From Streptomyces wedmorensis (GTDB lineage Bacteria; Actinomycetota; Actinomycetes; Streptomycetales; Streptomycetaceae): DNA of 64,000 nucleotides. Position 1 is the first letter of the stretch. The number at the start of each line of letters is the position of its first letter. The notes beneath the pieces were generated by a model. It saw only the letters and a list, made by a program, of their open reading frames with translations. It was not told the origin of the DNA and did no database searches. This document shows, piece by piece, positions 1-64,000 of this stretch. Made by a program: the position numbers and the translations under genes. Where the stretch lies: NCBI RefSeq assembly GCF_000716445.1, contig NZ_JNWK01000036.1, forward strand, positions 1-64,000. Reading direction: 5' to 3'.

Positions 1-98
1 ACTTCCTCCACACCTACAACCACCACCGCTGCCACACCGCACTCGACGGACACCCGCCGATCAGCCGTGTCAACAACGCCGCGGGTCAATACACCTAG
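1..98 (+). CDS. IS481-family transposase, C-terminal end only
   Basis: The first 98 bases hold the last 31 codons and TAG stop of a reading frame that enters from outside the window. The peptide reads FLHTYNHHRCHTALDG then HPPISRVNNAAGQYT. That is the classic end of IS481-type DDE transposases, where YNxxRxHxALxGxPPxxR closes the integrase core. Whether the element is intact cannot be judged from here. Its stop overlaps the stop of the convergent soxR gene by a few bases, so the element end abuts soxR with no visible terminal repeat on this side. Confidence 0.75.
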   Translation, partial: FLHTYNHHRCHTALDGHPPISRVNNAAGQYT

Positions 99-574
99 GA
101 GGCGTCGTCGGTGGCGGGGCGGCGGAGGGGGAGGAGGCGGGAGCCGGCCATGCGCTCGCCGAAGACGTCGTCCGGGTTGGAGAGGACGCAGGTCTCCAGG
201 GACAGGCAGCCGCAGCCGATGCAGTCCGTCAGGTGGTCGCGGAGGCGGCCGAGCTGCTTGATGCGTTCGTCGAGTTCGGTGCGCCAGGCGGCCGAGAGGC
301 GGGCCCAGTCCTCGTTGGTGGGCGTGCGCTCCTCGGGGAGCTGGGCGAGCGCCTGACGGATCGTCGCGAGGGGGATGCCGACCCGCTGCGCGGCCCGGAC
401 GAAGGCGACCCGGCGGAGGGTGTCGCGGCCGTAGCGGCGCTGGTTGCCGGTGGTGCGGCGACTGCTGATGAGCCCCTTCGCCTCGTAGAAGTGCAGGGCG
501 GACACGGCGGCCCCGCTGCGCGCGGAGAGCTGGCCGACGGTGAGCTCGTGGATCTTCTCTGGAATCTGCGGCAC
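95..574 (-). CDS. soxR: Redox-sensing MerR-family regulator SoxR
   Basis: 159 residues, the usual SoxR length. An N-terminal MerR winged helix (VGQLSARSGAAVSALHFYEAKGL, residues about 13-35) is followed by a dimerisation helix. The [2Fe-2S] cluster motif CxxCxCxxxxxC lies at Cys118, Cys121, Cys123 and Cys129 (CIGCGCLSLETC). SoxR is a cytoplasmic dimer that activates promoters when its cluster is oxidised; in streptomycetes it answers redox-active secondary metabolites rather than superoxide. The start is GTG at 572-574. No obvious SoxR box was found in the intergenic region. The gene is convergent with the IS481 end and divergent from the MaoC gene. Confidence 0.93.
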   Translation of the reverse strand: MPQIPEKIHELTVGQLSARSGAAVSALHFYEAKGLISSRRTTGNQRRYGRDTLRRVAFVRAAQRVGIPLATIRQALAQLPEERTPTNEDWARLSAAWRTELDERIKQLGRLRDHLTDCIGCGCLSLETCVLSNPDDVFGERMAGSRLLPLRRPATDDAS

Positions 575-636
575 TCAGTGAACCCTACTGGTGTGTCGCC
601 GGAGGCCGTTGACAGCGGCCACCTCACCCCACATGC

Positions 637-652
637 TGAGCAAGCGCTTAGA
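637..652. promoter_or_regulatory. TetR-type operator, copy 1 (MaoC promoter)
   Basis: TGAGCAAGCGCTTAGA, centred on the perfect 8-bp palindrome AAGCGCTT. The same 16 bases recur without a mismatch at 1965-1980 in front of the TetR gene. It lies 41 bp upstream of the MaoC start, where a repressor would block transcription. The pairing with that TetR is inferred from identity and position. Confidence 0.7.
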
Positions 653-692
653 TACCGACCGTTGGGTATGCCGTACCAGAAGGGACACGAAC

Positions 693-1157
693 ATGGCCGA
701 GCCGAGGATCTTCACCTCCGCCGAGGAGCTGCGCGCGGGGGTCGGCGAGCAGCTGGGGCACAGCGACTGGCTGGAGGTCGACCAGAAGCGGATCGACCTG
801 TTCGCCGAGGCGACCGGCGACCACCAGTGGATCCACGTCGACCCGGAGCGCGCCGCCGCCGGCCCGTTCGGCAAGACCATCGCGCACGGCTACCTGACGC
901 TGTCGCTGCTGCCGCTGTTCGTCCCCCAGGTCCTGTCGGTCCAGGGCATGAAGATGGGCCTCAACTACGGCACGGAGAAGGTTCGTTTCCCTGCCCCCGT
1001 CCCCGTCGGGTCGCGCCTGCGCGCCACGGCCGTCCTGACGAAGGTCGAGGAGGTGGGCGGCGACGGTGTGCAGGTGACGGCGGCGGTCACCGTGGAGCGC
1101 GAGGGCTCCGACAAGCCGGTCTGCGTCGCCGAGTCCGTCTCCCGCTACTACTTCTGA
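693..1157 (+). CDS. MaoC-family (R)-hydratase
   Basis: 154 residues, a single hot-dog fold. The hydratase-2 signature is visible: FAEATGDHQWIHVD followed by FGKTIAHGYLTLSL, with the Asp and His of the catalytic pair in the first block. Members hydrate trans-2-enoyl-CoA or related acyl thioesters in beta-oxidation-like routes. The ATG at 693 is chosen because GAAGGGA lies just upstream and because the family begins near this point; a longer upstream reading frame would run through the operator. A hairpin at 1176-1200 follows the gene. The shared operator suggests co-control with the TetR gene at 1286. Confidence 0.88.
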   Translation: MAEPRIFTSAEELRAGVGEQLGHSDWLEVDQKRIDLFAEATGDHQWIHVDPERAAAGPFGKTIAHGYLTLSLLPLFVPQVLSVQGMKMGLNYGTEKVRFPAPVPVGSRLRATAVLTKVEEVGGDGVQVTAAVTVEREGSDKPVCVAESVSRYYF

Positions 1158-1175
1158 GCGCCGCCGTGCCAAGAG

Positions 1176-1200
1176 CCCGGACCCCCTCCGCGGGTCCGGG
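1176..1200 (+). terminator. Hairpin terminator after the MaoC gene
   Basis: CCCGGACCC at 1176-1184 pairs perfectly with GGGTCCGGG at 1192-1200 across a 7-base loop. It starts 19 bp after the MaoC stop. There is no U-tract, which is normal for Streptomyces. Confidence 0.65.
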
Positions 1201-1240
1201 CCGGTCGTGCGGCCGGGGCCGGTCGCACGGGTCAGGGCCC

Positions 1241-1293
1241 GTCACGCGGTCCCGGGCCCGTCACGCGGCCCCGGACCCGGGGCCGTCACGCGG
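1241..1293. repeat. Stop-codon-carrying repeat at the 3' end of the TetR gene
   Basis: GTCACGCGG occurs at 1241, 1260 and 1285. The copy at 1285 contains the stop codon of the TetR gene (TCA at 1286-1288 on the plus strand). The other two copies lie immediately downstream on the coding strand, each keeping the TGA and a G/C-rich flank of the GGCCCCGG type. Spacing is 19 and 25 bp. Confidence 0.7.
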
Positions 1294-1915
1294 TCCGGAC
1301 CCCGACCATCCGGAGGACGAGGTCGGCGTAGAGGGCGCCGACCTCGTCGGCCGTCCGGCGGCCCTGGGCGTTGAACCAGCGCGAGACGTCGATGCAGAGG
1401 GAGAGCACGGCGACGGTGGTGCCCGGCACGTCCGGCACGTCGAACTCGCCGGCCGCCACGCCCTCGTCGATGATCGCGCGCACCGCCGCGTCGGACTGGC
1501 GGCGCAGTTCCACGATCTCGGCGCGGTGGTCGGGACCGAGGGCGTCGAGCTCGTACTGGACGACCCGCGCGGTGGTGTGGCGCTCGGCGTGCCAGCGGAC
1601 GAAGGAGCGGACGGCGTCGGCGAGGCGCTCGGCGGCCGTGCCGTCGCCGGCGGCCGCGGCCCGGAGGATCTCCAGGGCCTTGTCGTGACCGATGCGGCTG
1701 ATCCGGTGGAGCAGCTCTTCCTTGGTCTTGTAGTGGATGTAGAGCGCGGCCGGGCTCATCCCGGCGCGGCCGGCGATGTCCCGGGTGGTGGTGGCGTGAT
1801 AGCCGCGTTCGGCGAACGCCTCGACGGCGGCCACCAGCAGCCGCCGGGCCGCCTCGGGCGTGACCTCGCCCCAGGGCATGTCCTCGCCCCCGGGCGTCTC
1901 CTCCGCCACGCTCAT
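1286..1915 (-). CDS. TetR-family repressor linked to acyl-CoA metabolism
   Basis: 209 residues from the ATG at 1915, which has a GAAGGAG ribosome site. An in-frame start at 1954 would add 13 residues but lacks a clear site. The N-terminal helix-turn-helix spans roughly residues 20-65 (TTTRDIAGRAGMSPAALYIHYKTKEELL), and the rest is the usual helical ligand pocket. An operator identical to the one in front of the MaoC hydratase lies 50 bp upstream, so the protein probably represses itself and that gene. A fatty or aromatic acyl-CoA is a plausible ligand by context only. The last bases of the gene are reiterated downstream. Confidence 0.85.
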   Translation of the reverse strand: MSVAEETPGGEDMPWGEVTPEAARRLLVAAVEAFAERGYHATTTRDIAGRAGMSPAALYIHYKTKEELLHRISRIGHDKALEILRAAAAGDGTAAERLADAVRSFVRWHAERHTTARVVQYELDALGPDHRAEIVELRRQSDAAVRAIIDEGVAAGEFDVPDVPGTTVAVLSLCIDVSRWFNAQGRRTADEVGALYADLVLRMVGVRTA

Positions 1916-1964
1916 CCCACACTCCTTCTCGGACCCCGTCAGGACGAACACCATACAACGAGGG

Positions 1965-1980
1965 TGAGCAAGCGCTTAGA
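1965..1980. promoter_or_regulatory. TetR-type operator, copy 2 (autoregulatory)
   Basis: The 16 bases TGAGCAAGCGCTTAGA are identical to 637-652, here upstream of the TetR start. Two identical 16-mers, each in a promoter of one local gene pair, are very unlikely by chance. Confidence 0.7.
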
Positions 1981-2057
1981 GCGTCTCGGCATGAGAGCCC
2001 CGCCCCGGCGGCCCCGGCGGCTTCCCGCGCCGGGCCCGGGCGTCCGGGCCCGCGGCA

Positions 2058-2345
2058 TCAGAGCTTCTGGAACGGGTCGTGCTCGGCGAGGAGCTTCTCC
2101 AGGCGGGCCTGGTCGACCCGGCTGACGATCTGGCCCGCCTCCTGGCGGTCGCGGACCACCTTGGCCAGCGTGAAGGCCGAGGTCGTGAGGTAGAGGACCG
2201 AGACGGCGAGGAAGGCCCGCACCCAGGCGCTGGCTTCGAGCCGGTAGACCCCGATGCCCACGGCCAGGGCGGCGATCGCGAAGGAGATGACGGCCTGCAT
2301 GTAGTAGGCGGCGGTGTTCTGCTGCTTGACCGGTGTGTCGCTCAT
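2058..2345 (-). CDS. YiaA/YiaB-family inner-membrane protein
   Basis: 95 residues from the ATG giving MSDTPVKQ. Two transmembrane helices follow closely (about residues 15-37 and 42-62), then a charged cytoplasmic tail ending VRDRQEAGQIVSRVDQARLEKLL. This is the compact layout of the YiaA/B domain, whose function is unknown. No strong ribosome site is visible. It lies between a TetR gene and an acyl-CoA dehydrogenase on the same strand, but the 142-bp and 60-bp gaps argue against tight coupling. Confidence 0.75.
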   Translation of the reverse strand: MSDTPVKQQNTAAYYMQAVISFAIAALAVGIGVYRLEASAWVRAFLAVSVLYLTTSAFTLAKVVRDRQEAGQIVSRVDQARLEKLLAEHDPFQKL

Positions 2346-2405
2346 GGGAAGAGCATCGGGCGGATGTGCTCCGCGCCACATCCGCCCGCGTACTCACTCG
2401 GATAC

Positions 2406-3563
2406 TCAGAAGGCCGAGACCCCCGTCAGCGCCCGGCCGATGATGAGCTTCTGGATCTGACTGGTGCCCTCGTACAGGGTCATGACGCGGGCGTCGCGCA
2501 GCAGCTTGCCGACCGGGTACTCGTCGATGTAGCCGTAGCCGCCGAAGACCTGGAGGGCGTTGTTGGCGGCGCGGACGGCGGCCTCGGAGGCGTACAGCTT
2601 GGCCTTGGAGGCGGCGGTGGCGAAGTCCTGGCCCCGGTCGACGAGGTCGGCGACGCGCCAGGTCAGCAGCCGGGCGGCGTCCACGTCGACGGCGATGTCG
2701 CTGATCAGTTCCTGCACGAGCTGGTACGAGGCGATGGGCTTGCCGAACTGCTCGCGCTCCCCCGCGTACCGCACAGCGGCGTCCAGCGCGGCCTGCGCGA
2801 TGCCGACGCAGCCGGCGGCGACCGACATGCGGCCCTTGGCCAGGGCCGACATGGCGACGGTGAAGCCCTTGCCCTCGGGGCCGAGCATCGCGGCGGCGGG
2901 CACGCGGACGTCCTCCAGGACCAGTTCGGCGGTGGCCTGGCCGCGCAGGCCGAGCTTGCCGTGGATGGCGCGGCGGGTGAGGCCGGGGGTGTCGGTGGGG
3001 ACGAGGAAGGCGGAGACGCCCTTGTGTCCCGGCGCGTCGCCGGTCCGCGCGAAGAGCAGGACGACGTCGGCCCAGGTGCCGTTGGTGATGAACATCTTGC
3101 TGCCGTTGACCACGTAGTCACCGGTGGCGGCGTCACGGACGGCCCGGGTGGCCAGGTTCCCGGCGTCGGAGCCGGTGCCCGGCTCGGTGAGCCCGAAGCA
3201 GCCGAGCGCCTCGCCGGCGGCGAGCCGGGGCAGCCAGGCGCGCTTCTGCTCCTCGCTGCCCCAGGAGGCGATGGTCTTGGCGACCAGGCCGAGGGAGACG
3301 GAGACGATGCCGCGCACGGAGGAGTCGCCGCGGCCGAGTTCCTCGGTGACGAGGCAGTACGCGAGGTGGTCGCCGCCGGAGCCCCCGTACTCCTCCGGGA
3401 TCGTGAGCCCCAGGAAGCCGACGGCGCCGAGTTTCTTCACGATCGTCCGGTCGACCTCCTCGGCGCGGTCCCAGGCGACGACGTGCGGAGTGACCTCGCG
3501 TGCGACGAAGTCCTCGGCGAGCCGCCGTACGGCTTCCTGCTCCTCGCTCAGCGCCAGATCCAC
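2406..3563 (-). CDS. Acyl-CoA dehydrogenase
   Basis: 385 residues, the standard length. N-terminal helical, middle beta and C-terminal helical domains are all present. FGLTEPGTGSDAG marks the FAD and substrate region, REQFGKPIASYQLVQ is the family signature, and LYEGTSQIQ supplies the catalytic Glu365. The enzyme makes a 2-enoyl-CoA and passes electrons to ETF. GTG start at 3563 with GAGGTGG just upstream. It is divergent from a TetR gene with 69 bp between starts, and a 21-bp operator-like dyad in that gap recurs in front of the aldehyde dehydrogenase at 14365. Confidence 0.92.
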   Translation of the reverse strand: MDLALSEEQEAVRRLAEDFVAREVTPHVVAWDRAEEVDRTIVKKLGAVGFLGLTIPEEYGGSGGDHLAYCLVTEELGRGDSSVRGIVSVSLGLVAKTIASWGSEEQKRAWLPRLAAGEALGCFGLTEPGTGSDAGNLATRAVRDAATGDYVVNGSKMFITNGTWADVVLLFARTGDAPGHKGVSAFLVPTDTPGLTRRAIHGKLGLRGQATAELVLEDVRVPAAAMLGPEGKGFTVAMSALAKGRMSVAAGCVGIAQAALDAAVRYAGEREQFGKPIASYQLVQELISDIAVDVDAARLLTWRVADLVDRGQDFATAASKAKLYASEAAVRAANNALQVFGGYGYIDEYPVGKLLRDARVMTLYEGTSQIQKLIIGRALTGVSAF

Positions 3564-3592
3564 CGTGCACCACCTCGACCGTCCATTTAATT

Positions 3593-3614
3593 ACCACTGC
3601 TAGTTTTTTAGTGC
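3593..3614. promoter_or_regulatory. Operator-like dyad, copy A (acyl-CoA dehydrogenase / TetR)
   Basis: The core CTGCTAGTTTTTTAGTGC (3597-3614) matches 15 of 18 bases of 14413-14430. Arms CACT and AGTG flank an AT-rich spacer, which stands out in this GC-rich genome. Differences from the second copy are partly compensatory: the G-C pair of copy B is an A-T pair here. The site overlaps the likely promoter of the TetR gene. Confidence 0.65.
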
Positions 3615-3632
3615 AGGCCTACTATGTGCGCC

Positions 3633-4295
3633 ATGGCCCGACCGCGCAAGCCCCTGCTCAGCCGAGACCTGATCGTCGAGACGGCGGGAGCGCTGGTCGA
3701 CGCGGAGGGCCTCGCCGGGCTCTCCACCCGCCGGCTCGCCGCCGTACTCGGGGTGAGCGGCCCCTCGCTCTACAACCACTTCCGCACGAAGGACGAGATC
3801 CTCGACGCCGTCGCCGACTCGGTGAGCGCGAAGATCGACCTGTCGATGTTCGCGGAGGACGACGTCCGGGACTGGTGGACCGCCCTGCACGACTGGGCGG
3901 TCTCCTACCGCGCCGCCCTCGCCGACCATCCGCACATCGTCCCGGTCCTCGCCCAGGGCCCCGGCCGCCGCCCGGCGGGCCTCCGCGTCGCCGACGCCGT
4001 CTTCGGCGCCATGGTCCGTGCCGGCTGGCCCCCCGCCCAGGCGACCTCGATCGGCGCCCTGATGCGGTACTTCGTCACCGGCTCCGCCCTGGGCTCCTTC
4101 GCCCGCGGCTTCGTCGACGACGAGACCGCCTACGACCCCGCCGACTACCCCCACCTCGGCCAGGCGCACCTCCTCGCGGAACACCGCCAGAAAGTCGACG
4201 AGCGAGCCTTCGACACCGGCCTGCGCGCCCTCCTCGACGGTCTGCGGCTCCAGTACGAGGCGCTCCCGGCCCGGCCCGACCGGCAGGACGCCTAG
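3633..4295 (+). CDS. TetR-family regulator
   Basis: 220 residues from the ATG at 3633. A TACTAT -10-like box ends 7 bases before that codon, so the mRNA may be leaderless; an ATG at 3624 is the alternative. The DNA-binding domain covers about residues 10-55 (LSTRRLAAVLGVSGPSLYNHFRTKDEIL), followed by a TetR_C-type ligand domain. It probably controls the divergent acyl-CoA dehydrogenase and, through the matching dyad at 14410, the aldehyde/alcohol dehydrogenase operon. An IS5-type remnant begins within 20 bp of the stop. Confidence 0.85.
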   Translation: MARPRKPLLSRDLIVETAGALVDAEGLAGLSTRRLAAVLGVSGPSLYNHFRTKDEILDAVADSVSAKIDLSMFAEDDVRDWWTALHDWAVSYRAALADHPHIVPVLAQGPGRRPAGLRVADAVFGAMVRAGWPPAQATSIGALMRYFVTGSALGSFARGFVDDETAYDPADYPHLGQAHLLAEHRQKVDERAFDTGLRALLDGLRLQYEALPARPDRQDA

Positions 4296-4311
4296 GGCCT
4301 GTCGTCAAATG

Positions 4312-4679
4312 TCACGCCCACGTCAGGAGTGAGGCGAGGGTGACGGCTGCTTCGTAGGACTCGGCAGTCTTGTCGTAGCGGGTGGCGATGCCTCGTCACT
4401 GCTTGAACTGGTCGAGCCGCTCGGGAATCGTGTGGGCAATGCCCCGGCGACGGAGCCGGGCGCGGATCGCCTTCGAGCTGCAGCCCTTGTCGCCGAGGAC
4501 GTGAGCCGGCCGGTTTCCAGGCCGTCCGGATCCGCTGCGAGACACCCGGATCGCTTCCATCACGGCGGTGAACCGGGTGCGGTCGTTGGTGTTGCCGCCC
4601 GTCACGACGAAAGCGAGCGGACGGACTCCCCATCGGCACCGGACAGTTCATGACGGCGCATCACGACCAAATGATCCAT
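4312..4679 (-). pseudogene. IS5-family transposase remnant
   Basis: Pieces of one IS5-type transposase survive in order. The start is MDHLVVMRRHELSGADGE (ATG at 4679), which resembles the usual beginning of these proteins. An internal segment follows, LAFVVTGGNTNDRTRFTAVMEAIR through LGDKGCSSKAIRARLRRRGIAHTIPER, holding a catalytic-region motif. The end is RGIATRYDKTAESYEAAVTLASLLTWA. The N-terminal third is deleted with a frameshift, the stretch after TIPER is deleted, and the codon expected to be TGG (in KQWRGIATRYDK) is TGA. GGGCCTGTCGTCAAATG at 4295-4311 may be the surviving terminal repeat. Transposition is not possible. Confidence 0.8.
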
Positions 4680-4735
4680 CACCCAAGATCAAATGAAGAA
4701 ACCGCATGAGCACCTGCTGCGACCGTGCCGGTCAC

Positions 4736-6079
4736 TCATCGATCACGGCGCTCGTAGGCCGTGAAAGGCCTGGCCGGTGTCGTGTGTTCCTCGTAGCGGG
4801 CGCCGATGAGCCAGTCCTTGTACTCGAAGAGCGCGTTCGCAGGGTCCTTGCCATCGGGGAAGCTACGGGCGTCGCGCTGCTCGCCCGTGGCGGCGTCGAG
4901 GACACGGAGGCCGAAGTAGGAACTGCGGTGGGGCGAGGTGAGGACGGTGAGTTTCCCGTCCTTGAGGAGGAGAAGGCGATGCCCGGTGTCGCCGTCGAGG
5001 CGGTCGTCGTCGCGGGTGCCGCCCCAGACGGGAATTCCGGTGGCCAGGTCGAAGGCGGTCAGGCGGTAGCTGTAATAGCGCGGCGACTTCCCCTGGCGGG
5101 GCAGGGCGTAGAGCCTGGTGCCGTCCGCGACGGCCTTGAGCCGCTCGTAGAACGTGATCTCGCCGTAGGGACCGCTGAAATCGATCGGCGGGTTCGGGCG
5201 GCCGTTGCCGCCGAAGGAGAAGTAGGCCCCGGAGTCGGAGTCGCCCGATGCCGAGGCTGCCACGACCACCGGGTCGGCGGAGACGAAGTCTGCACGGGCG
5301 TCCCAGAGGATGGCGCTCCGGCCCCCGAGCGGGGCGGACCACAGGAGCGCGCCGGTGGCCGGGTCGAAGGCGGCGGCGTGCAGCTCGGCGTCCCTTGCGA
5401 CCTTGTCTCCCAAGTCCTTGTCGGTGCCGCCGCAGGCGAGAAGGGCGGCGACCTGGCGGTCGGCCACCCTGGTCCTGCCCGGGACGCAGCCCTTGGGCAG
5501 GGCCGCCGTCCAGAGCGGCTTCCCGCTGCGCACGTCCACGGCGTTCAGGCCGTCGTTCTTGAGGAGCACGGCGATGCCGCTGCCGGCGGACACCGCATAG
5601 GGCTGGAAGCGGTGGAGGCCGGATCCGGTGTCGGAAAGAGGGACCTGCCAGATCTCGCGGCCGTTCCTCATATCGATTGCGACGGCGGTGGCGCAGAGCT
5701 CGCCCTTGGCGGAGGCAGAAGCGCCGTCCTCGTCGCGGGTGAGGACCATGACTGAGCCGTCGGTGTCGGCGGTGGCGTGGCAGACCGCCGAGCGGCCGGG
5801 CGGCACGTACTCCCAACTCCGTTTCCCGGTACGGGCGTCGTACCCGCTCACCGCGTCGAAGCGGCTGCGGACCAACGTGTCGCCGGACAGCCAGGCCCCG
5901 TTGCCCTGCGGTTCGGCCCTGCGGTCCACAGGGGTGTCCCAGACGACGCCCAAGTCCTCGGGCTCGGAGGCGAAGCACCCGGCGGTGAGTGAGCAGAGGG
6001 CGACCAGGGCCGCCGCCCTCGTGGCCAGGGTGCGCCTGGCACGTCTGCCGGACGGTAGGTCATTCACCTGTGCGATCAA
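4736..6079 (-). CDS. PQQ-like beta-propeller lipoprotein
   Basis: 447 residues from a TTG at 6079, placed 6 bp after GGGGGAG; a GTG four codons later is the alternative. The signal sequence is twin-Arg rich and ends in the lipobox LTAGC, so the protein is probably lipid-anchored outside the membrane. At least six propeller blades are marked by repeats of the form D.RTGK.SWEY, DMRNGREIWQVPL, DVRSGKPLWTAAL, DPATGALLWSAPL, DLATGIPVWGG and DAATGEQ. Such folds usually act as scaffolds or binding proteins; no catalytic residue is recognisable. It ends next to the IS5 remnant. Function unknown. Confidence 0.8.
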   Translation of the reverse strand: MIAQVNDLPSGRRARRTLATRAAALVALCSLTAGCFASEPEDLGVVWDTPVDRRAEPQGNGAWLSGDTLVRSRFDAVSGYDARTGKRSWEYVPPGRSAVCHATADTDGSVMVLTRDEDGASASAKGELCATAVAIDMRNGREIWQVPLSDTGSGLHRFQPYAVSAGSGIAVLLKNDGLNAVDVRSGKPLWTAALPKGCVPGRTRVADRQVAALLACGGTDKDLGDKVARDAELHAAAFDPATGALLWSAPLGGRSAILWDARADFVSADPVVVAASASGDSDSGAYFSFGGNGRPNPPIDFSGPYGEITFYERLKAVADGTRLYALPRQGKSPRYYSYRLTAFDLATGIPVWGGTRDDDRLDGDTGHRLLLLKDGKLTVLTSPHRSSYFGLRVLDAATGEQRDARSFPDGKDPANALFEYKDWLIGARYEEHTTPARPFTAYERRDR

Positions 6080-6373
6080 GTCTCGCTCCCCCAAGTACGT
6101 CCGCGCCGCCAATGGTCCGCAGGACTTCCCACGTTCCTTGGCGGCGATCATCATAGGAAGTTCACCGGGACGGAAGGCCACCCCCCACCGGCCGACGACG
6201 GGTACGGCCCGGGTCCGCACCACGTGAGCAGGGACGACTCCGCCGGAAGCAACGGGGGAGGGGCGGAGGTCGCCACCCTCGCAGCACTTGGGCGTGACCT
6301 GTGACGACAGAGCCCAGGGAGCACCCTGGACGGTTCGGCCGCCGCCGAAGGGTGTGTGCGGCACAGTGGGGGG

Positions 6374-7069
6374 ATGGCAGCCAGTGACCTCGCCGCGCTC
6401 GCGGCGCTCTTCGCGGACGAGAGCCGCGCCGCGTTCCTGCTCGCCCTGCTGGACGGCCGGGCCTGGACGGCGGGGGAGCTCGCCCGGCAGGCGGGAGTGG
6501 CGCCGTCCACCGCCAGCGAGCACCTCGGAAAGCTGGTCGCGGGAGGGGTGCTCGCCGAGGAACGGCAGGGCAGACACCGGTACGTGCGGCTGGCCGACCC
6601 CGGGATCGCGCACCTCGTCGAGGATCTGGCCGCCCGGTCCCAGCCCGAGGTGCCCGCGGCGCCGCGTTCTCTGCGCGAGGCGAGCGCCGGTGAGGCGATG
6701 GCCCGCGGCCGTACGTGCTACGACCATCTCGCCGGACGGCTCGGCATCGCGATCACGGAGGCCATGACCGTACGCGGGCTGCTCCGTCAGGACACCGGCT
6801 TCGCGCTCACGGACCGGGGTCTGACCTGGTTCGACGACCGGGGCATCACCCTCGTGCGCAAGGGGCGGCGGCCGGTGGCCCGCGGCTGCCTCGACTGGAC
6901 CGAGCGACGGCCGCACCTCGCGGGCATCGCGGGCGCCGCCCTGTGCCGGCACGCGCTGGACGCCGGATGGTGCGTACGGATCGGGTCCGAGCGCGCCGTG
7001 AAGGTGACCGCCGAGGGCGAGTCCGCCCTGTACGCGTCCCTGGGCATCGCCCCGGCCGCCCTGCGGTGA
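6374..7069 (+). CDS. ArsR-family winged-helix regulator with long C-terminal domain
   Basis: 231 residues from the ATG at 6374, preceded by GGGGGG. The winged helix occupies about residues 10-75 (WTAGELARQAGVAPSTASEHLGKLVAGGVLAEERQGRHRYVRL). The remaining 150 residues are conserved in streptomycete ArsR-like proteins but are not a metal-binding domain, although several Cys and His are present (GRTCYDH, GCLDW, ALCRHALDAGWCVR). It is divergent from the propeller lipoprotein across 294 bp in which no further gene is visible. The gene end is duplicated 100 bp downstream. Confidence 0.85.
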   Translation: MAASDLAALAALFADESRAAFLLALLDGRAWTAGELARQAGVAPSTASEHLGKLVAGGVLAEERQGRHRYVRLADPGIAHLVEDLAARSQPEVPAAPRSLREASAGEAMARGRTCYDHLAGRLGIAITEAMTVRGLLRQDTGFALTDRGLTWFDDRGITLVRKGRRPVARGCLDWTERRPHLAGIAGAALCRHALDAGWCVRIGSERAVKVTAEGESALYASLGIAPAALR

Positions 7070-7183
7070 CCCGGGCACGGGCGACGCAGCGGCGACCCGG
7101 GCGGCAGGAGCGCGGCGACCCGGTCACGGGCGGCCCGGCGGTGCCCTGGGCGCGGGGGCCCTGCGGTGACCCGGGCACGGGCG
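7058..7183. repeat. 100-bp-offset duplication of the ArsR gene end
   Basis: The 26 bases at 7058-7083, which include the TGA stop at 7067-7069, recur exactly at 7158-7183. The intervening bases are degenerate copies of the same theme (GCGGCGACCCGG and CACGGGCGGCCCGGCG). The repeat therefore starts inside the coding sequence and carries a stop codon in each exact copy. Confidence 0.8.
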
Positions 7184-7235
7184 GCCCGGCGATATTGCGG
7201 TGAGCGCCGAAGGGTTCACGTCCTACGGTCGAGCC

Positions 7236-8192
7236 ATGCAGAAGCAATCGTCGCGGCTCGCGCTCGCCGCCGCCGGTGTGACCGTGGTCCTGTGGGCCTC
7301 CGCGTTCGTGTCCATCCGCAGCGCGGGGGCGGCGTACTCCCCCGGCGCGCTCGCGCTCGGCAGGCTGCTGGCCGGCGCCCTGGTCCTGGGGGTGGTCCTG
7401 CTGGTGCGGCGGGAGGGGCTGCCGCCGAGGGCGGCCTGGCCGGGGATCGTGGTGTCGGGGCTGCTGTGGTTCGGGGTGTACATGGTGGTGCTCAACTGGG
7501 GTGAGCAGGAGGTCGACGCGGGCACCGCGGCGATGGTGGTGAACATCGGGCCGATCCTGATCGCGCTGCTCGGCGCGCGGTTCCTGAAGGAGTCGCTGCC
7601 GCCCCGGCTGCTGGCCGGCATGGCGGTGTCCTTCGCGGGTGCGGTGGCGGTGGGGTTGTCGATGTCCGCCTCGTCGTCGGGTGGGCACGCCTCGGTGCTC
7701 GGGGTGGTGCTCTGTCTGCTGGCGGCGATGGCGTACGCGGGCGGAGTGGTGGCGCAGAAGCCGGCGCTGGCGCACGGCAGCGCGCTCCAGGTGACGACGT
7801 TCGGGTGCCTGGTGGGCGCGGTGGCCTGTCTGCCGTTCGCCGGGCAGCTGGTCGATGAGGCGGGCCGGGCCCCGCTGTCGGCGACCCTGAACATGGTCTA
7901 CCTGGGGGTGTTCCCGACCGCGCTGGCGTTCACGACCTGGGCCTACGCCCTGGCCAGGACGACCGCGGGACGGATGGGCGCCACGACGTACGCCGTGCCC
8001 GCCCTCGTGGTGCTGCTGGCCTGGGTGTTCCTCGGCGAGCTGCCGGGGCTGCTCACCCTCGCCGGCGGCGCGTTGTGCCTGGCGGGCGTGGCCGTGTCCC
8101 GCTCTCGGTCACGGGCCTCCGTCGCGGTCGGAACGGGAGCGGTGCCCCGTGGGGTCCGGCCGGGTAACGACACGGGCGCATCCGGGAGTTGA
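7236..8192 (+). CDS. EamA-type DMT-superfamily transporter
   Basis: 318 residues with about ten hydrophobic helices in two EamA repeats, the typical layout of drug/metabolite exporters of the RhtA/YdcZ clan. N-terminal GVTVVLWASAFVSIRSAG and second-repeat MVYLGVFPTALAFTTWAYALAR are family features. The ATG at 7236 is preceded by TACGGT and 6 bases, so a leaderless message is possible; no Shine-Dalgarno sequence is seen. Substrate unknown. It follows the ArsR gene by 166 bp of repeats. Confidence 0.88.
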   Translation: MQKQSSRLALAAAGVTVVLWASAFVSIRSAGAAYSPGALALGRLLAGALVLGVVLLVRREGLPPRAAWPGIVVSGLLWFGVYMVVLNWGEQEVDAGTAAMVVNIGPILIALLGARFLKESLPPRLLAGMAVSFAGAVAVGLSMSASSSGGHASVLGVVLCLLAAMAYAGGVVAQKPALAHGSALQVTTFGCLVGAVACLPFAGQLVDEAGRAPLSATLNMVYLGVFPTALAFTTWAYALARTTAGRMGATTYAVPALVVLLAWVFLGELPGLLTLAGGALCLAGVAVSRSRSRASVAVGTGAVPRGVRPGNDTGASGS

Positions 8193-8233
8193 CCCTGCCG
8201 GCCACGGCCTCCCGCCGTCCGGCGGCCGGACCG

Positions 8234-8902
8234 TCAGTCCCCGTCGCCGGACTCGAGGAGTCGGCGGGCGAAGGCCGTCAGGGACCGGCCGATGCGCTCG
8301 ACCGACAGGCCGAGTTCGTGCCGCTGGAACCGGAAGAGCTCGGGTGACAACGGGCTGAGCGCGATGTCGATCAGCGGGTCCGGGTCGCGGACGCCGTGGG
8401 CGACGAGCAGCGTACGGACATGGACGCGCCAGAAGCCGTAGGCGCCCGTCCGGAAGCGCGCGGCGCCGGTCTCCGCCCCGAGCGCCAGCGGAAGATGACG
8501 CTCCAGCAGGTCGAGCATGGCCAGGTAGAAGGCCGCGAGCCGCTCCCCCGCGGGCGCGCCGGGTCCGAGTGGCGGCGGCCCGTAGATGAGCTGCCCCTGG
8601 AGCCGGCGCTCGTGCTCGTCGAGCAGCGCCACGGCGACCGAGGACGGGTCGGGGAAGCTCCGGTAGAGCGTGGCGCGGCCGACGCCCGCGGCCTTGGCGA
8701 TCCGGTCCATGGTGACTGTACGGGGATCCTGTTCGGCGAAGAGCCGCTCGGCCGCGGTCAGGATCTGGGTGCGGTTGCGCTCCGCGTCCGCGCGTCGCCG
8801 CGGGGCGACCGGCCGCTCGTCCGCGGCCTGCAGATCTCCCAGGAGCCCGCCGACCCGGGGCACGGGGGCGGCTCCCTGTCCGCGCTGCTCGTCGTCGCTC
8901 AT
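8234..8902 (-). CDS. TetR-family repressor of the adjacent DMT transporter
   Basis: 222 residues. After a 40-residue leader the helix-turn-helix reads VTMDRIAKAAGVGRATLYRSF; the C-terminal half is an all-helical ligand domain. It is divergent from the YdcZ-type transporter gene, and the 121-bp intergenic region holds two operators inside a 62-bp palindrome (8930-8991). This is the QacR/TetA-like arrangement, which makes self-repression and transporter repression the likely role. Inducer unknown. Confidence 0.87.
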   Translation of the reverse strand: MSDDEQRGQGAAPVPRVGGLLGDLQAADERPVAPRRRADAERNRTQILTAAERLFAEQDPRTVTMDRIAKAAGVGRATLYRSFPDPSSVAVALLDEHERRLQGQLIYGPPPLGPGAPAGERLAAFYLAMLDLLERHLPLALGAETGAARFRTGAYGFWRVHVRTLLVAHGVRDPDPLIDIALSPLSPELFRFQRHELGLSVERIGRSLTAFARRLLESGDGD

Positions 8903-8929
8903 GGATCAGACCTTACTTCCCCGGGACTC

Positions 8930-8991
8930 AAGTGGACATCTTGTCCGTTTGCAATGCCGCATGGCATGCTAAACGGACTTGGTGTCCACTT
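8930..8991. promoter_or_regulatory. Nested palindrome with two inverted TetR operators
   Basis: Operator 1 is AAGTGGACATCTTGTCCGTTT at 8930-8950, with GGACA-TCT-TGTCC as a perfect inner dyad. Operator 2 is AAACGGACTTGGTGTCCACTT at 8971-8991, close to the reverse complement of operator 1. Between them ATGCC-GCAT-GGCAT (8954-8967) forms a further dyad. The whole 62 bp is an almost symmetrical palindrome between divergent genes. Confidence 0.8.
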
Positions 8992-9023
8992 ATCCGTTCG
9001 CCATCCCGCCCCAGGGAGATCCC

Positions 9024-9962
9024 ATGCACACCGCGCTCCTCGCCGCGGCCCTGCTGGTCGGCTGCCTCCTGGCCGTACAGGCCTCGGTGAACCTCCAGCT
9101 CAACTCGGCCGTCGGCACCCCGTACGGCGCTTCCACCATCCAGCTCGGCGTCGCCACGGGTCTGCTCGTCGTGCTCGCGGTGGCCGCCGGCGCACTCGGC
9201 GCGCTCGGCGAACTGCCCGACGTGGAGCCCTGGCAGCTGCTGGGCGGACTGGCCAGTCCGCTCTACATCACCAGCGGCATCCTGCTGTTCCCACGGCTCG
9301 GCGCCCTCGCCGCCGTGGGGCTCTTCGTCACCGGCCAGATGTTCGCCTCGCTAGCCCTCGATCTCTTCGGGCTCCTCGGCCTCGAACGCAAGGACCTCGG
9401 CGCCGGGATCGTCATCGGCGCCCTGGCCGTGCTCGCGGGCATCGTCGTGATCATCCGGGGCATGAAGGCGGCGGCGCCCCCCGGCGCGCCCAGGACGTCG
9501 AGCGCGGGCCGCGCGGGCCTGCTCGCCCTCGGTGTCGTCGCCGGCGGCGTGCTTCCGGTGCAGGGCGCGGTCAACGCCCAACTCCGCGCCCAGCTGAAGG
9601 AGCCCATCACCGTCGCCGTGATCAGCTTCGCCGTCGCGACCTTCACGATCGCCGTGGTCCTGCTCGTGCTGTACGCGACCCGGCGCACCCCGAAGCCCAA
9701 GATCGCCCCGCTGAAGAAGATGCCCTGGTGGGGCTGGCTGGGTGGCGCCTGCGCCGCCGCCTACGTCACCGGCACCTTCCTGCTCATCCCCTCCATCGGC
9801 GCGGCGGTGACCATCGCGCTCACCGTGACCGGGCAGCAGCTCACCTCGGCGCTGATCGACCACAAGGGCCTGTTCAGGCTCCCCCGGCGCTCCCTGACGA
9901 AGCCCCGCGCCCTGGGCCTCGCCCTGCTGATCGCCGGCTCCCTGACCATCCAGCTCGCCTGA
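9024..9962 (+). CDS. YdcZ-type DMT-family transporter (tandem DUF606)
   Basis: 312 residues, ten hydrophobic segments. Two homologous halves are evident: LLVGCLLAVQASVNLQLNS and, later, LGVVAGGVLPVQGAVNAQLRAQL, and each half ends with a (V/T)TGQ motif (LFVTGQMFASL, LTVTGQQLTSALIDHKG). This is the signature of the YdcZ family with both halves fused. The start at 9024 has AGGGAGA 5 bp upstream. It sits opposite a TetR gene and is followed after 23 bp by a metallo-hydrolase-like gene, so the pair may form one operon induced by a small molecule. Confidence 0.9.
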   Translation: MHTALLAAALLVGCLLAVQASVNLQLNSAVGTPYGASTIQLGVATGLLVVLAVAAGALGALGELPDVEPWQLLGGLASPLYITSGILLFPRLGALAAVGLFVTGQMFASLALDLFGLLGLERKDLGAGIVIGALAVLAGIVVIIRGMKAAAPPGAPRTSSAGRAGLLALGVVAGGVLPVQGAVNAQLRAQLKEPITVAVISFAVATFTIAVVLLVLYATRRTPKPKIAPLKKMPWWGWLGGACAAAYVTGTFLLIPSIGAAVTIALTVTGQQLTSALIDHKGLFRLPRRSLTKPRALGLALLIAGSLTIQLA

Positions 9963-9985
9963 AGACCCCTCACGAGAGGTGCGGC

Positions 9986-10786
9986 ATGAAACCCTCCTAC
10001 AGCGCGGGGCCGGACATCCACGTCCTCCCCTCGGCCCTGCCCGTACCCGGCCTCGGCCACCAGCCCGTCCACGCCTTCCTCTTACGGGCGGGGCAGCCGC
10101 TCCTCGTCGACACCGGCATGCCCGTGGACCGGGAGGCCTTCCTCGACTCCCTCTGGTCGCTGATCGACCCGGCCGACCTGCGCTGGATCGTCGTGACCCA
10201 CGACGACCGCGACCACACCGGCGCCCTCGCCCGCGTCCTGGAGGCCGCGCCCCGGGCGAAGGTGCTCGCCAACGCGATATCACTGACGCGCATGTCGGAA
10301 GAGTTCGACATTCCGCGGGAACGGTCGGTGACAGCCAACCCGGGAAGCCGGGTGAAGATCGGCGACCGCGAGCTCGGTTTTCACCGGCCGCCCACCTTCG
10401 ACTCACCGGGCACTCTCGCCGTGTTCGACCACTCCGACGGCACGCTGTACAGCTCCGACAGCTTCGGAACCGTCGTCGAAGAGATCGCCCAGGAATTCAC
10501 CGACCTCTCCGAGGAAGAGTTCTTCCGCGGATTCGACGTACTGAACCGGGCGATAGCCCCATGGACCGCCCTGGTCGACGAGGCGAGGTTCGTCCGGCCC
10601 GTACGCGAGTTGGCCGCGCTGCGCCCGGCGCGGCTGCTGAGCGCGCACGGGCCGACGGTCCGCGGGGACGCCGTGCCCCGGCTCTTCGACGCGATGGCCA
10701 GCATCCCCGCCCTGCCCGCCTGGCTGCCGGACGCCGACCTCGATCTCGAGGCGGCCCTCGACGCCCACGAGTCCCCCGCCGCCTGA
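9986..10786 (+). CDS. Metallo-beta-lactamase-fold protein with an ODP-like (diiron) motif
   Basis: 266 residues, a single MBL fold. The first metal motif is H72-x-D74-x-D76-H77 (THDDRDHTG), not HxHxDH; an acid at the third place is the mark of the oxygen-binding diiron domain of flavodiiron proteins. LYSSDSFG (Asp158) and LLSAHGP (His221) also match that family. The His expected between them in flavodiiron enzymes (as in LHWPD) is replaced in TFDSPG, so the metal site may be incomplete. There is no flavodoxin domain. Ribosome site GAGAGGT. It lies 23 bp after the transporter gene, suggesting one transcript. Confidence 0.75.
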   Translation: MKPSYSAGPDIHVLPSALPVPGLGHQPVHAFLLRAGQPLLVDTGMPVDREAFLDSLWSLIDPADLRWIVVTHDDRDHTGALARVLEAAPRAKVLANAISLTRMSEEFDIPRERSVTANPGSRVKIGDRELGFHRPPTFDSPGTLAVFDHSDGTLYSSDSFGTVVEEIAQEFTDLSEEEFFRGFDVLNRAIAPWTALVDEARFVRPVRELAALRPARLLSAHGPTVRGDAVPRLFDAMASIPALPAWLPDADLDLEAALDAHESPAA

Positions 10787-10838
10787 GCCCCTCCCCTCCC
10801 CGCACGACCGGAACCCGACGCACGAACCGAGGAGAACC

Positions 10839-11585
10839 ATGTCCGACCCGACCACCACCGACCTGACCACCACCGACCCGACCACCACCGACCCGACCAC
10901 CACCGACCTGACCCCGCCGCGCGGCGTCATCACCGTCTTCTCCGACATCTGGTGTTCCTTCGCGCACATCGCCGTCCACCGGCTGCACGCCACCCGGGCC
11001 CGGCTCGGCCTGGAGGAGCGGGTCTCCTTCGACCTGCACGCCTTCCCGCTCGAGCTGCTGAACGACGCCCCGAGCCCGCGGCCCGGCACGGACAGCGAGG
11101 TCGCCCGGATGGCGAGCCTCGAGCCGGCCGCCGGGTGGCAGCTGTGGCAGGCCAAGGACTGGCTCTACCCCACGACGACGCTGCCCGCCCTGGAGGCGGT
11201 CCTCGCGGCGAAGGAGCAGAGCCTGAGCGCCTCCGAGCAGCTCGACCTCGGACTCCGCCGGGCCTTCTGGGCCGAGTCGCGCTGCGTCAGCCACCGCAAG
11301 GTGATCCTGGACGTGGCCGCGGACACCGGCGTGGTCGACGTCGACGCGCTGGCCGAGGCGCTCGACGACGGCCGCGCACGCCGGACGCTCGCCGACCAGG
11401 CCGCGGTGTCCAGGACCGACCGGGTGAACTGCAGCCCGCACCTCTTCCTGCCCGACGGCTCCGACCACGCCAACCCGGGCATCGACGTGGGCTGGGAGGG
11501 TGCGTACGGCGTCGGCTGGCCGGTGATCGCCTCGGACGACCCGAAGGTGTTCGAGGGCCTTCTGCTGCGGGCCGCCACCGAATAG
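10839..11585 (+). CDS. DsbA-family oxidoreductase-like protein with a TTTDP-repeat leader
   Basis: 248 residues. The first 25 are a low-complexity leader made of four 5-residue units (DPTTT/DLTTT) from a 15-bp DNA repeat. A DSBA-like thioredoxin domain follows (ITVFSDIWCSFAHIAVHRL to about residue 235). The usual CxxC is reduced to one Cys (WCSFAH), so it is not a conventional dithiol oxidase; it may act like a glutathione-S-transferase-kappa or FrnE relative. Ribosome site GGAGAA. It lies 52 bp after the MBL-fold gene. A strong hairpin ends the transcript at 11622-11662. Confidence 0.75.
   Translation: MSDPTTTDLTTTDPTTTDPTTTDLTPPRGVITVFSDIWCSFAHIAVHRLHATRARLGLEERVSFDLHAFPLELLNDAPSPRPGTDSEVARMASLEPAAGWQLWQAKDWLYPTTTLPALEAVLAAKEQSLSASEQLDLGLRRAFWAESRCVSHRKVILDVAADTGVVDVDALAEALDDGRARRTLADQAAVSRTDRVNCSPHLFLPDGSDHANPGIDVGWEGAYGVGWPVIASDDPKVFEGLLLRAATE
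10845..10904 (+). repeat. 15-bp in-frame tandem repeat
   Basis: Four units of GACCYGACCACCACC encode Asp-Pro/Leu-Thr-Thr-Thr. A partial fifth unit follows. The period is a multiple of three, so copy changes would keep the frame and only lengthen the leader. Confidence 0.85.
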
Positions 11586-11621
11586 CCGGGAGGGTCCGCG
11601 GCGGCGGCCGGAGCACGCGAA

Positions 11622-11662
11622 CGACGGCCGGGCATTCCGATGCGCGGAATGCCCGGCCGTCG
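11622..11662 (+). terminator. Strong hairpin terminator
   Basis: An 18-bp perfect stem, with arms built on CGGCCGGGCATTCCG and its complement (11622-11639 with 11645-11662), closes on the 5-base loop ATGCG. It starts 36 bp after the stop of the DsbA-like gene. Confidence 0.85.
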
Positions 11663-12001
<339 letters not shown>

Positions 12002-12954
12002 TCGGCGAGGACCGGCAGGTCCTCGACCGGGTTCGAGTTGCCGTAGACGCAGCCGGCCAGGGTGCGGCCCCAGTGGAAGAGCTCCAGGGCGTTGAAGGTG
12101 ACCTGCTGGTCCTTGCCGCCGATGCCGACGACCGTGGTGCGGCCGCCGCGCCGGGTGGACTCCCAGGCGGTGCGGATCGTGACGGCGCGGCCGACGCATT
12201 CGACGGCCACGTCGACGCCCTGGCCGCCCGTCAGCTTCCGGATCTCCTTCGGCATGGTCCCGGAGGCGACGACGTACTCGGTGGCTCCCGCCGCCCGTGC
12301 CAGCGCCTCCTTCTCCGGGGTGACGTCGACCGCGACGATCGTCGACGCGCCCGCGATCCGGGCGGCCTGGAGGGTGGCGAGGCCCACCCCGCCGACGCCG
12401 AACACGGCGACGGTCTCGCCTTCCCGGACCCGGGCGGAGTGGTGGATCGCGCCCCATCCGGTGAGGGCGGCGCAGCCGAGGAGCGCGGCGTCGGTGAGCG
12501 GCACGCCGTCCGGGACGGGCAGGACGCAGTTCGCGGCGACGACCGTCTCCTCGGCGAAGGCGGCGACGTTGAGTCCGGGGTGGAGCTCGGTGCCGTCCGC
12601 CGTGCGCGCGTGGACGTTCGCGGCGCCGGTCAGGGCGTCGGCGCAGAGCCAGACCTCGCCGAGCGAGCAGGGGTGGCAGGTGCCGCAGGACGGCGCCCAG
12701 TTGAGGACGACGCCGTCGCCGGGGGCCACGTGCGTGACCCCGTCGCCGACGGAGACGACCGTGCCGGCGCCCTCGTGGCCGAGGACGGCCGGGACCGGCA
12801 CGCGCATGGTGCCGTTGGAGAGCGACAGGTCGGAGTGGCAGACCCCGGCGGCGGCGAGCCGGACCCGGACCTGGCCGGGACCGGGCTCGGGGAGTTCGAT
12901 GCCGGTGATCTCCAGGGGAGAGCCGACGGCGGGCAGGACGGCGGCGCGGATCAC
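12002..12954 (-). pseudogene. Zinc-dependent alcohol dehydrogenase, C-terminus missing
   Basis: About 317 recognisable residues of an MDR-family class III-like dehydrogenase. Present are GVCHSD and GHEGAG (catalytic zinc), CGTCHPCSLGEVWLC (four-Cys structural zinc loop) and GVGGVGLATLQ (NAD fold). After NPVEDLPVLAE the frame enters the poly-C/poly-G tract, and the expected last 50-60 residues, which finish the catalytic domain, are absent. The open frame continues spuriously to 11287. It is either an assembly error or a real truncation. The gene lies 19 bp downstream of an aldehyde dehydrogenase, so the pair would oxidise an alcohol to an acid, or run in reverse. Confidence 0.75.
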
Positions 12955-12973
12955 GTTCGTTGCTCCTTCGGGC

Positions 12974-14365
12974 TCAGAACTGGAGGGACTTGGTCTGGAG
13001 GTACTCGGCGAGTCCGTGCGCGCCGAGTTCCCGGCCCACGCCGGACTGCTTGTATCCGCCGAAGGGGGCCAGCGGGTTGAAGCGGCCGCCGTTGATGTCG
13101 ACCTGCCCGGTGTCCATGCGGCGGGCGAAGGCCACGGCCGCCTCGGGCTCGCCCCAGACGGCGCCGGCGAGGCCGTAGTCGGTGCCGTTGGCGATGGCCA
13201 GGGCGTCGGCCTCGTCCTCGTACCGGAGGATCGAGACGACCGGTCCGAAGATCTCCTCCTGGGCGATGGTCATCTCCGGGGTGACGTCGGCGAAGACGGT
13301 CGGGGAGACGTAGTACCCGGTCTCGCGCGGGGCGTCGGGGCCGCCGGCGACGAGTCGGGCGCCCTCCTCCATGCCCTTCTCGATGTAGCCGCGCACGCGC
13401 TCCTGCTGCTTGGCGTTGACGAGAGGGCCGACGCGCTCGCCGGGGACGTACTTGGCGACGGCCTCGGCGGCGAGGGCGACCGCCTCCTCGTACCGGTCGG
13501 CGGGGACGAGCATCCGGGTCCAGGCGCTGCACGTCTGGCCGGAGTTGGACATGACGTTGGCGATGCCGGCGGCGACGGCCTTGGGCAGGTCGGCGCTCGG
13601 GAGGATCACGTTGGCGGACTTGCCGCCGAGTTCGAGCGCGACCCGCTTGACGGCGCCGCCGGCGAGGGCGCCGATGCGGCGGCCGACGGCGGTCGAGCCG
13701 GTGAAGGAGACGAGGTCCACGTCCGGGTGCTCGGCGAGCGCCTGGCCGGCGACCGGGCCGAGGCCGGTGACCAGGTTGAACACGCCGGCGGGCAGGCCGG
13801 CCTCGTGCACGGCCTCGGCGAAGAGCTGGGCGGTGAGCGGGGTGTCCTCGGCGGGCTTGAGGACGGTGACGCAGCCGGCGGCGAGGGCCGGGGCGACCTT
13901 GGCGACGATCTGGTGGAGCGGGTAGTTCCAGGGGGTGATCGCGGCGACGACGCCGACGGGCTCGGAGTAGACGGTGGAGTTGCCGACCTTCTCCTCGAAG
14001 GGGTGGGTGGCGGCGAGTTCGGCGTACGAGCCGGCGACGGCGATCGGCAGCCCCGCGTGCACGGTGGCGGCGAGCCGGGGCGGCGCGCCGAGTTCGGCGG
14101 TGACGGTGGCGGCGATCTCCTCCGCCCGGGCGGCGAGCGCGTCGCGCAGCGCGGCGATACGGGCTCCGCGCTCGGCCGGCGGCGTGGCCGCCCAGCCGGG
14201 GAGCGCGGCGCGGGCGGCGCGAACGGCGGCGTCGACGTCCTCGGCGGTGCCGGCCGGGACGTGGCCGATGACCTGCTCGTCCGCCGGGTTGATCACCGGG
14301 ATCGTGTCCGTGGAGGACGCGGGGCGCCACTCCCCGCCGATGTACATCGCGTCGTGCGCCTTCAT
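12974..14365 (-). CDS. NAD(P)-dependent aldehyde dehydrogenase
   Basis: 463 residues from ATG 14365 (GAGGAG ribosome site). All family landmarks are present: [21 protein letters not shown], general-base Glu in [10 protein letters not shown], catalytic Cys279 in [12 protein letters not shown] and the closing [13 protein letters not shown]. It converts aldehydes to acids. It heads a two-gene operon with the alcohol dehydrogenase. Its promoter region carries the GCGCTG-N9-CAGCGC dyad that matches the one at the acyl-CoA dehydrogenase/TetR promoter, so the TetR protein encoded at 3633 is the prime candidate regulator. Confidence 0.92.
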
Positions 14366-14409
14366 CCGCTGTCTCCTCACGTTGCCGGTTCCCCGTCCGA
14401 CTCAAACTA

Positions 14410-14430
14410 GCGCTGTTAGTTTTTCAGCGC
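14410..14430. promoter_or_regulatory. Operator-like dyad, copy B (aldehyde dehydrogenase operon)
   Basis: GCGCTG-TTAGTTTTT-CAGCGC is a perfect 6-bp inverted repeat with a 9-base AT-rich spacer, 45 bp upstream of the ATG. Fifteen of the 18 core bases match 3597-3614, 10.8 kb away. The core lies where a promoter would be blocked. Confidence 0.65.
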
Positions 14431-14560
14431 CAGGGTCGACCGACGTGCCCCCCGTCTCACCCGCCCCCGCACCCCGGCCCACTCGATCGTGCCGCCCCAC
14501 CGGCCGCCTGTCCACGTGCGCCTCGCACCGTCACGGGCTTCCCGGCACGGGGGATCCCGC

Positions 14561-14628
14561 GTGCCCTGCATGCCCCGCGTGCCCTGCATGCCCCGCGTGC
14601 CCTGCGTGCCCCGCGTGCCCTGCGTGCC
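14561..14628. repeat. 18-bp tandem repeat (GTGCCCTGCRTGCCCCGC)
   Basis: Units begin at 14561, 14579, 14597 and 14615, the last incomplete. Each can be split into two 9-bp halves of GTGCCCYGC. It fills part of the 403-bp gene-free stretch between the aldehyde dehydrogenase start and the sortase stop; no coding frame there is convincing. Confidence 0.85.
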
Positions 14629-14662
14629 ACACCGACGGCGGCGACCGTACGCACACACACGA

Positions 14663-14708
14663 CACGCCCCGTCCGACGGAGCGGCTGGATTCCGTCGGAC
14701 GGGGCGTG
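14663..14708 (-). terminator. Hairpin terminator of the sortase operon
   Basis: An 18-bp stem: CGCCCCGTCCGACGGA (14665-14680) pairs with 14691-14706 across a 10-base loop, plus two further pairs at the base. It lies 61 bp beyond the sortase stop on the coding strand. Confidence 0.85.
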
Positions 14709-14768
14709 GGCGGGGAGCGGGCCCTGTCGGCCCGGTTCGCGGATCCGGAGGGCGTGCCGGACGCGGGG

Positions 14769-15503
14769 TCAGATCTTCCGGGCGAGGTCGGTGAGGTGGG
14801 CGAAGACGACGATGTTCGCCTCGTAGCCGTTACGGCTGTCGAACGCCCCACCGCAGGTGAGGAGCCTGAGTTCGGGGCGCCCGGTGGCGCCGTACACCTC
14901 CTTGTCGGGGAAGTCCGCCTTGGCGTACGTACGCACGCGGTCGACCGTGAAGACGGCGACCTTGCCGTCGGCGCGGGCGACGCGGACGGTGTTTCCGGGG
15001 CTGAGGGAGTCGAGGTTCAGGAAGACGGCGGGCCCGGTGCGGGTGTCGCGGTGGCCGACCACGACGGCGGTGCCGCGTTCACCGGGGGTGACCCCCTTCG
15101 CGTACCAGCCGACGACCCTGGGGTTGTCGACCGGCGGCGTGGCGAGCCGTCCTTTGCCGTCGATGTCGAGTTCGGTCACCGGGGCCTCGATGGTGATGGC
15201 GGGGACGGCCAGGGTGGTGGGGCGCGAGCGGGGCAGCGGCGCCGGCGGGGGCGTCGGCCGCGGCGGTGGTGTCGCCTTCGGCCGGGCCCCGGGCTTCGCC
15301 TTGTGGTCCAGGGCGGCCGGCGCTCCGCTCGCCGCCGCCGCCCCGGGAACCGCCGGGGCGGCGGCGAGCGGCGGGTCGGCCGGCTCCTCGTCACCGGCCC
15401 ACCAGACGCCTCCGGTGACCAGGACCGTGGTGACCACCACGGTCCTGGCGAGGCGGAGGAGCCGCCGCCTGCGTCGCGTGAGGCGGGACCTACGCGGCGC
15501 CAT
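14769..15503 (-). CDS. Class F sortase
   Basis: 244 residues. A basic N-terminus and one membrane anchor (about residues 18-36) are followed by a long Ala/Pro-rich stalk and a sortase barrel. The active site is complete: His in VVVGHRDT, Cys217 in LLTCGG and Arg224 in DSRNGYEAN. Class F enzymes are extracellular, membrane-tethered transpeptidases of actinobacteria whose sorting signal is poorly defined. The start overlaps the upstream secreted-protein gene by 14 bp, so translation is coupled. Confidence 0.9.
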   Translation of the reverse strand: MAPRRSRLTRRRRRLLRLARTVVVTTVLVTGGVWWAGDEEPADPPLAAAPAVPGAAAASGAPAALDHKAKPGARPKATPPPRPTPPPAPLPRSRPTTLAVPAITIEAPVTELDIDGKGRLATPPVDNPRVVGWYAKGVTPGERGTAVVVGHRDTRTGPAVFLNLDSLSPGNTVRVARADGKVAVFTVDRVRTYAKADFPDKEVYGATGRPELRLLTCGGAFDSRNGYEANIVVFAHLTDLARKI

Positions 15504-16149
15504 TGTCGCGGCGGCGCGAGCGACGGATCAGGACCAGTCCGGCCGTGCCGGCGAGGCCGGCCGCGACGGCCGCACCGACGCCGAAGGCGGAGGAGTCCTC
15601 GGCCGCGATCTCCGCGCTGCCGCCGCCGCCCGCACCGACCGGGCCGTGCGGGGGCTTGCCGTGCCCGTGGCCGCCGTTGCCGCCGGGTCCGCCGTTCGGC
15701 GGCTGGGTCGGCGGCTGGGTCGGGTTGGTGATGACGTCACCGGGGCACTCGACCTTGAAGACCTTCTGCTTGCCGGCCCCGGTCTGCCCCTCGAAGGTCC
15801 AGACGAGCTTGTACTGGCCGTTGGGCAGCGACAGCGGGCCGGTGTGGCCCGTGCCCGTGGCCAGGGTGATGTGACCGTTGAGGCTCGGATCGTCGGCCTT
15901 GGGTGGCTGGGGCGAGATCTCCCAGTCGACTTCCTGGAGCGTGTCGAAGTTGAAGGCCGCCAGGTAGAACCTGCAGACCTTCGGCTCGTTGCTCTGGTCG
16001 TCGAAGGGGGTGCCGACCTTGTGGATCTTCACGTCGCCGTTGTCGCCGGGGGCGGCGTACGCCGCCGGCGCGCCCGCGAGGGCGAGGCCGCTCAGGGCGA
16101 ATGCGGCTGCGGTGGCGGCGGCGAGAGGCCGGGCGGTACGAGCAGGCAT
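15490..16149 (-). CDS. Secreted, C-terminally anchored partner of the class F sortase
   Basis: 219 residues. Signal peptide ends near AAYAAPG (about residue 33). A globular domain of about 110 residues follows, with two Cys (EPKVCRFYL and KVECPGD) probably disulphide-bonded. Then come a PTQPPTQPPNGGPGGNGGHGHG linker region, a transmembrane helix (AFGVGAAVAAGLAGTAGLVLI) and an RRSRRR tail. This is surface-protein architecture, yet no LPxTG- or LAxTG-like motif precedes the helix. Ribosome site GGAGGAA. It is encoded immediately before, and overlapping, the sortase. Function unknown; substrate or scaffold are both possible. Confidence 0.78.
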   Translation of the reverse strand: MPARTARPLAAATAAAFALSGLALAGAPAAYAAPGDNGDVKIHKVGTPFDDQSNEPKVCRFYLAAFNFDTLQEVDWEISPQPPKADDPSLNGHITLATGTGHTGPLSLPNGQYKLVWTFEGQTGAGKQKVFKVECPGDVITNPTQPPTQPPNGGPGGNGGHGHGKPPHGPVGAGGGGSAEIAAEDSSAFGVGAAVAAGLAGTAGLVLIRRSRRRDNGAA

Positions 16150-16331
16150 GCGGGTTCCTCCGGAAAGGGATCGTCAGACCGATTTACCGATAATCCGACT
16201 ATCTGTCACCGACCGACCACGATGAGTGGCGACATACGTGCACCACCCTCCGAAGTCGCCCGTCCGGCGCACATCCGAGCCCGGTTACGGACCCGGGGGC
16301 CGGCCCCCTGCGCCGCCGCCCGCCCGGCGCG

Positions 16332-17762
16332 TCAGATGATTCCGAAGAGGATCCCCGCAGCCAGCACCACCAGCGAGGTCAGCGCGGCCCACTTCACCGT
16401 GAACCTGGTGTGGTCGCCGAACTCCACCTTCGCCATGCCGACCAGCACGTACACCGCGGGCACCAGCGGGCTCGACATGTGCAGCGCCTGGCCGACCAGC
16501 GACGCGCGGGCGATCTCCAGGGGCGAGACGCCGTGGGCCGCGCCCGCCTCGGCGAGGACCGGCACCACGCCGAAGTAGAAGCCGTCGTTCGACATGAAGT
16601 ACGTCAGCGGGATGCTCAGCACGCCGGTCACCAGCCCCATGTGCGGGCCCATGCCCTCGGGGATGGCGCCGACGAGCCAGTCGGCCATGTGCTTGACCAT
16701 GCCCGTGCCGGTGAGGACGCCGGTGAAGACGGCGGCGGCGAAGACCATGCCGGCGACGTTGAGGACGTTGTCGGCGTGCGCGGCGATACGGGCCTTCTGC
16801 TCGGCCATGTTCGGGTAGTTCACGGTGAGCGCGAGGGCCGCACCGAGGAGGAACAGGACCGGGATCGGCAGCAGTTCGAGGATCATCGCCGTCAGCAGTG
16901 CCACGGTCAGCCCGGCGTTGAACCAGTACAGCTTGGGGCGGAGCGTCGCACGGTGGGGGTCGAGCCCCTGGAATCCGTCGGCCGGCGCGGTTCCGGTGCC
17001 GCCGCCGGTGCCGGGACCCGTCGTCTCGCCCTGCCCGCCCGAACCGGTGCCGGTGGCGCCGGTGCCCGTGGAGCCCGTGCCGCCCGTCGCGACCAGTACG
17101 GTCTCGGTCTCCGGCACCAGGGCCTCGTCGAGGGTGAGGTAGCCGATCCGCTTGCGCTCACGGCGGCCGAGGACGTACGCGAGGACGAACACGAAGAGCA
17201 GGCCCATGCCGAGCGCGGGGATCATCGGCACGAAGACGTCGGCGGCGTCGAGCTTCAGCGCGGTGGCGGCGCGGGCCGTCGGGCCGCCCCAGGGCAGGGT
17301 GTTCATGACGCCGTTGGCGGTGGCGGCGACACCGGTCATGACCACCAGGCTCATGCCGAGCCGCTTGTACAGCGGATACATCGCCGAGACGGTGATCATG
17401 AACGTGGTGGAGCCGTCGCCGTCCAGCGAGACGATCGCGGCGAGCACCGCGGTGCCCACGACGATACGGACGGGGTCGGCCTTGCAGAAGCGCAGGATGC
17501 CCCGGACGATCGGGTCGAAGAGGCCGACGTCGATCATGACTCCGAAATAGACGATCGCGAACATCAGCATCGCGGCGGTCGGCGCCAGCTTGCCGACGCC
17601 TTCGATGACGTAGTCGCCGAGCTGGGCCCCCTGCCCGACCGCGACGCAGAAGAGCGCGGGGATCAGCACGAGCGCCGCGATCGGCGACATCTTCTTCATC
17701 ATGATCAGGACCAGGAAGGTCGCGATCATGGCGAAACCGAGGACGGTCAGCATGGAGGACAC
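16332..17762 (-). CDS. CitMHS-family citrate-metal:proton symporter
   Basis: 476 residues with about 12 hydrophobic helices. Family features include SLDGDGSTTFMITVSAMYPLYKRLG, LPWGGPTARAATAL and SNDGFYFGVVPVLAEAG. CitMHS proteins import citrate complexed with a divalent metal; SNDGFYFG is close to the region linked to substrate binding. A central cytoplasmic loop carries a long Gly/Thr/Ser-rich insert (about residues 228-262). GTG start at 17762; an ATG three codons later is the alternative. It stands alone, without the two-component genes often found beside it. Confidence 0.9.
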   Translation of the reverse strand: MSSMLTVLGFAMIATFLVLIMMKKMSPIAALVLIPALFCVAVGQGAQLGDYVIEGVGKLAPTAAMLMFAIVYFGVMIDVGLFDPIVRGILRFCKADPVRIVVGTAVLAAIVSLDGDGSTTFMITVSAMYPLYKRLGMSLVVMTGVAATANGVMNTLPWGGPTARAATALKLDAADVFVPMIPALGMGLLFVFVLAYVLGRRERKRIGYLTLDEALVPETETVLVATGGTGSTGTGATGTGSGGQGETTGPGTGGGTGTAPADGFQGLDPHRATLRPKLYWFNAGLTVALLTAMILELLPIPVLFLLGAALALTVNYPNMAEQKARIAAHADNVLNVAGMVFAAAVFTGVLTGTGMVKHMADWLVGAIPEGMGPHMGLVTGVLSIPLTYFMSNDGFYFGVVPVLAEAGAAHGVSPLEIARASLVGQALHMSSPLVPAVYVLVGMAKVEFGDHTRFTVKWAALTSLVVLAAGILFGII

Positions 17763-17904
17763 CTCACGTTCACCCTTGAACTCCCGCCGAGCGGCGGCGG
17801 TCCGGATGACGGTAGGTGTCCTCTTCAGCCGTTAACAAGACGTTGACGCGTGAGCAATACGAGCAAAACCCCAGGTCACGGCAGGGGTCACGGCCGGGGT
17901 ACCG

Positions 17905-18100
17905 ACGGGGCGCCCGGTCGGGGTCACGGCAGGGCGCTCGGTCGGGGTCACGGCAGGGCGCCCGGTCGGGGTCACGGCAGGGCGCCCGGTCGGGGTCACG
18001 GCAGGGCGCCCGGTCGGGGTCACGGCAGGGCGCTCGGTCGGGGTCACGGCAGGGCGCTCGGTCGGGGTCACAGCGGGGCGCCCGGTCGGGGTCACAGCAG
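17905..18100. repeat. 24-bp tandem array at the 3' end of the molybdopterin oxidoreductase gene
   Basis: GGGTCAC recurs at exactly 24-bp spacing at 17921, 17945, 17969, 17993, 18017, 18041, 18065 and 18089. The unit on the coding strand is CCCCGACCGGGCGCCCTGCC plus GTGA, with mostly one-base variants. The array begins inside the gene: its last codons and TGA form the first, degenerate unit, and every later unit keeps the TGA. Two weaker copies precede it at 17885 and 17897. The gap from the citrate transporter start to this array holds no gene. Confidence 0.92.
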
Positions 18101-20293
18101 GGGTGTCACCTCGACGGGGAATCCGTTCAGGACGGCGGTGCCGGAGAGGGGGTCGATCCGGGAGCCGTCGAGCAGCTGGTTGACGTTGACGCCGGGGCGG
18201 GCGGACGCCACGGAGAGCCGGGTGCCGGGCCGGTCGTGGCCCCAGCCGTGCGGAAGGCTCACCGCCCCGGGCCGCACCCCGTCGGTGACTTCCACCGGCA
18301 CCTCGAGCTCTCCGCCCTCTCCCTTGACCCGGGCGAGCCCGCCGTCGGTGAGCCGCAGCCGCTCCGCGTCCGACGGATGCACCTGGAGGGTGCAGCGGTT
18401 CGATCCCCCGCCGAGCGCGGGGGTGTTGTGCAGCCAGCTGTTGTTCGAGCGCAGGTGCCGCCGTCCGACGAGGTGGAGCGTGCCCGGCTCCGGTACGGCG
18501 TGGAGCGCGGCCCGCAGCCGGGGCAGGTCGGCGGCGAGGGGCGCGGGGAGGAGCTCGATCCGTCCGCTGCGGGTCTTGAGGAGCTGCGGGATCCGGGGCT
18601 TCAGCGGTCCGAGGTCGATGCCGTGCGGGTGGGCCTTCAGTTCGTCGAGGGTGAGCCCGTACGGGCCGAGGCGCAGCATCAGGTCGAGCCGCCGTTCGGG
18701 CCCGGTGTCGCCGGAGAGCCCGGCCGCGAACTCCTTCGGGTCGGCGCCGTAGGCGGGCGAGTGCTCCTGGGTGACGGCCTTGGCGAGCGTCATGTCGATC
18801 GCCAGCTCGTCGACGGCGGACGGCGGGGCCCCGTCCGGCCCGGACACGGCGAGGATCAGCCGGGCGTGGATCTCGCATTCGTCCATGCGGTCCGCTTCGA
18901 GGGGGACGGCGGCCGGGGTGTAGCGGGCCTGGTCGCGGACGGCGAAGCCGTTGAAGGCGAAGTCGAAGTGGGCGCTCCGCGAGGGCGGCGGCGGGGGCAG
19001 CAGGACGTCGGCGTGGCGGGTGGTCTCGTTGAGGTAGGGGTCGACGGCGATCATGAGGTCGAGGGAGCCGAGGGCCGCGTCGAGGCGGTCCCCGTCGGGC
19101 GCGGAGAGGACGGGGTTGGCTGCGACGGTGATCACCGCCCTGATCCGGCCCTCCCCCGGCGTCTCGATCTCCTCGGCGAGCGCGACCAGCGGCAGTTCGC
19201 CCTTGACCTCGGGGTGGTGCGAGACCCTGCTGTGCCGGCGGCCGAGGGCGAACCCCTTCCCCGGTCCTGCGGGGCGCGGGGCGGGCGCGGTGGCGGAGAG
19301 CGGGAAGAGGGCGCCGCCGGGCCGGTCGAGGTTGCCGGTGAGGATGTTGAGGACGTCGACGAGCCAGTTGCCGAGGGTGCCGTACGCCACGGTGGAGCTG
19401 CCCATCCGCCCGTACACGGCTGCCGTGGGGGCGGCGGCGAGTTCGCGGGCGAGCGTACGGATCGTGGCGGCGTCCACGTCGCAGGCGGCGGCGACCGCCT
19501 CGGGGCTGAACTCCCCCACCGCGGACCGCACCTCCTCCACCCCCTCGACGTGGGCGGCGAGCGGGCCGAGGTCGGTGAGGCCCTCCTCGAAGAGGGTGTG
19601 GACGAGGGCGGCGAGGAGGAGTGCGTCGGCGCCCGGGCGGATCGAGACGTGTCGGTCGGCGAGGCGGGCGGTCCGGGTGCGCCGGGGGTCGACGACGGTG
19701 AGGGTGCCGCCGCGCCGGCGCAGTGCCTTGAGCCTGCCGGGGAAGTCGGGGGCGGTGCACAGACTTCCGTTGGAGTCCAGCGGGTTGGCCCCGAGGATCA
19801 GCAGGTGGTCGGTGCGGTCCAGGTCCGGCACGGGTACGGCGAAGGGGTCCCCGAAGAGCAGGCCGCTGGAGACGTGCTTGGGCATCTGGTCGAGCGTCGA
19901 CGCGGTGAAGAGGTTCCGCGTCCGCACCGCGCCGATCAGCAGGGGCGGGTAGAGGGCGCCGGCCATCGTGTGCACGTTGGGGTTGCCCAGGACGATACCC
20001 ACCGCGTCCGGCCCGTACTCCTCGATCAGCGGCCGGATTCGGGAGGCGATCACGTCGAACGCCTCTTCCCAGGTGGCCTCCTGGAGCCTCCCGTCCTTCC
20101 TGACCAGCGGTCCGCGCAACCGGTCCGGGTCCGCGTCGACCTCGGGGAACGCGGCGCCCTTCGGGCAGATGAACCCCTCGCTGAGGACGTCGTCGCGGTC
20201 ACCCCGCGCCCCCGTCACCCGGGTCCCGTCGATCGTGAGGGTCAGTCCGCAGGTCGCTTCGCAGAGGGGACAGATGCGCAGGGCGGTGGACAT
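18092..20293 (-). CDS. Molybdopterin-dependent oxidoreductase (FdhF/BisC-like)
   Basis: 733 residues from ATG 20293 (GGGAGAAG ribosome site). The N-terminal [4Fe-4S] motif is CPLCEATC then FICPKG, as in assimilatory nitrate reductases and formate dehydrogenases. Bis-MGD binding features follow (GIVLGNPNVHT, ILGANPLDSNGS, VVDPRRTRTA), and the C-terminal molydopterin-binding beta-barrel includes LVGRRHLRSNNSWLHN. No signal peptide, so it is cytoplasmic. No partner subunit or cofactor gene adjoins it. Substrate unknown. A palindrome at 20333 lies just upstream. Confidence 0.88.
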   Translation of the reverse strand: MSTALRICPLCEATCGLTLTIDGTRVTGARGDRDDVLSEGFICPKGAAFPEVDADPDRLRGPLVRKDGRLQEATWEEAFDVIASRIRPLIEEYGPDAVGIVLGNPNVHTMAGALYPPLLIGAVRTRNLFTASTLDQMPKHVSSGLLFGDPFAVPVPDLDRTDHLLILGANPLDSNGSLCTAPDFPGRLKALRRRGGTLTVVDPRRTRTARLADRHVSIRPGADALLLAALVHTLFEEGLTDLGPLAAHVEGVEEVRSAVGEFSPEAVAAACDVDAATIRTLARELAAAPTAAVYGRMGSSTVAYGTLGNWLVDVLNILTGNLDRPGGALFPLSATAPAPRPAGPGKGFALGRRHSRVSHHPEVKGELPLVALAEEIETPGEGRIRAVITVAANPVLSAPDGDRLDAALGSLDLMIAVDPYLNETTRHADVLLPPPPPSRSAHFDFAFNGFAVRDQARYTPAAVPLEADRMDECEIHARLILAVSGPDGAPPSAVDELAIDMTLAKAVTQEHSPAYGADPKEFAAGLSGDTGPERRLDLMLRLGPYGLTLDELKAHPHGIDLGPLKPRIPQLLKTRSGRIELLPAPLAADLPRLRAALHAVPEPGTLHLVGRRHLRSNNSWLHNTPALGGGSNRCTLQVHPSDAERLRLTDGGLARVKGEGGELEVPVEVTDGVRPGAVSLPHGWGHDRPGTRLSVASARPGVNVNQLLDGSRIDPLSGTAVLNGFPVEVTPLL

Positions 20294-20332
20294 GGCTTCT
20301 CCCTGGGGCGGCGTCGAGTGGCGCCGAGCATA

Positions 20333-20344
20333 CCGACCGGTTGG
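20333..20344. promoter_or_regulatory. Quasi-palindrome upstream of the molybdopterin oxidoreductase
   Basis: CCGACCGGTTGG, with one mismatched pair around the perfect centre ACCGGT, 40 bp before the start. Similar sites are typical TetR-family operators; the TetR gene at 20584 is the nearest candidate. Only one copy was seen. Confidence 0.35.
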
Positions 20345-20376
20345 GACGCACGGGAGGGGGTGCGGGGCCCTTCGCA

Positions 20377-20572
20377 CGGGACGGCTCGGCGAGGGTGTGC
20401 CGGACCGCTCGCGCGGAACGGCTTGGCGAGGGCTGGTCCTCTTGCGCGGGACCGCTCGGTGAGGTGTGCCGGACCTCTCGCGCGGAACGGCTTGGCGAGG
20501 GGTACGGACGCCTCGCCAAGCCGCGTCGGCGAGGGTTACGGGGGCCGCTCGCACGGGACGGCTTCGCGAGGA
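20377..20572. repeat. Degenerate repeat cluster (GCGCGGAACGGCTTGGCGAGG type)
   Basis: Two 38-bp near-identical copies start at 20395 and 20464. Shorter copies of CGCACGGGACGGCTCGGCGAGG type lie at about 20375, 20445 and 20550, and one copy is inverted at 20509-20525. No gene is supported in this 290-bp stretch between the TetR stop and the oxidoreductase start. Confidence 0.75.
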
Positions 20573-20583
20573 TCCCCGTACCC

Positions 20584-21327
20584 CTATGACGACAGCGAGG
20601 GCGCCAGATACGCGTGGAGGAGGTGGCGAGTCTCGTCGACGAGCGCCGGGTCGCCCGCGGGATCGGCGCGGAAGGCGAGGCGGACGAGGGCGTCGGCGGT
20701 CTCGACGCCGACGAGCACCTTCCGTCGCAGGTCGTCGTCGACGGTGCGGCCGAGATGGGTGGCGAGGAGCGCGCAGATCCGGTCGACGACGAGGCGGTTG
20801 GGATCCTCGGCGAGCCCCTCGATCCCGTCCTCGCCGGATCCTCCGGCGCCGGCCTCTTCAGCGCCTCCGGCCGCTTCGCCGGCAGACTCCCCGGAGCCGA
20901 CCGGACCCTCGGCGGAGGTCTCGCCGGGCGCGGCGGCGGGCACGCCGAAGTCGACGAGTGCGAAACCGGGGACGGTCCGCTTCATCGCGATGAACTCGTC
21001 GAGGACGCCGTCGATCGCACCGTGGGCGTCGAGCAGGGACGTCGCCGCGAAGCGGGTGGAGATCCGCTCGGCGTACTCGTCGAGGTTGCGGTGGGCCAGG
21101 GCGGCGACCATCGCCCGCTTGTTGCCGAAGAAGCGGTAGACGGAGCCGATGGGGACCCCGGCGCGGGCGGCGACGGCGCGGGTGCTCAGCTGCTCGTACC
21201 CGGTCTCGTCGAGGAGTGCGGCGCAGGCGTCGAGGATCCGGGCGAGCCGCTCGGCGCTGCGCTGCTGCACCGGGGTGCGACGGAGCACCGGGGGTGTCTG
21301 GGGGCTGGTCTGGGGCACGGGGACCAT
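20584..21327 (-). CDS. TetR-family regulator with an acidic Gly/Ala insert
   Basis: 247 residues, ATG 21327 with GGAG upstream. The helix-turn-helix is STRAVAARAGVPIGSVYRFFGNKRAMV. About residues 130-170 form a low-complexity Gly/Glu/Ala insert (SAEGPVGSGESAGEAAGGAEE) within the ligand domain, which is otherwise typical. It starts 37 bp after the stop of the membrane-protein gene on the same strand, so it is probably the last cistron of the beta-helix operon. Confidence 0.83.
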   Translation of the reverse strand: MVPVPQTSPQTPPVLRRTPVQQRSAERLARILDACAALLDETGYEQLSTRAVAARAGVPIGSVYRFFGNKRAMVAALAHRNLDEYAERISTRFAATSLLDAHGAIDGVLDEFIAMKRTVPGFALVDFGVPAAAPGETSAEGPVGSGESAGEAAGGAEEAGAGGSGEDGIEGLAEDPNRLVVDRICALLATHLGRTVDDDLRRKVLVGVETADALVRLAFRADPAGDPALVDETRHLLHAYLAPSLSS

Positions 21328-21364
21328 GATGCCGCTCCGGTCGGGTGTCGGGCGAAGCCGGGCC

Positions 21365-22681
21365 TCAGGCGATGAGCAGCCCGATGCCGCCGAGGGTGTA
21401 CGCGATCATCAGCGCGAACAGGGGGAGTTGGCCGGCGACCGCCCGGTCGGGCGGGAAGAGCCGTACGGACCGGTCGTGGGCGGCGACGACGCCGAGGACG
21501 TGCCCGGTGACGATCGCGGCGACCTGGAGGGTCGCGAGGCCGCCCGGGCCCAGGGGTGGGGCGGGTGCGAGGGCGTTGTCAGTGCCCGCTGCCATGATGA
21601 CCGTACGTGGCCCTTCGGTGACGAAGAGCGAGAAGTAGTGGGCGACGAGGTACCCGAGGGCGATGGGCAGGAGCGAGTGGGCGAAGGAGGTGAGCGGAGT
21701 GGTGAGTTCGCGGTTCGTCAGACGCAGGGCTCCCGCGCAGAGGCCGTAGCAGGCGGCGGCGAGGGCGACGGCGGCGAGGAGGCCGAGCGTGGCGGTGGCG
21801 GTGGGGCCGAGGGGCGAGGTCTGGAGGGTGGTGATCCAGCGGGGGTTGTCGGAGAGGCCGTCGTAGGCGGTGGAGCCGAGGAGGACGCAGACGGTGGCGA
21901 CCAGACCGGGGGTCTGGGGTGTGGAGTCGAGGCTGTCGAAGGGGGAGCGCAGGACGAGCCGGCCGTCGGCGCGGCGGCCGAGCGGTGAGAGCCGGGCGAG
22001 GAGGGAGGAGTAGACCTCGAAGGGGTCGGCGTGGGCGAACCACCGGTCGCCGTGGCGGGCGGCTCCGACGAGCTGGACGGCGGTGTGGACGGCGAGGGCG
22101 GTCAGGAGGGTGGTGGTGGAGGCGTTGTCGGGCGCGACGAGTTCGAGCCAGGTGAAGAGGAGGAGCCCGACGGCGGCGGGGCGGATGCCGAGTGCGGCGG
22201 GCAGCGGACGGGGGTGCCGGGGCGGGCGGAGGGCGTGGACGGCACGCAGGGGGTTGAGGAGGCGCCAGACGGGGCCGAGGAGAAGGGAGGCGGGGACGAG
22301 ACCGACCCAGAGGAGCACGTAGAGCGCGCCGGGCGCGGGGTTGCGGTCCGGGTCGTCGGGGCCGAGGAGGAGATGGAGGACGAACAGCAGGGCGGCTGCG
22401 GCGCCGAGGAGACGGAGGGCCGCGCGGGTGGCCGGCGCGTCGGCCACCCGCTGGAGAGGTGCGGGGAGCGGGTGCCCGGCCAGGTCTCCGCGGAACCGGG
22501 AGGAGGACCAGAGGAGGCCGAGGGCCAGGAAGGAGACGAGGAGTGCGGTGAAGGCGCCGGCGTAGGCGTAGAAGGGCGAGAGGGGGAGGTCGTGCCGGGA
22601 GCCCACGCCGTGGGCGAGCGGGAGTCCGAGCGACTCGGCGTGGGCGTGGGCGGCGGCGACGGGGAGGGGGAAGGCGGTCAC
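21365..22681 (-). CDS. Polytopic membrane protein with His-rich N-terminus
   Basis: 438 residues with about 11 hydrophobic helices. The exported-looking N-terminus is His-rich (AAAHAHAESLGLPLAHGVGSRHDLPLSPF). The AHG...R.DLP motif and layout are shared with bacterial membrane proteins often annotated as fenitrothion hydrolase, a label unlikely to be their natural role. The GTG start overlaps the TGA of the lipoprotein gene by 4 bp, so the two are translationally coupled. With a cupredoxin-like lipoprotein and a NosD-like beta-helix protein upstream, handling of copper or another metal is a reasonable guess, not shown. Confidence 0.7.
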   Translation of the reverse strand: MTAFPLPVAAAHAHAESLGLPLAHGVGSRHDLPLSPFYAYAGAFTALLVSFLALGLLWSSSRFRGDLAGHPLPAPLQRVADAPATRAALRLLGAAAALLFVLHLLLGPDDPDRNPAPGALYVLLWVGLVPASLLLGPVWRLLNPLRAVHALRPPRHPRPLPAALGIRPAAVGLLLFTWLELVAPDNASTTTLLTALAVHTAVQLVGAARHGDRWFAHADPFEVYSSLLARLSPLGRRADGRLVLRSPFDSLDSTPQTPGLVATVCVLLGSTAYDGLSDNPRWITTLQTSPLGPTATATLGLLAAVALAAACYGLCAGALRLTNRELTTPLTSFAHSLLPIALGYLVAHYFSLFVTEGPRTVIMAAGTDNALAPAPPLGPGGLATLQVAAIVTGHVLGVVAAHDRSVRLFPPDRAVAGQLPLFALMIAYTLGGIGLLIA

Positions 22682-23556
22682 CGGACGACGAGTTGGGTCA
22701 GCACGAGTCCGGACTCGTGTGTCTCGACCTCGAAGAGACCGGTGCGGTCGGCGAGGAGGGTGAGGGTCGCGGGGGTGCCGGGCGAGAGGCGGAGTTCGCG
22801 GTCGTAGCCGTGCACGTGGACGGTGTCGGCACGGTCAGCGGTGACACGGAGGGTGAGGCGTTCGCCCTTCTTCAACTCGATGCGGGAGAGGGGTGGTTCG
22901 ACGGTCTTCCCGGTGATGGTGAGGGTGACCGTCCGGCCGGCGTCGGCCGGTGGTGGGCTCGTCGGTACCGGGGCGACGGAGGCACCGGGCGTGGCGGGCG
23001 TGGCGGGGGCGCCGGGGGTTGCGGAGGCGCCGGGAGCGGGGGATGTGGCGGGGGTGCCGGGGGTGCCGTCCAGGCGCACGGTGGTCTGGACGGGGCTTCC
23101 GGAGACGGCCCAGACCGTGTGGTCGTCCGCGTGGAGCCGGACGGTCAGGGTGTGGGCGCCGGGAGGCACGTACCCCCAAGGGCCGTACATGCGGGCGGTC
23201 TCCCGGCCGTCGACGAGGAGGCGGGCGTGCCCCCGGCCCGGGAGGGCCGCGCCGCCGGTGCTCTCGGGGGTGAAGCGGAACCTCTCCACGGCGAGGTGGA
23301 CGTTCCAGCCGCCCTCCGGGTCGGGGCGCGCTTCGGCCCTGACGGTGGGGGCGTCCGCCGCGGGGAGCTCCCTGAGCCGGTGGCCCGTCTCGTCCCGGGC
23401 CGGGAGCAGCGTGCCACTGCTCCCGGTGGCCTCCTGGTGAGTGGTGCCCGGCTTGTGGTGGGTGGTGGCCCGGCCGCCGCAGCCCGTGAGGGTCAGCGCG
23501 GCGGCCAGGACGACCGTGAGCGAAAGGAGGGGCGTCACCCCAGGCGGCCGCGTCAC
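22678..23556 (-). CDS. Lipoprotein with C-terminal cupredoxin-like domain
   Basis: 292 residues from a GTG that overlaps the previous stop by 4 bp. The signal ends in lipobox LTGC. A beta-rich first domain (about residues 70-165) is followed by a Pro/Ala/Thr/Gly linker ([16 protein letters not shown]). The last 90 residues resemble cupredoxins ([34 protein letters not shown], ending [16 protein letters not shown]). Two His (VHVHGYD) and a late His (ETHESG) could bind metal, but a canonical blue-copper Cys is missing. The start is fixed by the coupling. Confidence 0.72.
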
Positions 23557-25634
23557 GCCGTACCGCCCGCGGGTCGGTCGACGGTGGGCTGGTCCGTGGG
23601 GTGGCCGGGGGCGGACTGGTCCGAGGGGCGAGGTGGGCGGGCGCCGGAGGCTATGACGGCCCAGAGGACCCAGACGACGCCGAGGAGGAGGCGGAACCAG
23701 GCGGGGCTGAGGGGGATGCCGGGCACCATGAGGACGGCCTTGTCGAAGGCGTCGAGGAGGGTGACGGCGCCGAGGGTCAGGGTGGCCCAGGCGAGGACGG
23801 GGCGGGTGGGCCGCAGGGCGAGGCCGATGAGGGTCCACCAGACCCCGGTGAGCAGCAGCGCGAGGGCCGGCAGGGCGGTCGGGGTGAGGGCGAGGGTCGA
23901 GCCGGCGACGTCGAGGGCCAGGCCCGCGAGGCCGATGAGGGTGGCCACGCCCGCGAGCCGGTTGCCGCGGAGCCGGCGCCACCACAGGGCGCAGCCGGCG
24001 AGGGCGAGGAGGAGCGCGCCGCCGAGGGCGAGCTGGGTCTCGACGCGCTGGAGGCCGCGGGCGCCGTACCAGTCGCAGCCGGCCGGGAGGCGGCGCGCTT
24101 GGACGTTGTAGTCGGCGCAGACGAGGAGCTGGGCGAGTTTGACGGGTTCGCCGATGAGCCGGTCGGTGTTGCCGGAGACGTCGCCGCGGCGGGTTCCGCA
24201 GCCGGGGAGGGCGCCGGGGGTGGTGGCACCGGCGTCGGACTGCCAGCAGTTTCCGCTGCCCTGGCCGTCCCACCAGACCTCGGTGCGGTTGGGGTGGGCG
24301 TTGCCGGCCTTGTCGACGCCGAGGTGGTTGCCGGCGTAGCGGTTGTGGTGGGAGGTGTCGGTCTGCTTGCCCCAGGCGGACTCGCCGCGGATGAAGGCGG
24401 GGACGGCGCTGAGGAAGAACGCGGCGCGCTGGTGGCCGTAGATCCAGTTGTCCTCGTAGAGGTTCCAGTTGCCGCCGGCGGTGATGATGCCGGTGCCGGG
24501 CGGCATGGAGATCTGGGGGCAGACGACGCCCTGTTCGTAGCCGCGGTCGACGGGCGGCTTGGCGCAGGTGCCGTCGGCGACGTGCGGGTAGTAGTTCTGG
24601 TTGTTGTCGTGGATCAGGTTGCGTTCGAAGCGGGCGTGGTTCTGGGGCAGTCCGGGGTGGCCGGGGAAGGCGGAGTCCATGGAGGCGCCGCCCATGTTGT
24701 GGTCGAGCTCGTTGTCGTGGACCCAGACGGAGTCGCCGGCGGTGCCGGAGTAGCCGACCATGTTGTGGTGGCTGCGGCAGCCGGTGATCTCGATGGCGTA
24801 GCGGGGGACGTCGTAGCCGTAGCCGTCGTTGATGTTCGAGGCCGAGCCGGGGTAGATGCCGGAGTCGCCGTTCCCGTAGGACTCGCAGTTCTTGTAGAGG
24901 CCGTGGTCGGAGGCGAAGGTGAGGAAGCCGTACTCGTCGTTCCAGCGGGTGAGGACGTCGTCGATGACGAAGCCGTCGGCGGCGAGGACGTACAGCGAGT
25001 TGAAGGTGGTGCGCTGGGCGGTGAAGTTGCGGAAGTAGATGCCGTCGGAGCCGTCCGCCCTGAGGGCGTTGAGCTTCTGGTACTTGGCGTCGATGACGAC
25101 GTCGAGGCGGGAGGCGCCGGTGCCTTCGATCTGGAGGTTCTTCTTGCCGAGGATGGCGACGAGGTTCTGGTTGTGGGGGCAGCTCAGCTGCTGCTCGTAG
25201 CTGAGGATCTGGTAGCCGAGCGAGGACTTGGGGGCCTTGAGCCTGGCGCACTCTCCGGTGGGCTGCGGCAGGGAGGGCTCCTCCTCGTACAGGCCGGGGA
25301 GGATCGCGATGGTCATTCCCGGCCTGTCGACGGCGTCGACGGCCTGCTGGAGGTGGCGGTATCCGCCGCGCGCGCAGCGTTCGTGGAGGGCGAGGTTGCG
25401 GGTCTTGAGGGCGGCGGGGAAGCCTGCGACGCGGCGCTCGAAGTCGGCGCGGTCGGTCTTGCAGACGAGGAGGTCGGGTTCGCCCGTGCGGAGCTTCGGC
25501 ACGCTGCCGGAGCCGTCGGGCAGGGTGACGGGCCGCTCCTCGTGGGCCTGGGCCCCGGGTGCGGTGAGCAGGGCCGCGGCGAGCGCCGCGAGCACGACCG
25601 AGAGCGCGAGGACGAGTCTTCGGGTCCAGGACAT
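23553..25634 (-). CDS. Secreted right-handed beta-helix protein with C-terminal membrane domain
   Basis: 693 residues. Signal peptide ends around AQAHEER. A long parallel beta-helix (about residues 90-460) follows, rich in Asn ladders and motifs such as YRNFTAQ..., [27 protein letters not shown] and [10 protein letters not shown]. Three to five transmembrane helices (about 520-670) and a short tail end the protein. The fold is like NosD/CASH or pectate-lyase helices, but helix plus membrane domain is unusual. ATG at 25634 is preceded by TACTCT and 7 bases, so the mRNA may be leaderless. First gene of the coupled operon. Confidence 0.78.
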
Positions 25635-25755
25635 GCGCGTGAGAGTAGAGCATTGTTCATCTTTTCTGACCCCCTCGTGCACGGACTCGTGCCGGGCACC
25701 GCGAAAGCGGGGAGGGATCATGCCGGGGCCCGTGCCCCGTTGACGGGAGGCGCGC

Positions 25756-25783
25756 GGAATCCTACGGTCATCCATAGGATTCC
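25756..25783. promoter_or_regulatory. Inverted repeat upstream of hmgA
   Basis: GGAATCCTA-N10-TAGGATTCC, a perfect 9-bp dyad 41 bp before the hmgA start. Half-site spacing suits a dimeric regulator. The GntR/HutC protein encoded just downstream of hmgA is one candidate. Confidence 0.7.
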
Positions 25784-25823
25784 CTTGCGGCCTCGGAACA
25801 GGGGCTCAGGACAGGAGCGGGCG

Positions 25824-27137
25824 ATGACCACGGAGCAGGCCAGGAAAACGGCCGAGGCGCTCACCTACAGCACCGGTTTCGGCAACGAGCACAGCTCGGA
25901 GGCGGTCCCCGGGGCTCTGCCGGACGGCCGCAACTCGCCGCAGCGCGCACCCCTCGGCCTCTACGCCGAGCAGCTCAGCGGCAGCGCCTTCACCGAGCCG
26001 CGGTCCCACAACCGCCGCTCCTGGCTCTACCGGATCCGCCCGTCGGCGGCGCACCCGCCGTTCACCCGGACCGACAACGGTGCACTGCGCGGCGCCCCCT
26101 TCACCGAGACCGTGCCCGACCCCAACCGGCTCCGCTGGAACCCGCTGCCCGACCCGGCCCCCGGCACCGACTGGCTGGCCGGCCTGTGGACCCTCGGCGG
26201 CAACGGCGACGCGGCCCAGCGGACCGGCATGGCCGTGCACCTCTACCACGCCAACGCGTCCATGGAGCGGGTCTTCGGCGACGCGGACGGCGAGCTGCTG
26301 ATCGTCCCGGAGCGCGGCGGCCTGCTGCTCCGCACCGAGCTGGGCCTGCTCGCCGCGCACCCGGGCGAGGTCGCGCTGATCCCCCGCGGGGTCCGGTTCC
26401 GCGTCGAGCTGCTCGACGAGACCGCCCGCGGCTACGTCTGCGAGAACTACGGCGCCCCCTTCCAGCTCCCCGACCTCGGCCCGATCGGCGCCAACGGCCT
26501 GGCCAACGCCCGCGACTTCCGGGCCCCCGTCGCCGCGTACGAGGACGTCGAGGGTCCGGTCGAGGTGGTCAACAAGTACTGCGGCAACCTCTGGTCGGCG
26601 ACGTACGGCCACTCCCCGCTGGACGTCGTCGCCTGGCACGGCAACCACACCCCGTACGTCTACGACCTGCGCCGCTTCAACGTCATCGGGACGATCTCGT
26701 ACGACCACCCCGACCCGTCGATCTTCACGGTCCTCACCTCGCCCTCCGACACCCCGGGGCTCGCGGGCGTGGACTTCGTGGTCTTCGCCCCGCGCTGGCT
26801 GGTCGGCGAGGACACGTTCCGCCCGCCGTACTTCCACCGCAACGTGATGAGCGAGTACATGGGCCTGATCGAGGGCGCCTACGACGCCAAGGCGGAGGGC
26901 TTCGTGCCGGGCGGCGGCTCGCTGCACAACATGATGTCCGCGCACGGCCCCGACCGGGAGACCTTCGACAAGGCCAGCGCCGCCGAGCTGAAGCCGCAGA
27001 AGATCGACGACGGCCTCGCGTTCATGTTCGAGACCCGCTGGCCGATGACCGCGACCTCGCAGGCCGCGGACGCCGACCACCTGCAGAAGGGATACGACGA
27101 CGTATGGCAGGGTCTGGAGCGCCACTTCCGGCCGTAA
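25824..27137 (+). CDS. hmgA: Homogentisate 1,2-dioxygenase
   Basis: 437 residues, full length. It opens the ring of homogentisate to maleylacetoacetate in tyrosine and phenylalanine breakdown, using Fe(II). Iron ligands are visible as His338 and Glu344 in [12 protein letters not shown] and His374 in [18 protein letters not shown], near the N-terminus, is the family hallmark. ATG 25824 with CAGGAG upstream. A GntR regulator follows after 40 bp. Maleylacetoacetate isomerase and fumarylacetoacetase genes are not in the window, as is usual in Streptomyces. Confidence 0.97.
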
Positions 27138-27177
27138 TGTCTCGGTCGTAAGCCCGTAGCCTTCGTACGGAGAACCC

Positions 27178-27927
27178 GTGACCGCCTTCGCACCCGACTC
27201 GCTGGTCCTGAACCGCAAGCTGCCGCTCTGGTATCAGGTCTCGCAGTCGCTGCGCGCCTCGATACTGGGCCGCACGCCCGACGCCTCGCTGCGGCTGCCC
27301 ACCGAGGAGCAGCTCGCCGCCCACTACGGCGTGAGCGTGCTCACCATGCGCCAGGCCCTCAAGGAGCTGGAGGAGGAGGGTCTGATCAGCCGGCACCGGC
27401 GGCGCGGCACGTTCATCGAGCCGGGTGCCCGGCGGTCCACCCCGCGCCGGCTGCTGGGCTCGATCGACACGATCGTGGCCCAGCAGTCGGGCGAGCGGAC
27501 GACGGTCCTCGGGCACGGCCCCGAACCGGTGCCGGGCGAGCTCGCCGAGTACTTCCCGGACGTGCCGGAGGTCGTGGCGTACCGGCGGCTGCGCCGCGAC
27601 GGGGAGAGCGACGAGCCCACCAACTGGGCGGAGAACGCGGTGCTCCCGGAGCTCGCCGCCGCGATCGACCCGGCCGATCTGGTCCGCTGGCCGATGACGA
27701 AGGTGCTGCGCGACGTCGTCGGGGTGCGGATCAGCCGCATCACGGACACGGTCGAGGCGCGCCTCGCCGACCCGGAGACGGCGGGCCTCCTCCAGGTCCC
27801 GCTGCTCTCCCCGATCCTCCACTACACCGGCGTGACCTACGACGAGGACGGCAGGGTCGTCGACGTGGCCCGCATCCGCTACCGCGGCGACCGCTTCTCC
27901 TTCACGGTCACCGTGGGGGCACAGTGA
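27178..27927 (+). CDS. GntR-family regulator, HutC/UTRA type
   Basis: 249 residues from GTG 27178. Winged helix at about residues 12-80 (LRLPTEEQLAAHYGVSVLTMRQALKELEEEGLISRHRRRGTF), then a UTRA ligand domain. It lies 40 bp after hmgA on the same strand and is probably co-transcribed. A role in tyrosine catabolism control is likely by position; the 9-bp dyad upstream of hmgA is a plausible target. The end of the gene is reiterated downstream. Confidence 0.85.
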   Translation: MTAFAPDSLVLNRKLPLWYQVSQSLRASILGRTPDASLRLPTEEQLAAHYGVSVLTMRQALKELEEEGLISRHRRRGTFIEPGARRSTPRRLLGSIDTIVAQQSGERTTVLGHGPEPVPGELAEYFPDVPEVVAYRRLRRDGESDEPTNWAENAVLPELAAAIDPADLVRWPMTKVLRDVVGVRISRITDTVEARLADPETAGLLQVPLLSPILHYTGVTYDEDGRVVDVARIRYRGDRFSFTVTVGAQ

Positions 27928-28105
27928 CGACGGCAGCGCCGTGACGGTGTGAGCGCATTGACGATGCGCGCGATGACGGTCGAAACGCCCTGCACGATCG
28001 AAGCGCTCTGCATGGTCGAAACGCCCTGCACGTGCGCGCGTCGTGACGGTGCGCACGTGCCCGTGACGCCGGCGGCGCGGTGACGAAGGCAGCACGCTGA
28101 CGGTG
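27924..28105. repeat. Direct repeats downstream of the GntR gene
   Basis: GTGACGACGGCAGCGCCGTG (start of a 26-bp unit at 27924-27949, containing the gene's TGA) recurs with four mismatches at 28080-28105. Between them three 18-bp units, GGTCGAAACGCCCTGCAC, GATCGAAGCGCTCTGCAT and GGTCGAAACGCCCTGCAC, are head to tail at 27978-28031. No gene is seen in the 213-bp gap. Confidence 0.85.
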
Positions 28106-28140
28106 GAAGCCCACGGACGGCCGTCGTTAGCATGCGGGGC

Positions 28141-29457
28141 GTGACGGAAGATGTACGTCTCGACGAGCCGCCCCTCCTCGACGAGCTGATGCCGTGGTCC
28201 GTGGCCCCGCTGCGGTTCGGGCGGTCATGGATCGTCGCCCCCGACGCCCGCACCCTGCGCGCCCGCTGGGACCGGCTGACGGCGGCCGAGGGTGCCGAGC
28301 GGGAGGCGCTGTTCCGGCCGAGCCGGGCGCGTACGCCGGTGAGCGCGGTGGCCGCGCTGCCCGGGCAGCGGACCGGCACCGTGCGGTTCGCCCGCGAGGC
28401 CGGCCCGTGCCCGGCGCCGGTGCGGATCGCGCACGGGCCGTTCGACGAGCAGTGGCTGCTGCCCGACCACCGTCTGATCGACACCGCCCGGCCGGAACTG
28501 TGGCGGGTGGTCGGCGGACCACAGCTCTTCGCCGTCGAGCAGGGATACGTGCCCGGGGCCGTCGGCCCCGCGATCCTGGTGACCGCCGCGCTCCCCGAGG
28601 GCCGTTCCCCCGCGGGCCGCCCCGGGCGCATCAGGCCGCTGTTCCGCCGCCCCGGCGGCCACGAGCCCAATCTCGCCCCGGGCCTCCTCGCCTTCCTCGG
28701 GGAGCGGTACGGGCACGAGGTCGACGCGCGGGAGTGGCTGGCGTGGACGGTGGCGGCGGCGCTCCCCTCCCCCGCCGGGTGCCGGGTGCCGCTGCCGGAG
28801 GACCCGGAGGTGTGGGCGGCGGGCGTGGCCCTCGGCCGTGAGCTCGTCGACGTACAGACGCGCGGGGCCCTCAGCGGGACGAAGCCGCGGCTCCCGGGCG
28901 GCCGACGGCCCTATGTGCGGGCGGCGGTGCCGTCCCGGCCGGCCACGATCGCGTACGACCCCCGGGACGAGGTCCTCGACCTCGACGGCGGCCGGATCTC
29001 CCCGGTGCCGGCCGAGGCCTGGAACTACCAGGTCGGCGGCGTGCGGGTCCTGGAGCAGTGGTTCGCGCACCGGACCGCTCCGGCGGAGCCGGGATCCCTG
29101 GAGGCGATCGGGCCGGGCGGCTGGCCGCAGGAGTGGACCTCGGAACTCCTCGACCTGATCACCGTGCTGGCGCTGCTCGGGACCCACGAGCCGGAACGGT
29201 CGGCCCTGGCCGAGCGCACGGCACCGCCCGCCGAAGGAACAGGGACCACGGGAACCACCGAAGACGCAGGAACCACCGAAGCTCCCGGACCCACCGGACC
29301 CACTCGAACGGCACCGACGGCACCGGCCCCCCGAAGCATCGGAGCGGCGGTCCTCCGCGCCGCCGGGGTCCTGCCGCCGCCGGACCGCGCCCGCCGCCCG
29401 GCGTCCGTGCTGGACCACCAGGAGGAGGGTCCGGAGGGGCAGTTCATGCTCCTGTGA
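28141..29457 (+). CDS. Type ISP restriction enzyme C-terminal-like protein
   Basis: 438 residues from GTG 28141; TAGCAT ends 7 bases before it, suggesting a leaderless message (an ATG three codons upstream is the alternative). The body resembles the C-terminal specificity domain of LlaBIII-type single-chain restriction-modification enzymes: DEQWLLPDHRLIDTARPELWRV, VPLPEDPEVWAAGVALGREL, RLPGGRRPYVRAAVPSRP and YQVGGVRVLEQWF. No helicase, nuclease or methyltransferase motif is present in it or beside it. A Thr/Gly-rich linker precedes the last 60 residues. Stand-alone copies occur in streptomycetes; function unknown. Confidence 0.72.
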   Translation: MTEDVRLDEPPLLDELMPWSVAPLRFGRSWIVAPDARTLRARWDRLTAAEGAEREALFRPSRARTPVSAVAALPGQRTGTVRFAREAGPCPAPVRIAHGPFDEQWLLPDHRLIDTARPELWRVVGGPQLFAVEQGYVPGAVGPAILVTAALPEGRSPAGRPGRIRPLFRRPGGHEPNLAPGLLAFLGERYGHEVDAREWLAWTVAAALPSPAGCRVPLPEDPEVWAAGVALGRELVDVQTRGALSGTKPRLPGGRRPYVRAAVPSRPATIAYDPRDEVLDLDGGRISPVPAEAWNYQVGGVRVLEQWFAHRTAPAEPGSLEAIGPGGWPQEWTSELLDLITVLALLGTHEPERSALAERTAPPAEGTGTTGTTEDAGTTEAPGPTGPTRTAPTAPAPRSIGAAVLRAAGVLPPPDRARRPASVLDHQEEGPEGQFMLL

Positions 29458-30187
29458 CGCGCGCTGCCTCGGCCGGCGGCGCGAAGGACTCCAGGAGGCG
29501 GGCGATGGTCATCGCGAAGATCTCCTCCGCGTCGACGGGGGCCGCGGGGGCCTCGGCGAGCAGCCCGGCGAGGTGCGGGTAGCGTCCGCTCGCCACCTGC
29601 CCCATGAGGTAGGCGCCGCGTACCGCCTGCTCCTCCGCCTCGGACCAGGGCAGTCCGCGGGCCCGCTCGGCGACGGCCTGTTCGTTGGCGACGGTCGCCA
29701 TGACCGTGCCGTTGACCATGGCGATCAGCTGCATCTTCAGTCCGGCGGGCACGTCCAGGGGCGTGAGGCAGCCCAGGCACCATTCCAGGAAGCGCAGGGC
29801 GTTGGGGCTGAGGCCGTAGGCGGTGGTCATCACCCGGGGCAGCCAGGGGTGTCGGTACATGAGGGCGCGGCTCTGGTAGGCGATCGCGGTCATGTCGGCG
29901 CGCCAGTCGCCGCTGGGCTCCTCGGGAAGCTCGTACTCGCCGCTGACCGCGTCGACCATCAGCTCGTACAGGTCCTCCTTGCGGGGGACGTAGTTGTAGA
30001 GCGACATGGTGCCGCAGCCGATCTCGGCGGCGACGCGGCGCATGGAGACGGCGTCGATGCCGTCGGCGTCGGCGATGCGGACGGCCGCGTCCACGACGTC
30101 ACGCCGGCTGTACGCCGGTCTGGGGCCGCGGCCCGTGCGCTCGGGGCGCGCCCAGATCACTTCCGGTTCGGCCGCTCGGCCCGCCAT
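29444..30187 (-). CDS. TetR-family repressor of the DrrAB-like exporter
   Basis: 247 residues. HTH: VSMRRVAAEIGCGTMSLYNYVPRKEDLYELM, close to the TetR/AcrR subgroup with TetR_C_1-type ligand domain. ATG 30187 with GAGGTG. It is divergent from an ABC exporter, and two near-identical palindromes lie in and just beyond the intergenic region. The 3' end overlaps the end of the convergent Type ISP-like gene by 14 bp. Confidence 0.88.
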   Translation of the reverse strand: MAGRAAEPEVIWARPERTGRGPRPAYSRRDVVDAAVRIADADGIDAVSMRRVAAEIGCGTMSLYNYVPRKEDLYELMVDAVSGEYELPEEPSGDWRADMTAIAYQSRALMYRHPWLPRVMTTAYGLSPNALRFLEWCLGCLTPLDVPAGLKMQLIAMVNGTVMATVANEQAVAERARGLPWSEAEEQAVRGAYLMGQVASGRYPHLAGLLAEAPAAPVDAEEIFAMTIARLLESFAPPAEAARVTGA

Positions 30188-30214
30188 GGATCATCACCTC
30201 GCCCTCCATCGTAG

Positions 30215-30235
30215 TTACGTACACCGTACGTAGTG
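30215..30235. promoter_or_regulatory. Operator 1 for the exporter TetR
   Basis: TTACGTACACCGTACGTAGTG, a near-perfect palindrome (TACGTAC-ACC-GTACGTA is exact). It lies where the -35 box of the exporter promoter should be: the candidate -10 TATGGT at 30239-30244 ends 6 bases before the ATG. Confidence 0.8.
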
Positions 30236-30250
30236 GGGTATGGTCGCGCC

Positions 30251-31189
30251 ATGACGACTACGTACGCTGTACTTAGTGAAGGCCTGCGGAAGCGATACGG
30301 CGACGTCCACGCCCTCCGCGGCCTCGACCTCGCCGTCCCCGAGGGAACGGTCTGTGGCGTCCTCGGCCCCAACGGCGCCGGCAAGACGACCGCCGTCCGC
30401 GTCCTCACCACCCTGGTCACGCCCGACGCGGGCAGCGCGCTGGTCGCCGGCCACGACGTGGTCCGCGACCCGGCGGGAGTACGGAAGCGGATCGCGGTCA
30501 CCGGGCAGTACGCCTCCGTCGACGGCGACCTCACCGGCGCCGAGAACCTGCGCCTCTTCGCGAAGCTGCTGCGCGCCCCGCGCTCCCGCGCCGACGAGCT
30601 CCTGGAGAGGTTCGGCCTGACCGCCGCCGCCGGGCGGCCCGCCCGGACCTACTCCGGCGGCATGCGGCGCCGCCTCGACCTCGCCGCCAGCCTGCTGGTG
30701 CCGCCGCGGGTGCTCTTCCTCGACGAGCCCACGACCGGTCTCGACCCGCACAGCCGGAACGGGATCTGGGACGCCGTAAGGGAGTTGGCGTCCCAGGGCA
30801 CCACCGTGCTGCTGACCACGCAGTATCTGGAGGAGGCCGACCAGCTCGCCGACGACATCGTGCTGATCGACGAAGGGCGTGCCGCACAGCGCGGCACACC
30901 GGCCGAACTCAAGGCGCTCGTCGGCAGCTACGCCGAGGTGGTCGTCGCCGACCCGTCGTCCCTCGAAGCGGCCGCGGCCGTCCTCGACCGGCTGACCGGC
31001 TCGGCTCCGGCCCTGGACGCCGGGCGGCGCGCGGTCGGCGCGGTCACCACGGACACCACGCTCACCCTCCCCCGCATCGTCCGCGCGGTCGACGCGGCCG
31101 GGGTCCACATCATCGACGCCTCACTGCGTCCGCCCACCCTCGACGAGGTGTTCCTGCGCCTCACCGACCGGAAGGAGCTCGTCGCGTGA
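30251..31189 (+). CDS. ABC exporter ATPase, DrrA-like
   Basis: 312 residues. Walker A GPNGAGKTT, Q-loop region VTGQYASVDGDLTGAENL, signature YSGGMRRRLDLAASL, Walker B VLFLDEPTTGLD and switch His region LLTTQYLEEADQ. The C-terminal domain is like daunorubicin-resistance DrrA. A leaderless start is likely (TATGGT then 6 bases then ATG). Codons 3-9 form the second operator. It pairs with the permease that overlaps its end by 4 bp. Exports an unknown, probably hydrophobic, compound. Confidence 0.92.
   Translation: MTTTYAVLSEGLRKRYGDVHALRGLDLAVPEGTVCGVLGPNGAGKTTAVRVLTTLVTPDAGSALVAGHDVVRDPAGVRKRIAVTGQYASVDGDLTGAENLRLFAKLLRAPRSRADELLERFGLTAAAGRPARTYSGGMRRRLDLAASLLVPPRVLFLDEPTTGLDPHSRNGIWDAVRELASQGTTVLLTTQYLEEADQLADDIVLIDEGRAAQRGTPAELKALVGSYAEVVVADPSSLEAAAAVLDRLTGSAPALDAGRRAVGAVTTDTTLTLPRIVRAVDAAGVHIIDASLRPPTLDEVFLRLTDRKELVA
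30258..30278. promoter_or_regulatory. Operator 2, inside the exporter coding sequence
   Basis: CTACGTACGCTGTACTTAGTG matches operator 1 at 17 of 21 bases and starts 43 bp away, about four helical turns. It lies within codons 3-9 of the ATPase gene, a place where a bound repressor would block elongation or act jointly with operator 1. Confidence 0.7.
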
Positions 31190-31962
31190 ACGCCCTCGCC
31201 CACGACGGGACCGCCGTACTCGGCCGTCACCTCCAGCGGATCCGGCACGCGCCCGCGATCACCGTCATGACGCAGACGATGCCGATCGTCTTCCTGCTCT
31301 TCTTCGGGTACGTCTTCGGCAGCGCGCTCGCCACGCCCGGCGAGGAGTACCGGGCCTTCCTGGTGCCCGGAATGCTGGTCGCGACGGCGGCGGGCGGCCT
31401 CATGACCGGCATGTTCCAGGCCGCTCAGGACTCCCACCGGGGCGTCATGGACCGCTTCCGCACCCTCCCCATCAGCCGGTCCGCCGTCCCGCTCGGACAG
31501 GCGCTGGCCGACCTGGTGGCGAGCGCGGTCGGCACGGTCCCGCTGATCCTGGTGGGGCTCGCCATGGGCTGGCGGATCGAGGGCACGCCCCTCCGGGCCC
31601 TGGGCGCCTTCGGTCTGCTGCTCCTCTTCCGCTTCGCGACGACCTGGGTGGGCATCCTCCTCGGCCTGGCCTCGCGGAGCGAGGAGGCGGCCGGCCAGCT
31701 GGGCAGCGCGACCTTCATGCTGCCGCTGCTGTCGAACGCGTACATCCCGACCGGCGGCATGCCCGGCTGGCTGCGGACGCTCGCCGAGTGGAACCCGATC
31801 TCGGCCGTCACGACGGCGGTCCGCCACCTCTTCGGCAACGCGCCCGTCCCGGTGGACGCGGCCTGGCCGGTGGCCCACCCGGTCGCCGGGGCGCTGCTCT
31901 GGTCGGGGGGCCTCATCGCCGTCTTCGCCCCGCTCGCGGTCCGCAGGTACGCCCGCCGCTGA
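31186..31962 (+). CDS. ABC-2 type permease, DrrB-like
   Basis: 258 residues, six hydrophobic helices. The GTG overlaps the ATPase stop (GTGA), so translation is coupled. DSHRGVMDRFRTLPISRSAVPLGQ is the conserved cytoplasmic coupling segment of DrrB-like permeases. Works with the preceding ATPase as an exporter. Confidence 0.9.
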   Translation: MNALAHDGTAVLGRHLQRIRHAPAITVMTQTMPIVFLLFFGYVFGSALATPGEEYRAFLVPGMLVATAAGGLMTGMFQAAQDSHRGVMDRFRTLPISRSAVPLGQALADLVASAVGTVPLILVGLAMGWRIEGTPLRALGAFGLLLLFRFATTWVGILLGLASRSEEAAGQLGSATFMLPLLSNAYIPTGGMPGWLRTLAEWNPISAVTTAVRHLFGNAPVPVDAAWPVAHPVAGALLWSGGLIAVFAPLAVRRYARR

Positions 31963-32081
31963 ACGCCGCGGGCGGGCACCGGCGTCCGTACCCCGTCCGC
32001 TCCCGTCCGTGCTCCGGACCGGCCCCGCGTGACGTGTCCCCTGATGACAAGAGCCTCGCCGGCAGGGTAGGCAGGGCTGTC

Positions 32082-33278
32082 ATGAGCACCCAGCCACTTC
32101 CCCTCGAAGGGGTCACGGTCGTCGCCGTCGAACAGGCCGTCGCCGCCCCGTTCGCCACCCGGCAGCTCGCCGACCTCGGCGCCCGTGTCGTCAAGATCGA
32201 GCGTCCGGACGGCGGGGACTTCGCCCGCGGCTACGACACGGCGGCGCGCGGCCTCGCCTCCCACTTCGTGTGGTGCAACCGCGGCAAGGGGTCCGTGGCC
32301 GTCGACCTCAAGGACCCCAGGGGCCTCGCCCTCGTGCGGCGGATGGTGGCCGGCGCGGACGTCTTCGTCCAGAACCTCGCACAGGGGGCCGCGGCCCGGC
32401 TCGGTCTCGACGCCGCCTCGCTCTGCGCCGCGCACCCGCGGCTGATCGCCGTGGACATCTCGGGGTACGGGGCGGCGGGACCGTACGCGCACAAGCGGGC
32501 GTACGACATGCTCGTCCAGTGCGAGGCGGGCCTGGTGTCGGTGACCGGCACCCCGGAGCAGCCGGTCAAGTCCGGGATCCCGGCCGCCGACATCGCGGCC
32601 GGGATGTACGCCTTCTCGGGCGTCCTCGCCGCACTCGTCCGGCGCGGCACCACCGGCCGGGGCGGTCCGGTGGAGGTGTCCCTGCTCGACTCGCTGGCCG
32701 AGTGGATGGGGCATCCGCTGCACCACGGGACCCACGGGGGCGCCGCCCCGGCGCGTACGGGACTCGCGCACGCGGTCATCGCCCCGTACGACGCCTATCC
32801 GACGGCCGACGGGGGCCTGGTGCTGCTCTCGGTGCAGAACGACCGGGAGTGGCGGCGGCTCGCCGAGCAGGTACTCGGCCGACCCGGTCTCGCCGACGAC
32901 CCGGCGTTCGCGACCAACACGGCGAGGGTGGCGCGACGCGGGGCGACGGACGCCGTCGTGGCGGAGGCGCTGGCCCCGCTGACGGCCGCCGAGGCCCTGA
33001 CAAGGCTCGACGCGGCGGGCATCGCCTGCGCCCGCCTCAACTCGGTGGCCGAGCTCGCCGACCATCCCCAGCTGACGGCCCGGGACCGCTGGCGGGAGGT
33101 GGAGTCACCGGTCGGACCGCTGCGCTCGCTGCTGCCGCCGATCGTCTTCCCGGACGCGCCGGAGCCGCGCATGGACCGGATCCCGGCCCTCGGGCAGGAC
33201 ACCGACACCGTGCTCACCGGACTCGGGGTGACGGAGGCGGAGCTGAAGGAGCTGCGGAGCACCGGCGTGATCGCCTGA
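32082..33278 (+). CDS. CaiB/BaiF-family CoA-transferase
   Basis: 398 residues, the family's usual length. Class III CoA-transferase fold, with EQAVAAPFATRQLADLGARVVKIERP at the start, NRGKGSVAVDLKDPRG, and catalytic Asp142 in RAYDMLVQCEAG. It moves CoA between carboxylic acids; the acid is unknown. It appears monocistronic; a hairpin follows at 33333. Confidence 0.92.
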   Translation: MSTQPLPLEGVTVVAVEQAVAAPFATRQLADLGARVVKIERPDGGDFARGYDTAARGLASHFVWCNRGKGSVAVDLKDPRGLALVRRMVAGADVFVQNLAQGAAARLGLDAASLCAAHPRLIAVDISGYGAAGPYAHKRAYDMLVQCEAGLVSVTGTPEQPVKSGIPAADIAAGMYAFSGVLAALVRRGTTGRGGPVEVSLLDSLAEWMGHPLHHGTHGGAAPARTGLAHAVIAPYDAYPTADGGLVLLSVQNDREWRRLAEQVLGRPGLADDPAFATNTARVARRGATDAVVAEALAPLTAAEALTRLDAAGIACARLNSVAELADHPQLTARDRWREVESPVGPLRSLLPPIVFPDAPEPRMDRIPALGQDTDTVLTGLGVTEAELKELRSTGVIA

Positions 33279-33332
33279 CGGGGAACCGGGTACGGGCCGC
33301 ACGGACGCCACGGCGCTCCGGACACGACTGAA

Positions 33333-33360
33333 CGCCGGACGGGCGGGGACACGTCCGGCG
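33333..33360 (+). terminator. Hairpin terminator after the CoA-transferase gene
   Basis: CGCCGGACG (33333-33341) pairs with CGTCCGGCG (33352-33360). A second dyad, CGGGGCCG with CGGCCCCG at about 33371-33392, sits just beyond the stop of the convergent small gene. Confidence 0.65.
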
Positions 33361-33399
33361 AAGTCGCGGTCGGGGCCGGTCGGGCGGCCCCGGGGTTCG

Positions 33400-33672
33400 C
33401 TAGCGGCGCGCGCCGAAGAGCGAGCGGCGGAGTCGGCGGAGCGGGGCGAAGAGGGAGACCCGCGCGCTGCGGCTGCGGTGACCGTGCACCGCCGGCTCGT
33501 GCGTACGCGCCGTCAGTTCCCGCATCAGCAGCGTCGCCTCGGCCACCTCGCGCTGGGGCACGGCGGGGCCGCCGAGCACCGCGAGATGGCGGTCGAGTCG
33601 CGAACTGGTCGCACTGCTCCCGCAGGTGATGGCAGGCACTCGCGGCCTGCTGCGCATTGCTATCTGTTCCAT
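33400..33672 (-). CDS. Small conserved streptomycete protein
   Basis: 90 residues from the ATG at 33672, with GGGGAG 5 bp upstream. Sequence MEQIAMRSRPRVPAITCGSS then ATSSRLDRHLAVLGGPAVPQ resembles a small protein I recall as common in streptomycetes. The first half is neutral with one Cys, and the C-terminus is strongly basic (RLRRSLFGARR), which suggests nucleic-acid or membrane association. No known domain. Confidence 0.6.
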   Translation of the reverse strand: MEQIAMRSRPRVPAITCGSSATSSRLDRHLAVLGGPAVPQREVAEATLLMRELTARTHEPAVHGHRSRSARVSLFAPLRRLRRSLFGARR

Positions 33673-33984
33673 GTCACTCCCCACCCGTACAAGGGCACCC
33701 GGCCCGGGCAGGTTAACCCTATCGCCCCACCGTCACACGCGTGTATCCCGCCGACGGGATTCACCGCACCCGTACGGGGGTTGACGGTCACTGTCCGAAT
33801 CCATCTGATTCCAGGGCGAGTTGGACAGCACTCGAACACCTGCCGAACCGTCACGAACCATCCTGCACTCCCGACCCGCCTCCATGGCCACGGAGGCCGA
33901 TGTGATCTCCGACACCAAGATCGCCACAGCGCTCCCGCCGACGGACCGGGGGCAGGAGGACGCCCCTCGGGCTACCGTGGGTCC

Positions 33985-35124
33985 ATGACGGTGATCGCGG
34001 GTCGTTACCGGCTTCTGGACGTCCTCGCCGAGGGGGCGACGGGCACCGTCTGGCGTGCCCTGGACGAGACGCGCGGGCACGAGGTGGCCCTCAAGGAGCT
34101 CCGGCTCCCGGACGGCGTCCCCGCCGACGACGTCCCCCTCCTGTACGCGCGCCGCGAGCGCGAGGCGCGGGCGGCCGCGCGGCTCTCCCACCCGGCCGTG
34201 GTGACGGTCCACGGCGTCGCCACCGAGGACGGCCGGCCCTGGGTCGTGATGGAACTGGTCCGCGGCCTCACGCTCGCCGAGACCCTCGAAGCGGGCGGCC
34301 CCCTGGCCCCGCGCGAGGCCGCGCGCGTCGGCCTCCAGGTACTCGGCGCCCTGCGCGCGGCCCGGGAGGCGGGCGTCCCGCACCGGGGCGTGGCACCCGA
34401 GCACGTCCTGCTCGGGAACGACGGACGGGTGGTCGTCACGGGCTTCGGCACCGACCCGGGCGCGGGTCCGGGCGCCCGTCCGCCCGCCGGTCCGGGCAGC
34501 GGCTCGAGCGGCGGTGCCGCGGGCACGACGGGCGAGGCGGGCGAGGCCGCGGACCTGCGGTCGCTCGGCGCCCTGCTCGACGCGACGGCCGGCCACCGGA
34601 CGGGCCCCCTGGGCGCTCTGATCGAGGAGTTGCTGGGCGAGGAGCCGCCGGGCGGCGAGGGCGTCGCCTCGCCGGGTGCGGCGGACCGCATCGAGCGGGA
34701 GCTGGGGCGACTGGGCGGAGTGTCGCCGCGGCCCGCACGTCCCGCGGGCGGAGGAACCGGCAACGGCCGTACGGCTCGCGGAGGTTCCGCGGCCCGCGGA
34801 TCGGAGGACGGACGGGAGAACGGACCGGGAGGCAGGCCGGCCGGCGGACCGGGCGACGCGGACAGTTCAGGCCTCGGACCCGCCCCCTCCCCCGGACCCG
34901 CCGAGACCCCGTCCCGGCCCCGGGCCGCCCGGGCGGGTGCGCCCCGGCGGGGGCACGTCCTGGTGGCCGGGCTCGTCGGGGCTCTGCTGATCGCGGGGGC
35001 GCTGACGTATCAGGCGGTGCGGGACGACGGTTCGGGCGCCGGTCCGGGTGGGGGCGGGGCGACGAGCACCGCTCCGGCCGGATCCGGCGCCACGGGCGAG
35101 GGCCCGGTTACACCGCGCCCCTGA
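33985..35124 (+). CDS. Membrane-anchored serine/threonine pseudokinase
   Basis: 379 residues. A protein-kinase N-lobe is intact: YRLLDVLAEGATGTVW (glycine loop) and VALKEL with Lys37. The catalytic loop reads H133-R-G-V-A-P-E-H140 instead of HRDLKPxN, so both the catalytic Asp and the Asn are gone, and DFG is G153-F-G. The C-lobe is short. A long Gly/Pro/Arg-rich juxtamembrane stretch, one transmembrane helix (about 325-345) and a 30-residue outer tail follow. ATP may bind, but phosphotransfer is not expected; a scaffold or sensor role is more likely. Its end overlaps the convergent lipase gene by 17 bp. Confidence 0.8.
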   Translation: MTVIAGRYRLLDVLAEGATGTVWRALDETRGHEVALKELRLPDGVPADDVPLLYARREREARAAARLSHPAVVTVHGVATEDGRPWVVMELVRGLTLAETLEAGGPLAPREAARVGLQVLGALRAAREAGVPHRGVAPEHVLLGNDGRVVVTGFGTDPGAGPGARPPAGPGSGSSGGAAGTTGEAGEAADLRSLGALLDATAGHRTGPLGALIEELLGEEPPGGEGVASPGAADRIERELGRLGGVSPRPARPAGGGTGNGRTARGGSAARGSEDGRENGPGGRPAGGPGDADSSGLGPAPSPGPAETPSRPRAARAGAPRRGHVLVAGLVGALLIAGALTYQAVRDDGSGAGPGGGGATSTAPAGSGATGEGPVTPRP

Positions 35125-35914
35125 AGGAGGGCAGGTAGCCGCCCGACTGGCCGGCGGCGGTCGGGTGGTAGGACTCGCCGATGTTGAGCCAGTTGACGCT
35201 GTGCAGCCAGGCGGAGCCCGAGCAGATCTCGTGTCCGGTGAAGGCCGGGACGACGCTGGCGTAGGCGAAGCCGTGGTCGGCGGCGCGCTTGGCGACGGCG
35301 GCGTTGAGGTAGTCGGAGGCGCCGTTGATGGCGCTGCGCTCGCCCTCGCTGAGGCCGGCGATGCAGCTGCCGCTCAGCTGGTAGAAGCGCGGGTAGCCGA
35401 GGACGACCACGCGCGCGGCGGGGGCCTTGCCCCTGATGGCCGTGTAGACGGAGTCGAGCTTGCCGGGAAGCGTGGTGTCCACGTAACTCTTGGCCTGATT
35501 CACACGATTGATACAGGTGGACTCGGACTGGAGCACACAGGTCGTCATGACGTCGGCGAAACCGGCGTCATTTCCCCCGATCGTGATGGACACCAGGTCG
35601 GTGGCGGCCGAGAGGGGCCCGAGCTGATTGGCGGTCACATCACCCGTTCGGGCGCCCGAGCAGGCGGTGAAGGCGAACGACGAGGGGGCGTTCGCGTTCT
35701 TCCACAGCACCGGGTACGCCTTCGTGGAGCGCTTGCAGTCGCCGCTGGCGCTGTCGTAACTGCCGGCGCCTACGCCGGATGAGTACGAGTCGCCAAGCGC
35801 CACATAGTCGAGTGCGGCGGTCTCGGCGGCCTGCGCGGCGCTCGCCCCGGTGAGGGCGAGGACGGCGCCGAGCAGGAGCGAGGACGAGAGCGCGGTGAAT
35901 CGGGACAGTCTCAT
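35108..35914 (-). CDS. Secreted SGNH/GDSL lipase-esterase
   Basis: 268 residues. Signal peptide ends near AAQAAETA (about residue 30). SGNH blocks: GDSYSSGVGAG (Ser), GARTGDV (block II region), GGNDAGF (Asn) and ESYHPTAAGQ (His). Six Cys could form three disulphides, as in the secreted S. coelicolor and S. rimosus enzymes. ATG 35914 after GGGAGG. It hydrolyses esters or lipids outside the cell. Confidence 0.93.
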   Translation of the reverse strand: MRLSRFTALSSSLLLGAVLALTGASAAQAAETAALDYVALGDSYSSGVGAGSYDSASGDCKRSTKAYPVLWKNANAPSSFAFTACSGARTGDVTANQLGPLSAATDLVSITIGGNDAGFADVMTTCVLQSESTCINRVNQAKSYVDTTLPGKLDSVYTAIRGKAPAARVVVLGYPRFYQLSGSCIAGLSEGERSAINGASDYLNAAVAKRAADHGFAYASVVPAFTGHEICSGSAWLHSVNWLNIGESYHPTAAGQSGGYLPSFRGAV

Positions 35915-36549
35915 GGAACCTCCCTGTAGCAGGATCTCTGCGCTACCAGGTAGTAGCATCGGATCGCCCGTACCGGAAGTGTTCATGTCAAAACTGGGGA
36001 TGAACGGCGGCCGATCCTCCGTCAGCAACCGTCGAGATCCGGCCACTCCAGGAACCGGAACTTCCGCTCCCGCGCCGTGACCGAACGGGATCGCGACACA
36101 TTCGCACAACAATCCACAGAAGTACGGTCCCGCCCCACCGTTCGCCGCGATTAAACGGATTGATCGAATCCGATCGAGAGGCTCGCGTATCCGATCGGCG
36201 AAGCTTCGCCAATGTGCGGAAAACGGGGCCACAGATCCGGGACTTGCCATACAGTCCCATTCATCAATACCGTCGTACATCTCACTCGCACCGATCCATC
36301 ACGCAAAGCGGCTCTGGGGAGGGCCTGGCGACGCGGTGGACCCGGTGCGAGGCGCGGTAGGGGGGTGCCGTGCTCGGTGTTCGAACGTGCGCCGAGTCGC
36401 GGGTACCGCGCGGCCAGTCATGCCAACTCGCCGATCCTGCACGGAGTTCGATTCCGTACGGGCGGGCGGGAACCCCCCTTTCGAACCGGATAGACCACCG
36501 GGCGGCCCAAGGGGTGGGCCGCCCACCGGACGAGAGGGAAATCGGACCC
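35915..36549. other. Gene-free 635-bp region upstream of the glycosyltransferase operon
   Basis: I see no convincing gene on either strand: codon third-position bias is lost and the open frames are short. GC content dips at about 35925-36300, which fits promoters for the lipase (leftwards) and the glycosyltransferase operon (rightwards). A hairpin at 36500-36524 sits in the leader of the operon. No tRNA fold was found. Confidence 0.6.
36500..36524 (+). promoter_or_regulatory. Leader hairpin before the glycosyltransferase start
   Basis: GGGCGGCCCA (36500-36509) pairs with TGGGCCGCCC (36515-36524) around the loop AGGGG. The 10-bp all-perfect stem ends 25 bp before the ATG and just upstream of the ribosome site GAGAGGGA. 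It could terminate upstream transcription or control access to the ribosome site. Confidence 0.5.
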
Positions 36550-37380
36550 ATGAGCTCGTTCCTGCGCCCGGCCGTCACGGGCCAAGAAATGACCGAGCCG
36601 AGTCGAATAGCAGCCCAGTACCGGGCCATCACCTCGCATTTGGCGATCACTCCGCCGGTGAGCGTCGTCATTCCCGCGATGAACGAGGCAGAAAATCTTC
36701 CGTACGTCTTCAAGACGCTGCCGGATTGGATTCACGAAGTCGTCCTCGTCGACGGAAATTCCACCGACAGCACCGTCGACGTCGCGCGTGAACTCCGGCC
36801 GGACGTCAAGGTCGTGAAGCAGGTCGGCAAGGGCAAGGGCGACGCCCTCATCAGCGGCTTCGCCGCCTGCACCGGCGACATCATCGTGATGGTCGACGCG
36901 GACGGCTCCGCCGACGGCCAGGAGATCGTCTCCTACGTCTCCGCCCTCGTCGGGGGCGCCGACTTCGCCAAGGGCTCCCGCTTCGCCAACGGCGGCGGCA
37001 CCGACGACATGACGACCATTCGCCGACTGGGCAACTGGGCGCTCTGCACCCTCGTCAACCGCAAGTTCGGCGCCCGCTACACCGACCTCTGCTACGGATA
37101 CAACGCCTTCTGGCGCCACTGCCTCGACAAGATCACCCTCGACTGCACCGGATTCGAGATCGAGACGCTCATCAACATCCGGGTCGTCAAGGCCGGTCTC
37201 AAGGTGCAGGAAGTGCCGAGCCACGAGTACCTGCGCATTCACGGCGTGAGCAACCTCAACGCCGTACGCGACGGGATCCGCGTCCTCAAGGTCATCCTCA
37301 AGGAGAAGGCCGTCAGCCGGTCGGCCCGTCGACGGCCCGCCGCGTTCTCGGTCAACGTCCCCCGGGGAGAGACGTCTTGA
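36550..37380 (+). CDS. Family 2 glycosyltransferase (DPM-like)
   Basis: 276 residues. GT-A fold with VSVVIPAMNEAENLPYVF, VVLVDGNSTDSTVDVARE and metal-binding DADGSADG; acceptor region TDLCYGYNAFWRHCLDKI. It resembles polyprenol-phosphate sugar synthases but lacks membrane helices. It starts the operon of two glycosyltransferases and a deacetylase, probably for a cell-surface glycan. TTG of the next gene overlaps its TGA. Confidence 0.88.
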   Translation: MSSFLRPAVTGQEMTEPSRIAAQYRAITSHLAITPPVSVVIPAMNEAENLPYVFKTLPDWIHEVVLVDGNSTDSTVDVARELRPDVKVVKQVGKGKGDALISGFAACTGDIIVMVDADGSADGQEIVSYVSALVGGADFAKGSRFANGGGTDDMTTIRRLGNWALCTLVNRKFGARYTDLCYGYNAFWRHCLDKITLDCTGFEIETLINIRVVKAGLKVQEVPSHEYLRIHGVSNLNAVRDGIRVLKVILKEKAVSRSARRRPAAFSVNVPRGETS

Positions 37381-38456
37381 GCGACAGCACGACCCCGCGG
37401 GGCTTCTCGGTGGTGATCTGCGTCTACACGGAGGAGCGGTGGGAGGACATCCTCGCCGCCGTCGACTCCGTCCGGAAACAGTCGCTGCCGCCGCTGGAGA
37501 CGCTGCTCGTGGTCGACCACAACGAGCGGTTGCTCTCCCGGCTCACCGAGGAGTACGCGGACGAGCGGCTCCGCGGGGAGGTGCGGGTGCTCGCCAACGC
37601 GGGCCCCCGCGGCCTCTCCGCCGGCCGCAACACCGGAATCGCCGCCGCCCGCGGCGATCTCGTGGCCTTCCTCGACGACGACGCCGTCGCCGAGCGGGAC
37701 TGGCTCCGGCACTTCGCCGCCGCCTACGACGACCCCCGCGTGATGGCCGTCGGCGGGCGCACCCTGCCCGCCTGGGCCTCCGGACGCCGTCCCGCCTGGT
37801 TCCCGGAGGAGTTCGACTGGGTCGTCGGCTGCACGTACCGGGGCCTGCCCCCGGGCCGGGTCCCGGTGCGCAACGTGCTCGGCGGCAACGCCTCCTTCCG
37901 CCGCACGGCCTTCGACGCGGCGGGCGGCTTCGCCACCGGCATCGGCCGGGACGGCGACCGGCGGCCCCTCGGCTGCGAGGAGACCGAGCTGTGCATCAGG
38001 CTCGCCAAGGCGCTGCCCCGGGCGATCCTGCTCATCGACGACCGCGCGGTCATCCACCACAAGGTGCCCGCCGCCCGCGAGCGCTTCGGCTACTTCCGCA
38101 CCCGGGTGTACGCCGAAGGCCTCTCCAAGGCCCTGGTCGCCCGGAGCGTCGGTACGCAGAAGGGCCTGGAGTCCGAACGGCGCTACACGACCCGGGTGTT
38201 GCCCGCCGGCGTGCTCCGGGGCGCGGCCGACGCGCTGCGCGGCCGATCCGGCGGCGCGGGCCGCGCCGGGGCCATCCTCACCGGTGTGACCCTCGCGGCC
38301 GGCGGGTACGCGCTCGGACAGCTGCGGGCCCGGCGGGGCGGGACCACGTTCTCCTGGGGCCCCATCGAACCGGTGCCCGGAGCGGCGCCCGGAGCGGCGG
38401 ACGGCACCGGGTCCGTGCGCGAAGCCGCGCGGGGTGCGGAAGGAGTCGTCGCGTGA
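37377..38456 (+). CDS. Family 2 glycosyltransferase
   Basis: 359 residues from a TTG overlapping the previous stop by 4 bp. FSVVICVYTEERWEDILAAVDSV, FLDDDAVAERDWL (DxD metal site) and RRPLGCEETELCIRL (catalytic ED region) are typical of GT2. The C-terminal 60 residues hold a weak hydrophobic stretch (GVTLAAGGYALGQL). Presumably adds a sugar to the same surface polymer as its neighbours. Confidence 0.88.
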   Translation: MSDSTTPRGFSVVICVYTEERWEDILAAVDSVRKQSLPPLETLLVVDHNERLLSRLTEEYADERLRGEVRVLANAGPRGLSAGRNTGIAAARGDLVAFLDDDAVAERDWLRHFAAAYDDPRVMAVGGRTLPAWASGRRPAWFPEEFDWVVGCTYRGLPPGRVPVRNVLGGNASFRRTAFDAAGGFATGIGRDGDRRPLGCEETELCIRLAKALPRAILLIDDRAVIHHKVPAARERFGYFRTRVYAEGLSKALVARSVGTQKGLESERRYTTRVLPAGVLRGAADALRGRSGGAGRAGAILTGVTLAAGGYALGQLRARRGGTTFSWGPIEPVPGAAPGAADGTGSVREAARGAEGVVA

Positions 38457-39265
38457 CCGTGGCCGAGGCGGAGGGGGCGCGGGCCGCCGTGCCCATCCTG
38501 ATGTACCACGCCGTCGACCGGGACCCGGCACCCGCCGTCCTGGGCCTGTCGGTCACGCCGGAGGCCTTCGCGGCACAGATGGAGGTGGTCGCCGAGCGCG
38601 GGTTCACTCCGCTGACGACCGCCGGGCTCGCCGCGGCCTGGCGCTCCGGCGGACCGCTGCCGGCCCGGCCGCTCCTCGTCACCTTCGACGACGGCTACGA
38701 GGGCGTGCACCGGCACGCGCTGCCGGTGCTCGCCAAGCACTCCTTCGCGAGCACCGTCTTCGTCTCCACGGGCTGGCTCCGGGGGAAGCACGACGAGGGC
38801 GGCGCGCTCGACACGATGCTCGACTGGTCGCAGGTGCGCGAACTGGCCGACGCCGGCACCGAGATCGGCGGGCACAGCCACACCCACCCGCAGCTCGACC
38901 AGCTCGACCAGCGGCGGCTGCGCTTCGAGGCGCTGCGCTGCCACGAGATCGTCGGCGAGGAGCTCGGGACCGCCCCGGCCTCCTTCGCGTACCCGTACGG
39001 GTACTCCAGCCGCCGGGTCCGCCACGCGGTCCGGGAGGCCGGGTTCGCGCAGGCGCTCGCCGTCGGCAACGCGCTGGCCCGCCGCCGCCAGGGGCCGTAC
39101 GCCCTGGAGCGGGTGACCGTGCGCCGGTCCACCGGCATCGAGGAGTTCACCCGGCTCGTGGAGGGCCGGGCCGTCGCACGGAACTTCGCGGCGGACCGGG
39201 CCATGACGAAGGGCTACGCGCTGGCGCGACGCGCCCGCGGCGCGGTGCGGGGCCACTGGATCTGA
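38453..39265 (+). CDS. Polysaccharide deacetylase, NodB-type
   Basis: 270 residues from GTG 38453, overlapping the glycosyltransferase stop (GTGA). Family 4 carbohydrate esterase motifs: TFDDGYEG (catalytic base and first metal ligand), HSHTHPQL (two metal His) and FAYPYGYSSRRV. No signal peptide is evident, so it may act on cytoplasmic or lipid-linked sugars, in line with the two preceding transferases. Confidence 0.9.
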   Translation: MTVAEAEGARAAVPILMYHAVDRDPAPAVLGLSVTPEAFAAQMEVVAERGFTPLTTAGLAAAWRSGGPLPARPLLVTFDDGYEGVHRHALPVLAKHSFASTVFVSTGWLRGKHDEGGALDTMLDWSQVRELADAGTEIGGHSHTHPQLDQLDQRRLRFEALRCHEIVGEELGTAPASFAYPYGYSSRRVRHAVREAGFAQALAVGNALARRRQGPYALERVTVRRSTGIEEFTRLVEGRAVARNFAADRAMTKGYALARRARGAVRGHWI

Positions 39266-39400
39266 CGTGACGCCCGGACGGGCCGCGTGGGGCGGGCCGG
39301 TGGGCACGTCGTCACGGCGTACGGCCATGTCGGCGACCGGGGGGAACGTCCCGTTCAAAACCCGGTGCACGGAATGCCCGGTTGCCGGATCATGGGCGCC

Positions 39401-40510
39401 ATGGCTGACACCCCACCGGAACCGTCCGAGCCGCAGCGGTCGCTGCCGATCCGGCTCAACCTCGACGACAGCGACTCGCCGTCGGACGTCGTCGACGCGC
39501 TGTTCCTCGGCCGCTTCGCGACCGGCGAGCAGCCCCACTCGCACAGCACCACCGTGGACCGGGTGAAGCCCGAGGCGACGCTGCTCCCGGCGGGCGCCCG
39601 AGTGCTGCGGGCCGCGAAGGACGACGACCGCAGCGCCCTGCTCGCCGAGGGCGACGGCTGGACGCTGCTGATCTCGCGTTGGAACCGGGGTGCGGACGTC
39701 ACCGTGACGGCCGCCGACGCGGAGCTGGCGGAGCGGATCCTCAAGGAGGCCACGGACGGCGCGAAGGACGAGCCGGAGCCGCAGCCCGAGAACGTGACGA
39801 TGGGATTCTGGTACGTGTCTCCCCGGCGCGGCCCGCACCGGACCACCCGGCAGATCAGCGCGGGCACGTGGGAGGAGGTTCGGCCCAACTACTCGGCGAA
39901 GGTGGCCGATTCCATGGACCGCCTCATGAAGGTGACCCCGGACTCCATCGCCGGCCGGCTGCTGCTGCTGCACGGGCCGCCGGGGACGGGCAAGACGTCC
40001 GCGCTGCGGACCCTGGCCCGGTCGTGGCGCGACTGGTGCCAGGTGGACTGCGTGCTCGACCCGGAGCGGCTCTTCAACGACGTCGGCTATCTGATGGACA
40101 TCGCCATCGGCGAGGACGAGGGCACGGCGAAGGGGCGGTGGCGGCTGCTGCTCCTGGAGGACTGCGACGAGCTGATCCGGGGCGAGGCGAAGCACACGGC
40201 GGGGCAGGCCCTGTCGCGGCTGCTCAACCTGACGGACGGTCTGCTCGGGCAGGGGCGCAACGTCCTGGTCGGCGTCACCACCAACGAGGACCTGGAGCGG
40301 CTGCACCCGGCCGTGGTCCGTCCGGGCCGCTGCCTGGCCCGCATCGAGGTCGGGCCGCTGACCCGGACGGAGTCGGTGGCGTGGCTCGGGCGCGAGGAGG
40401 ACGTGCCGCGCGAGGGCGCGACGCTGGCGGAACTGTTCGCGCTGCGCCGCGGCACGCCCCCCGCGGAACTCCCGGAGCCCCGCACGGCGGGTGCGGGACT
40501 GTACCTGTAG
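39401..40510 (+). CDS. AAA-family ATPase with N-terminal DUF5925-like domain
   Basis: 369 residues from ATG 39401 (ATG 39392 also possible). The first 170 residues form a domain typical of streptomycete AAA proteins. Then come Walker A GPPGTGKTSAL, Walker B LLLLEDCDELI, and an arginine-finger-like region PAVVRPGRCLARIEVGPL. CDC48/bcs1-type AAA modules of this kind remodel proteins; the target is unknown. The short C-terminus (GTPPAELPEPRTAGAGLYL) is disordered. It is in its own transcription unit after the deacetylase, with a 135-bp gap. Confidence 0.75.
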   Translation: MADTPPEPSEPQRSLPIRLNLDDSDSPSDVVDALFLGRFATGEQPHSHSTTVDRVKPEATLLPAGARVLRAAKDDDRSALLAEGDGWTLLISRWNRGADVTVTAADAELAERILKEATDGAKDEPEPQPENVTMGFWYVSPRRGPHRTTRQISAGTWEEVRPNYSAKVADSMDRLMKVTPDSIAGRLLLLHGPPGTGKTSALRTLARSWRDWCQVDCVLDPERLFNDVGYLMDIAIGEDEGTAKGRWRLLLLEDCDELIRGEAKHTAGQALSRLLNLTDGLLGQGRNVLVGVTTNEDLERLHPAVVRPGRCLARIEVGPLTRTESVAWLGREEDVPREGATLAELFALRRGTPPAELPEPRTAGAGLYL

Positions 40511-40568
40511 AGGCCGGTGCCGGAGGTCCCGGCCCCGGAGGGCCGGTACACGCGGATCCCGCGACGTC

Positions 40569-40943
40569 TCAGCTGTCGTAGGCGGCGCGGAGCGCCTCGT
40601 TCAGCGCCGCTTCCGCCGCCTCACGGCTGAGGCCGAGGCGGCGGGCCTCCTCGGCGAACTGGGCGGCGGCGGTGGCGGCCCGGCGGCTGGCGGCGTCGCC
40701 GGCGGCCGCGACGAAGGTCCCGTGCCGCCCGCGCGTCTCGATGACCCCGTCCGCCTCCAGCGCCTTGTACGCCTTGGCGACCGTGTTCGCTGCGAGGCCC
40801 AGCTGCTCCGCGAGCCCTCGTACCGTCGGCAGCTTGTATCCGACCGGCAGTCTGCCCGACCGGGCCCGCTCCGAGATCTGGGCACGCAGCTGTTCGTACG
40901 GAGCGGTGGTGGATTCGTGGTCCACGGCGATGGTGAGTGTCAC
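40569..40943 (-). CDS. GntR-family regulator, YtrA type
   Basis: 124 residues: a winged helix (APYEQLRAQISERARSGRLP then LPTVRGLAEQLGLAANTVAKAYKALEADGVIETRGRHGTFV) and a short dimerisation tail (SREAAEAALNEALRAAYDS) with no ligand domain, which defines the YtrA subgroup. Such genes usually precede ABC transporter genes; none is adjacent here. Divergent from the GNAT gene across 74 bp. Confidence 0.88.
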   Translation of the reverse strand: MTLTIAVDHESTTAPYEQLRAQISERARSGRLPVGYKLPTVRGLAEQLGLAANTVAKAYKALEADGVIETRGRHGTFVAAAGDAASRRAATAAAQFAEEARRLGLSREAAEAALNEALRAAYDS

Positions 40944-41017
40944 CCCGCCGATTCTGCCCTCACCCCGCCGGAAAATGGGAGGCGGCGGCGCACCCCCGGC
41001 CCGTAGCGTGCGGCCCC

Positions 41018-41941
41018 ATGACTGTGATCGTCCGTGATGTGACGGCAGGGGACGCCGAAGGCTTCGCCCGGGTCCGCCGTGCCGCGCTCCCGTTCATGCT
41101 CGCGACCGCCGAGCAGTTCGCGTTCGAATGGGCGCACGCCCACCCCGCGGGCCACGAGCGTCCGCTCGTGGCGGTGACCGACGACGGCGGCATCATCGGT
41201 ACCGCGCAGGTGCGGATCGCCCACGACGCCCCGGAGCCCGGCGTCGGCTCCGTCAACGTGTACGTGGACCCCGCGCACCTGGGGCGGGGCGCCGGAGGGC
41301 TGCTGCTGCGCGCCGCCGAGGAGCACCTCGCCGAGCGGGGCGCGCGGACCCTGTACAGCTGGGTCCTGGACACGCCCGAGGACCTCGCCTGGGCCGGGCG
41401 TCGGGGGTACTCCCCCAGCCGTTCGGCCTACTTCCTGCGGCTCGACCTCACCACCGCGGCGCTGCCGCCGCTCCAGGCGCCACCGGCCGGTGTCGAGCTG
41501 CTCACGGCGGAGGACTTCGCGGCCGATCCGCGGCCGCTGTTCGAGCTGGACGCGGTGACGACGGCCGACGAGCCGGGCGACGTGGGCATGGAGATGGACG
41601 ACTACGCGCACTGGCGGGCGACCACCTGGGAGCATCCGCTGCTCGACCGGGCGCTGACGACGGTCGCGGTGGTGGACGGTGTCCCGGCGGCGTTCAGCGC
41701 GGCGCAGACGGACGGTCTCGGCCGGTACTGCTCGGGGATGACGGGCACCTCGCCCGCGTTCCGGGGCCGCGGGCTCGCCAAGCTCGTCAAGAACGCGTCG
41801 CTGCACCGGGCCCGTGCGGCGGGCTGCACGGAAGCCTTCACCGGGAACGACACCGGGAACGAGCCGATGCTGGCGATCAACAAGTGGTTCGGGTACGAGA
41901 TCGCGGTGCGGGAGGTACGGCATGTCCGGACGATCGGTTGA
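41018..41941 (+). CDS. GNAT-family acetyltransferase, two-domain
   Basis: 307 residues, about twice the length of a single GNAT module. The N-terminal half has the CoA loop (VYVDPAHLGRGAGGLLLRAAEEHL) and the C-terminal half a second, similar loop (PAFRGRGLAKLVKNASLHRARAAG) followed by NDTGNEPMLAINKWFGYE. Tandem GNATs of this kind acetylate amino-sugar antibiotics or small amines; the substrate is unknown. TAGCGT ends 8 bases before the ATG. Confidence 0.85.
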   Translation: MTVIVRDVTAGDAEGFARVRRAALPFMLATAEQFAFEWAHAHPAGHERPLVAVTDDGGIIGTAQVRIAHDAPEPGVGSVNVYVDPAHLGRGAGGLLLRAAEEHLAERGARTLYSWVLDTPEDLAWAGRRGYSPSRSAYFLRLDLTTAALPPLQAPPAGVELLTAEDFAADPRPLFELDAVTTADEPGDVGMEMDDYAHWRATTWEHPLLDRALTTVAVVDGVPAAFSAAQTDGLGRYCSGMTGTSPAFRGRGLAKLVKNASLHRARAAGCTEAFTGNDTGNEPMLAINKWFGYEIAVREVRHVRTIG

Positions 41942-42401
41942 GGTCACCCTGACGAAGGCGGGCCGGACGAAGATCCGTTACCCGGCCGAGGTGCTCACCG
42001 AGGACGGCGCCCGGCTCTCGGTGCGTGCCCCGTGGGCGGCCGAGGGCGTGCGGGACTTCGGCTTCGTGCGGTTCGAGCCGGGTGACGTCTTCGTGGAGCA
42101 CTACTGGAGCGACCGCTGGTTCACGGTCAAGGAGGTGTGGTCCGCCGAGGGCGCCCTCAAGGGGTGGTACTGCGACATCACCCGTCCGGCCGTGATCGAC
42201 GGCTCGGGGGTGGTGGTCGAGGACCTGGACCTGGACCTGTGGGTGTCGGCGGACGGCAGCGAGGTCCTGCGGCTCGACGAGGACGAGTTCGCGGCGAGCG
42301 GCCTCACCGCCTCCGACCCGGAGGCGGCGGCCCGTGCCGTGGTGGCCCTCGACGAGCTCGAACTGCTCGGCCGTCAGGGCCTGATCGACCTGCTGCACTA
42401 G
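41922..42401 (+). CDS. DUF402 (FomD-like) phosphohydrolase family protein
   Basis: 159 residues, overlapping the GNAT gene by 20 bp with its own GGAGG site, so translation is coupled. DUF402 landmarks: FVEHYWSDRWFTVKEVW, LKGWYCDITRPAVIDG and VVEDLDLDLWVSADGSEVLRLDEDEF (acidic metal site). FomD of fosfomycin biosynthesis and nucleoside-diphosphatase relatives share this fold. Substrate here unknown. Confidence 0.82.
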   Translation: MSGRSVEVTLTKAGRTKIRYPAEVLTEDGARLSVRAPWAAEGVRDFGFVRFEPGDVFVEHYWSDRWFTVKEVWSAEGALKGWYCDITRPAVIDGSGVVVEDLDLDLWVSADGSEVLRLDEDEFAASGLTASDPEAAARAVVALDELELLGRQGLIDLLH

Positions 42402-42438
42402 GGCCGGCGTACGCGCCCGGTTCCGGGCCCCGTACGGC

Positions 42439-42849
42439 TCAGCTCAGTTCGACGCCCGAGTCCTCGGAGGCGAGGAAGGCGGGCGTCGGCAGGCCCATCT
42501 CGCCGGTGGTGAGCTGCATGAGGTGGGCGCGGACCTGGGCGGCGCCTGCCTGGTAGGCGGGTTCCTTCACGACGGAGGTGTTGACCCACGTGTGGTCGCG
42601 GCCGTCGCAGACGGCCTGGGTGCCGCCGATGCCGGCGGAGTGGTCCCCCTGGACGAGGGTGGCGCTGACGAAGACGGGGCCGGCGCTGTCGTCGATGCAG
42701 CGGTACGTGCCGGACAGGCTCACCGTGCCGTCGGAGGCGACGGTGCCGTGTCCGTCGATGGAGAGGCTGTCGGCCTCTTCCGCGTGGGCGAGGGGGGCGA
42801 CGGCGGCGGCGAGCAGGGCGCCTGCGACGAGGGCGATACGGACGCGCAT
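42439..42849 (-). CDS. Small secreted protein, DUF6299-like
   Basis: 136 residues. Signal peptide ends around PLAHAEEA (residue 23). The mature part has two Cys (TYRCIDDSAG and QAVCDGRDHTW) suited to one disulphide, in a small beta-rich domain (SLSIDGHGTVASDGTVSLSG). Function unknown. A strong hairpin at 42911 separates it from the upstream tct operon. Confidence 0.7.
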   Translation of the reverse strand: MRVRIALVAGALLAAAVAPLAHAEEADSLSIDGHGTVASDGTVSLSGTYRCIDDSAGPVFVSATLVQGDHSAGIGGTQAVCDGRDHTWVNTSVVKEPAYQAGAAQVRAHLMQLTTGEMGLPTPAFLASEDSGVELS

Positions 42850-42910
42850 GAGCGGGGTCCCTTCGGAACGTGGGGGGATGGTGCTGCCCGCCAGGGATAC
42901 CGGATCAAGC

Positions 42911-42960
42911 CGCCCGCTGTCCGAAACTCACCCCATCGGGGGCGAGTTGGACAGCGGGCG
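42911..42960 (-). terminator. Terminator of the tct operon
   Basis: CGCCCGCTGTCC (42911-42922) pairs with GGACAGCGGGCG (42949-42960). Inside, AACTC-A-CCCC and GGGG-GC-GAGTT continue the stem to a 4-base loop. It begins 18 bp after the TctA stop on the coding strand. Confidence 0.85.
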
Positions 42961-42977
42961 CGCATACCGTCGTACGG

Positions 42978-44468
42978 TCAGTGCGGGGTGCGCCGGGTGA
43001 TCGCCCTCCTCAGCAGCGGCCAGGCCAGCAGGATCACGACGACCGCGTACACGGTGATCGCGAACGGCGTGTTCACCAGGCCCGTCAGCGATCCGTCGCT
43101 GATCTGGAGGGCGCGCCGCAGCTGCTGTTCGGCGGCCGGGCCGAGGATGACGCCGATGACCGCCGGCAGCACCGGCAGGCCGTAGCGCCGCATCCCGAGG
43201 CCGAGCAGGCCGATGACGAGCAGGACGACCAGGTCGAGCGCCTCGCCTCCCACCGCGTACGCCCCGACGGCGGCGAAGAACAGGATGCCGGCGTACAGGT
43301 ACGGGCGCGGGATGCGCAGCAGCTTGGCCCAGACCGGCGCGAGCGGCAGGTTGAGCGCGAGCAGCAGCACCATGCCGACGAACAGCGAGGCGATCAGGCC
43401 CCAGACCAGTTCCGGTTCCCGCTCGAAGAGCAGCGGGCCGGGCTGGATGCCGTACTGCTGGAACGCGGCCAGCATCACGGCGGCGACGGCGGTCGTGGGC
43501 AGGCCCAGGGTCAGCATGGAGACGAGGGTGCCGGCCGCGGAGGCCGAGGCCGCCGACTCGGGTCCGGCGACGCCCTCGATGGCGCCCTTGCCGAACTGCT
43601 CCTTGTGCTTCGAGAGCCGCTTCTCCGTGACGTACGACAGGAACGTCGGGATCTCGGCGCCGCCGGCAGGGATCGCGCCGAACGGGAAGCCGATGAGGGG
43701 GCCGCGCAGCCAGGACTTCCAGGTCCGCCGGACGTCGTCCCCGCCCAGCCAGGGGCGGCCGACCGGAATGGCCTCGCCGGCCGTGCGGCGCAGGTGCGCG
43801 GCGACCCACAGGGCCTCGCCGATGGCGAAGAGGCCGACCGCGACGATCACGACGTCCACGCCGTCGGCGAGCTGGAGCGAGCCGAAGGTGAGGCGCTGCT
43901 GTCCGGTCATCTGGTCGAGGCCGACCAGGCCGATCGTCAGACCGATGAGGAGGGAGGCGAGGCCGCGGATGCGGGACGAGCCGAGGACCGAGGTCACCGC
44001 GATGAAGGCGAGGACCATGAGCGCGAGGTAGTCGGGGGCGCCGATGTCGACGGCGAGCGCGGCGACGGTCGGGGCGAGGACGACGAGCAGGATCGTGCCG
44101 ATCATGCCGCCGGCGAAGTGACCGATGGCGGCCGCGGCGAGCGCCTGGGCACCCCGCCCCGTCTTGGCCATCGGATTCCCCTCGATGGCCGCGACGACGG
44201 CGGCGCTCTCCCCCGGGGTGTTGAGCAGGATCGACGTGGTGGAGCCGCCGAACATGGCGCCGTAGTAGATGCCGGCGAACATGATGAAGGCGCCGGTCGG
44301 TTCGAGTCCGTACGTCACCGGGAGCAGCAGGGCGACGGCCATCGCCGGGCCGATGCCGGGCAGGACGCCGATGGCCGTGCCGAGGAGCACGCCGATCGCG
44401 GCCCACAGCAGGTTCACCGGGGTGAGGGCGGTCCCGAAGCCGTCGATCAGGGAGTTCAGGGAATCCAC
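42978..44468 (-). CDS. tctA: Tripartite tricarboxylate transporter, large membrane subunit TctA
   Basis: 496 residues, about 12 helices. The two family signatures are clear: [13 protein letters not shown] with [20 protein letters not shown], and later [29 protein letters not shown] 44468, 3 bp after the TctB stop, with GGGAGTG inside TctB. With TctB and TctC it imports citrate or another carboxylate using an ion gradient. Confidence 0.95.
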
Positions 44469-44471
44469 GGG

Positions 44472-44978
44472 TCAGATCACTCCCATCAGCGGGCCGCCGG
44501 GCAGCGGGACGCCGAGCAGCTTGTCGAAGACGGCGTAGGTGAGGAGCGAGAGGCCGGCCGCGATCAGCGGGTCGCGGTGGAGGTGCCGGCTGCCGAGGGC
44601 GTACGCCGCACCCCAGAAGAGGAGGGCGCCCGCGACGGGGAAGCCGAGGGGGCCGATGAGGACGGCGAAGGCGAGGAAGACTCCGGCGAGGAGCAGGACC
44701 GTGCGCCAGTCCGCGGGTTCCGTCAGGTCGACGTCCTCGCCGGACTCGGCCTCGCCGCGGCCGCCGCGCAGGACGTCGACGGTGAGGAGGACGGCGACGA
44801 TCAGGAGACCGCAGCCGACCACGAGGGGGACGGTGGCGGGCCCGACGGGGCCGCGGCCGGTGACGTCGGCGTCGAGGGTGAGGGCGTCGGTGAGGACGAG
44901 GACGCCGAGGAGGAGGAGCAGGGCGCCGACGCCGAGTTCGGACCGCCCGCGCAGCAGGCTCTTGAGCGTGGTGGTCAC
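44472..44978 (-). CDS. tctB: Tripartite tricarboxylate transporter, small membrane subunit TctB
   Basis: 168 residues, four hydrophobic helices with a charged loop (RGGRGEAESGEDVDLTEPADWR) between the first and second pairs. GTG overlaps the TctC stop by 4 bp. It is the poorly conserved partner of TctA and is identified mainly by topology and position. Confidence 0.9.
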   Translation of the reverse strand: MTTTLKSLLRGRSELGVGALLLLLGVLVLTDALTLDADVTGRGPVGPATVPLVVGCGLLIVAVLLTVDVLRGGRGEAESGEDVDLTEPADWRTVLLLAGVFLAFAVLIGPLGFPVAGALLFWGAAYALGSRHLHRDPLIAAGLSLLTYAVFDKLLGVPLPGGPLMGVI

Positions 44979-45958
44979 AGGCCGAGCTCCTTCAGGACGG
45001 AGCCGACCCGCCGGTCCTGCTCGGTGAGGAAGGCGCCGAACTCGTCGCCGGGCAGGAAGGCGTCGTTCCAGCCGTGGGTCTTCAGCGACTCGCGCCACTG
45101 CGGGGAGTCGTGCAGCTCCGTCACCAGTCCCACGAGCTTCTCGCGCTCGGCGTCGGAGAGACCGGGCGGGGCGACGATGCCGCGCCAGTTGGTGAACTCG
45201 GTGTCGAGGCCCGCCTCGCGGAGCGTGGGGGCGTCGAGGCCGGGGACCCGCTGCGGGCCGGTGACGGCGAGGAGGCGCAGCTCCCCCGCCTTGATCTGGT
45301 CGAGGTACTCGCCGACGCCGGAGACGCCGAAGCCGACCTTGTCGCCCAGGATGGAGGCGAGGAGTTCGCCGCCGCCGTCGAAGGGGACGTAGTTCACGTC
45401 CTTGGGGGCGATCCCGGCGGCCTGGGCCATCAGCATCGGGGCGAGGTGGTCGGGGCCGCCGGGCGAGGAGCCGCCGCCGACGGGCAGCTTCCCGGGGTCC
45501 TTCTTCCAGGCGGCGAGCAGGTCCTGGATGGTCTTGTACGGGGAGTCCTTGCCGACCACCACGATGTCCTGCTCCTCGGTGAGCCGGGCGATCGGGGTGG
45601 TGTCGGCGAGGGTCCTGGGGGTCTTGTTGGTGTGGACGGCGCCGACGACGCCGAGGCCCATGGACATGGCGAGGCGGCCGTTGCCGCGTTCGCCGACGAG
45701 CCGGGTGAGGCCGACGGTGCCGCCCGCGCCGGGCAGGTTGAAGACCTCGATGTCGCCGGTGAGGCCCGCTTCCTCGGCGTTCTTGGCCGCGGTGCGGGCG
45801 GTGATGTCGTATCCGCCGCCGGGGGTGTTGGGGACCATGAAGCGCAGGCCGGGTATCCGGGTGCCGGTGTCGGAGCCGCTGCCGGGACTGAGCAGCGGGG
45901 GACCCACCAGCACGAGCAGCGCCGCCCCGAGGAGGGCGAAGGGGGTGCGCAACCGCAC
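44975..45958 (-). CDS. tctC: Tripartite tricarboxylate transporter, periplasmic-type binding protein TctC
   Basis: 327 residues with an N-terminal membrane anchor or signal. Bug/TctC features: RFMVPNTPGGGYDITARTAAK, VFNLPGAGGTVGLTRLVGERG, KLPVGGGSSPGGPDHLAPM, FDGGGELLASILGDKVGFGVSG and NWRGIVAPPGL. It binds a carboxylate outside the membrane. GTG 45958. First gene of tctCBA, divergent from a response-regulator gene. Confidence 0.94.
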   Translation of the reverse strand: MRLRTPFALLGAALLVLVGPPLLSPGSGSDTGTRIPGLRFMVPNTPGGGYDITARTAAKNAEEAGLTGDIEVFNLPGAGGTVGLTRLVGERGNGRLAMSMGLGVVGAVHTNKTPRTLADTTPIARLTEEQDIVVVGKDSPYKTIQDLLAAWKKDPGKLPVGGGSSPGGPDHLAPMLMAQAAGIAPKDVNYVPFDGGGELLASILGDKVGFGVSGVGEYLDQIKAGELRLLAVTGPQRVPGLDAPTLREAGLDTEFTNWRGIVAPPGLSDAEREKLVGLVTELHDSPQWRESLKTHGWNDAFLPGDEFGAFLTEQDRRVGSVLKELGL

Positions 45959-46053
45959 GGGAGCCGCCTCTCAGGTAGAGGGATAGGGGGTGTGAGGTGG
46001 CCCACATGTTGCCGGTACGTGAAGAAGCTGTCTCTCTTCCGCAATCAACGGAC

Positions 46054-46071
46054 GTTGTGGTCGTTGTGGTC
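46054..46071. promoter_or_regulatory. 9-bp direct repeats in the tct/response-regulator control region
   Basis: GTTGTGGTC occurs twice head to tail (46054-46062 and 46063-46071). The likely -10 TACCGT at 46078 lies 6 bases from the GTG of the regulator gene, so the repeats cover its -35 region. Tandem sites like this suit a CitB-type response regulator. Confidence 0.5.
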
Positions 46072-46089
46072 GGGACCTACCGTGTCGGC

Positions 46090-46758
46090 GTGACGAACGT
46101 GCTGGTGGTGGACGACGACTTCATGGTCGCCAAGCTGCACTGCCGCTATGTGTCGGCCGTGCCGGGCTTCCGCGTGTCCGGGGTCGCGCACAGCGGCGCC
46201 GAGGCCCTGCGGGCCGCCGAGCGCCTCCGCCCCGACCTGGTGCTCCTCGACGTCTTCCTGCCGGACATGGACGGGGTCCGGGTGCTGCGGGAGCTGCGCG
46301 CCGCCGGTCTCGGCATGGACGCGCTCTTCATCACCGCCGCCCGGGACGTCGGCACCATCCGCTCGGCCCTCCGCGCCGGGGCGCTGCACTACCTCATCAA
46401 GCCCTTCAGCCAGGCGGCCCTGCACGAGCAGCTCCGCCACGTCGCCTCCCTCCGCACCCGCCTCGACGAGCTCGACGAGGCCCGCCAGGAGGACGTCGAC
46501 CAGATCTTCGGCGCCCGCCCCCGCGGCTCCCGCGAACTCCCGAAGGGCCTCGCCGCCCACACGGCCGACCTCGTCGACTCCGTCCTCCGCTCCCACCCGG
46601 AGGGCCTGTCCGCCACCGAGTGCGCCGAAGCGGGTTCCCTCTCCCGCGTGAGCGCCCGCCGCTACCTCGAGTACTTCGCCCAGACGGGCCGCGCCGAGGT
46701 CAGCCTCCGCTACGGCGGCACGGGCCGCCCGGAGCGGCGCTACCGGCACCTGGGCTGA
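46090..46758 (+). CDS. Response regulator, CitB/DcuR family
   Basis: 222 residues from GTG 46090 (probably leaderless; the longer upstream frame is low-complexity). Receiver domain: VLVVDDDFMVAKLHCRYV, phospho-acceptor Asp in LVLLDVFLPDMDG, then Thr in ITAARD and Lys in LIKPF. The C-terminal half is a DcuR-like helix-turn-helix (GLSATECAEAGSLSRVSARRYLEYFAQTGRAEV). It is divergent from tctCBA, the usual target of such systems. The sensor kinase normally encoded beside it is not here. Confidence 0.9.
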   Translation: MTNVLVVDDDFMVAKLHCRYVSAVPGFRVSGVAHSGAEALRAAERLRPDLVLLDVFLPDMDGVRVLRELRAAGLGMDALFITAARDVGTIRSALRAGALHYLIKPFSQAALHEQLRHVASLRTRLDELDEARQEDVDQIFGARPRGSRELPKGLAAHTADLVDSVLRSHPEGLSATECAEAGSLSRVSARRYLEYFAQTGRAEVSLRYGGTGRPERRYRHLG

Positions 46759-46881
46759 CGTTCCTCAGGCCCCTCTTACCTGTGCCTTAACGCGGCCCTA
46801 AAGGCCGTCATCCGTCCTTCGTCCGCGGCTAGTTTGCTCGGCAACCCCCCACACCCACCCTCGTGAAGGAGTTGTCCCCCT

Positions 46882-47877
46882 ATGAGCTCTCGCCGTACGG
46901 CCGCGGCAGTCGCCACCTCCGCTCTGGTCCTGTCGGGTCTCGCCGTCGCGCCCGCTTTCGCGCACGGCTCGATGACGGATCCGGTGAGCCGGGTGGCGGG
47001 GTGTTACGCGGAGGGGCCGGAGGCGCCGAAGTCGGCCGCGTGCAAGGCCGCGGTGGCGGCGAGCGGGACGCAGGCGTTCTACGACTGGAACGCGGTGAAC
47101 ATCGCGAACGCGGCGGGGCAGCACCGGCGGTTGATCCCGGACGGCAAGCTGTGCAGCGCGGGCAACGACAAGTACCGGGGGCTCGACCTGGCGCGGGCCG
47201 ACTGGCCGGCGAGCCGGATGACGGCGGGAGCGCACACGTTCCGGTACAAGGGGACGGCTCCGCACAGGGGGTCGTTCGCGCTGTACGTGACGAAGGACGG
47301 GTACGACCCGACGAAGCCGCTGAAGTGGTCGGACCTGGAGGAGAAGCCGTTCGCCACGGTGACCGATCCGGGGATGGAGAACGGCGACTACGTGTTCCGG
47401 GGGACGGTGCCGAGGAAGTCCGGGCGTCATCTGATCTATTCGATCTGGCAGCGGTCGGACTCCCCGGAGGCGTTCTACACCTGCTCGGACGTGGTGTTCG
47501 GGCAGGACGGGGGCGGTACGGCTCCGGCTCCTACCGCCTCCGCGCCCACCGACGAGCAGATCGAGGCCGGCGCGGGCGAGTCCTCGGTCGAGCACGGCGG
47601 GCACGGGGACGGCGACGCGGCGACCGGCGCGGAGGAGACGGCGGCGGCCCCCGAGCCCACCCGTCCGGAGACGGCCGCCGCCGAGCCCGCTCCGTCGGAG
47701 ACGGCCGCCGCCGAACCCAACGCGCCCGCTTCGGCGGCCGGTTCGGGTTCCGGGGTGGAGCTGGCGGAGACGGGCGGCGGCGCCACCACGCCGTTCCTCG
47801 CGGCCGGTGGCGCCGCCGTGCTGCTGCTCGGTGCGGCGTTGCTGTTCGGGACGGCCCGGCGCCGGGTCCGGGGCTAG
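46882..47877 (+). CDS. Cell-wall-sorted AA10 lytic polysaccharide monooxygenase
   Basis: 331 residues. Signal peptide ends at AFA-H28, so the mature chain begins with His, the first ligand of the copper histidine brace; the second is in GAHTFRYKG. Two Cys pairs fit the AA10 fold (residues about 28-205). An Ala/Pro/Glu-rich linker follows, then the sorting tail LAETG (294-298), a hydrophobic helix and RRRVRG. LAxTG is the class E sortase motif, so the enzyme is probably attached to peptidoglycan and oxidises chitin or cellulose at the cell surface. Ribosome site GAAGGAG. Its last 19 bases are reiterated downstream. Confidence 0.92.
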   Translation: MSSRRTAAAVATSALVLSGLAVAPAFAHGSMTDPVSRVAGCYAEGPEAPKSAACKAAVAASGTQAFYDWNAVNIANAAGQHRRLIPDGKLCSAGNDKYRGLDLARADWPASRMTAGAHTFRYKGTAPHRGSFALYVTKDGYDPTKPLKWSDLEEKPFATVTDPGMENGDYVFRGTVPRKSGRHLIYSIWQRSDSPEAFYTCSDVVFGQDGGGTAPAPTASAPTDEQIEAGAGESSVEHGGHGDGDAATGAEETAAAPEPTRPETAAAEPAPSETAAAEPNAPASAAGSGSGVELAETGGGATTPFLAAGGAAVLLLGAALLFGTARRRVRG

Positions 47878-47934
47878 GTCCTGGGCCCGGGGCCAGGTCC
47901 TGGGCCCGGGGCCAGGTCCTCGGCCCGGGGCCAG
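47857..47934. repeat. 19-bp tandem repeat beginning in the LPMO stop region
   Basis: Three identical or near-identical units of GTCCTGGGCCCGGGGCCAG start at 47878, 47897 and 47916. The 19 bases before them, which end in the TAG stop (47875-47877), match the unit at 14 positions, with TAG in place of CAG. Confidence 0.85.
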
Positions 47935-47989
47935 GTCACCTGGGTCCTCTCCGGGAAGGTCCCGCCTGGTTCCGTCTTCCGGGCAGGGG

Positions 47990-48880
47990 CTAGCCGATCA
48001 CCGAGAGGCAGGTGGTCGGGGTGGCGTGGGCCGGGTCGAGGGCGTTGGCGACCTCGTGGAAGGTGACGCGGTCCACCGTGCCGATGGCCACGTGCTCGGA
48101 GAGGTCGAGCGCGCATTTGTCCTGGATGAGGACGTTGGTGACGTTCGGGCCGCTGAGGAACTGGGAGCGGTAGGGGGTGACGACTTCGTCGTACTGGGTC
48201 GCGATGACGTGGTAGCGGACGCCGGGGACGGTGTCGCCGCCCTCGTTGAGCTTGGTGATGAAGGCCGAGCCGGCGATCTGGTCGGCGAGGCCGGGGGTCG
48301 TGGAGCTGATCAGGTCCTCGGCGCCGGGGAAGTACGGCAGGAGTCTGGTGAGGCCGAGCAGGGTGGTGCCGTGGTTGTCGGGGGCGATCCCGACGAGCGC
48401 GTTCACCTTCTCGGCCCCGCCGAGGAACTTGAGGTACCAGCGGGGCATCATGCCGCCCTGCGAGTGTCCGACGAGGTCGGCCTTCGGGGCGCCGGTGGCG
48501 GCGAGGACCCGGTCGACGTAGGTGTCGAGCTGCCCGGCGGAGGCGGCGATGGGTCCGAGTCCGTTGAAGAACGGCACGCCCGGCAGCTGGCCGTAGTCGA
48601 GCGAGAAGACGCAGTAGCCGCGGTTGACCAGGTAGGGCGCGAGGACCAGCCAGTTGTCGACGGAGTTCCCGAAGGTGCCGTGGACGAGGACGACGGGGCG
48701 CGGGTGCGCGGCGGACGGCTTGCAGGAGAAGTCGTTCCAGCCACGGCTGGGTGCGGTGGCGGTCTCCGTTCCGGCGGAGGCGGCGGCGGTCGGTGCGAGG
48801 GTGGCGGCGGCGGTCAGCAGGAGGACGGACAGCGCTCTGACGGCGTTCTTCCAGGGCTTCGAGGACATCCGGGGCAGCAT
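47990..48880 (-). CDS. Secreted lipase of the alpha/beta-hydrolase fold
   Basis: 296 residues. Signal peptide ends near AAASAGTE. VVLVHGTFGNSVDNWLVLAPYL (oxyanion region), nucleophile Ser in LVGHSQGGMMPRWYL, late Asp in IQDKCALDLS and His in EHVAIG are in the expected order; two Cys pairs are likely disulphides. Class 2 lipases of Streptomyces look like this. ATG 48880 with AAGGAGAT. Twin operators lie about 110 bp upstream. Confidence 0.88.
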   Translation of the reverse strand: MLPRMSSKPWKNAVRALSVLLLTAAATLAPTAAASAGTETATAPSRGWNDFSCKPSAAHPRPVVLVHGTFGNSVDNWLVLAPYLVNRGYCVFSLDYGQLPGVPFFNGLGPIAASAGQLDTYVDRVLAATGAPKADLVGHSQGGMMPRWYLKFLGGAEKVNALVGIAPDNHGTTLLGLTRLLPYFPGAEDLISSTTPGLADQIAGSAFITKLNEGGDTVPGVRYHVIATQYDEVVTPYRSQFLSGPNVTNVLIQDKCALDLSEHVAIGTVDRVTFHEVANALDPAHATPTTCLSVIG

Positions 48881-48979
48881 CGGGCGATCTCCTTGCGGCT
48901 CAAGGGGAAGGTGGGGGTGCTGTGCCCTGCGGTCCGGACCACAAGTGGGGATGCGCGGTGGGGATGCGCTTCAGCCAAG

Positions 48980-49021
48980 CTACGCATCGGTAGCCTCGGC
49001 TGGGAAGTTACGCGTCGGTAA
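48980..49021. promoter_or_regulatory. Twin operators upstream of the lipase gene
   Basis: CTACGCATCGGTAG at 48980-48993 and TTACGCGTCGGTAA at 49008-49021 are near-palindromes of the same type, 28 bp apart centre to centre. Each is preceded by AAG. The regulator is not in the immediate surroundings. Confidence 0.65.
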
Positions 49022-49060
49022 AAAGTGATGTGTCGTCAAGAAGCGCTGTCGGGAGGCATT

Positions 49061-49340
49061 TCAGGCCGCCGGGGAGCCCGGGAGGACCGCTCTCGGGCCG
49101 AACTCCGCCCGGGCCCGGTCCGCCACCTCCTCGATCCGGCGGGCCTTCTCGTCCGTCGGGTCGAAGGAGCCCTCGGCGACCGCCGACCGGGAGGCCTCGT
49201 TCGGGACGACGGAGGCGCGCAGTTCGGCGAGGTCCGCGGGAGGCGTCCATGCCGAGGATGCCGAGTTCGGCGCCGAGGCGTTCGGTCTCGTCGAGGTCGG
49301 GCAGCCCGACGGGGGCGGCCTTCCCGCCCTGGGTGAACGT
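49061..49340 (-). pseudogene. Fused remnants of two DNA polymerase genes
   Basis: In one frame, a 32-residue piece (AAPVGLPDLDETERLGAELG then ILGMD) resembles part of DnaE-type polymerase III alpha subunits. A frameshift then leads into a piece ending LRASVVPNEASRSAVAEGSF then DPTDEKARRIEEVADRARAE and FGPRAVLPGSPAA-stop, which resembles the C-terminus of polymerase IV (DinB). Upstream sequence is non-coding, so both are decayed ends. The polymerase assignments are from memory of family sequence and need a search. Confidence 0.4.
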
Positions 49341-49406
49341 TTGTGCGATAACCCGTTCAGGCGCCCCCACCTGCGGAAACACCCGCTGCGCCGGAGCCTG
49401 GGGGGC

Positions 49407-50444
49407 ATGAGCCTCGTCGATGAACTGAAAAGCGCCGTCACCCCCCGAGCCGCCCTGCTCGTCGTCGGCGTCTTCGCCCTCCAGCTCCTGTTCATCACCT
49501 CGTACGTCGGGGCCCTGCACAATCCGAAGCCCACGGACGTCCCCTTCGGCGTGGTCGCCCCCGGGCAGGCCGCCACCGTCCTCGAGGACCGGCTGGAGGA
49601 GCTGCCCGGCGATCCCCTCGACCCGCGCGTGGTCGCGGACGAGGCCGAGGCGCGGGACCAGATCCTGAACCGGGACATCGACGGGGCCCTGATCGTCGAC
49701 CCGCGGGGCCGCACCGACACCCTGCTCGTCGCCTCCGGCGGCGGAAAGGTGCTCTCCGCGACCCTGGAGGCGATGATCACGAAGCTGGAGGCGGCCAACC
49801 AGCGTCTCGTGCGGACCGTCGACGTGGCCCCGTCCTCCTCCCAGGACTTCAACGGGCTCTCCGCCTTCTACCTGGTCATCGGCTGGTGCGTCGGCGGCTA
49901 CATCTGTGCCGCGATCCTCGCGATCAGCGCGGGCTCGCGGCCGGCCAACCGGGAGCGCGCGATCATCCGCCTCGGGGTGCTCGCGCTCTACGCGGCGCTC
50001 GGCGGCCTCGGCGGCGCGATCATCGTCGGCCCGATCCTCGGCGCCCTGCCGGGCAGCATCGCGGCCCTGTGGGGCCTGGGCACCCTGGTGGTGTTCGCCG
50101 TCGGCGCCGCCACCCTCGCCCTCCAGTCCGTCTTCGGGATCGTCGGCATCGGCCTGGCGATCCTGCTCATCGTGATCGCCGGCAACCCCAGCGCGGGCGG
50201 CGCCTTCCCGCTGCCGATGCTGCCGCCGTTCTGGCGGGCGATCGGCCCGTACCTGCCACCGGGCGCGGGTACCTGGGCGGCGCGTTCCATCGCGTACTTC
50301 AAGGGCAACGGCATGACCGCCTCGATGGTGATCCTGTCGGTATGGGCGATCGTCGGCGCCGCGGTCACCCTGGTGCTGTCCTCGGTGAAGCGGAAGCCGA
50401 AGGCCGAGCCGATCGCCTCGGAGATGGGCGGGACCCCGGCGTAG
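49407..50444 (+). CDS. Membrane protein, DUF3533/ABC-2-like
   Basis: 345 residues. One N-terminal helix (ALLVVGVFALQLLFITSY), about 130 residues outside the membrane, then five to six helices (from LSAFYLVIGWCVGGYICAAI to VILSVWAIVGAAVTLVL). This topology matches YhgE/SNG1-like and ABC-2 permease halves. No ATPase is nearby. ATG 49407 with GGGGGG upstream. Function unknown. Confidence 0.65.
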   Translation: MSLVDELKSAVTPRAALLVVGVFALQLLFITSYVGALHNPKPTDVPFGVVAPGQAATVLEDRLEELPGDPLDPRVVADEAEARDQILNRDIDGALIVDPRGRTDTLLVASGGGKVLSATLEAMITKLEAANQRLVRTVDVAPSSSQDFNGLSAFYLVIGWCVGGYICAAILAISAGSRPANRERAIIRLGVLALYAALGGLGGAIIVGPILGALPGSIAALWGLGTLVVFAVGAATLALQSVFGIVGIGLAILLIVIAGNPSAGGAFPLPMLPPFWRAIGPYLPPGAGTWAARSIAYFKGNGMTASMVILSVWAIVGAAVTLVLSSVKRKPKAEPIASEMGGTPA

Positions 50445-50456
50445 CGCGGACGTGCG

Positions 50457-50486
50457 CGAGGCCCCCGCCGGGCGGCGGGGGCCTCG
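50457..50486. terminator. Bidirectional terminator
   Basis: CGAGGCCCCCGCC (50457-50469) pairs perfectly with GGCGGGGGCCTCG (50474-50486) around GGGC, between two convergent genes (stops at 50444 and 50501). Confidence 0.88.
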
Positions 50487-50500
50487 TCCGTGCCGGCGGC

Positions 50501-53095
50501 CTACCCGCCGTAGTACGCCTGGGTCATCAGTTCCTTCATCTCGTCGATCATCGGCATCCGCGGGTTGGCGGGCGCGCACTGGTCGGCGTAGGCGTTCATC
50601 GCCTGCTGCGGCAGGGCCGCGAGGAAGGCCGCCTCGTCGACGCCCTCCTCCCGGAAGGAGGCCGGGATGCCGCACCGGGTACGGAGCTCCTCGACCGCCC
50701 GGGCGTAGGACTCCACGCCCTCCTCCGGGGTCCCGGCCGGCAGGCCGAGCGTCCGTGCGATCTCCTGGTACCGCTCCGGGGCCCGGTAGACCTCGGCCTT
50801 CGGCCACGGCACGGCCTTGTGGGTGACGGTGCCGTTGTGCCGGATCACGTGCGGGAGCAGCAGCGCGTTGGTGCGGCCGTGGGCGACGTGGAAGGTGTTG
50901 CCGAGGGTGTGGGCCATGGCATGGACCAGGCCGAGGAAGGCGTTGGCGAAGGCCATGCCGGCGATGGTGGACGCGTTGTGCATCCTCTCGCGGGCCTCGG
51001 GAGCCTTGGCGCCCTCCGTCACACAGGCCTCCAGGTTCTCGAAGATCAGCTTGATCGCCTGGAGGCACTGGCCGTCGGTGAAGTCGTTGGCGTAGGCCGA
51101 GACGTACGCCTCGGTGGCGTGGGTGAGGGCGTCGAAGCCCGAATCGGCGGTGACCGTGGCCGGGAGGTCCATCGGCAGCACCGGGTCGACGATGGCCACG
51201 TCCGGGGTGAGCGCGTAGTCGGCGAGCGGGTACTTCCGCGCGGCCTCGGGGTCGGAGATGACCGCGAAGGGGGTGACCTCGCTGCCGGTGCCCGAGGTGG
51301 TCGGGATCGCGACCAGCTTCGCCTTCTCGCCGAGCTTCGGGAAGCGGTAGGCGCGCTTGCGGATGTCGAAGAACTTCTCCTTGGTGTCCGCGAACTCGAC
51401 CTCGGGCCGCTCGTACATCAGCCACATGATCTTCGCCGCGTCCATCGGGGAGCCGCCGCCGAGGGCGATGATCGTGTCCGGCCGGAAGTCCCGCATGGCG
51501 GCGGCGCCGGCCCGGACGGTGGCGAGCTCCGGGTCGGGCTCGACGGAGTCGATGACCTGGACGGTGACGGGCTCCGGGCGGCCGTGGAGGATGTCGGTGA
51601 CCTTCCGGACGAAGCCGATCTCGTCCATGGTCCGGTCGGTGACGATCGTGACCCGCTTCAGGCCCTCCATCTCGCCGAGGTGGCGGATGGCGCCCCGCTC
51701 GAAGTAGATCTTCGGCGGGACCTTGTACCACTGCACGTTGTTGTTGCGCCGTCCGATCCGCTTGACGTTGATCAGGTCGACCGCGCCGACGTTGTCCGAC
51801 ACGGAGTTGTGTCCGTACGAGCCGCAGCCGAGGGTGAGCGAGGGGAGGAAGGAGTTGTAGACGTCGCCGATGCCGCCGAAGGTGGAGGGGGCGTTGACGA
51901 TGACCCGGATCGCCTTGACGCGCTTGCCGAACTCCTCGGCGAGTTCCTCGTCCTCGGCGTGGATCGCGGCGCTGTGGCCGAGGCCGTGGAACTCGACCAT
52001 GCGGGCCGAGAGTTCGAGGCCGTGCTCGGTGGAGTCGGCCCTGAGGGCGGCGAGGACCGGGGAGAGCTTCTCGCGGGTGAGCGGCTCGGCCTCGCCGACC
52101 TCCGCGCATTCGGCGAGGAGGACCGAGGTGCCCTCGGGGACCTCGAAGCCGGCCTGCTCGGCGATCCAGTGCGGGGACTTGCCGACGACGGCCGCGTTGA
52201 GCCTGGCGCCGCCGCAGTTCGTCGCGTACGCGGTGGTTCCGAAGACGTACTCCTCCAGCTTGGTCTTCTCGGCGGCGGTGACGACGTGGGCGCCGAGCCG
52301 TTCGAACTCGGCGAGCCCCTCCTCGTACACCTCGTCGTCGAGGATGACGGCCTGCTCGGAGGCGCAGATCATGCCGTTGTCGAAGGCCTTGGAGAGCACG
52401 ATGTCGTGGATCGCGCGCTGGAGCCTGGCGCTCTTGGTGACGTACGCGGGGACGTTTCCTGCGCCGACGCCGAGGGCGGGCTTGCCGCACGAGTAGGCGG
52501 CCCTGACCATCGCGTTCCCGCCGGTGGCGAGGATGGTGGAGACGCCCTCGTGGCGCATGAGGAGGCCGGTGGCCTCCATGGAGGGCTCCTCGATCCACTG
52601 CACGCACCCCTGAGGGGCGCCGGCGGCGATCGCTGCGTCGCGGACGATCCTGGCGGCCTCGGCGGAGCACTTCTGCGCGGACGGGTGGAAGGCGAAGACG
52701 ATCGGGTTGCGGGTCTTGAGGGCGATGAGCGCCTTGAAGACGGTGGTCGAGGTGGGGTTGGTGACGGGGGTCATCGCGCAGACGACGCCGACGGGTTCGG
52801 CGATCTCGGTGATGCCGTTCAGCTCGTCGCGGCGGATGACTCCGGCGGTCTTGAGGCCGGCCATCGAGTGGGTGACGTGCTCGCAGGCGAAGAGGTTCTT
52901 GACCGCCTTGTCCTCGAAGACCCCGCGCCCGGTCTCCTCGACGGCGAGCTTCGCCAGGTCGCCGTGCGCGCTCAGCGCGGCGAGCGAGGCCTTCTCGACG
53001 ATGTGGTCGACCCGTTCCTGGTCGAAGGTCTCGAACCGGTCGAGCGCCCCGAGGGCTTCCCGCACCAGCCCGTCCACCATCTTCTCGGCCTCCAT
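50501..53095 (-). CDS. adhE: Bifunctional acetaldehyde-CoA/alcohol dehydrogenase AdhE
   Basis: 864 residues from ATG 53095 (AAGGAG); a longer frame to 53221 would pass through the Rex site. The N-terminal half is a CoA-acylating aldehyde dehydrogenase (MTPVTNPTSTTVFKAL, NGMICASEQAV with the active Cys). The C-terminal half is an iron alcohol dehydrogenase (GGGSPMDAAK, IPTTSGTGSEVTPFAVI, HAMAHTLGNTFHVAHG with metal His). It converts acetyl-CoA to ethanol or back with NADH. Such fusions belong to fermenters, so this gene in an obligate aerobe is notable. A Rex operator lies upstream. Confidence 0.96.
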   Translation of the reverse strand: MEAEKMVDGLVREALGALDRFETFDQERVDHIVEKASLAALSAHGDLAKLAVEETGRGVFEDKAVKNLFACEHVTHSMAGLKTAGVIRRDELNGITEIAEPVGVVCAMTPVTNPTSTTVFKALIALKTRNPIVFAFHPSAQKCSAEAARIVRDAAIAAGAPQGCVQWIEEPSMEATGLLMRHEGVSTILATGGNAMVRAAYSCGKPALGVGAGNVPAYVTKSARLQRAIHDIVLSKAFDNGMICASEQAVILDDEVYEEGLAEFERLGAHVVTAAEKTKLEEYVFGTTAYATNCGGARLNAAVVGKSPHWIAEQAGFEVPEGTSVLLAECAEVGEAEPLTREKLSPVLAALRADSTEHGLELSARMVEFHGLGHSAAIHAEDEELAEEFGKRVKAIRVIVNAPSTFGGIGDVYNSFLPSLTLGCGSYGHNSVSDNVGAVDLINVKRIGRRNNNVQWYKVPPKIYFERGAIRHLGEMEGLKRVTIVTDRTMDEIGFVRKVTDILHGRPEPVTVQVIDSVEPDPELATVRAGAAAMRDFRPDTIIALGGGSPMDAAKIMWLMYERPEVEFADTKEKFFDIRKRAYRFPKLGEKAKLVAIPTTSGTGSEVTPFAVISDPEAARKYPLADYALTPDVAIVDPVLPMDLPATVTADSGFDALTHATEAYVSAYANDFTDGQCLQAIKLIFENLEACVTEGAKAPEARERMHNASTIAGMAFANAFLGLVHAMAHTLGNTFHVAHGRTNALLLPHVIRHNGTVTHKAVPWPKAEVYRAPERYQEIARTLGLPAGTPEEGVESYARAVEELRTRCGIPASFREEGVDEAAFLAALPQQAMNAYADQCAPANPRMPMIDEMKELMTQAYYGG

Positions 53096-53190
53096 GACAG
53101 GCGCTCCTTCTCCGGGTCCCTCATTTCTCCGATATCTCCATTCGACACCCGTCGACCTGGGAGAAGGAGCGGAGAAGGGCCCGGAGGAAG

Positions 53191-53239
53191 GGGCCGGAAG
53201 TCCTTTTGTGAACGCATTCACGAAAGGACTCTCCGGCCC
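53191..53239. terminator. Long hairpin containing the Rex operator
   Basis: GGGCCGGA (53191-53198) and GTCCTTT (53200-53206) pair with AAAGGAC (53223-53229) and TCCGGCCC (53232-53239), with GTGAA-CGCA-TTCAC at the tip. It starts 8 bp beyond the stop of the protease gene on its coding strand and so should terminate it. It also sits upstream of adhE. Confidence 0.75.
53206..53223. promoter_or_regulatory. Rex operator upstream of adhE
   Basis: TTGTGAACGCATTCACGA differs from the streptomycete Rex consensus TTGTGAACGCTTTCACAA at two positions and keeps both GTGAA/TTCAC arms. Rex releases DNA when NADH rises, so the site predicts induction of adhE under oxygen limitation. It is centred about 120 bp upstream of the adhE start. 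Confidence 0.85.
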
Positions 53240-53247
53240 GGTCCCGC

Positions 53248-54129
53248 CTAGTACACGTTCACCCCGTAGGCGCTCAGCGCCTCCGTCACGGGCTGGAAGA
53301 ACGTCGTGCCGCCCGAGGAGCAGTTGCCGCTGCCGCCAGAGGTGAGGCCGATCGCCCGGCTGCCCGAGTAGAGCGGGCCGCCGGAGTCGCCCGGCTCGGC
53401 GCAGACGTTCGTCTGGATCATGCCGTAGACGATGTCGCCGCCGCCGTAGTTCACGGTGGCGTTCAGGCCGGTCACCGTGCCGCTGTGGGTGCCGGTCGTC
53501 GAGCCGCGGCGGGTGACGGACATGCCGACCGTGGCGTTGGCGGCGCTGGTGATGTCGACGCCGCCGACCGTGCCGGACTTGGTCACCGAGCTGTTGGTGT
53601 AGCGCACGATGCCGTAGTCGTTGGTCGGGAAGCTCGACCCGGTCGTGGAGCCGAGCACGGTGGTGCGGGAGGAGTTGGAGTACCAGGTGCCCGCGCCGTC
53701 GGTGCAGTGGCCGGCGGTGAGGAAGTAGTAGTTCCCCGCGCTGTCCCGGACGTTGAAGCCCAGCGAGCAGCGCCAGCTGCTCGCGTAGATCGCGTCGCCG
53801 CCGGAGATCAGCTTGTTGAACGTGCCGGGGGTGCGCTCGACGCGCAGTGCTCCCGCGTTGGCCCCCGCCTGCCGCTTGATCTTCGCGATCTCGGCCGGGG
53901 AGACGGTGGAGTCGACGGTGACGACCACCGTCGAGGTCGCCGGGTCGACGCGCCAGGCGGTGCCGGCCACGTCGGCGGCGAGGACGGCGTCACTCGCGGC
54001 GGCGAGCTGGGTGACGCCGAAGGTTCCGGCGGATTCGGCGTTCGCGGTGGGGACGGCGAGCGCCGCGGCGGCGACGAGCCCGCTCGCGACGGCGAGCATC
54101 CGGATGTTTCGCGTGGGGGTGGTGCGCAT
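53248..54129 (-). CDS. Secreted serine protease, streptogrisin B type
   Basis: 293 residues: signal peptide (to about AESAG), alpha-lytic-type propeptide ([18 protein letters not shown] to about residue 105) and mature S1 chymotrypsin-like domain starting near ISGGDAIY. Catalytic triad: His in TAGHCTDG, Asp in TNDYGIVRY and Ser in [12 protein letters not shown]. Close to SGPB of S. griseus in most motifs ([15 protein letters not shown]). ATG 54129. It is a paralogue of the next gene; their leaders share sequence, so they likely arose by tandem duplication. Confidence 0.95.
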
Positions 54130-54305
54130 GGTCCTCACTTCTCGTTCCTCCCAAGGGGAATCGGGGGCCCGCAGTGGGGTGTCGGGCCCGTGAGGCGCGG
54201 CCAGGGGCCGGCGCTGTGGGGGAGTCTCGGGCCGTACGACTTCACGCCGCAAGGGCGCCTTTCAGCCGTACGGCCTTCAACTGTCAATCTGTATACGGGC
54301 GTTGC

Positions 54306-55163
54306 TCAGTACAGGCTCACTCCGTACTTGGCGAGCGCCTCGGGCACCGGCTGGTAGAAGGTGGTGCCGCCGGTCGAGCAGTTGCCGCTGCCGCCCGAGG
54401 TGAGGCCGAGCGCCTTGGTGCCGTCGTACAGCGCGCCGCCGGAGTCGCCGGGCTCGGCGCAGACGTTGGTCTGGATCATGCCCTTCACCGTGCCGCCGCC
54501 GGAGTAGCGGACGGTGGCGTTGAGGCCGGTGACCGTGCCGCTGCGGGTGCCGGTCGTCGAGCCGGAGCGCTTGACGGACTCGCCCACGTAGGCGTTGGCG
54601 GCGGTGAAGCCGCCGGTGTGGGCGAGCGAGGTGTTGTCGTAGCGGACCAGGGCGTAGTCGTTGCCGGGGAAGCTCGACCCGACGGTGGCGCCGATCAGCG
54701 TGGACTGCGCCGAGTTGGCGTACCAGGTGTTCACCACGTTGCCGCAGTGCCCGGCGGTGAGGAAGTAGTACGTGCTGCCGCTGCGGACGTTGAAGCCGAG
54801 CGAGCAGCGGTAGCCGTTGCCGTAGATGGCGTCCCCGGCCCCGAGCAGGGGCTTGAAGACGCCGGGGGCGCGCTGGACGCGGAGCGCCCCGGAGTCGGCG
54901 CCGGCCGCTCTCCGGATCTTCGCGAGCCCCTCGTCCGTGACGGTGGAGTCGGCGGTGACGACGACCCGGCCCGACGCCTCGTCGACGTACCAGGCGATGC
55001 CGCCGACTCCGGCGGCCTCGACGGCCGCGTCGGCGCGGGCGAGCTGGGCGGGACCGGGCGTGGGGGCGGCCTGGGCGGCGGGGAGTCCGAGGGCCGTGAC
55101 GGCGGCGAGGCCGGCGGCGACGGCGAGCAGGCGGGTGCGGGTGTTCCTCACTGTGCTCCTCAC
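54306..55163 (-). CDS. Secreted serine protease, streptogrisin family
   Basis: 285 residues from GTG 55163 (AAGGAG); a second in-frame GTG lies four codons on. Signal peptide to about AAQAAPTP, then propeptide and S1 domain. Triad: His (TAGHCGNVV), Asp ([11 protein letters not shown]) and Ser ([12 protein letters not shown]); the residue after GG is Ala where SGPB has Pro. [13 protein letters not shown] and YGVSLY are closer to SGPA/SGPD. A terminator at 55300 separates it from the upstream operon, so it has its own promoter. Confidence 0.93.
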
Positions 55164-55299
55164 TGTTCTCCTTCTGGGAAAAGCGGAGGGGCCCGTGGGT
55201 GACGGGCCCGTGAGGCGCCATCAGGTGACGTGTTCCTGACATGCACCGCCAGTGATACTGGCCCTCGTACAGCGGACGCACAAGACCGCAGTACGGACG

Positions 55300-55330
55300 G
55301 ATGCCCCCGGCCGTCCCGGCCGGGGGCATC
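55300..55330 (-). terminator. Terminator of the ABC/monooxygenase operon
   Basis: GATGCCCCCGGCCG (55300-55313) pairs perfectly with CGGCCGGGGGCATC (55317-55330) around TCC. It begins 22 bp after the DUF1684 stop. Confidence 0.9.
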
Positions 55331-55351
55331 CCTGCGCGAGGAAAGACCCGG

Positions 55352-56140
55352 TCAGGCGGGGTTCAGCAGCCGCTCCCCGGCCGGCACCGCGGTGTCGAGC
55401 GTGTTCCCGGGCGGCGGGAACGGGCAGATGAAGTGGTCGACGAACGCGCACGGCGGCAGCAGCGCCCGGTTGAAGTCCACCGTCACGGAGCCGTCCGGCG
55501 CCGGGGCCGCCGGCCGCAGGAAACGGAAGCGGTAGCTGTCCCGGCCGCTGGTGGCGTCCGCGAAGACCGCCCACAGCGTGCCGTCGTCCTCGACGGCCAC
55601 CTGAAGGACGTGCTCCCCGCCGTGCAGCTCGAACGACAGCTCCCCGGAGAGGCCAAGACCGCGCTCCCGGCCGTCGGCGTTCCTCACCCGTACGCTGCGC
55701 GTCGCCTCGTACGGACGGTAGACGCCGGGCACCACCCAGCGCTCGTCGTACGGAGTGGCCTCGATGCCCCGGAAGGCGCGGCGCGCCTGCGATCCCGGGT
55801 CGAAGTCCCGTACGGCCCACAGCCCTTCGCGCCGCAGCACGACGAGCCGCCGGCCCGCCGCCTCGACCCGCGACTCGTGGATCGGACCGTGGTCGGCACC
55901 GAGCCGGACCGTGCCGGCGAACGGCTTGCCGTCGACGGTGAGGCCGTCCCCGGCGCCCGCCGTCAGGAGCACCTCGTCGCCGTCCTCCCGCCACTCGCCG
56001 GGAACGGCCGGAATGCGCCCCTCGGGGAAGTCCGCGAGCCAGTGGGTGCCCGAGAGGGAGAGCGGGCCGTACGAGGAGGAGACCGCGGCCTCCCGCTGCT
56101 CGTGCCAGTGCTGCCAGTCCTGCCGTGGATCCGTGCTCAT
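55352..56140 (-). CDS. DUF1684-family protein
   Basis: 262 residues from ATG 56140, 5 bp after the monooxygenase stop (ATG 56159 would overlap it). The family hallmark near the end is visible: VDFNRALLPPCAFVDHFICPFPPPGN, with nearby Cys and His that could bind metal, and earlier LSGTHWLADFPEG. Function is unknown, but DUF1684 genes often adjoin oxygenases. Last gene of the operon. Confidence 0.85.
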   Translation of the reverse strand: MSTDPRQDWQHWHEQREAAVSSSYGPLSLSGTHWLADFPEGRIPAVPGEWREDGDEVLLTAGAGDGLTVDGKPFAGTVRLGADHGPIHESRVEAAGRRLVVLRREGLWAVRDFDPGSQARRAFRGIEATPYDERWVVPGVYRPYEATRSVRVRNADGRERGLGLSGELSFELHGGEHVLQVAVEDDGTLWAVFADATSGRDSYRFRFLRPAAPAPDGSVTVDFNRALLPPCAFVDHFICPFPPPGNTLDTAVPAGERLLNPA

Positions 56141-56145
56141 GGTGT

Positions 56146-57456
56146 TCAACCCTTCCATACGGGCTCGGGAAGCCCGAGGTGCGACCGCAGCGTGGTGCCG
56201 GAGTAATCCGTACGGAAGACCCCGCGCTCCTGGAGCAGCGGGACGACCCGGTCGACGAATTCGTCCAGGCCGCCGGGGGTGAGGTGGGGTACGAGGATGA
56301 AGCCGTCGGCCGCGTCCGTGGCGACGTGCTCCGCGAGCGCCGCCGCGACCGTCGCCGGGGAGCCGACGAAGGACTGCCGGCCGGACGACTCGATGACCGT
56401 CTGCCGGATCGACAGCCCCTTCGCCTCCGACAGCGCCCGCCATCTCCTGGCCACCGCCACGGGGTCGGCGACCCTCACCCGGCCCTGGACGAGCGCGGAG
56501 TCCGGGTCGGGGTCGATGGCCGGAAGTGGTCCGTCGGGGTCGTAGCCGGACAGGTCGCGGCCCCAGATCTGCTCCAGGGCGAGGATCGCGTTCTGCGGGG
56601 AGACCTGCTGCCGGCGGATCCCGGCCGCCCGCTCGTGCGCGTCGGCGTCGGTGTCGCCGAGGACGTACGTCACTCCCGGCATGATCTTGAGGTCGCCGGG
56701 CGCCCGTCCGTACCGGGCGAGCCGCCCCTTGACGTCGGCGTAGAACTCCCGGCCCGCCTCCGGGGTGGAGTGCCGGGTGAAGACCACGTCGGCGGACGAG
56801 GCGGCGAACTCCCGCCCCTCGGGGGAGTCCCCCGCCTGGATGACGACCGGATGCCCCTGCGGGGAGCGCGGGACGGTGAACTCTCCGCCGATCCGGAACT
56901 GCGGCCCGCTGTGGGCGAAGGGCCGCGGGGCGCCGTCCGGGGACCAGGAGTCCCACAGCTCCCGGGCGGTGGCGAGGAACTCGGCGGCCCGGGTGTACCT
57001 GTCGGCCCGGTCCAGGTAGCCGCCGCGCCGGAAGTTCTCCCCGGTGAAGGCGTCCGACGAGGTGACCACGTTCCAGGCGGCCCGGCCCGCGCTCAGGTGG
57101 TCGAGCGAGGCCAGCCGCCGGGCCAGGTCGTACGGCTCGTTGAAGGTCGCGTTGACCGTGGCGGCCAGGCCGAGCCGGTCGGTGACGGCGGCCAGCGCGT
57201 TCAGGACGGTGATCGACTCGGGGCGCCCGACGACGTCCAGGTCGTGGATGCGCCCCGCGTGCTCGCGCAGCCGGAGCCCCTCGGCCAGGAAGAAGAAGTC
57301 GAAGAGACCGCGCTCCGCCGTCCTGGCCAGGTGCTCGAACGAGGAGAAGTCGATCTGCGAACCGGAACGGGGATCGGCCCAGACCGTGGTGGAGTTGACG
57401 CCCGGGAAGTGCGCGGCGAGACGGATCTGCTTCCGGCCGCCCTCGGAGGTGCTCAT
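56146..57456 (-). CDS. FMN-dependent monooxygenase, NtaA/SnaA/DszA family
   Basis: 436 residues. Luciferase-like fold of the NtaA branch: FEHLARTAERGLFDFFFLAEGL, GRAAWNVVTSSD and the long insertion VVIQAGDSPEGREFAASSADVVFTR are typical. The branch includes nitrilotriacetate, dibenzothiophene-sulphone and S-alkylcysteine (CmoJ/YtnJ) oxygenases, which use FMNH2 from a partner reductase. It overlaps the next upstream gene by 4 bp. Its C-terminus (FRTDYSGTTLRSHLGLPEP) resembles that of the adjacent paralogue, so the two are related by duplication. Confidence 0.9.
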   Translation of the reverse strand: MSTSEGGRKQIRLAAHFPGVNSTTVWADPRSGSQIDFSSFEHLARTAERGLFDFFFLAEGLRLREHAGRIHDLDVVGRPESITVLNALAAVTDRLGLAATVNATFNEPYDLARRLASLDHLSAGRAAWNVVTSSDAFTGENFRRGGYLDRADRYTRAAEFLATARELWDSWSPDGAPRPFAHSGPQFRIGGEFTVPRSPQGHPVVIQAGDSPEGREFAASSADVVFTRHSTPEAGREFYADVKGRLARYGRAPGDLKIMPGVTYVLGDTDADAHERAAGIRRQQVSPQNAILALEQIWGRDLSGYDPDGPLPAIDPDPDSALVQGRVRVADPVAVARRWRALSEAKGLSIRQTVIESSGRQSFVGSPATVAAALAEHVATDAADGFILVPHLTPGGLDEFVDRVVPLLQERGVFRTDYSGTTLRSHLGLPEPVWKG

Positions 57457-58475
57457 GAACCCGCTCCCGTCGTCGCGTACTGGCTGACCGGGCGGGCGAG
57501 TCCCAGGTGGTCGCGGAGGGTGGACCCCTCGTAGGCCGTACGGAACAGGCCGCGCTCCCGCAGCCGGGTCACCGTCCCCGCCGCGAACCGCTCCAGGTCC
57601 CGCTCCGGCACCGCCGGCACGAGGTGGAAGCCGTCGACCGCCGCGCCGCCGTGCCAGCCGGCGATCAGTTCCGCGAGCGCCCCGGGCCCGCCCTCGTACG
57701 CGTCGAGGTCGACGGTCAGCGAGAGCAGCACCCGCAGTTGGCCGGGGTCCCGGCCGTGGGCGCGGGCGGCGCGGTGCAGTTCGGCGCGGAGGGCCGCGGC
57801 CTCCTCGGCGGACGAGGCCCGGACGAGGGCCACGTCGGCGTGGTGGGCGGCGGTGTCCCGGGCGGCCGGGCGGGTGGCGTCGACGACGGTCACCGGGTTG
57901 CCCTGCGGGGGCCGGGGGACGATCGAGGGGCCCTTGACCGAGAAGGTCGCGCCCTGGAAGTCCACGTGGTGCAGCTTGCGGCGGTCGACGAACCGGCCGG
58001 TCGCCACGTCCCGTATCTCGGCGTCGTCCTCCCAGCTGTCCCACAGCTTGCGGGAGACCTCGGCGACCTCCCCCGCCTCCTGCCAGAGCTCGGCGACCGG
58101 CGGGGCCGGGCGGCGGCCGAAGAGCCGTGCCTCCGCGCCGGTCGGGGACACCGCGATCCCCCAGCCCGCCCGGCCCCGGCTCACCCAGTCGAGGGTGGCG
58201 ACGGCGGCCTGGACGTGGAAGGGCTCGGTGTGGGTGGTGTGCACGGTCGGTACGAGGCCGACGGAGCGGGTCTCGGGCGCGACCCGGGCGAGGGTGGCGA
58301 GCGCGTCGAGGCCGGGCCGGGCGTAGGAGTCGTCGTGGGTGACGAAGTCGAGCCCCGCGGCCTCGGCGATCCGGGCGAGCGCGACCGTACGGCCGGCGGT
58401 CTCCGGACCCGGGTCGGCCCGGCCGGAGCCCGGCGCGAGCTCGGCGGCGAGGTGGAGCGTTCGGGTGCTGGTCAT
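57453..58475 (-). CDS. Luciferase-like (LLM class) flavin monooxygenase
   Basis: 340 residues, shorter than its neighbour. LARIAEAAGLDFVTHDDSY and WVSRGRAGWGIAVSPTGAEARLF fit the LLM fold. The end FRTAYEGSTLRDHLGLARP is clearly homologous to the end of the gene downstream. ATG 58475 with GAGAGAG. Probably acts on the same or a related substrate, in the manner of CmoO with CmoJ. Confidence 0.87.
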   Translation of the reverse strand: MTSTRTLHLAAELAPGSGRADPGPETAGRTVALARIAEAAGLDFVTHDDSYARPGLDALATLARVAPETRSVGLVPTVHTTHTEPFHVQAAVATLDWVSRGRAGWGIAVSPTGAEARLFGRRPAPPVAELWQEAGEVAEVSRKLWDSWEDDAEIRDVATGRFVDRRKLHHVDFQGATFSVKGPSIVPRPPQGNPVTVVDATRPAARDTAAHHADVALVRASSAEEAAALRAELHRAARAHGRDPGQLRVLLSLTVDLDAYEGGPGALAELIAGWHGGAAVDGFHLVPAVPERDLERFAAGTVTRLRERGLFRTAYEGSTLRDHLGLARPVSQYATTGAGS

Positions 58476-58525
58476 GCGGTCTCTCTCGGTGCGGGGCCGG
58501 TCGGGGCTGCGTCGGTCACGGCGGG

Positions 58526-59500
58526 TCAGTTCTTGGTGCGGGGCAGGCCGGGCGGGTTGATCTCGGACTTCGTGACGGCCTCGCCGCTCAGGCCCCACCG
58601 CTTGAGGACCTCGGCGTAGGTGCCGTTCGCAACGATGTGGTCGATCGCGGCCGCGTACGCGGCGACGAGGCCGCTGTCCTTCTTCGTGGTGGCCGCGATC
58701 TTGCCCTGGAGCCCGGCGCCCGCTCCGGAGAACTTGCCGACGGCCTCGGTCTGTCCGGCGGAGGCCACGTGGTAGGCGACGGTGGGGTTGGGGCCGAGGT
58801 AGCCGTCGATGCGGCCGGACTGGAGGGCGAGGTAGTAGTCGGTCGTGTTGTCGTAGTACTTGATGTCGACGCCCTTGCGGCCGGCCTTCTCGTTCTGCCG
58901 GGACCAGTCGACGAGGATCTTCTCCTGGTTGGTGCCGGAGCCGACCGCGATCCGCTTGCCCGACACGTCCTCGGGGCCCTTCACCGTCCAGCCCGACCCC
59001 TTCTTCGCCTCGAAGGCGAGGTCGTCGAGGCGGTAGGTGGCGAAGTCGTACTTGTCCTTGCGCTCCTCGGTGACGGTCACGTTGGAGAAGACGGCGTCGT
59101 ACTTGCCGCTGTCCAGGCCGACGAAGAGGTTCTCCCAGGAGACCGGGTTGAACTCGGGCTTCAGACCGAGGGTGTCGGCGACCAGGGTGGCCAGGTCCAG
59201 CTCGACGCCGATCAGCGTCTTGTCGTCGGTGGCGCGGAAGGCGAGCGGCGGGTTGCTCTTGGCGGAGACGCCGAGGATCAGCGTGCCTCTCTTGCGGACG
59301 GCCTCGGGCAGCTTGCCGGCGATGGCGTCGACCTCGGCGGTGTGGACGCGGTTCTGGTTCGGGCCGATGTTGATGCCCGTGTCCTTCCGGCCCTCCGGCT
59401 TGATCTCGTCGACGGCGGCGTCGCCCGAACCGCAGGCGGTGAGGAGCCCGAGGGCGGTGAGCGAGGCGAGGGCGGTGAGGACGGCGCGACGGGTCTTCAT
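58526..59500 (-). CDS. ABC transporter substrate-binding lipoprotein (polar amino acid type)
   Basis: 324 residues. Lipobox LTAC at about residue 23. SBP_bac_3 domain with GTLILGVSAKSNPPLAF, VGVELDLATLVADTLGLKPE (first lobe) and FDGVDSGKYDAVFSNVTVT-like LFVGLDSGKYDAVFSNVT. It feeds the two permeases and the ATPase encoded around it. An amino acid or amino-acid-like thioether is the likely ligand. Confidence 0.92.
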   Translation of the reverse strand: MKTRRAVLTALASLTALGLLTACGSGDAAVDEIKPEGRKDTGINIGPNQNRVHTAEVDAIAGKLPEAVRKRGTLILGVSAKSNPPLAFRATDDKTLIGVELDLATLVADTLGLKPEFNPVSWENLFVGLDSGKYDAVFSNVTVTEERKDKYDFATYRLDDLAFEAKKGSGWTVKGPEDVSGKRIAVGSGTNQEKILVDWSRQNEKAGRKGVDIKYYDNTTDYYLALQSGRIDGYLGPNPTVAYHVASAGQTEAVGKFSGAGAGLQGKIAATTKKDSGLVAAYAAAIDHIVANGTYAEVLKRWGLSGEAVTKSEINPPGLPRTKN

Positions 59501-59535
59501 GGCGTTGCTCCTGGGGGTGAGAGGGAGGGTGGGGA

Positions 59536-60336
59536 TCAGAGGACCTTGGAGAGGAAGGCGCGGGTGCGCTCGTGGCGCGGGCTGTCGAGGACCTCGGCGG
59601 GCGGCCCCTGCTCGACGATCCGGCCCTCGTCCATGAAGACCACGGTGTCGGCGACCTCGCGGGCGAAGCCGATCTCGTGGGTGACGACGATCATGGTCGT
59701 GCCGGACGCGGCCAGGTCCTTGATGACGTCGAGGACCTCGCCGACCAGTTCGGGGTCGAGCGCGGAGGTCGGCTCGTCGAAGAGCAGCAGGCCGGGTTCG
59801 AGGGCGAGCGCCCGGGCGATGGCCACCCGCTGCTGCTGTCCGCCGGAGAGCTGCTTGGGGTACGCCTCCGCCTTGTCGGCGAGCCCGACGCGTTCGAGCA
59901 GGCTCCGGGCCGCGGCCTCGGCCTCCTTGCGGGGGCGTTTGAGGGCCGAGACGGGGGCCTCGACGATGTTCTCCAGGACGGTGAGGTGCGGGAAGAGGTG
60001 GAAGTTCTGGAAGACGAAGCCGATCCGGGTGCGCTGCTTGAGGATCTCGCGCTCGCGGAGCTCGTACAGCTTGTTGCCGGAGCGGCGGTAGCCGACGAGG
60101 ACGCCGTCGACGCTGACCGTGCCGCCGTCGACCTTCTCCAGGTGGTTGACGGTCCGCAGCAGGGTCGACTTGCCGGAGCCGGAGGGGCCGAGGACGACGG
60201 TGACCTCGCCGGCCCGGATGTCGAGGTCGATGCCGCGCAGGACGTGGAGCGGGCCGAAGTGCTTGTGGACGGACCGGATCTCGACCTTGGCGGTGGCGGT
60301 CCCGGCCGCGGGGTCCGCGGTGGTGACGGAGCTCAT
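59536..60336 (-). CDS. ABC transporter ATPase (polar amino acid type)
   Basis: 266 residues. Walker A GPSGSGKST, Q-loop FVFQNFHLFPHLTVLENI, signature LSGGQQQRVAIARAL, Walker B LLLFDEPTSALDPELV and switch VVTHEIGFAREVAD. The HisP/GlnQ-type insert (GNKLYELREREILKQRTRIG) is present. ATG overlaps the permease stop by 4 bp. Confidence 0.95.
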   Translation of the reverse strand: MSSVTTADPAAGTATAKVEIRSVHKHFGPLHVLRGIDLDIRAGEVTVVLGPSGSGKSTLLRTVNHLEKVDGGTVSVDGVLVGYRRSGNKLYELREREILKQRTRIGFVFQNFHLFPHLTVLENIVEAPVSALKRPRKEAEAAARSLLERVGLADKAEAYPKQLSGGQQQRVAIARALALEPGLLLFDEPTSALDPELVGEVLDVIKDLAASGTTMIVVTHEIGFAREVADTVVFMDEGRIVEQGPPAEVLDSPRHERTRAFLSKVL

Positions 60337-61226
60337 CGGACGCTCCCCTTCGCGTAGTGGCGTTCGACGTAGTGCTGGACGACGGAGAGCGCGGTGGTGA
60401 GCAGGACGTACCAGGCGGTGGCGACCATCAGGAGGGGGACGACCCGGCCGTTGCGGCCGTAGACGACCTGCACCTGGTAGAAGAGTTCACCGATCGCCAT
60501 GACGGAGACGATCGAGGTGCCCTTGAAGAGCGAGATGATCTCGTTGGCGGCGTTCGGCAGGATCGAGCGCATCGCCTGCGGCAGCACGATCCGCCGGACC
60601 TGGCGGAGCCGGGGGATGCCGAGGGAGGCCGCCGCCTCCAGCTGGCCCTCGTCCACGGCGAGCACGCCGCCCCGCACGATCTCCGCCGCGTAGGCCGCCT
60701 GGTGCAGGGCGAGGCCGAGGACGGCGGCGCCCATCTCGCCGACCAGGCCCATCGTGTCGAAGGAGACGAAGCCCGGCCCGAAGGGGATGCCGATGCTCAG
60801 TTCCTCGTACAGATAGGCGAGGTTGAACCAGAAGAGCAGCTGGACGATGAGCGGGATGGAGCGGAACGCCCAGATGTAGGCGAAGGCGACCGACCGCAGG
60901 AACGGGCTGGCGGACAGGCGCATGAAGGCGAGCACGATGCCGATGGCGAAGCCGAGCGCGGTGCCGTGGAAGGTGAGCTGGAGGGTGACCCAGACGGCCT
61001 GGAGGATCGTCTCCGTGGTGAAGAAGGCGGCGAAGACGTCCCACTCCCAGCCGGGGTTGGTCACGAGACCGTGGCCGAACTGGGCGAGCAGGACGGCGGT
61101 GGCCGCGACGGCGGCCCAGCGCCAGGGGTGGCGCACCGGGACGACCACGAGTGCGGGTGCCGGAGGTGTGGGGGGCGGGTCCTTCACGACGCTTTCGGTG
61201 GCGGGCGGATCGCTGGTGAGAGACAT
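60333..61226 (-). CDS. ABC permease, His/Glu/Gln type
   Basis: 297 residues, five to six helices with an Ala/Pro-rich N-terminal extension. The EAA-like loop is AASLGIPRLRQVRRIVLPQAM. Paralogous to the permease encoded at 63132, with which it may form a heterodimer. A 103-bp gap filled with repeats separates it from the FAD-protein gene. Confidence 0.92.
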   Translation of the reverse strand: MSLTSDPPATESVVKDPPPTPPAPALVVVPVRHPWRWAAVAATAVLLAQFGHGLVTNPGWEWDVFAAFFTTETILQAVWVTLQLTFHGTALGFAIGIVLAFMRLSASPFLRSVAFAYIWAFRSIPLIVQLLFWFNLAYLYEELSIGIPFGPGFVSFDTMGLVGEMGAAVLGLALHQAAYAAEIVRGGVLAVDEGQLEAAASLGIPRLRQVRRIVLPQAMRSILPNAANEIISLFKGTSIVSVMAIGELFYQVQVVYGRNGRVVPLLMVATAWYVLLTTALSVVQHYVERHYAKGSVR

Positions 61227-61282
61227 GGCGGTTCCTCGGAGGGGGCGGGGCGGGAAGGGGCGGCCGCAGCAGCGGACGGCGT

Positions 61283-61347
61283 GGGCTCGGGCGCTCGGCG
61301 GCGCCGGTCAGGCACTCGGCGGCGCGGGCTCAGGCGCTCAGCGGCGC
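61283..61347. repeat. 21-22-bp tandem repeat at the end of the FAD-protein gene
   Basis: CTCGGCGGCGC occurs at 61294 and 61315, and CTCAGCGGCGC at 61337. The three units GGGCTCGGGCG-, CGGTCAGGCA- and GGGCTCAGGCG- are head to tail. The rightmost contains the stop (TCA at 61330-61332), and the middle one keeps a TCA at the same place. Confidence 0.75.
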
Positions 61348-63135
61348 GGGGAGCCGACACTCCCGGTCGCGCAGGAAGGTCAGCGCGGCGCGCGCCGTGA
61401 CGTCGTTCTGCCCGAAGGCGACCCCGCCGGTGCGGGGCCGGGTGAACGCCCCGCCGGCGCGGGCGGTGGTGTGCGGCCCGAGCGCGAAGCGGCGCGGGTG
61501 CGGGCGTCCGTCGTGCTCCAGGAGCCGGCCGTCGACGGGGTCGACCATGAGGAGGCCGCTCGCGGTGGCCCTGGCCCCCTCCTCGTACAGCGCGCGCAGC
61601 AGCGGGCTTCCGGTGAGTTCGAGGGTCGGCTCGGGGAGCCTGGCCTCGACCAGGGCGCGGGCCTCGGTCCACTCCCCCGGCACGGCGGCGGACGAGGCCC
61701 GGAAGACCCCGCGTTCCTCGTCGGCCTCGACGGTGACCTGGGGGCCGAGGAAGCGCACGACGCCGGCGCGGGACAGGGCGAGCAGCTGGCGCAGTCGCGG
61801 ACCGGGCGGACCGGAGGCGAGGTAGCTGAAGAAGCCGTGCCACCAGGCACCCGGGTCCATGCGCTTCCCGAGCCGCAGGAGCTGGCCGTAGACGGAGAGG
61901 AGGCCGGCGAAGACGGCGGCGTCGGGGCTGTGGGCGGGGTCGTGACGGCGGTTCAGGTCGTCGGTGATGTAGTCGCGCAGGCCGTGCTGGAGCGCCTCGG
62001 CGGAGGCGAAGCGGAGGCCGTCCAGGGGATGGTCGAGGGCGTCGAGGTCGAGCCGGTCGGCGGGGTCGGGGACGGCCGCGGCGACGATCGCGGCGATCTC
62101 CGCCCCGCGCGGCGGCGCCTCCTCGTAGGCCTTCTCGAAGTCGCTCCAGCCGAGCGAGGTCCGCTCGGGGTGGGTGGAGAAGAGCCGGTGGTAGTGGGCC
62201 CAGCCGAGCTCCTTGTCGACGAGCGGCCACACGTCGCGCCGGAAGTCGATCGGCCCGGTCCCGCTCAGCAGGGCGTCGGTCTGTTCGGGGCCGAAGAAGC
62301 GGGGCAGCGGAGGCCGTTCGCCGTCGAGCACGTAACCGATCTTCGAGTGGTACGGGACGCCGCGCCGCGATCCGACGTGCAGCACCGGCTCCTTCCCGGA
62401 GGGTACGTAGACCAGCGCGTCGCCCTCGCCTTCGTACCGGCCGCCGCGACCCTCGGTGAGCAGCACCATGAGGTCGACGAAGGCGAGGCCGAGGCCGCGG
62501 ACGAGGACGGGTTCGCCGGCGGGCAGCGCGGCGAGGTCGGTGTCGGCGGTGAAGTCGGGCGGCAGGTGGACGAGCCGGTGGCGGGCGGCGAAGCCGGCGA
62601 GTTCCCGCTGCTCCCGGTCGGGTTCGGCGTCGAGGTGCCCGACGGTGAGGACGACGAGGTCGGCGAGGAGCGGCGCGGCGGCGCCCGCCAGCCAGACCCG
62701 CTGGCGTCCCTCGCGGGGGCCGCCGATCCGCAGGGCGGTGGTGCGGTGTTCGTGGACGGTGACGTCGGCGGGCAGGGCGTCGCGGGCCCGCTCGTACGCC
62801 CAGCGCAGGTAGGCGCCCTGTTGGGGGCGGGTGGGGAAGGTGCGGCCGTCGATGCCGGCCCATTCGGCGAGCGTGGGGCCGGGCCGGACGGGGCCTTCGA
62901 GTGCGACGGTCTCGTCGGTGAACATCGTGACGTCCTCGGCCTGGGAGTTCATCCAGAGCAGCGGGGACTGTTCGGTGCGCCAGATCCGGCCGGGGCCGGG
63001 CGGGTGGGGGTCGACGAGGTGGACGTCGAGCGGTCTTCCGGCGTACAGCTCGGGCAGGTTGGCGGCGAGCCGTTCCAGGAAGCCGGTCCCCCGCGGCCCG
63101 GCTCCCACGACGACGATCGACGGACGGAGGCTCAT
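61330..63135 (-). CDS. FAD/NAD(P)-binding protein (NAD_binding_9 type)
   Basis: 601 residues. Begins with a Rossmann dinucleotide motif (IVVVGAGPRGTGFLERL); WMNSQAEDVTMFTDE and RTFPTRPQQGAYLRWAYERA follow, with a second nucleotide region at PVLVRGLGLAFVDLMVLLTEGRGG. The C-terminal third is alpha-rich with GGAFTRPRTGGVAFGQNDVTARAAL. ATG overlaps the permease stop by 4 bp, which places the protein inside a transport operon between its two permease genes. It may supply reduced flavin to the two monooxygenases or oxidise the substrate itself; neither is shown. Confidence 0.82.
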   Translation of the reverse strand: MSLRPSIVVVGAGPRGTGFLERLAANLPELYAGRPLDVHLVDPHPPGPGRIWRTEQSPLLWMNSQAEDVTMFTDETVALEGPVRPGPTLAEWAGIDGRTFPTRPQQGAYLRWAYERARDALPADVTVHEHRTTALRIGGPREGRQRVWLAGAAAPLLADLVVLTVGHLDAEPDREQRELAGFAARHRLVHLPPDFTADTDLAALPAGEPVLVRGLGLAFVDLMVLLTEGRGGRYEGEGDALVYVPSGKEPVLHVGSRRGVPYHSKIGYVLDGERPPLPRFFGPEQTDALLSGTGPIDFRRDVWPLVDKELGWAHYHRLFSTHPERTSLGWSDFEKAYEEAPPRGAEIAAIVAAAVPDPADRLDLDALDHPLDGLRFASAEALQHGLRDYITDDLNRRHDPAHSPDAAVFAGLLSVYGQLLRLGKRMDPGAWWHGFFSYLASGPPGPRLRQLLALSRAGVVRFLGPQVTVEADEERGVFRASSAAVPGEWTEARALVEARLPEPTLELTGSPLLRALYEEGARATASGLLMVDPVDGRLLEHDGRPHPRRFALGPHTTARAGGAFTRPRTGGVAFGQNDVTARAALTFLRDRECRLPAPLSA

Positions 63136-63980
63136 CGCGCACCGGCCGTCCCGCGGGCGTAGTGCCGCTCGACGTAGTGCTGGCCGATGCCGAGGACCGA
63201 GGTGACGGCGACGTACCAGAGGGTGGCGACGAGGAGCAGCGGGATGATCTCGTACGTGCGGTGGTAGACGAGCTGGGTCGAGTAGAGCAGGTCCTGGACG
63301 GCGATCACGGAGACGATCGAGGTGCCCTTGAGGGTCCCGATCAGCATGTTCCCGGCCGGCGGGACGATGGCGCGCATGGCCTGCGGCAGCACGATCCGGG
63401 ACAGCCTGCGCCACCGGCCGAGCCCGAGGGACTGGGCGGCCTCGATCTGGCCGCGGTCGACGGAGAGGATGCCGCCGCGCACGACCTCGGCGGCGTAGGC
63501 GGCCTCGTGCAGGGTGAGGCCGATGACGGCGACGGCGACCGGGCCGAGGAGGTTGACGGTGTTCACGCCGAGGATCTGCGGGTAGAGCACGCCGATGTTG
63601 AACCAGAAGAGCAGCTGGACCAGGATCGGGGTGGACCGGAAGAACCACACGTACCCCCAACTGACCGCGCGCAGAACGGGGTTGGCGGAGAGCCTGAGGA
63701 CGGCGAGCAGGGTGCCGAGGACGAAGCCCAGGGCCATCACGAGAGCGGTCAGCCACAGGGTCAGGCCGAGGCCGCGCAGGACGGACGCGGAGGTGAAGTA
63801 CTCGGCGACGACGTCCCACTGGAAGGCCTTGTTGCGGACGACCGAGACGAGGCCGAGCGCGAGGAGGACGATGACGAGGCCCGCTGCGGCCCACTGCCCG
63901 GCACGGCGGGTGGGGACGACACGGAGGGCCGGTTCGGCCGGAGGGGCCGTGGAGGCGGTCTTGACGAGGGTCGCGGACAT
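63132..63980 (-). CDS. ABC permease, His/Glu/Gln type
   Basis: 282 residues, with QWDVVAEYFTSASVLRGLGLTLWLTALVMALGFVLG at the start of the membrane domain and EAA loop AQSLGLGRWRRLSRIVLPQAM. It is the first complete gene of the leftward operon visible here; only 20 bp of the window remain upstream, so the promoter or further genes lie outside. Confidence 0.93.
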   Translation of the reverse strand: MSATLVKTASTAPPAEPALRVVPTRRAGQWAAAGLVIVLLALGLVSVVRNKAFQWDVVAEYFTSASVLRGLGLTLWLTALVMALGFVLGTLLAVLRLSANPVLRAVSWGYVWFFRSTPILVQLLFWFNIGVLYPQILGVNTVNLLGPVAVAVIGLTLHEAAYAAEVVRGGILSVDRGQIEAAQSLGLGRWRRLSRIVLPQAMRAIVPPAGNMLIGTLKGTSIVSVIAVQDLLYSTQLVYHRTYEIIPLLLVATLWYVAVTSVLGIGQHYVERHYARGTAGAR

Positions 63981-64000
63981 GCGAAGGCTCCGTGGATGCC

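Follow-up and report, generated by a model that had tools for sequence, protein, structure and literature searches.

Repeats over stop codons in Streptomyces wedmorensis are probably lineage-specific insertions that persist in a short slot under weak constraint

Introduction

In the Mycobacterium tuberculosis complex, the stretch between rnc and fpg1 measures 279-358 bp and holds multiple direct repeats, whereas other mycobacteria have only a few base pairs from stop to start (PMC2734929). The six repeat arrays described here resemble this VNTR or minisatellite in that lineage-specific repeats lie between the stop of one gene and the next gene; they differ in that, by the account of that paper, repeat length at rnc-fpg1 is linked to expression of the downstream gene (PMC2734929), while the arrays here are presumably neutral. 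A wider change at gene ends has been reported in staphylococci, where mRNA conservation is lost around the stop; Enterobacteriaceae and Bacillus tend the same way (Menendez-Gil 2020, as summarised in the review PMC7821165). Our loci share with it that orthologues keep their coding sequence (CDS) and diverge from about the stop onward, but gene rearrangement, local changes and insertion sequences are the causes named in that review's summary, in contrast with the short duplications seen here (PMC7821165).

Tandem repeats in Borgs are described as recent and independent, with periods that are always divisible by three within open reading frames (ORFs) and only in 14-38% of cases between genes (PMC9879509). 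Some of the Borg arrays begin within the end of an ORF, and the periods in threes have their counterpart here; however, the Borg units are A-rich and perfect and belong to archaeal extrachromosomal elements, as that paper presents them (PMC9879509). Some sets of the TAACTGA repeats of Beggiatoaceae likewise overlap the stop of the upstream gene, although these are described as a single common heptamer occurring genome-wide (PMC4679880). Finally, mycobacterial interspersed repetitive units (MIRUs) are said to insert at start codons as one family (PMC12548453). They too lie at the borders of genes and hardly damage them (PMC12548453), but in contrast with one family at start codons, the units here stand at different loci without evident homology. 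In the literature searched, we found no account of Streptomyces repeats that cover stop codons.

Materials and methods

The window is the whole 64,000-nt stretch of DNA that was analysed, positions 1-64,000 of contig NZ_JNWK01000036.1 of Streptomyces wedmorensis (GCF_000716445.1). Genome-wide statistics cover 1.664 Mb of this 9.38-Mb genome, with 1355 predicted genes. Gene ends were taken from a custom gene finder trained on the source genome rather than from the annotation; its stops are more certain than its starts. The strict cut for a repeat was a score of 16 at +1/-2 and a distance of 10-250. Two relatives, G004 and G015, were compared as one genome per species; their protein identity at the oxidoreductase described below is 92 and 93%, respectively. 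Among the three species, 407 syntenic gap pairs were counted and 326 aligned, pairs whose longer gap was >700 or <1 being left out. Clean indels were those of at least 12 nt flanked on each side by 15 columns of no less than 70% identity, which kept 196 (239 without the flank filter); indels were counted pairwise between species, so that one event may count twice.

Results

The sequence-only reading had reported six genes in the window whose stop falls within a direct repeat that recurs in the 3' flank, and all six are present in the sequence. Four of them passed the strict cut, while GntR and the FAD protein appeared only at a softer one. Pfam backs the gene names at the six loci with the exception of ArsR, for which the best match is HTH_20 and HTH_5 (arsR) is just at the cut-off; we therefore call this gene ArsR-like. 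Head-to-tail units of ~10-100 bp were found by TRF and the repeat scan in the TetR, ArsR-like, oxidoreductase, LPMO and FAD arrays, whereas GntR has two copies 156 bp apart.

The TetR-family regulator gene (1286..1915, minus strand) ends within three degenerate units (1228..1304, minus strand) spaced by 25 and 19 that lie over its stop at 1286-1288. Segments 1272-1304, 1247-1279 and 1228-1260 match at 27/33 and 28/33 positions, each with a TGA. This array is part of a 141-bp insertion relative to G004 and G015. In both relatives TetR overlaps the convergent MaoC gene; here the 141 bp separate the two and supply a different stop to TetR, whose last residues are unlike those of the relatives. 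At the ArsR-like HTH regulator gene (6356..7069, plus strand; stop 7067-7069), repeats spaced by 26, 49 and 100 bp begin in the last codons (7053..7191, plus strand), and 7058-7083 is copied at 26 of 26 positions at 7158-7183, 100 bp further on. The downstream gap is 166 bp here, 82 bp in G004, which has a different 6-bp repeat, and 11 bp in G015, relative to which 119 bp are inserted.

The molybdopterin oxidoreductase gene (18092..20293, minus strand; stop 18092-18094) carries the 24-bp array (17874..18102, minus strand) over its stop, with 9.5 copies by TRF where eight had been read before. There are 216 bp extra between the stop and the flank compared to both G004 and G015, and the last unit of the array restores the GTGACCTGGGG junction found in the relatives. 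A further TetR-type gene (20584-21327, by Pfam) does not have its stop within a repeat. The GntR-family regulator gene with a UTRA domain (27178..27927, plus strand; stop 27925-27927) is followed by a gap of 273 bp, compared to 45 bp in G004 and 47 bp in G015; its 3'-end direct repeat (27915..28119, plus strand) consists of 27915-27963 and the matching 28071-28119, at a spacing of exactly 156.

The gene for an LPMO_10 protein (46882..47877, plus strand; stop 47875-47877) has a 19-bp array (47853..47937, plus strand) over its stop, and TAG becomes CAG in the copies, as had been noted earlier. Its gap is 112 here, 59 in G004 and -4 in G015, where two convergent genes meet in a single CTAG; here GGGGCTAG is found at both ends of the extra DNA. 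Lastly, imperfect units of 21-22 bp (61277..61350, minus strand) lie over the stop (61330-61332) of the FAD-NAD(P)-binding protein gene (61330..63135, minus strand), with a gap of 103 compared to 45 in G004 and with different repeats at the same stop in G015.

The arrays of all six genes are absent from G004 and G015, and five of the six genes end at a codon homologous to that of the relatives (LPMO judged by eye against G004), TetR being the exception. Homologues of the oxidoreductase matched in 276 of 392 genomes, and we read the best 30 loci, the window's own included. A conserved downstream element was present at 28 of these best 30 loci and lacking at two; it lay 7 nt from the stop in 18 of the 28, 223 nt away in the window and 19-121 nt away in the nine others. 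Different repeat units cover the oxidoreductase stop in locus L148, whose reading frame is shifted and whose stop and repeats were identified by eye, in L164 and, weakly, in L154, so that arrays differ between species at the same stop. The relatives would represent the older state, a direction of change that we infer at most loci and that is best supported at the oxidoreductase.

Across the 1.66 Mb of the genome, local repeats contained 36 of 1355 stops compared to 3 of 1355 starts (Fisher, 3e-8); with the window's contig excluded, the counts were 31 and 3 of 1279 (6.6e-7). When 3' regions were dinucleotide-shuffled, 0 of 1334 stops fell in repeats in each of three rounds. G004 had 10 stops and 1 start in repeats of 357, while G015 had 7 and 5 of 356, a contrast that was not significant (p 0.77). 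The enrichment at stops over starts implied by the sequence-only reading thus held in its own genome, where it exceeded chance, but was not significant in G015. The 242 arrays divided into 133 within coding sequence, 34 spanning one or two stops, 4 spanning a start and 71 intergenic, and the period was divisible by three in 131 of the 133 arrays inside coding sequence.

The arrays had also been described as anchored on the stop codon. In the 629 genes with a downstream gap of at least 80 bp, repeat coverage was 0.7-1.2% at -200 to -20, 2.9% at -20 to 0, 5.5% at 0 to 20 and 7-8% at +20 to +120, falling afterwards; since the profile has no peak at the stop, we rejected the stop as an anchor in this sense. 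What survives of the claim is an excess, over uniform placement in the gap, of array edges and of indels between species close to stops. Arrays crossed 36 of 119 stop-side ends, a modest excess over the 22.7-28.9 expected from random gap placement with some overhang, and their edges cluster 10-20 nt inside the CDS end (18 compared to 4.4-13.0 expected).

Clean indels between species were concentrated immediately behind the stop, at 25.2 per kb aligned at 0-10 nt and 16.4 at 10-20 nt behind the CDS end. The rate was 2.5-4.0 further out, at 20-70 nt, and 0.9 over the 10 nt that precede starts. Where both gaps were at least 40 bp, 61 of the 123 observed stop-side edges within the tabulated range lay at 0-20 nt, while simulated uniform insertions passed through the same aligner gave 50 of 167, 35 of 131 and 55 of 166. 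In convergent gaps, 27 of 30 indels, several of which share one gap, lay at most 20 nt from a CDS end (16.4 expected; 73 of 136 in simulation); counting one indel per gap in convergent gaps of at least 100 bp left 4 of 5 near a CDS end compared to 1.2 expected. In tandem gaps of at least 100 bp, 14 of 29 indels were near the stop compared to 3.5 expected, a slightly generous figure in that indels up to 20 nt inside or outside the CDS end were counted and the expectation covers the outer side only.

Judged by substitutions, these 20 nt are under the least constraint. Identity between G004 and G015, taken over 64 gaps free of indels of at least 6 nt, was 0.85 and 0.88 within 20 nt of the stop and 0.92-0.94 at 20-60 nt. 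Hairpin excess peaked at +24 in convergent gaps; because the strongest window in tandem gaps begins at the CDS end (-1.45 at 0), a hairpin beyond these 20 nt is seen in convergent gaps only. Copies of their own flank accounted for 26 of 110 near-stop insertions (2.5 expected) and for 10 of 49 near-start insertions (0.9 expected), and the remaining 84 of 110 near-stop insertions were not recognisable as flank copies. Duplication is thus at work, but it is not specific to stops, since the flank-copy share is similar near starts.

Discussion

Two close relatives lack the arrays, the extra DNA lies at the stop, where other species carry other units, and constraint is weak over the first 20 nt. We consider it quite probable that the arrays are lineage-specific insertions, partly or largely local duplications, that are tolerated in this narrow slot. 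The mutational step, we infer, would be local duplication through slippage or unequal exchange between short repeats. The slot would extend for ~20 nt, from the stop codon to the next constrained stretch, which may be a terminator-like hairpin in convergent pairs and otherwise a regulatory element or a promoter. If a duplication begins in the coding end and runs across the stop, the gene would stay whole, since the old stop still closes the first copy, and the extra stops downstream would therefore be passengers. By comparison, a duplication inside a gene would need to preserve the frame, and a duplication over a start would disturb the 5' end. Insertions could thus collect in the slot, and repeats over stops would need no function; the arrays themselves are presumably neutral. 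Slippage or duplication at gene ends is the only one of the three explanations offered by the sequence-only reading that fits, whereas the back-up stop, the 3'-UTR element and anchoring as a coverage peak do not.

Several observations run counter to tolerance. The crossed stops and the pile-up of edges at the CDS end exceed uniform placement, as do indels near stops even in tandem gaps of at least 100 bp, most near-stop insertions are not flank copies, and stops are not above starts in G015. In addition, the increase within the slot is larger for indels than for substitutions, a difference for which weak constraint alone may not account. The uneven repeat spacing modulo 3 and the restriction of a hairpin beyond the slot to convergent gaps also speak against tolerance. 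An alternative is a stop-linked mutation hot spot, in which duplications arise more often behind the stop than elsewhere. Nascent RNA without ribosomes behind the stop would give rise to R-loops, Rho action or polymerase stalling. The excess of near-stop indels, the absence of a comparable edge attraction in the simulated insertions and the steeper rise of indels than of substitutions would all be consistent with such a hot spot. However, substitutions climb over these 20 nt as well, and both the convergent gaps and the oxidoreductase have constrained elements further on, so that tolerance alone can yield the pattern; the share of flank copies, too, is similar near starts. We think it unlikely that the first 20 nt behind stops are a duplication hot spot in Streptomyces tied to the departure of ribosomes from the transcript. 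If they were, bacterial 3' flanks would grow outwards from the stop.

That the arrays are functional 3'-UTR elements in termination or mRNA decay, as had also been suggested, appears very unlikely. They are GC-rich and positioned where 3' UTRs are, but the two close relatives lack them, other species have different units, and no family of units is evident. Array flanks were also no more structured than other 3' flanks, with a mean fold z of -1.20 (n=30) compared to -1.42 in 120 sampled repeat-free flanks, and Rfam gave 0 matches at the gathering score in the 64-kb window.

We give even less credence to the insertion of a mobile repeat at stop codons, comparable to that of MIRUs. Extra DNA at stops and the 8-bp direct repeat that brackets the extra DNA at LPMO are what such an element might leave, but no shared element was seen: 10 of the 34 stop-spanning arrays had off-locus matches at E 1e-3 (in 1.66 of 9.38 Mb), and the 15 matches listed cover 25-80 bp and reach an E of 1e-6 at best. 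The oxidoreductase array had one 38-bp match elsewhere in the whole genome. A dispersed family of homologous units was rejected on the short or weak off-locus matches in the 1.66 Mb.

Back-up stop codons against readthrough, suggested by the TGA in many copies, are the least credible reading, because only 11 of the 53 stop cases had a repeat spacing divisible by three (three genomes, arrays common to convergent stops counting twice; 11/15/27 modulo 3, uneven at p 0.02) and the stop triplet was intact in the next copy in 34 of 48 cases, no better than the 38.3 expected from other triplets of the same alignments; the stops thus look carried along rather than kept.

The six arrays are probably ordinary genome drift of a striking shape and not a new genetic element. 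The picture that was measured is one of changing gap length between genes in a GC-rich genome, with the changes concentrated within 20 nt downstream of stops. Convergent genes that overlap in one species can stand apart in another, and a gene can draw its stop from the extra DNA, as TetR does. As a caution, a repeat that covers a stop codon is not necessarily a functional element.

Across the three genomes sampled (that of the window itself and those of two close relatives, G004 and G015), the spacing of the stop-spanning repeats was uneven modulo 3, at 11/15/27 (n=53). The window also has another TetR-type gene, its second (20584-21327), and 12 nt beyond its stop lies a diverged repeat array (20364-20571) that both G004 and G015 lack. 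This array leaves the stop uncovered. It looks like a product of the same process as the stop-spanning arrays, most probably lineage-specific duplication tolerated in the weakly constrained slot behind a stop, minus the stop coverage.

Repeats were also found elsewhere in the window. An intergenic CCTCCC repeat (11902-11939) adjoins an intergenic run of 34 G (11948-11981), the two together occupying 11902-11981, and an 18-bp array of approximately four near-identical copies is likewise intergenic (14556-14628). A DsbA-like gene is predicted to start at 10839, with a 15-bp repeat of 4.7 copies (10843-10913) immediately after that point, and this start may be wrongly placed.

Between the molybdopterin oxidoreductase gene and that of a CitMHS transporter (16332-17753), downstream of the former and upstream of the latter, is a conserved element, TTTTGCTCGTATTGCTCA (17851-17868, - strand), in which TTGCTC is present twice. 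Among the 30 best loci, 28 hold the element, and in 18 of these 28 it lies 7 nt past the oxidoreductase stop. The element is possibly a regulator site.
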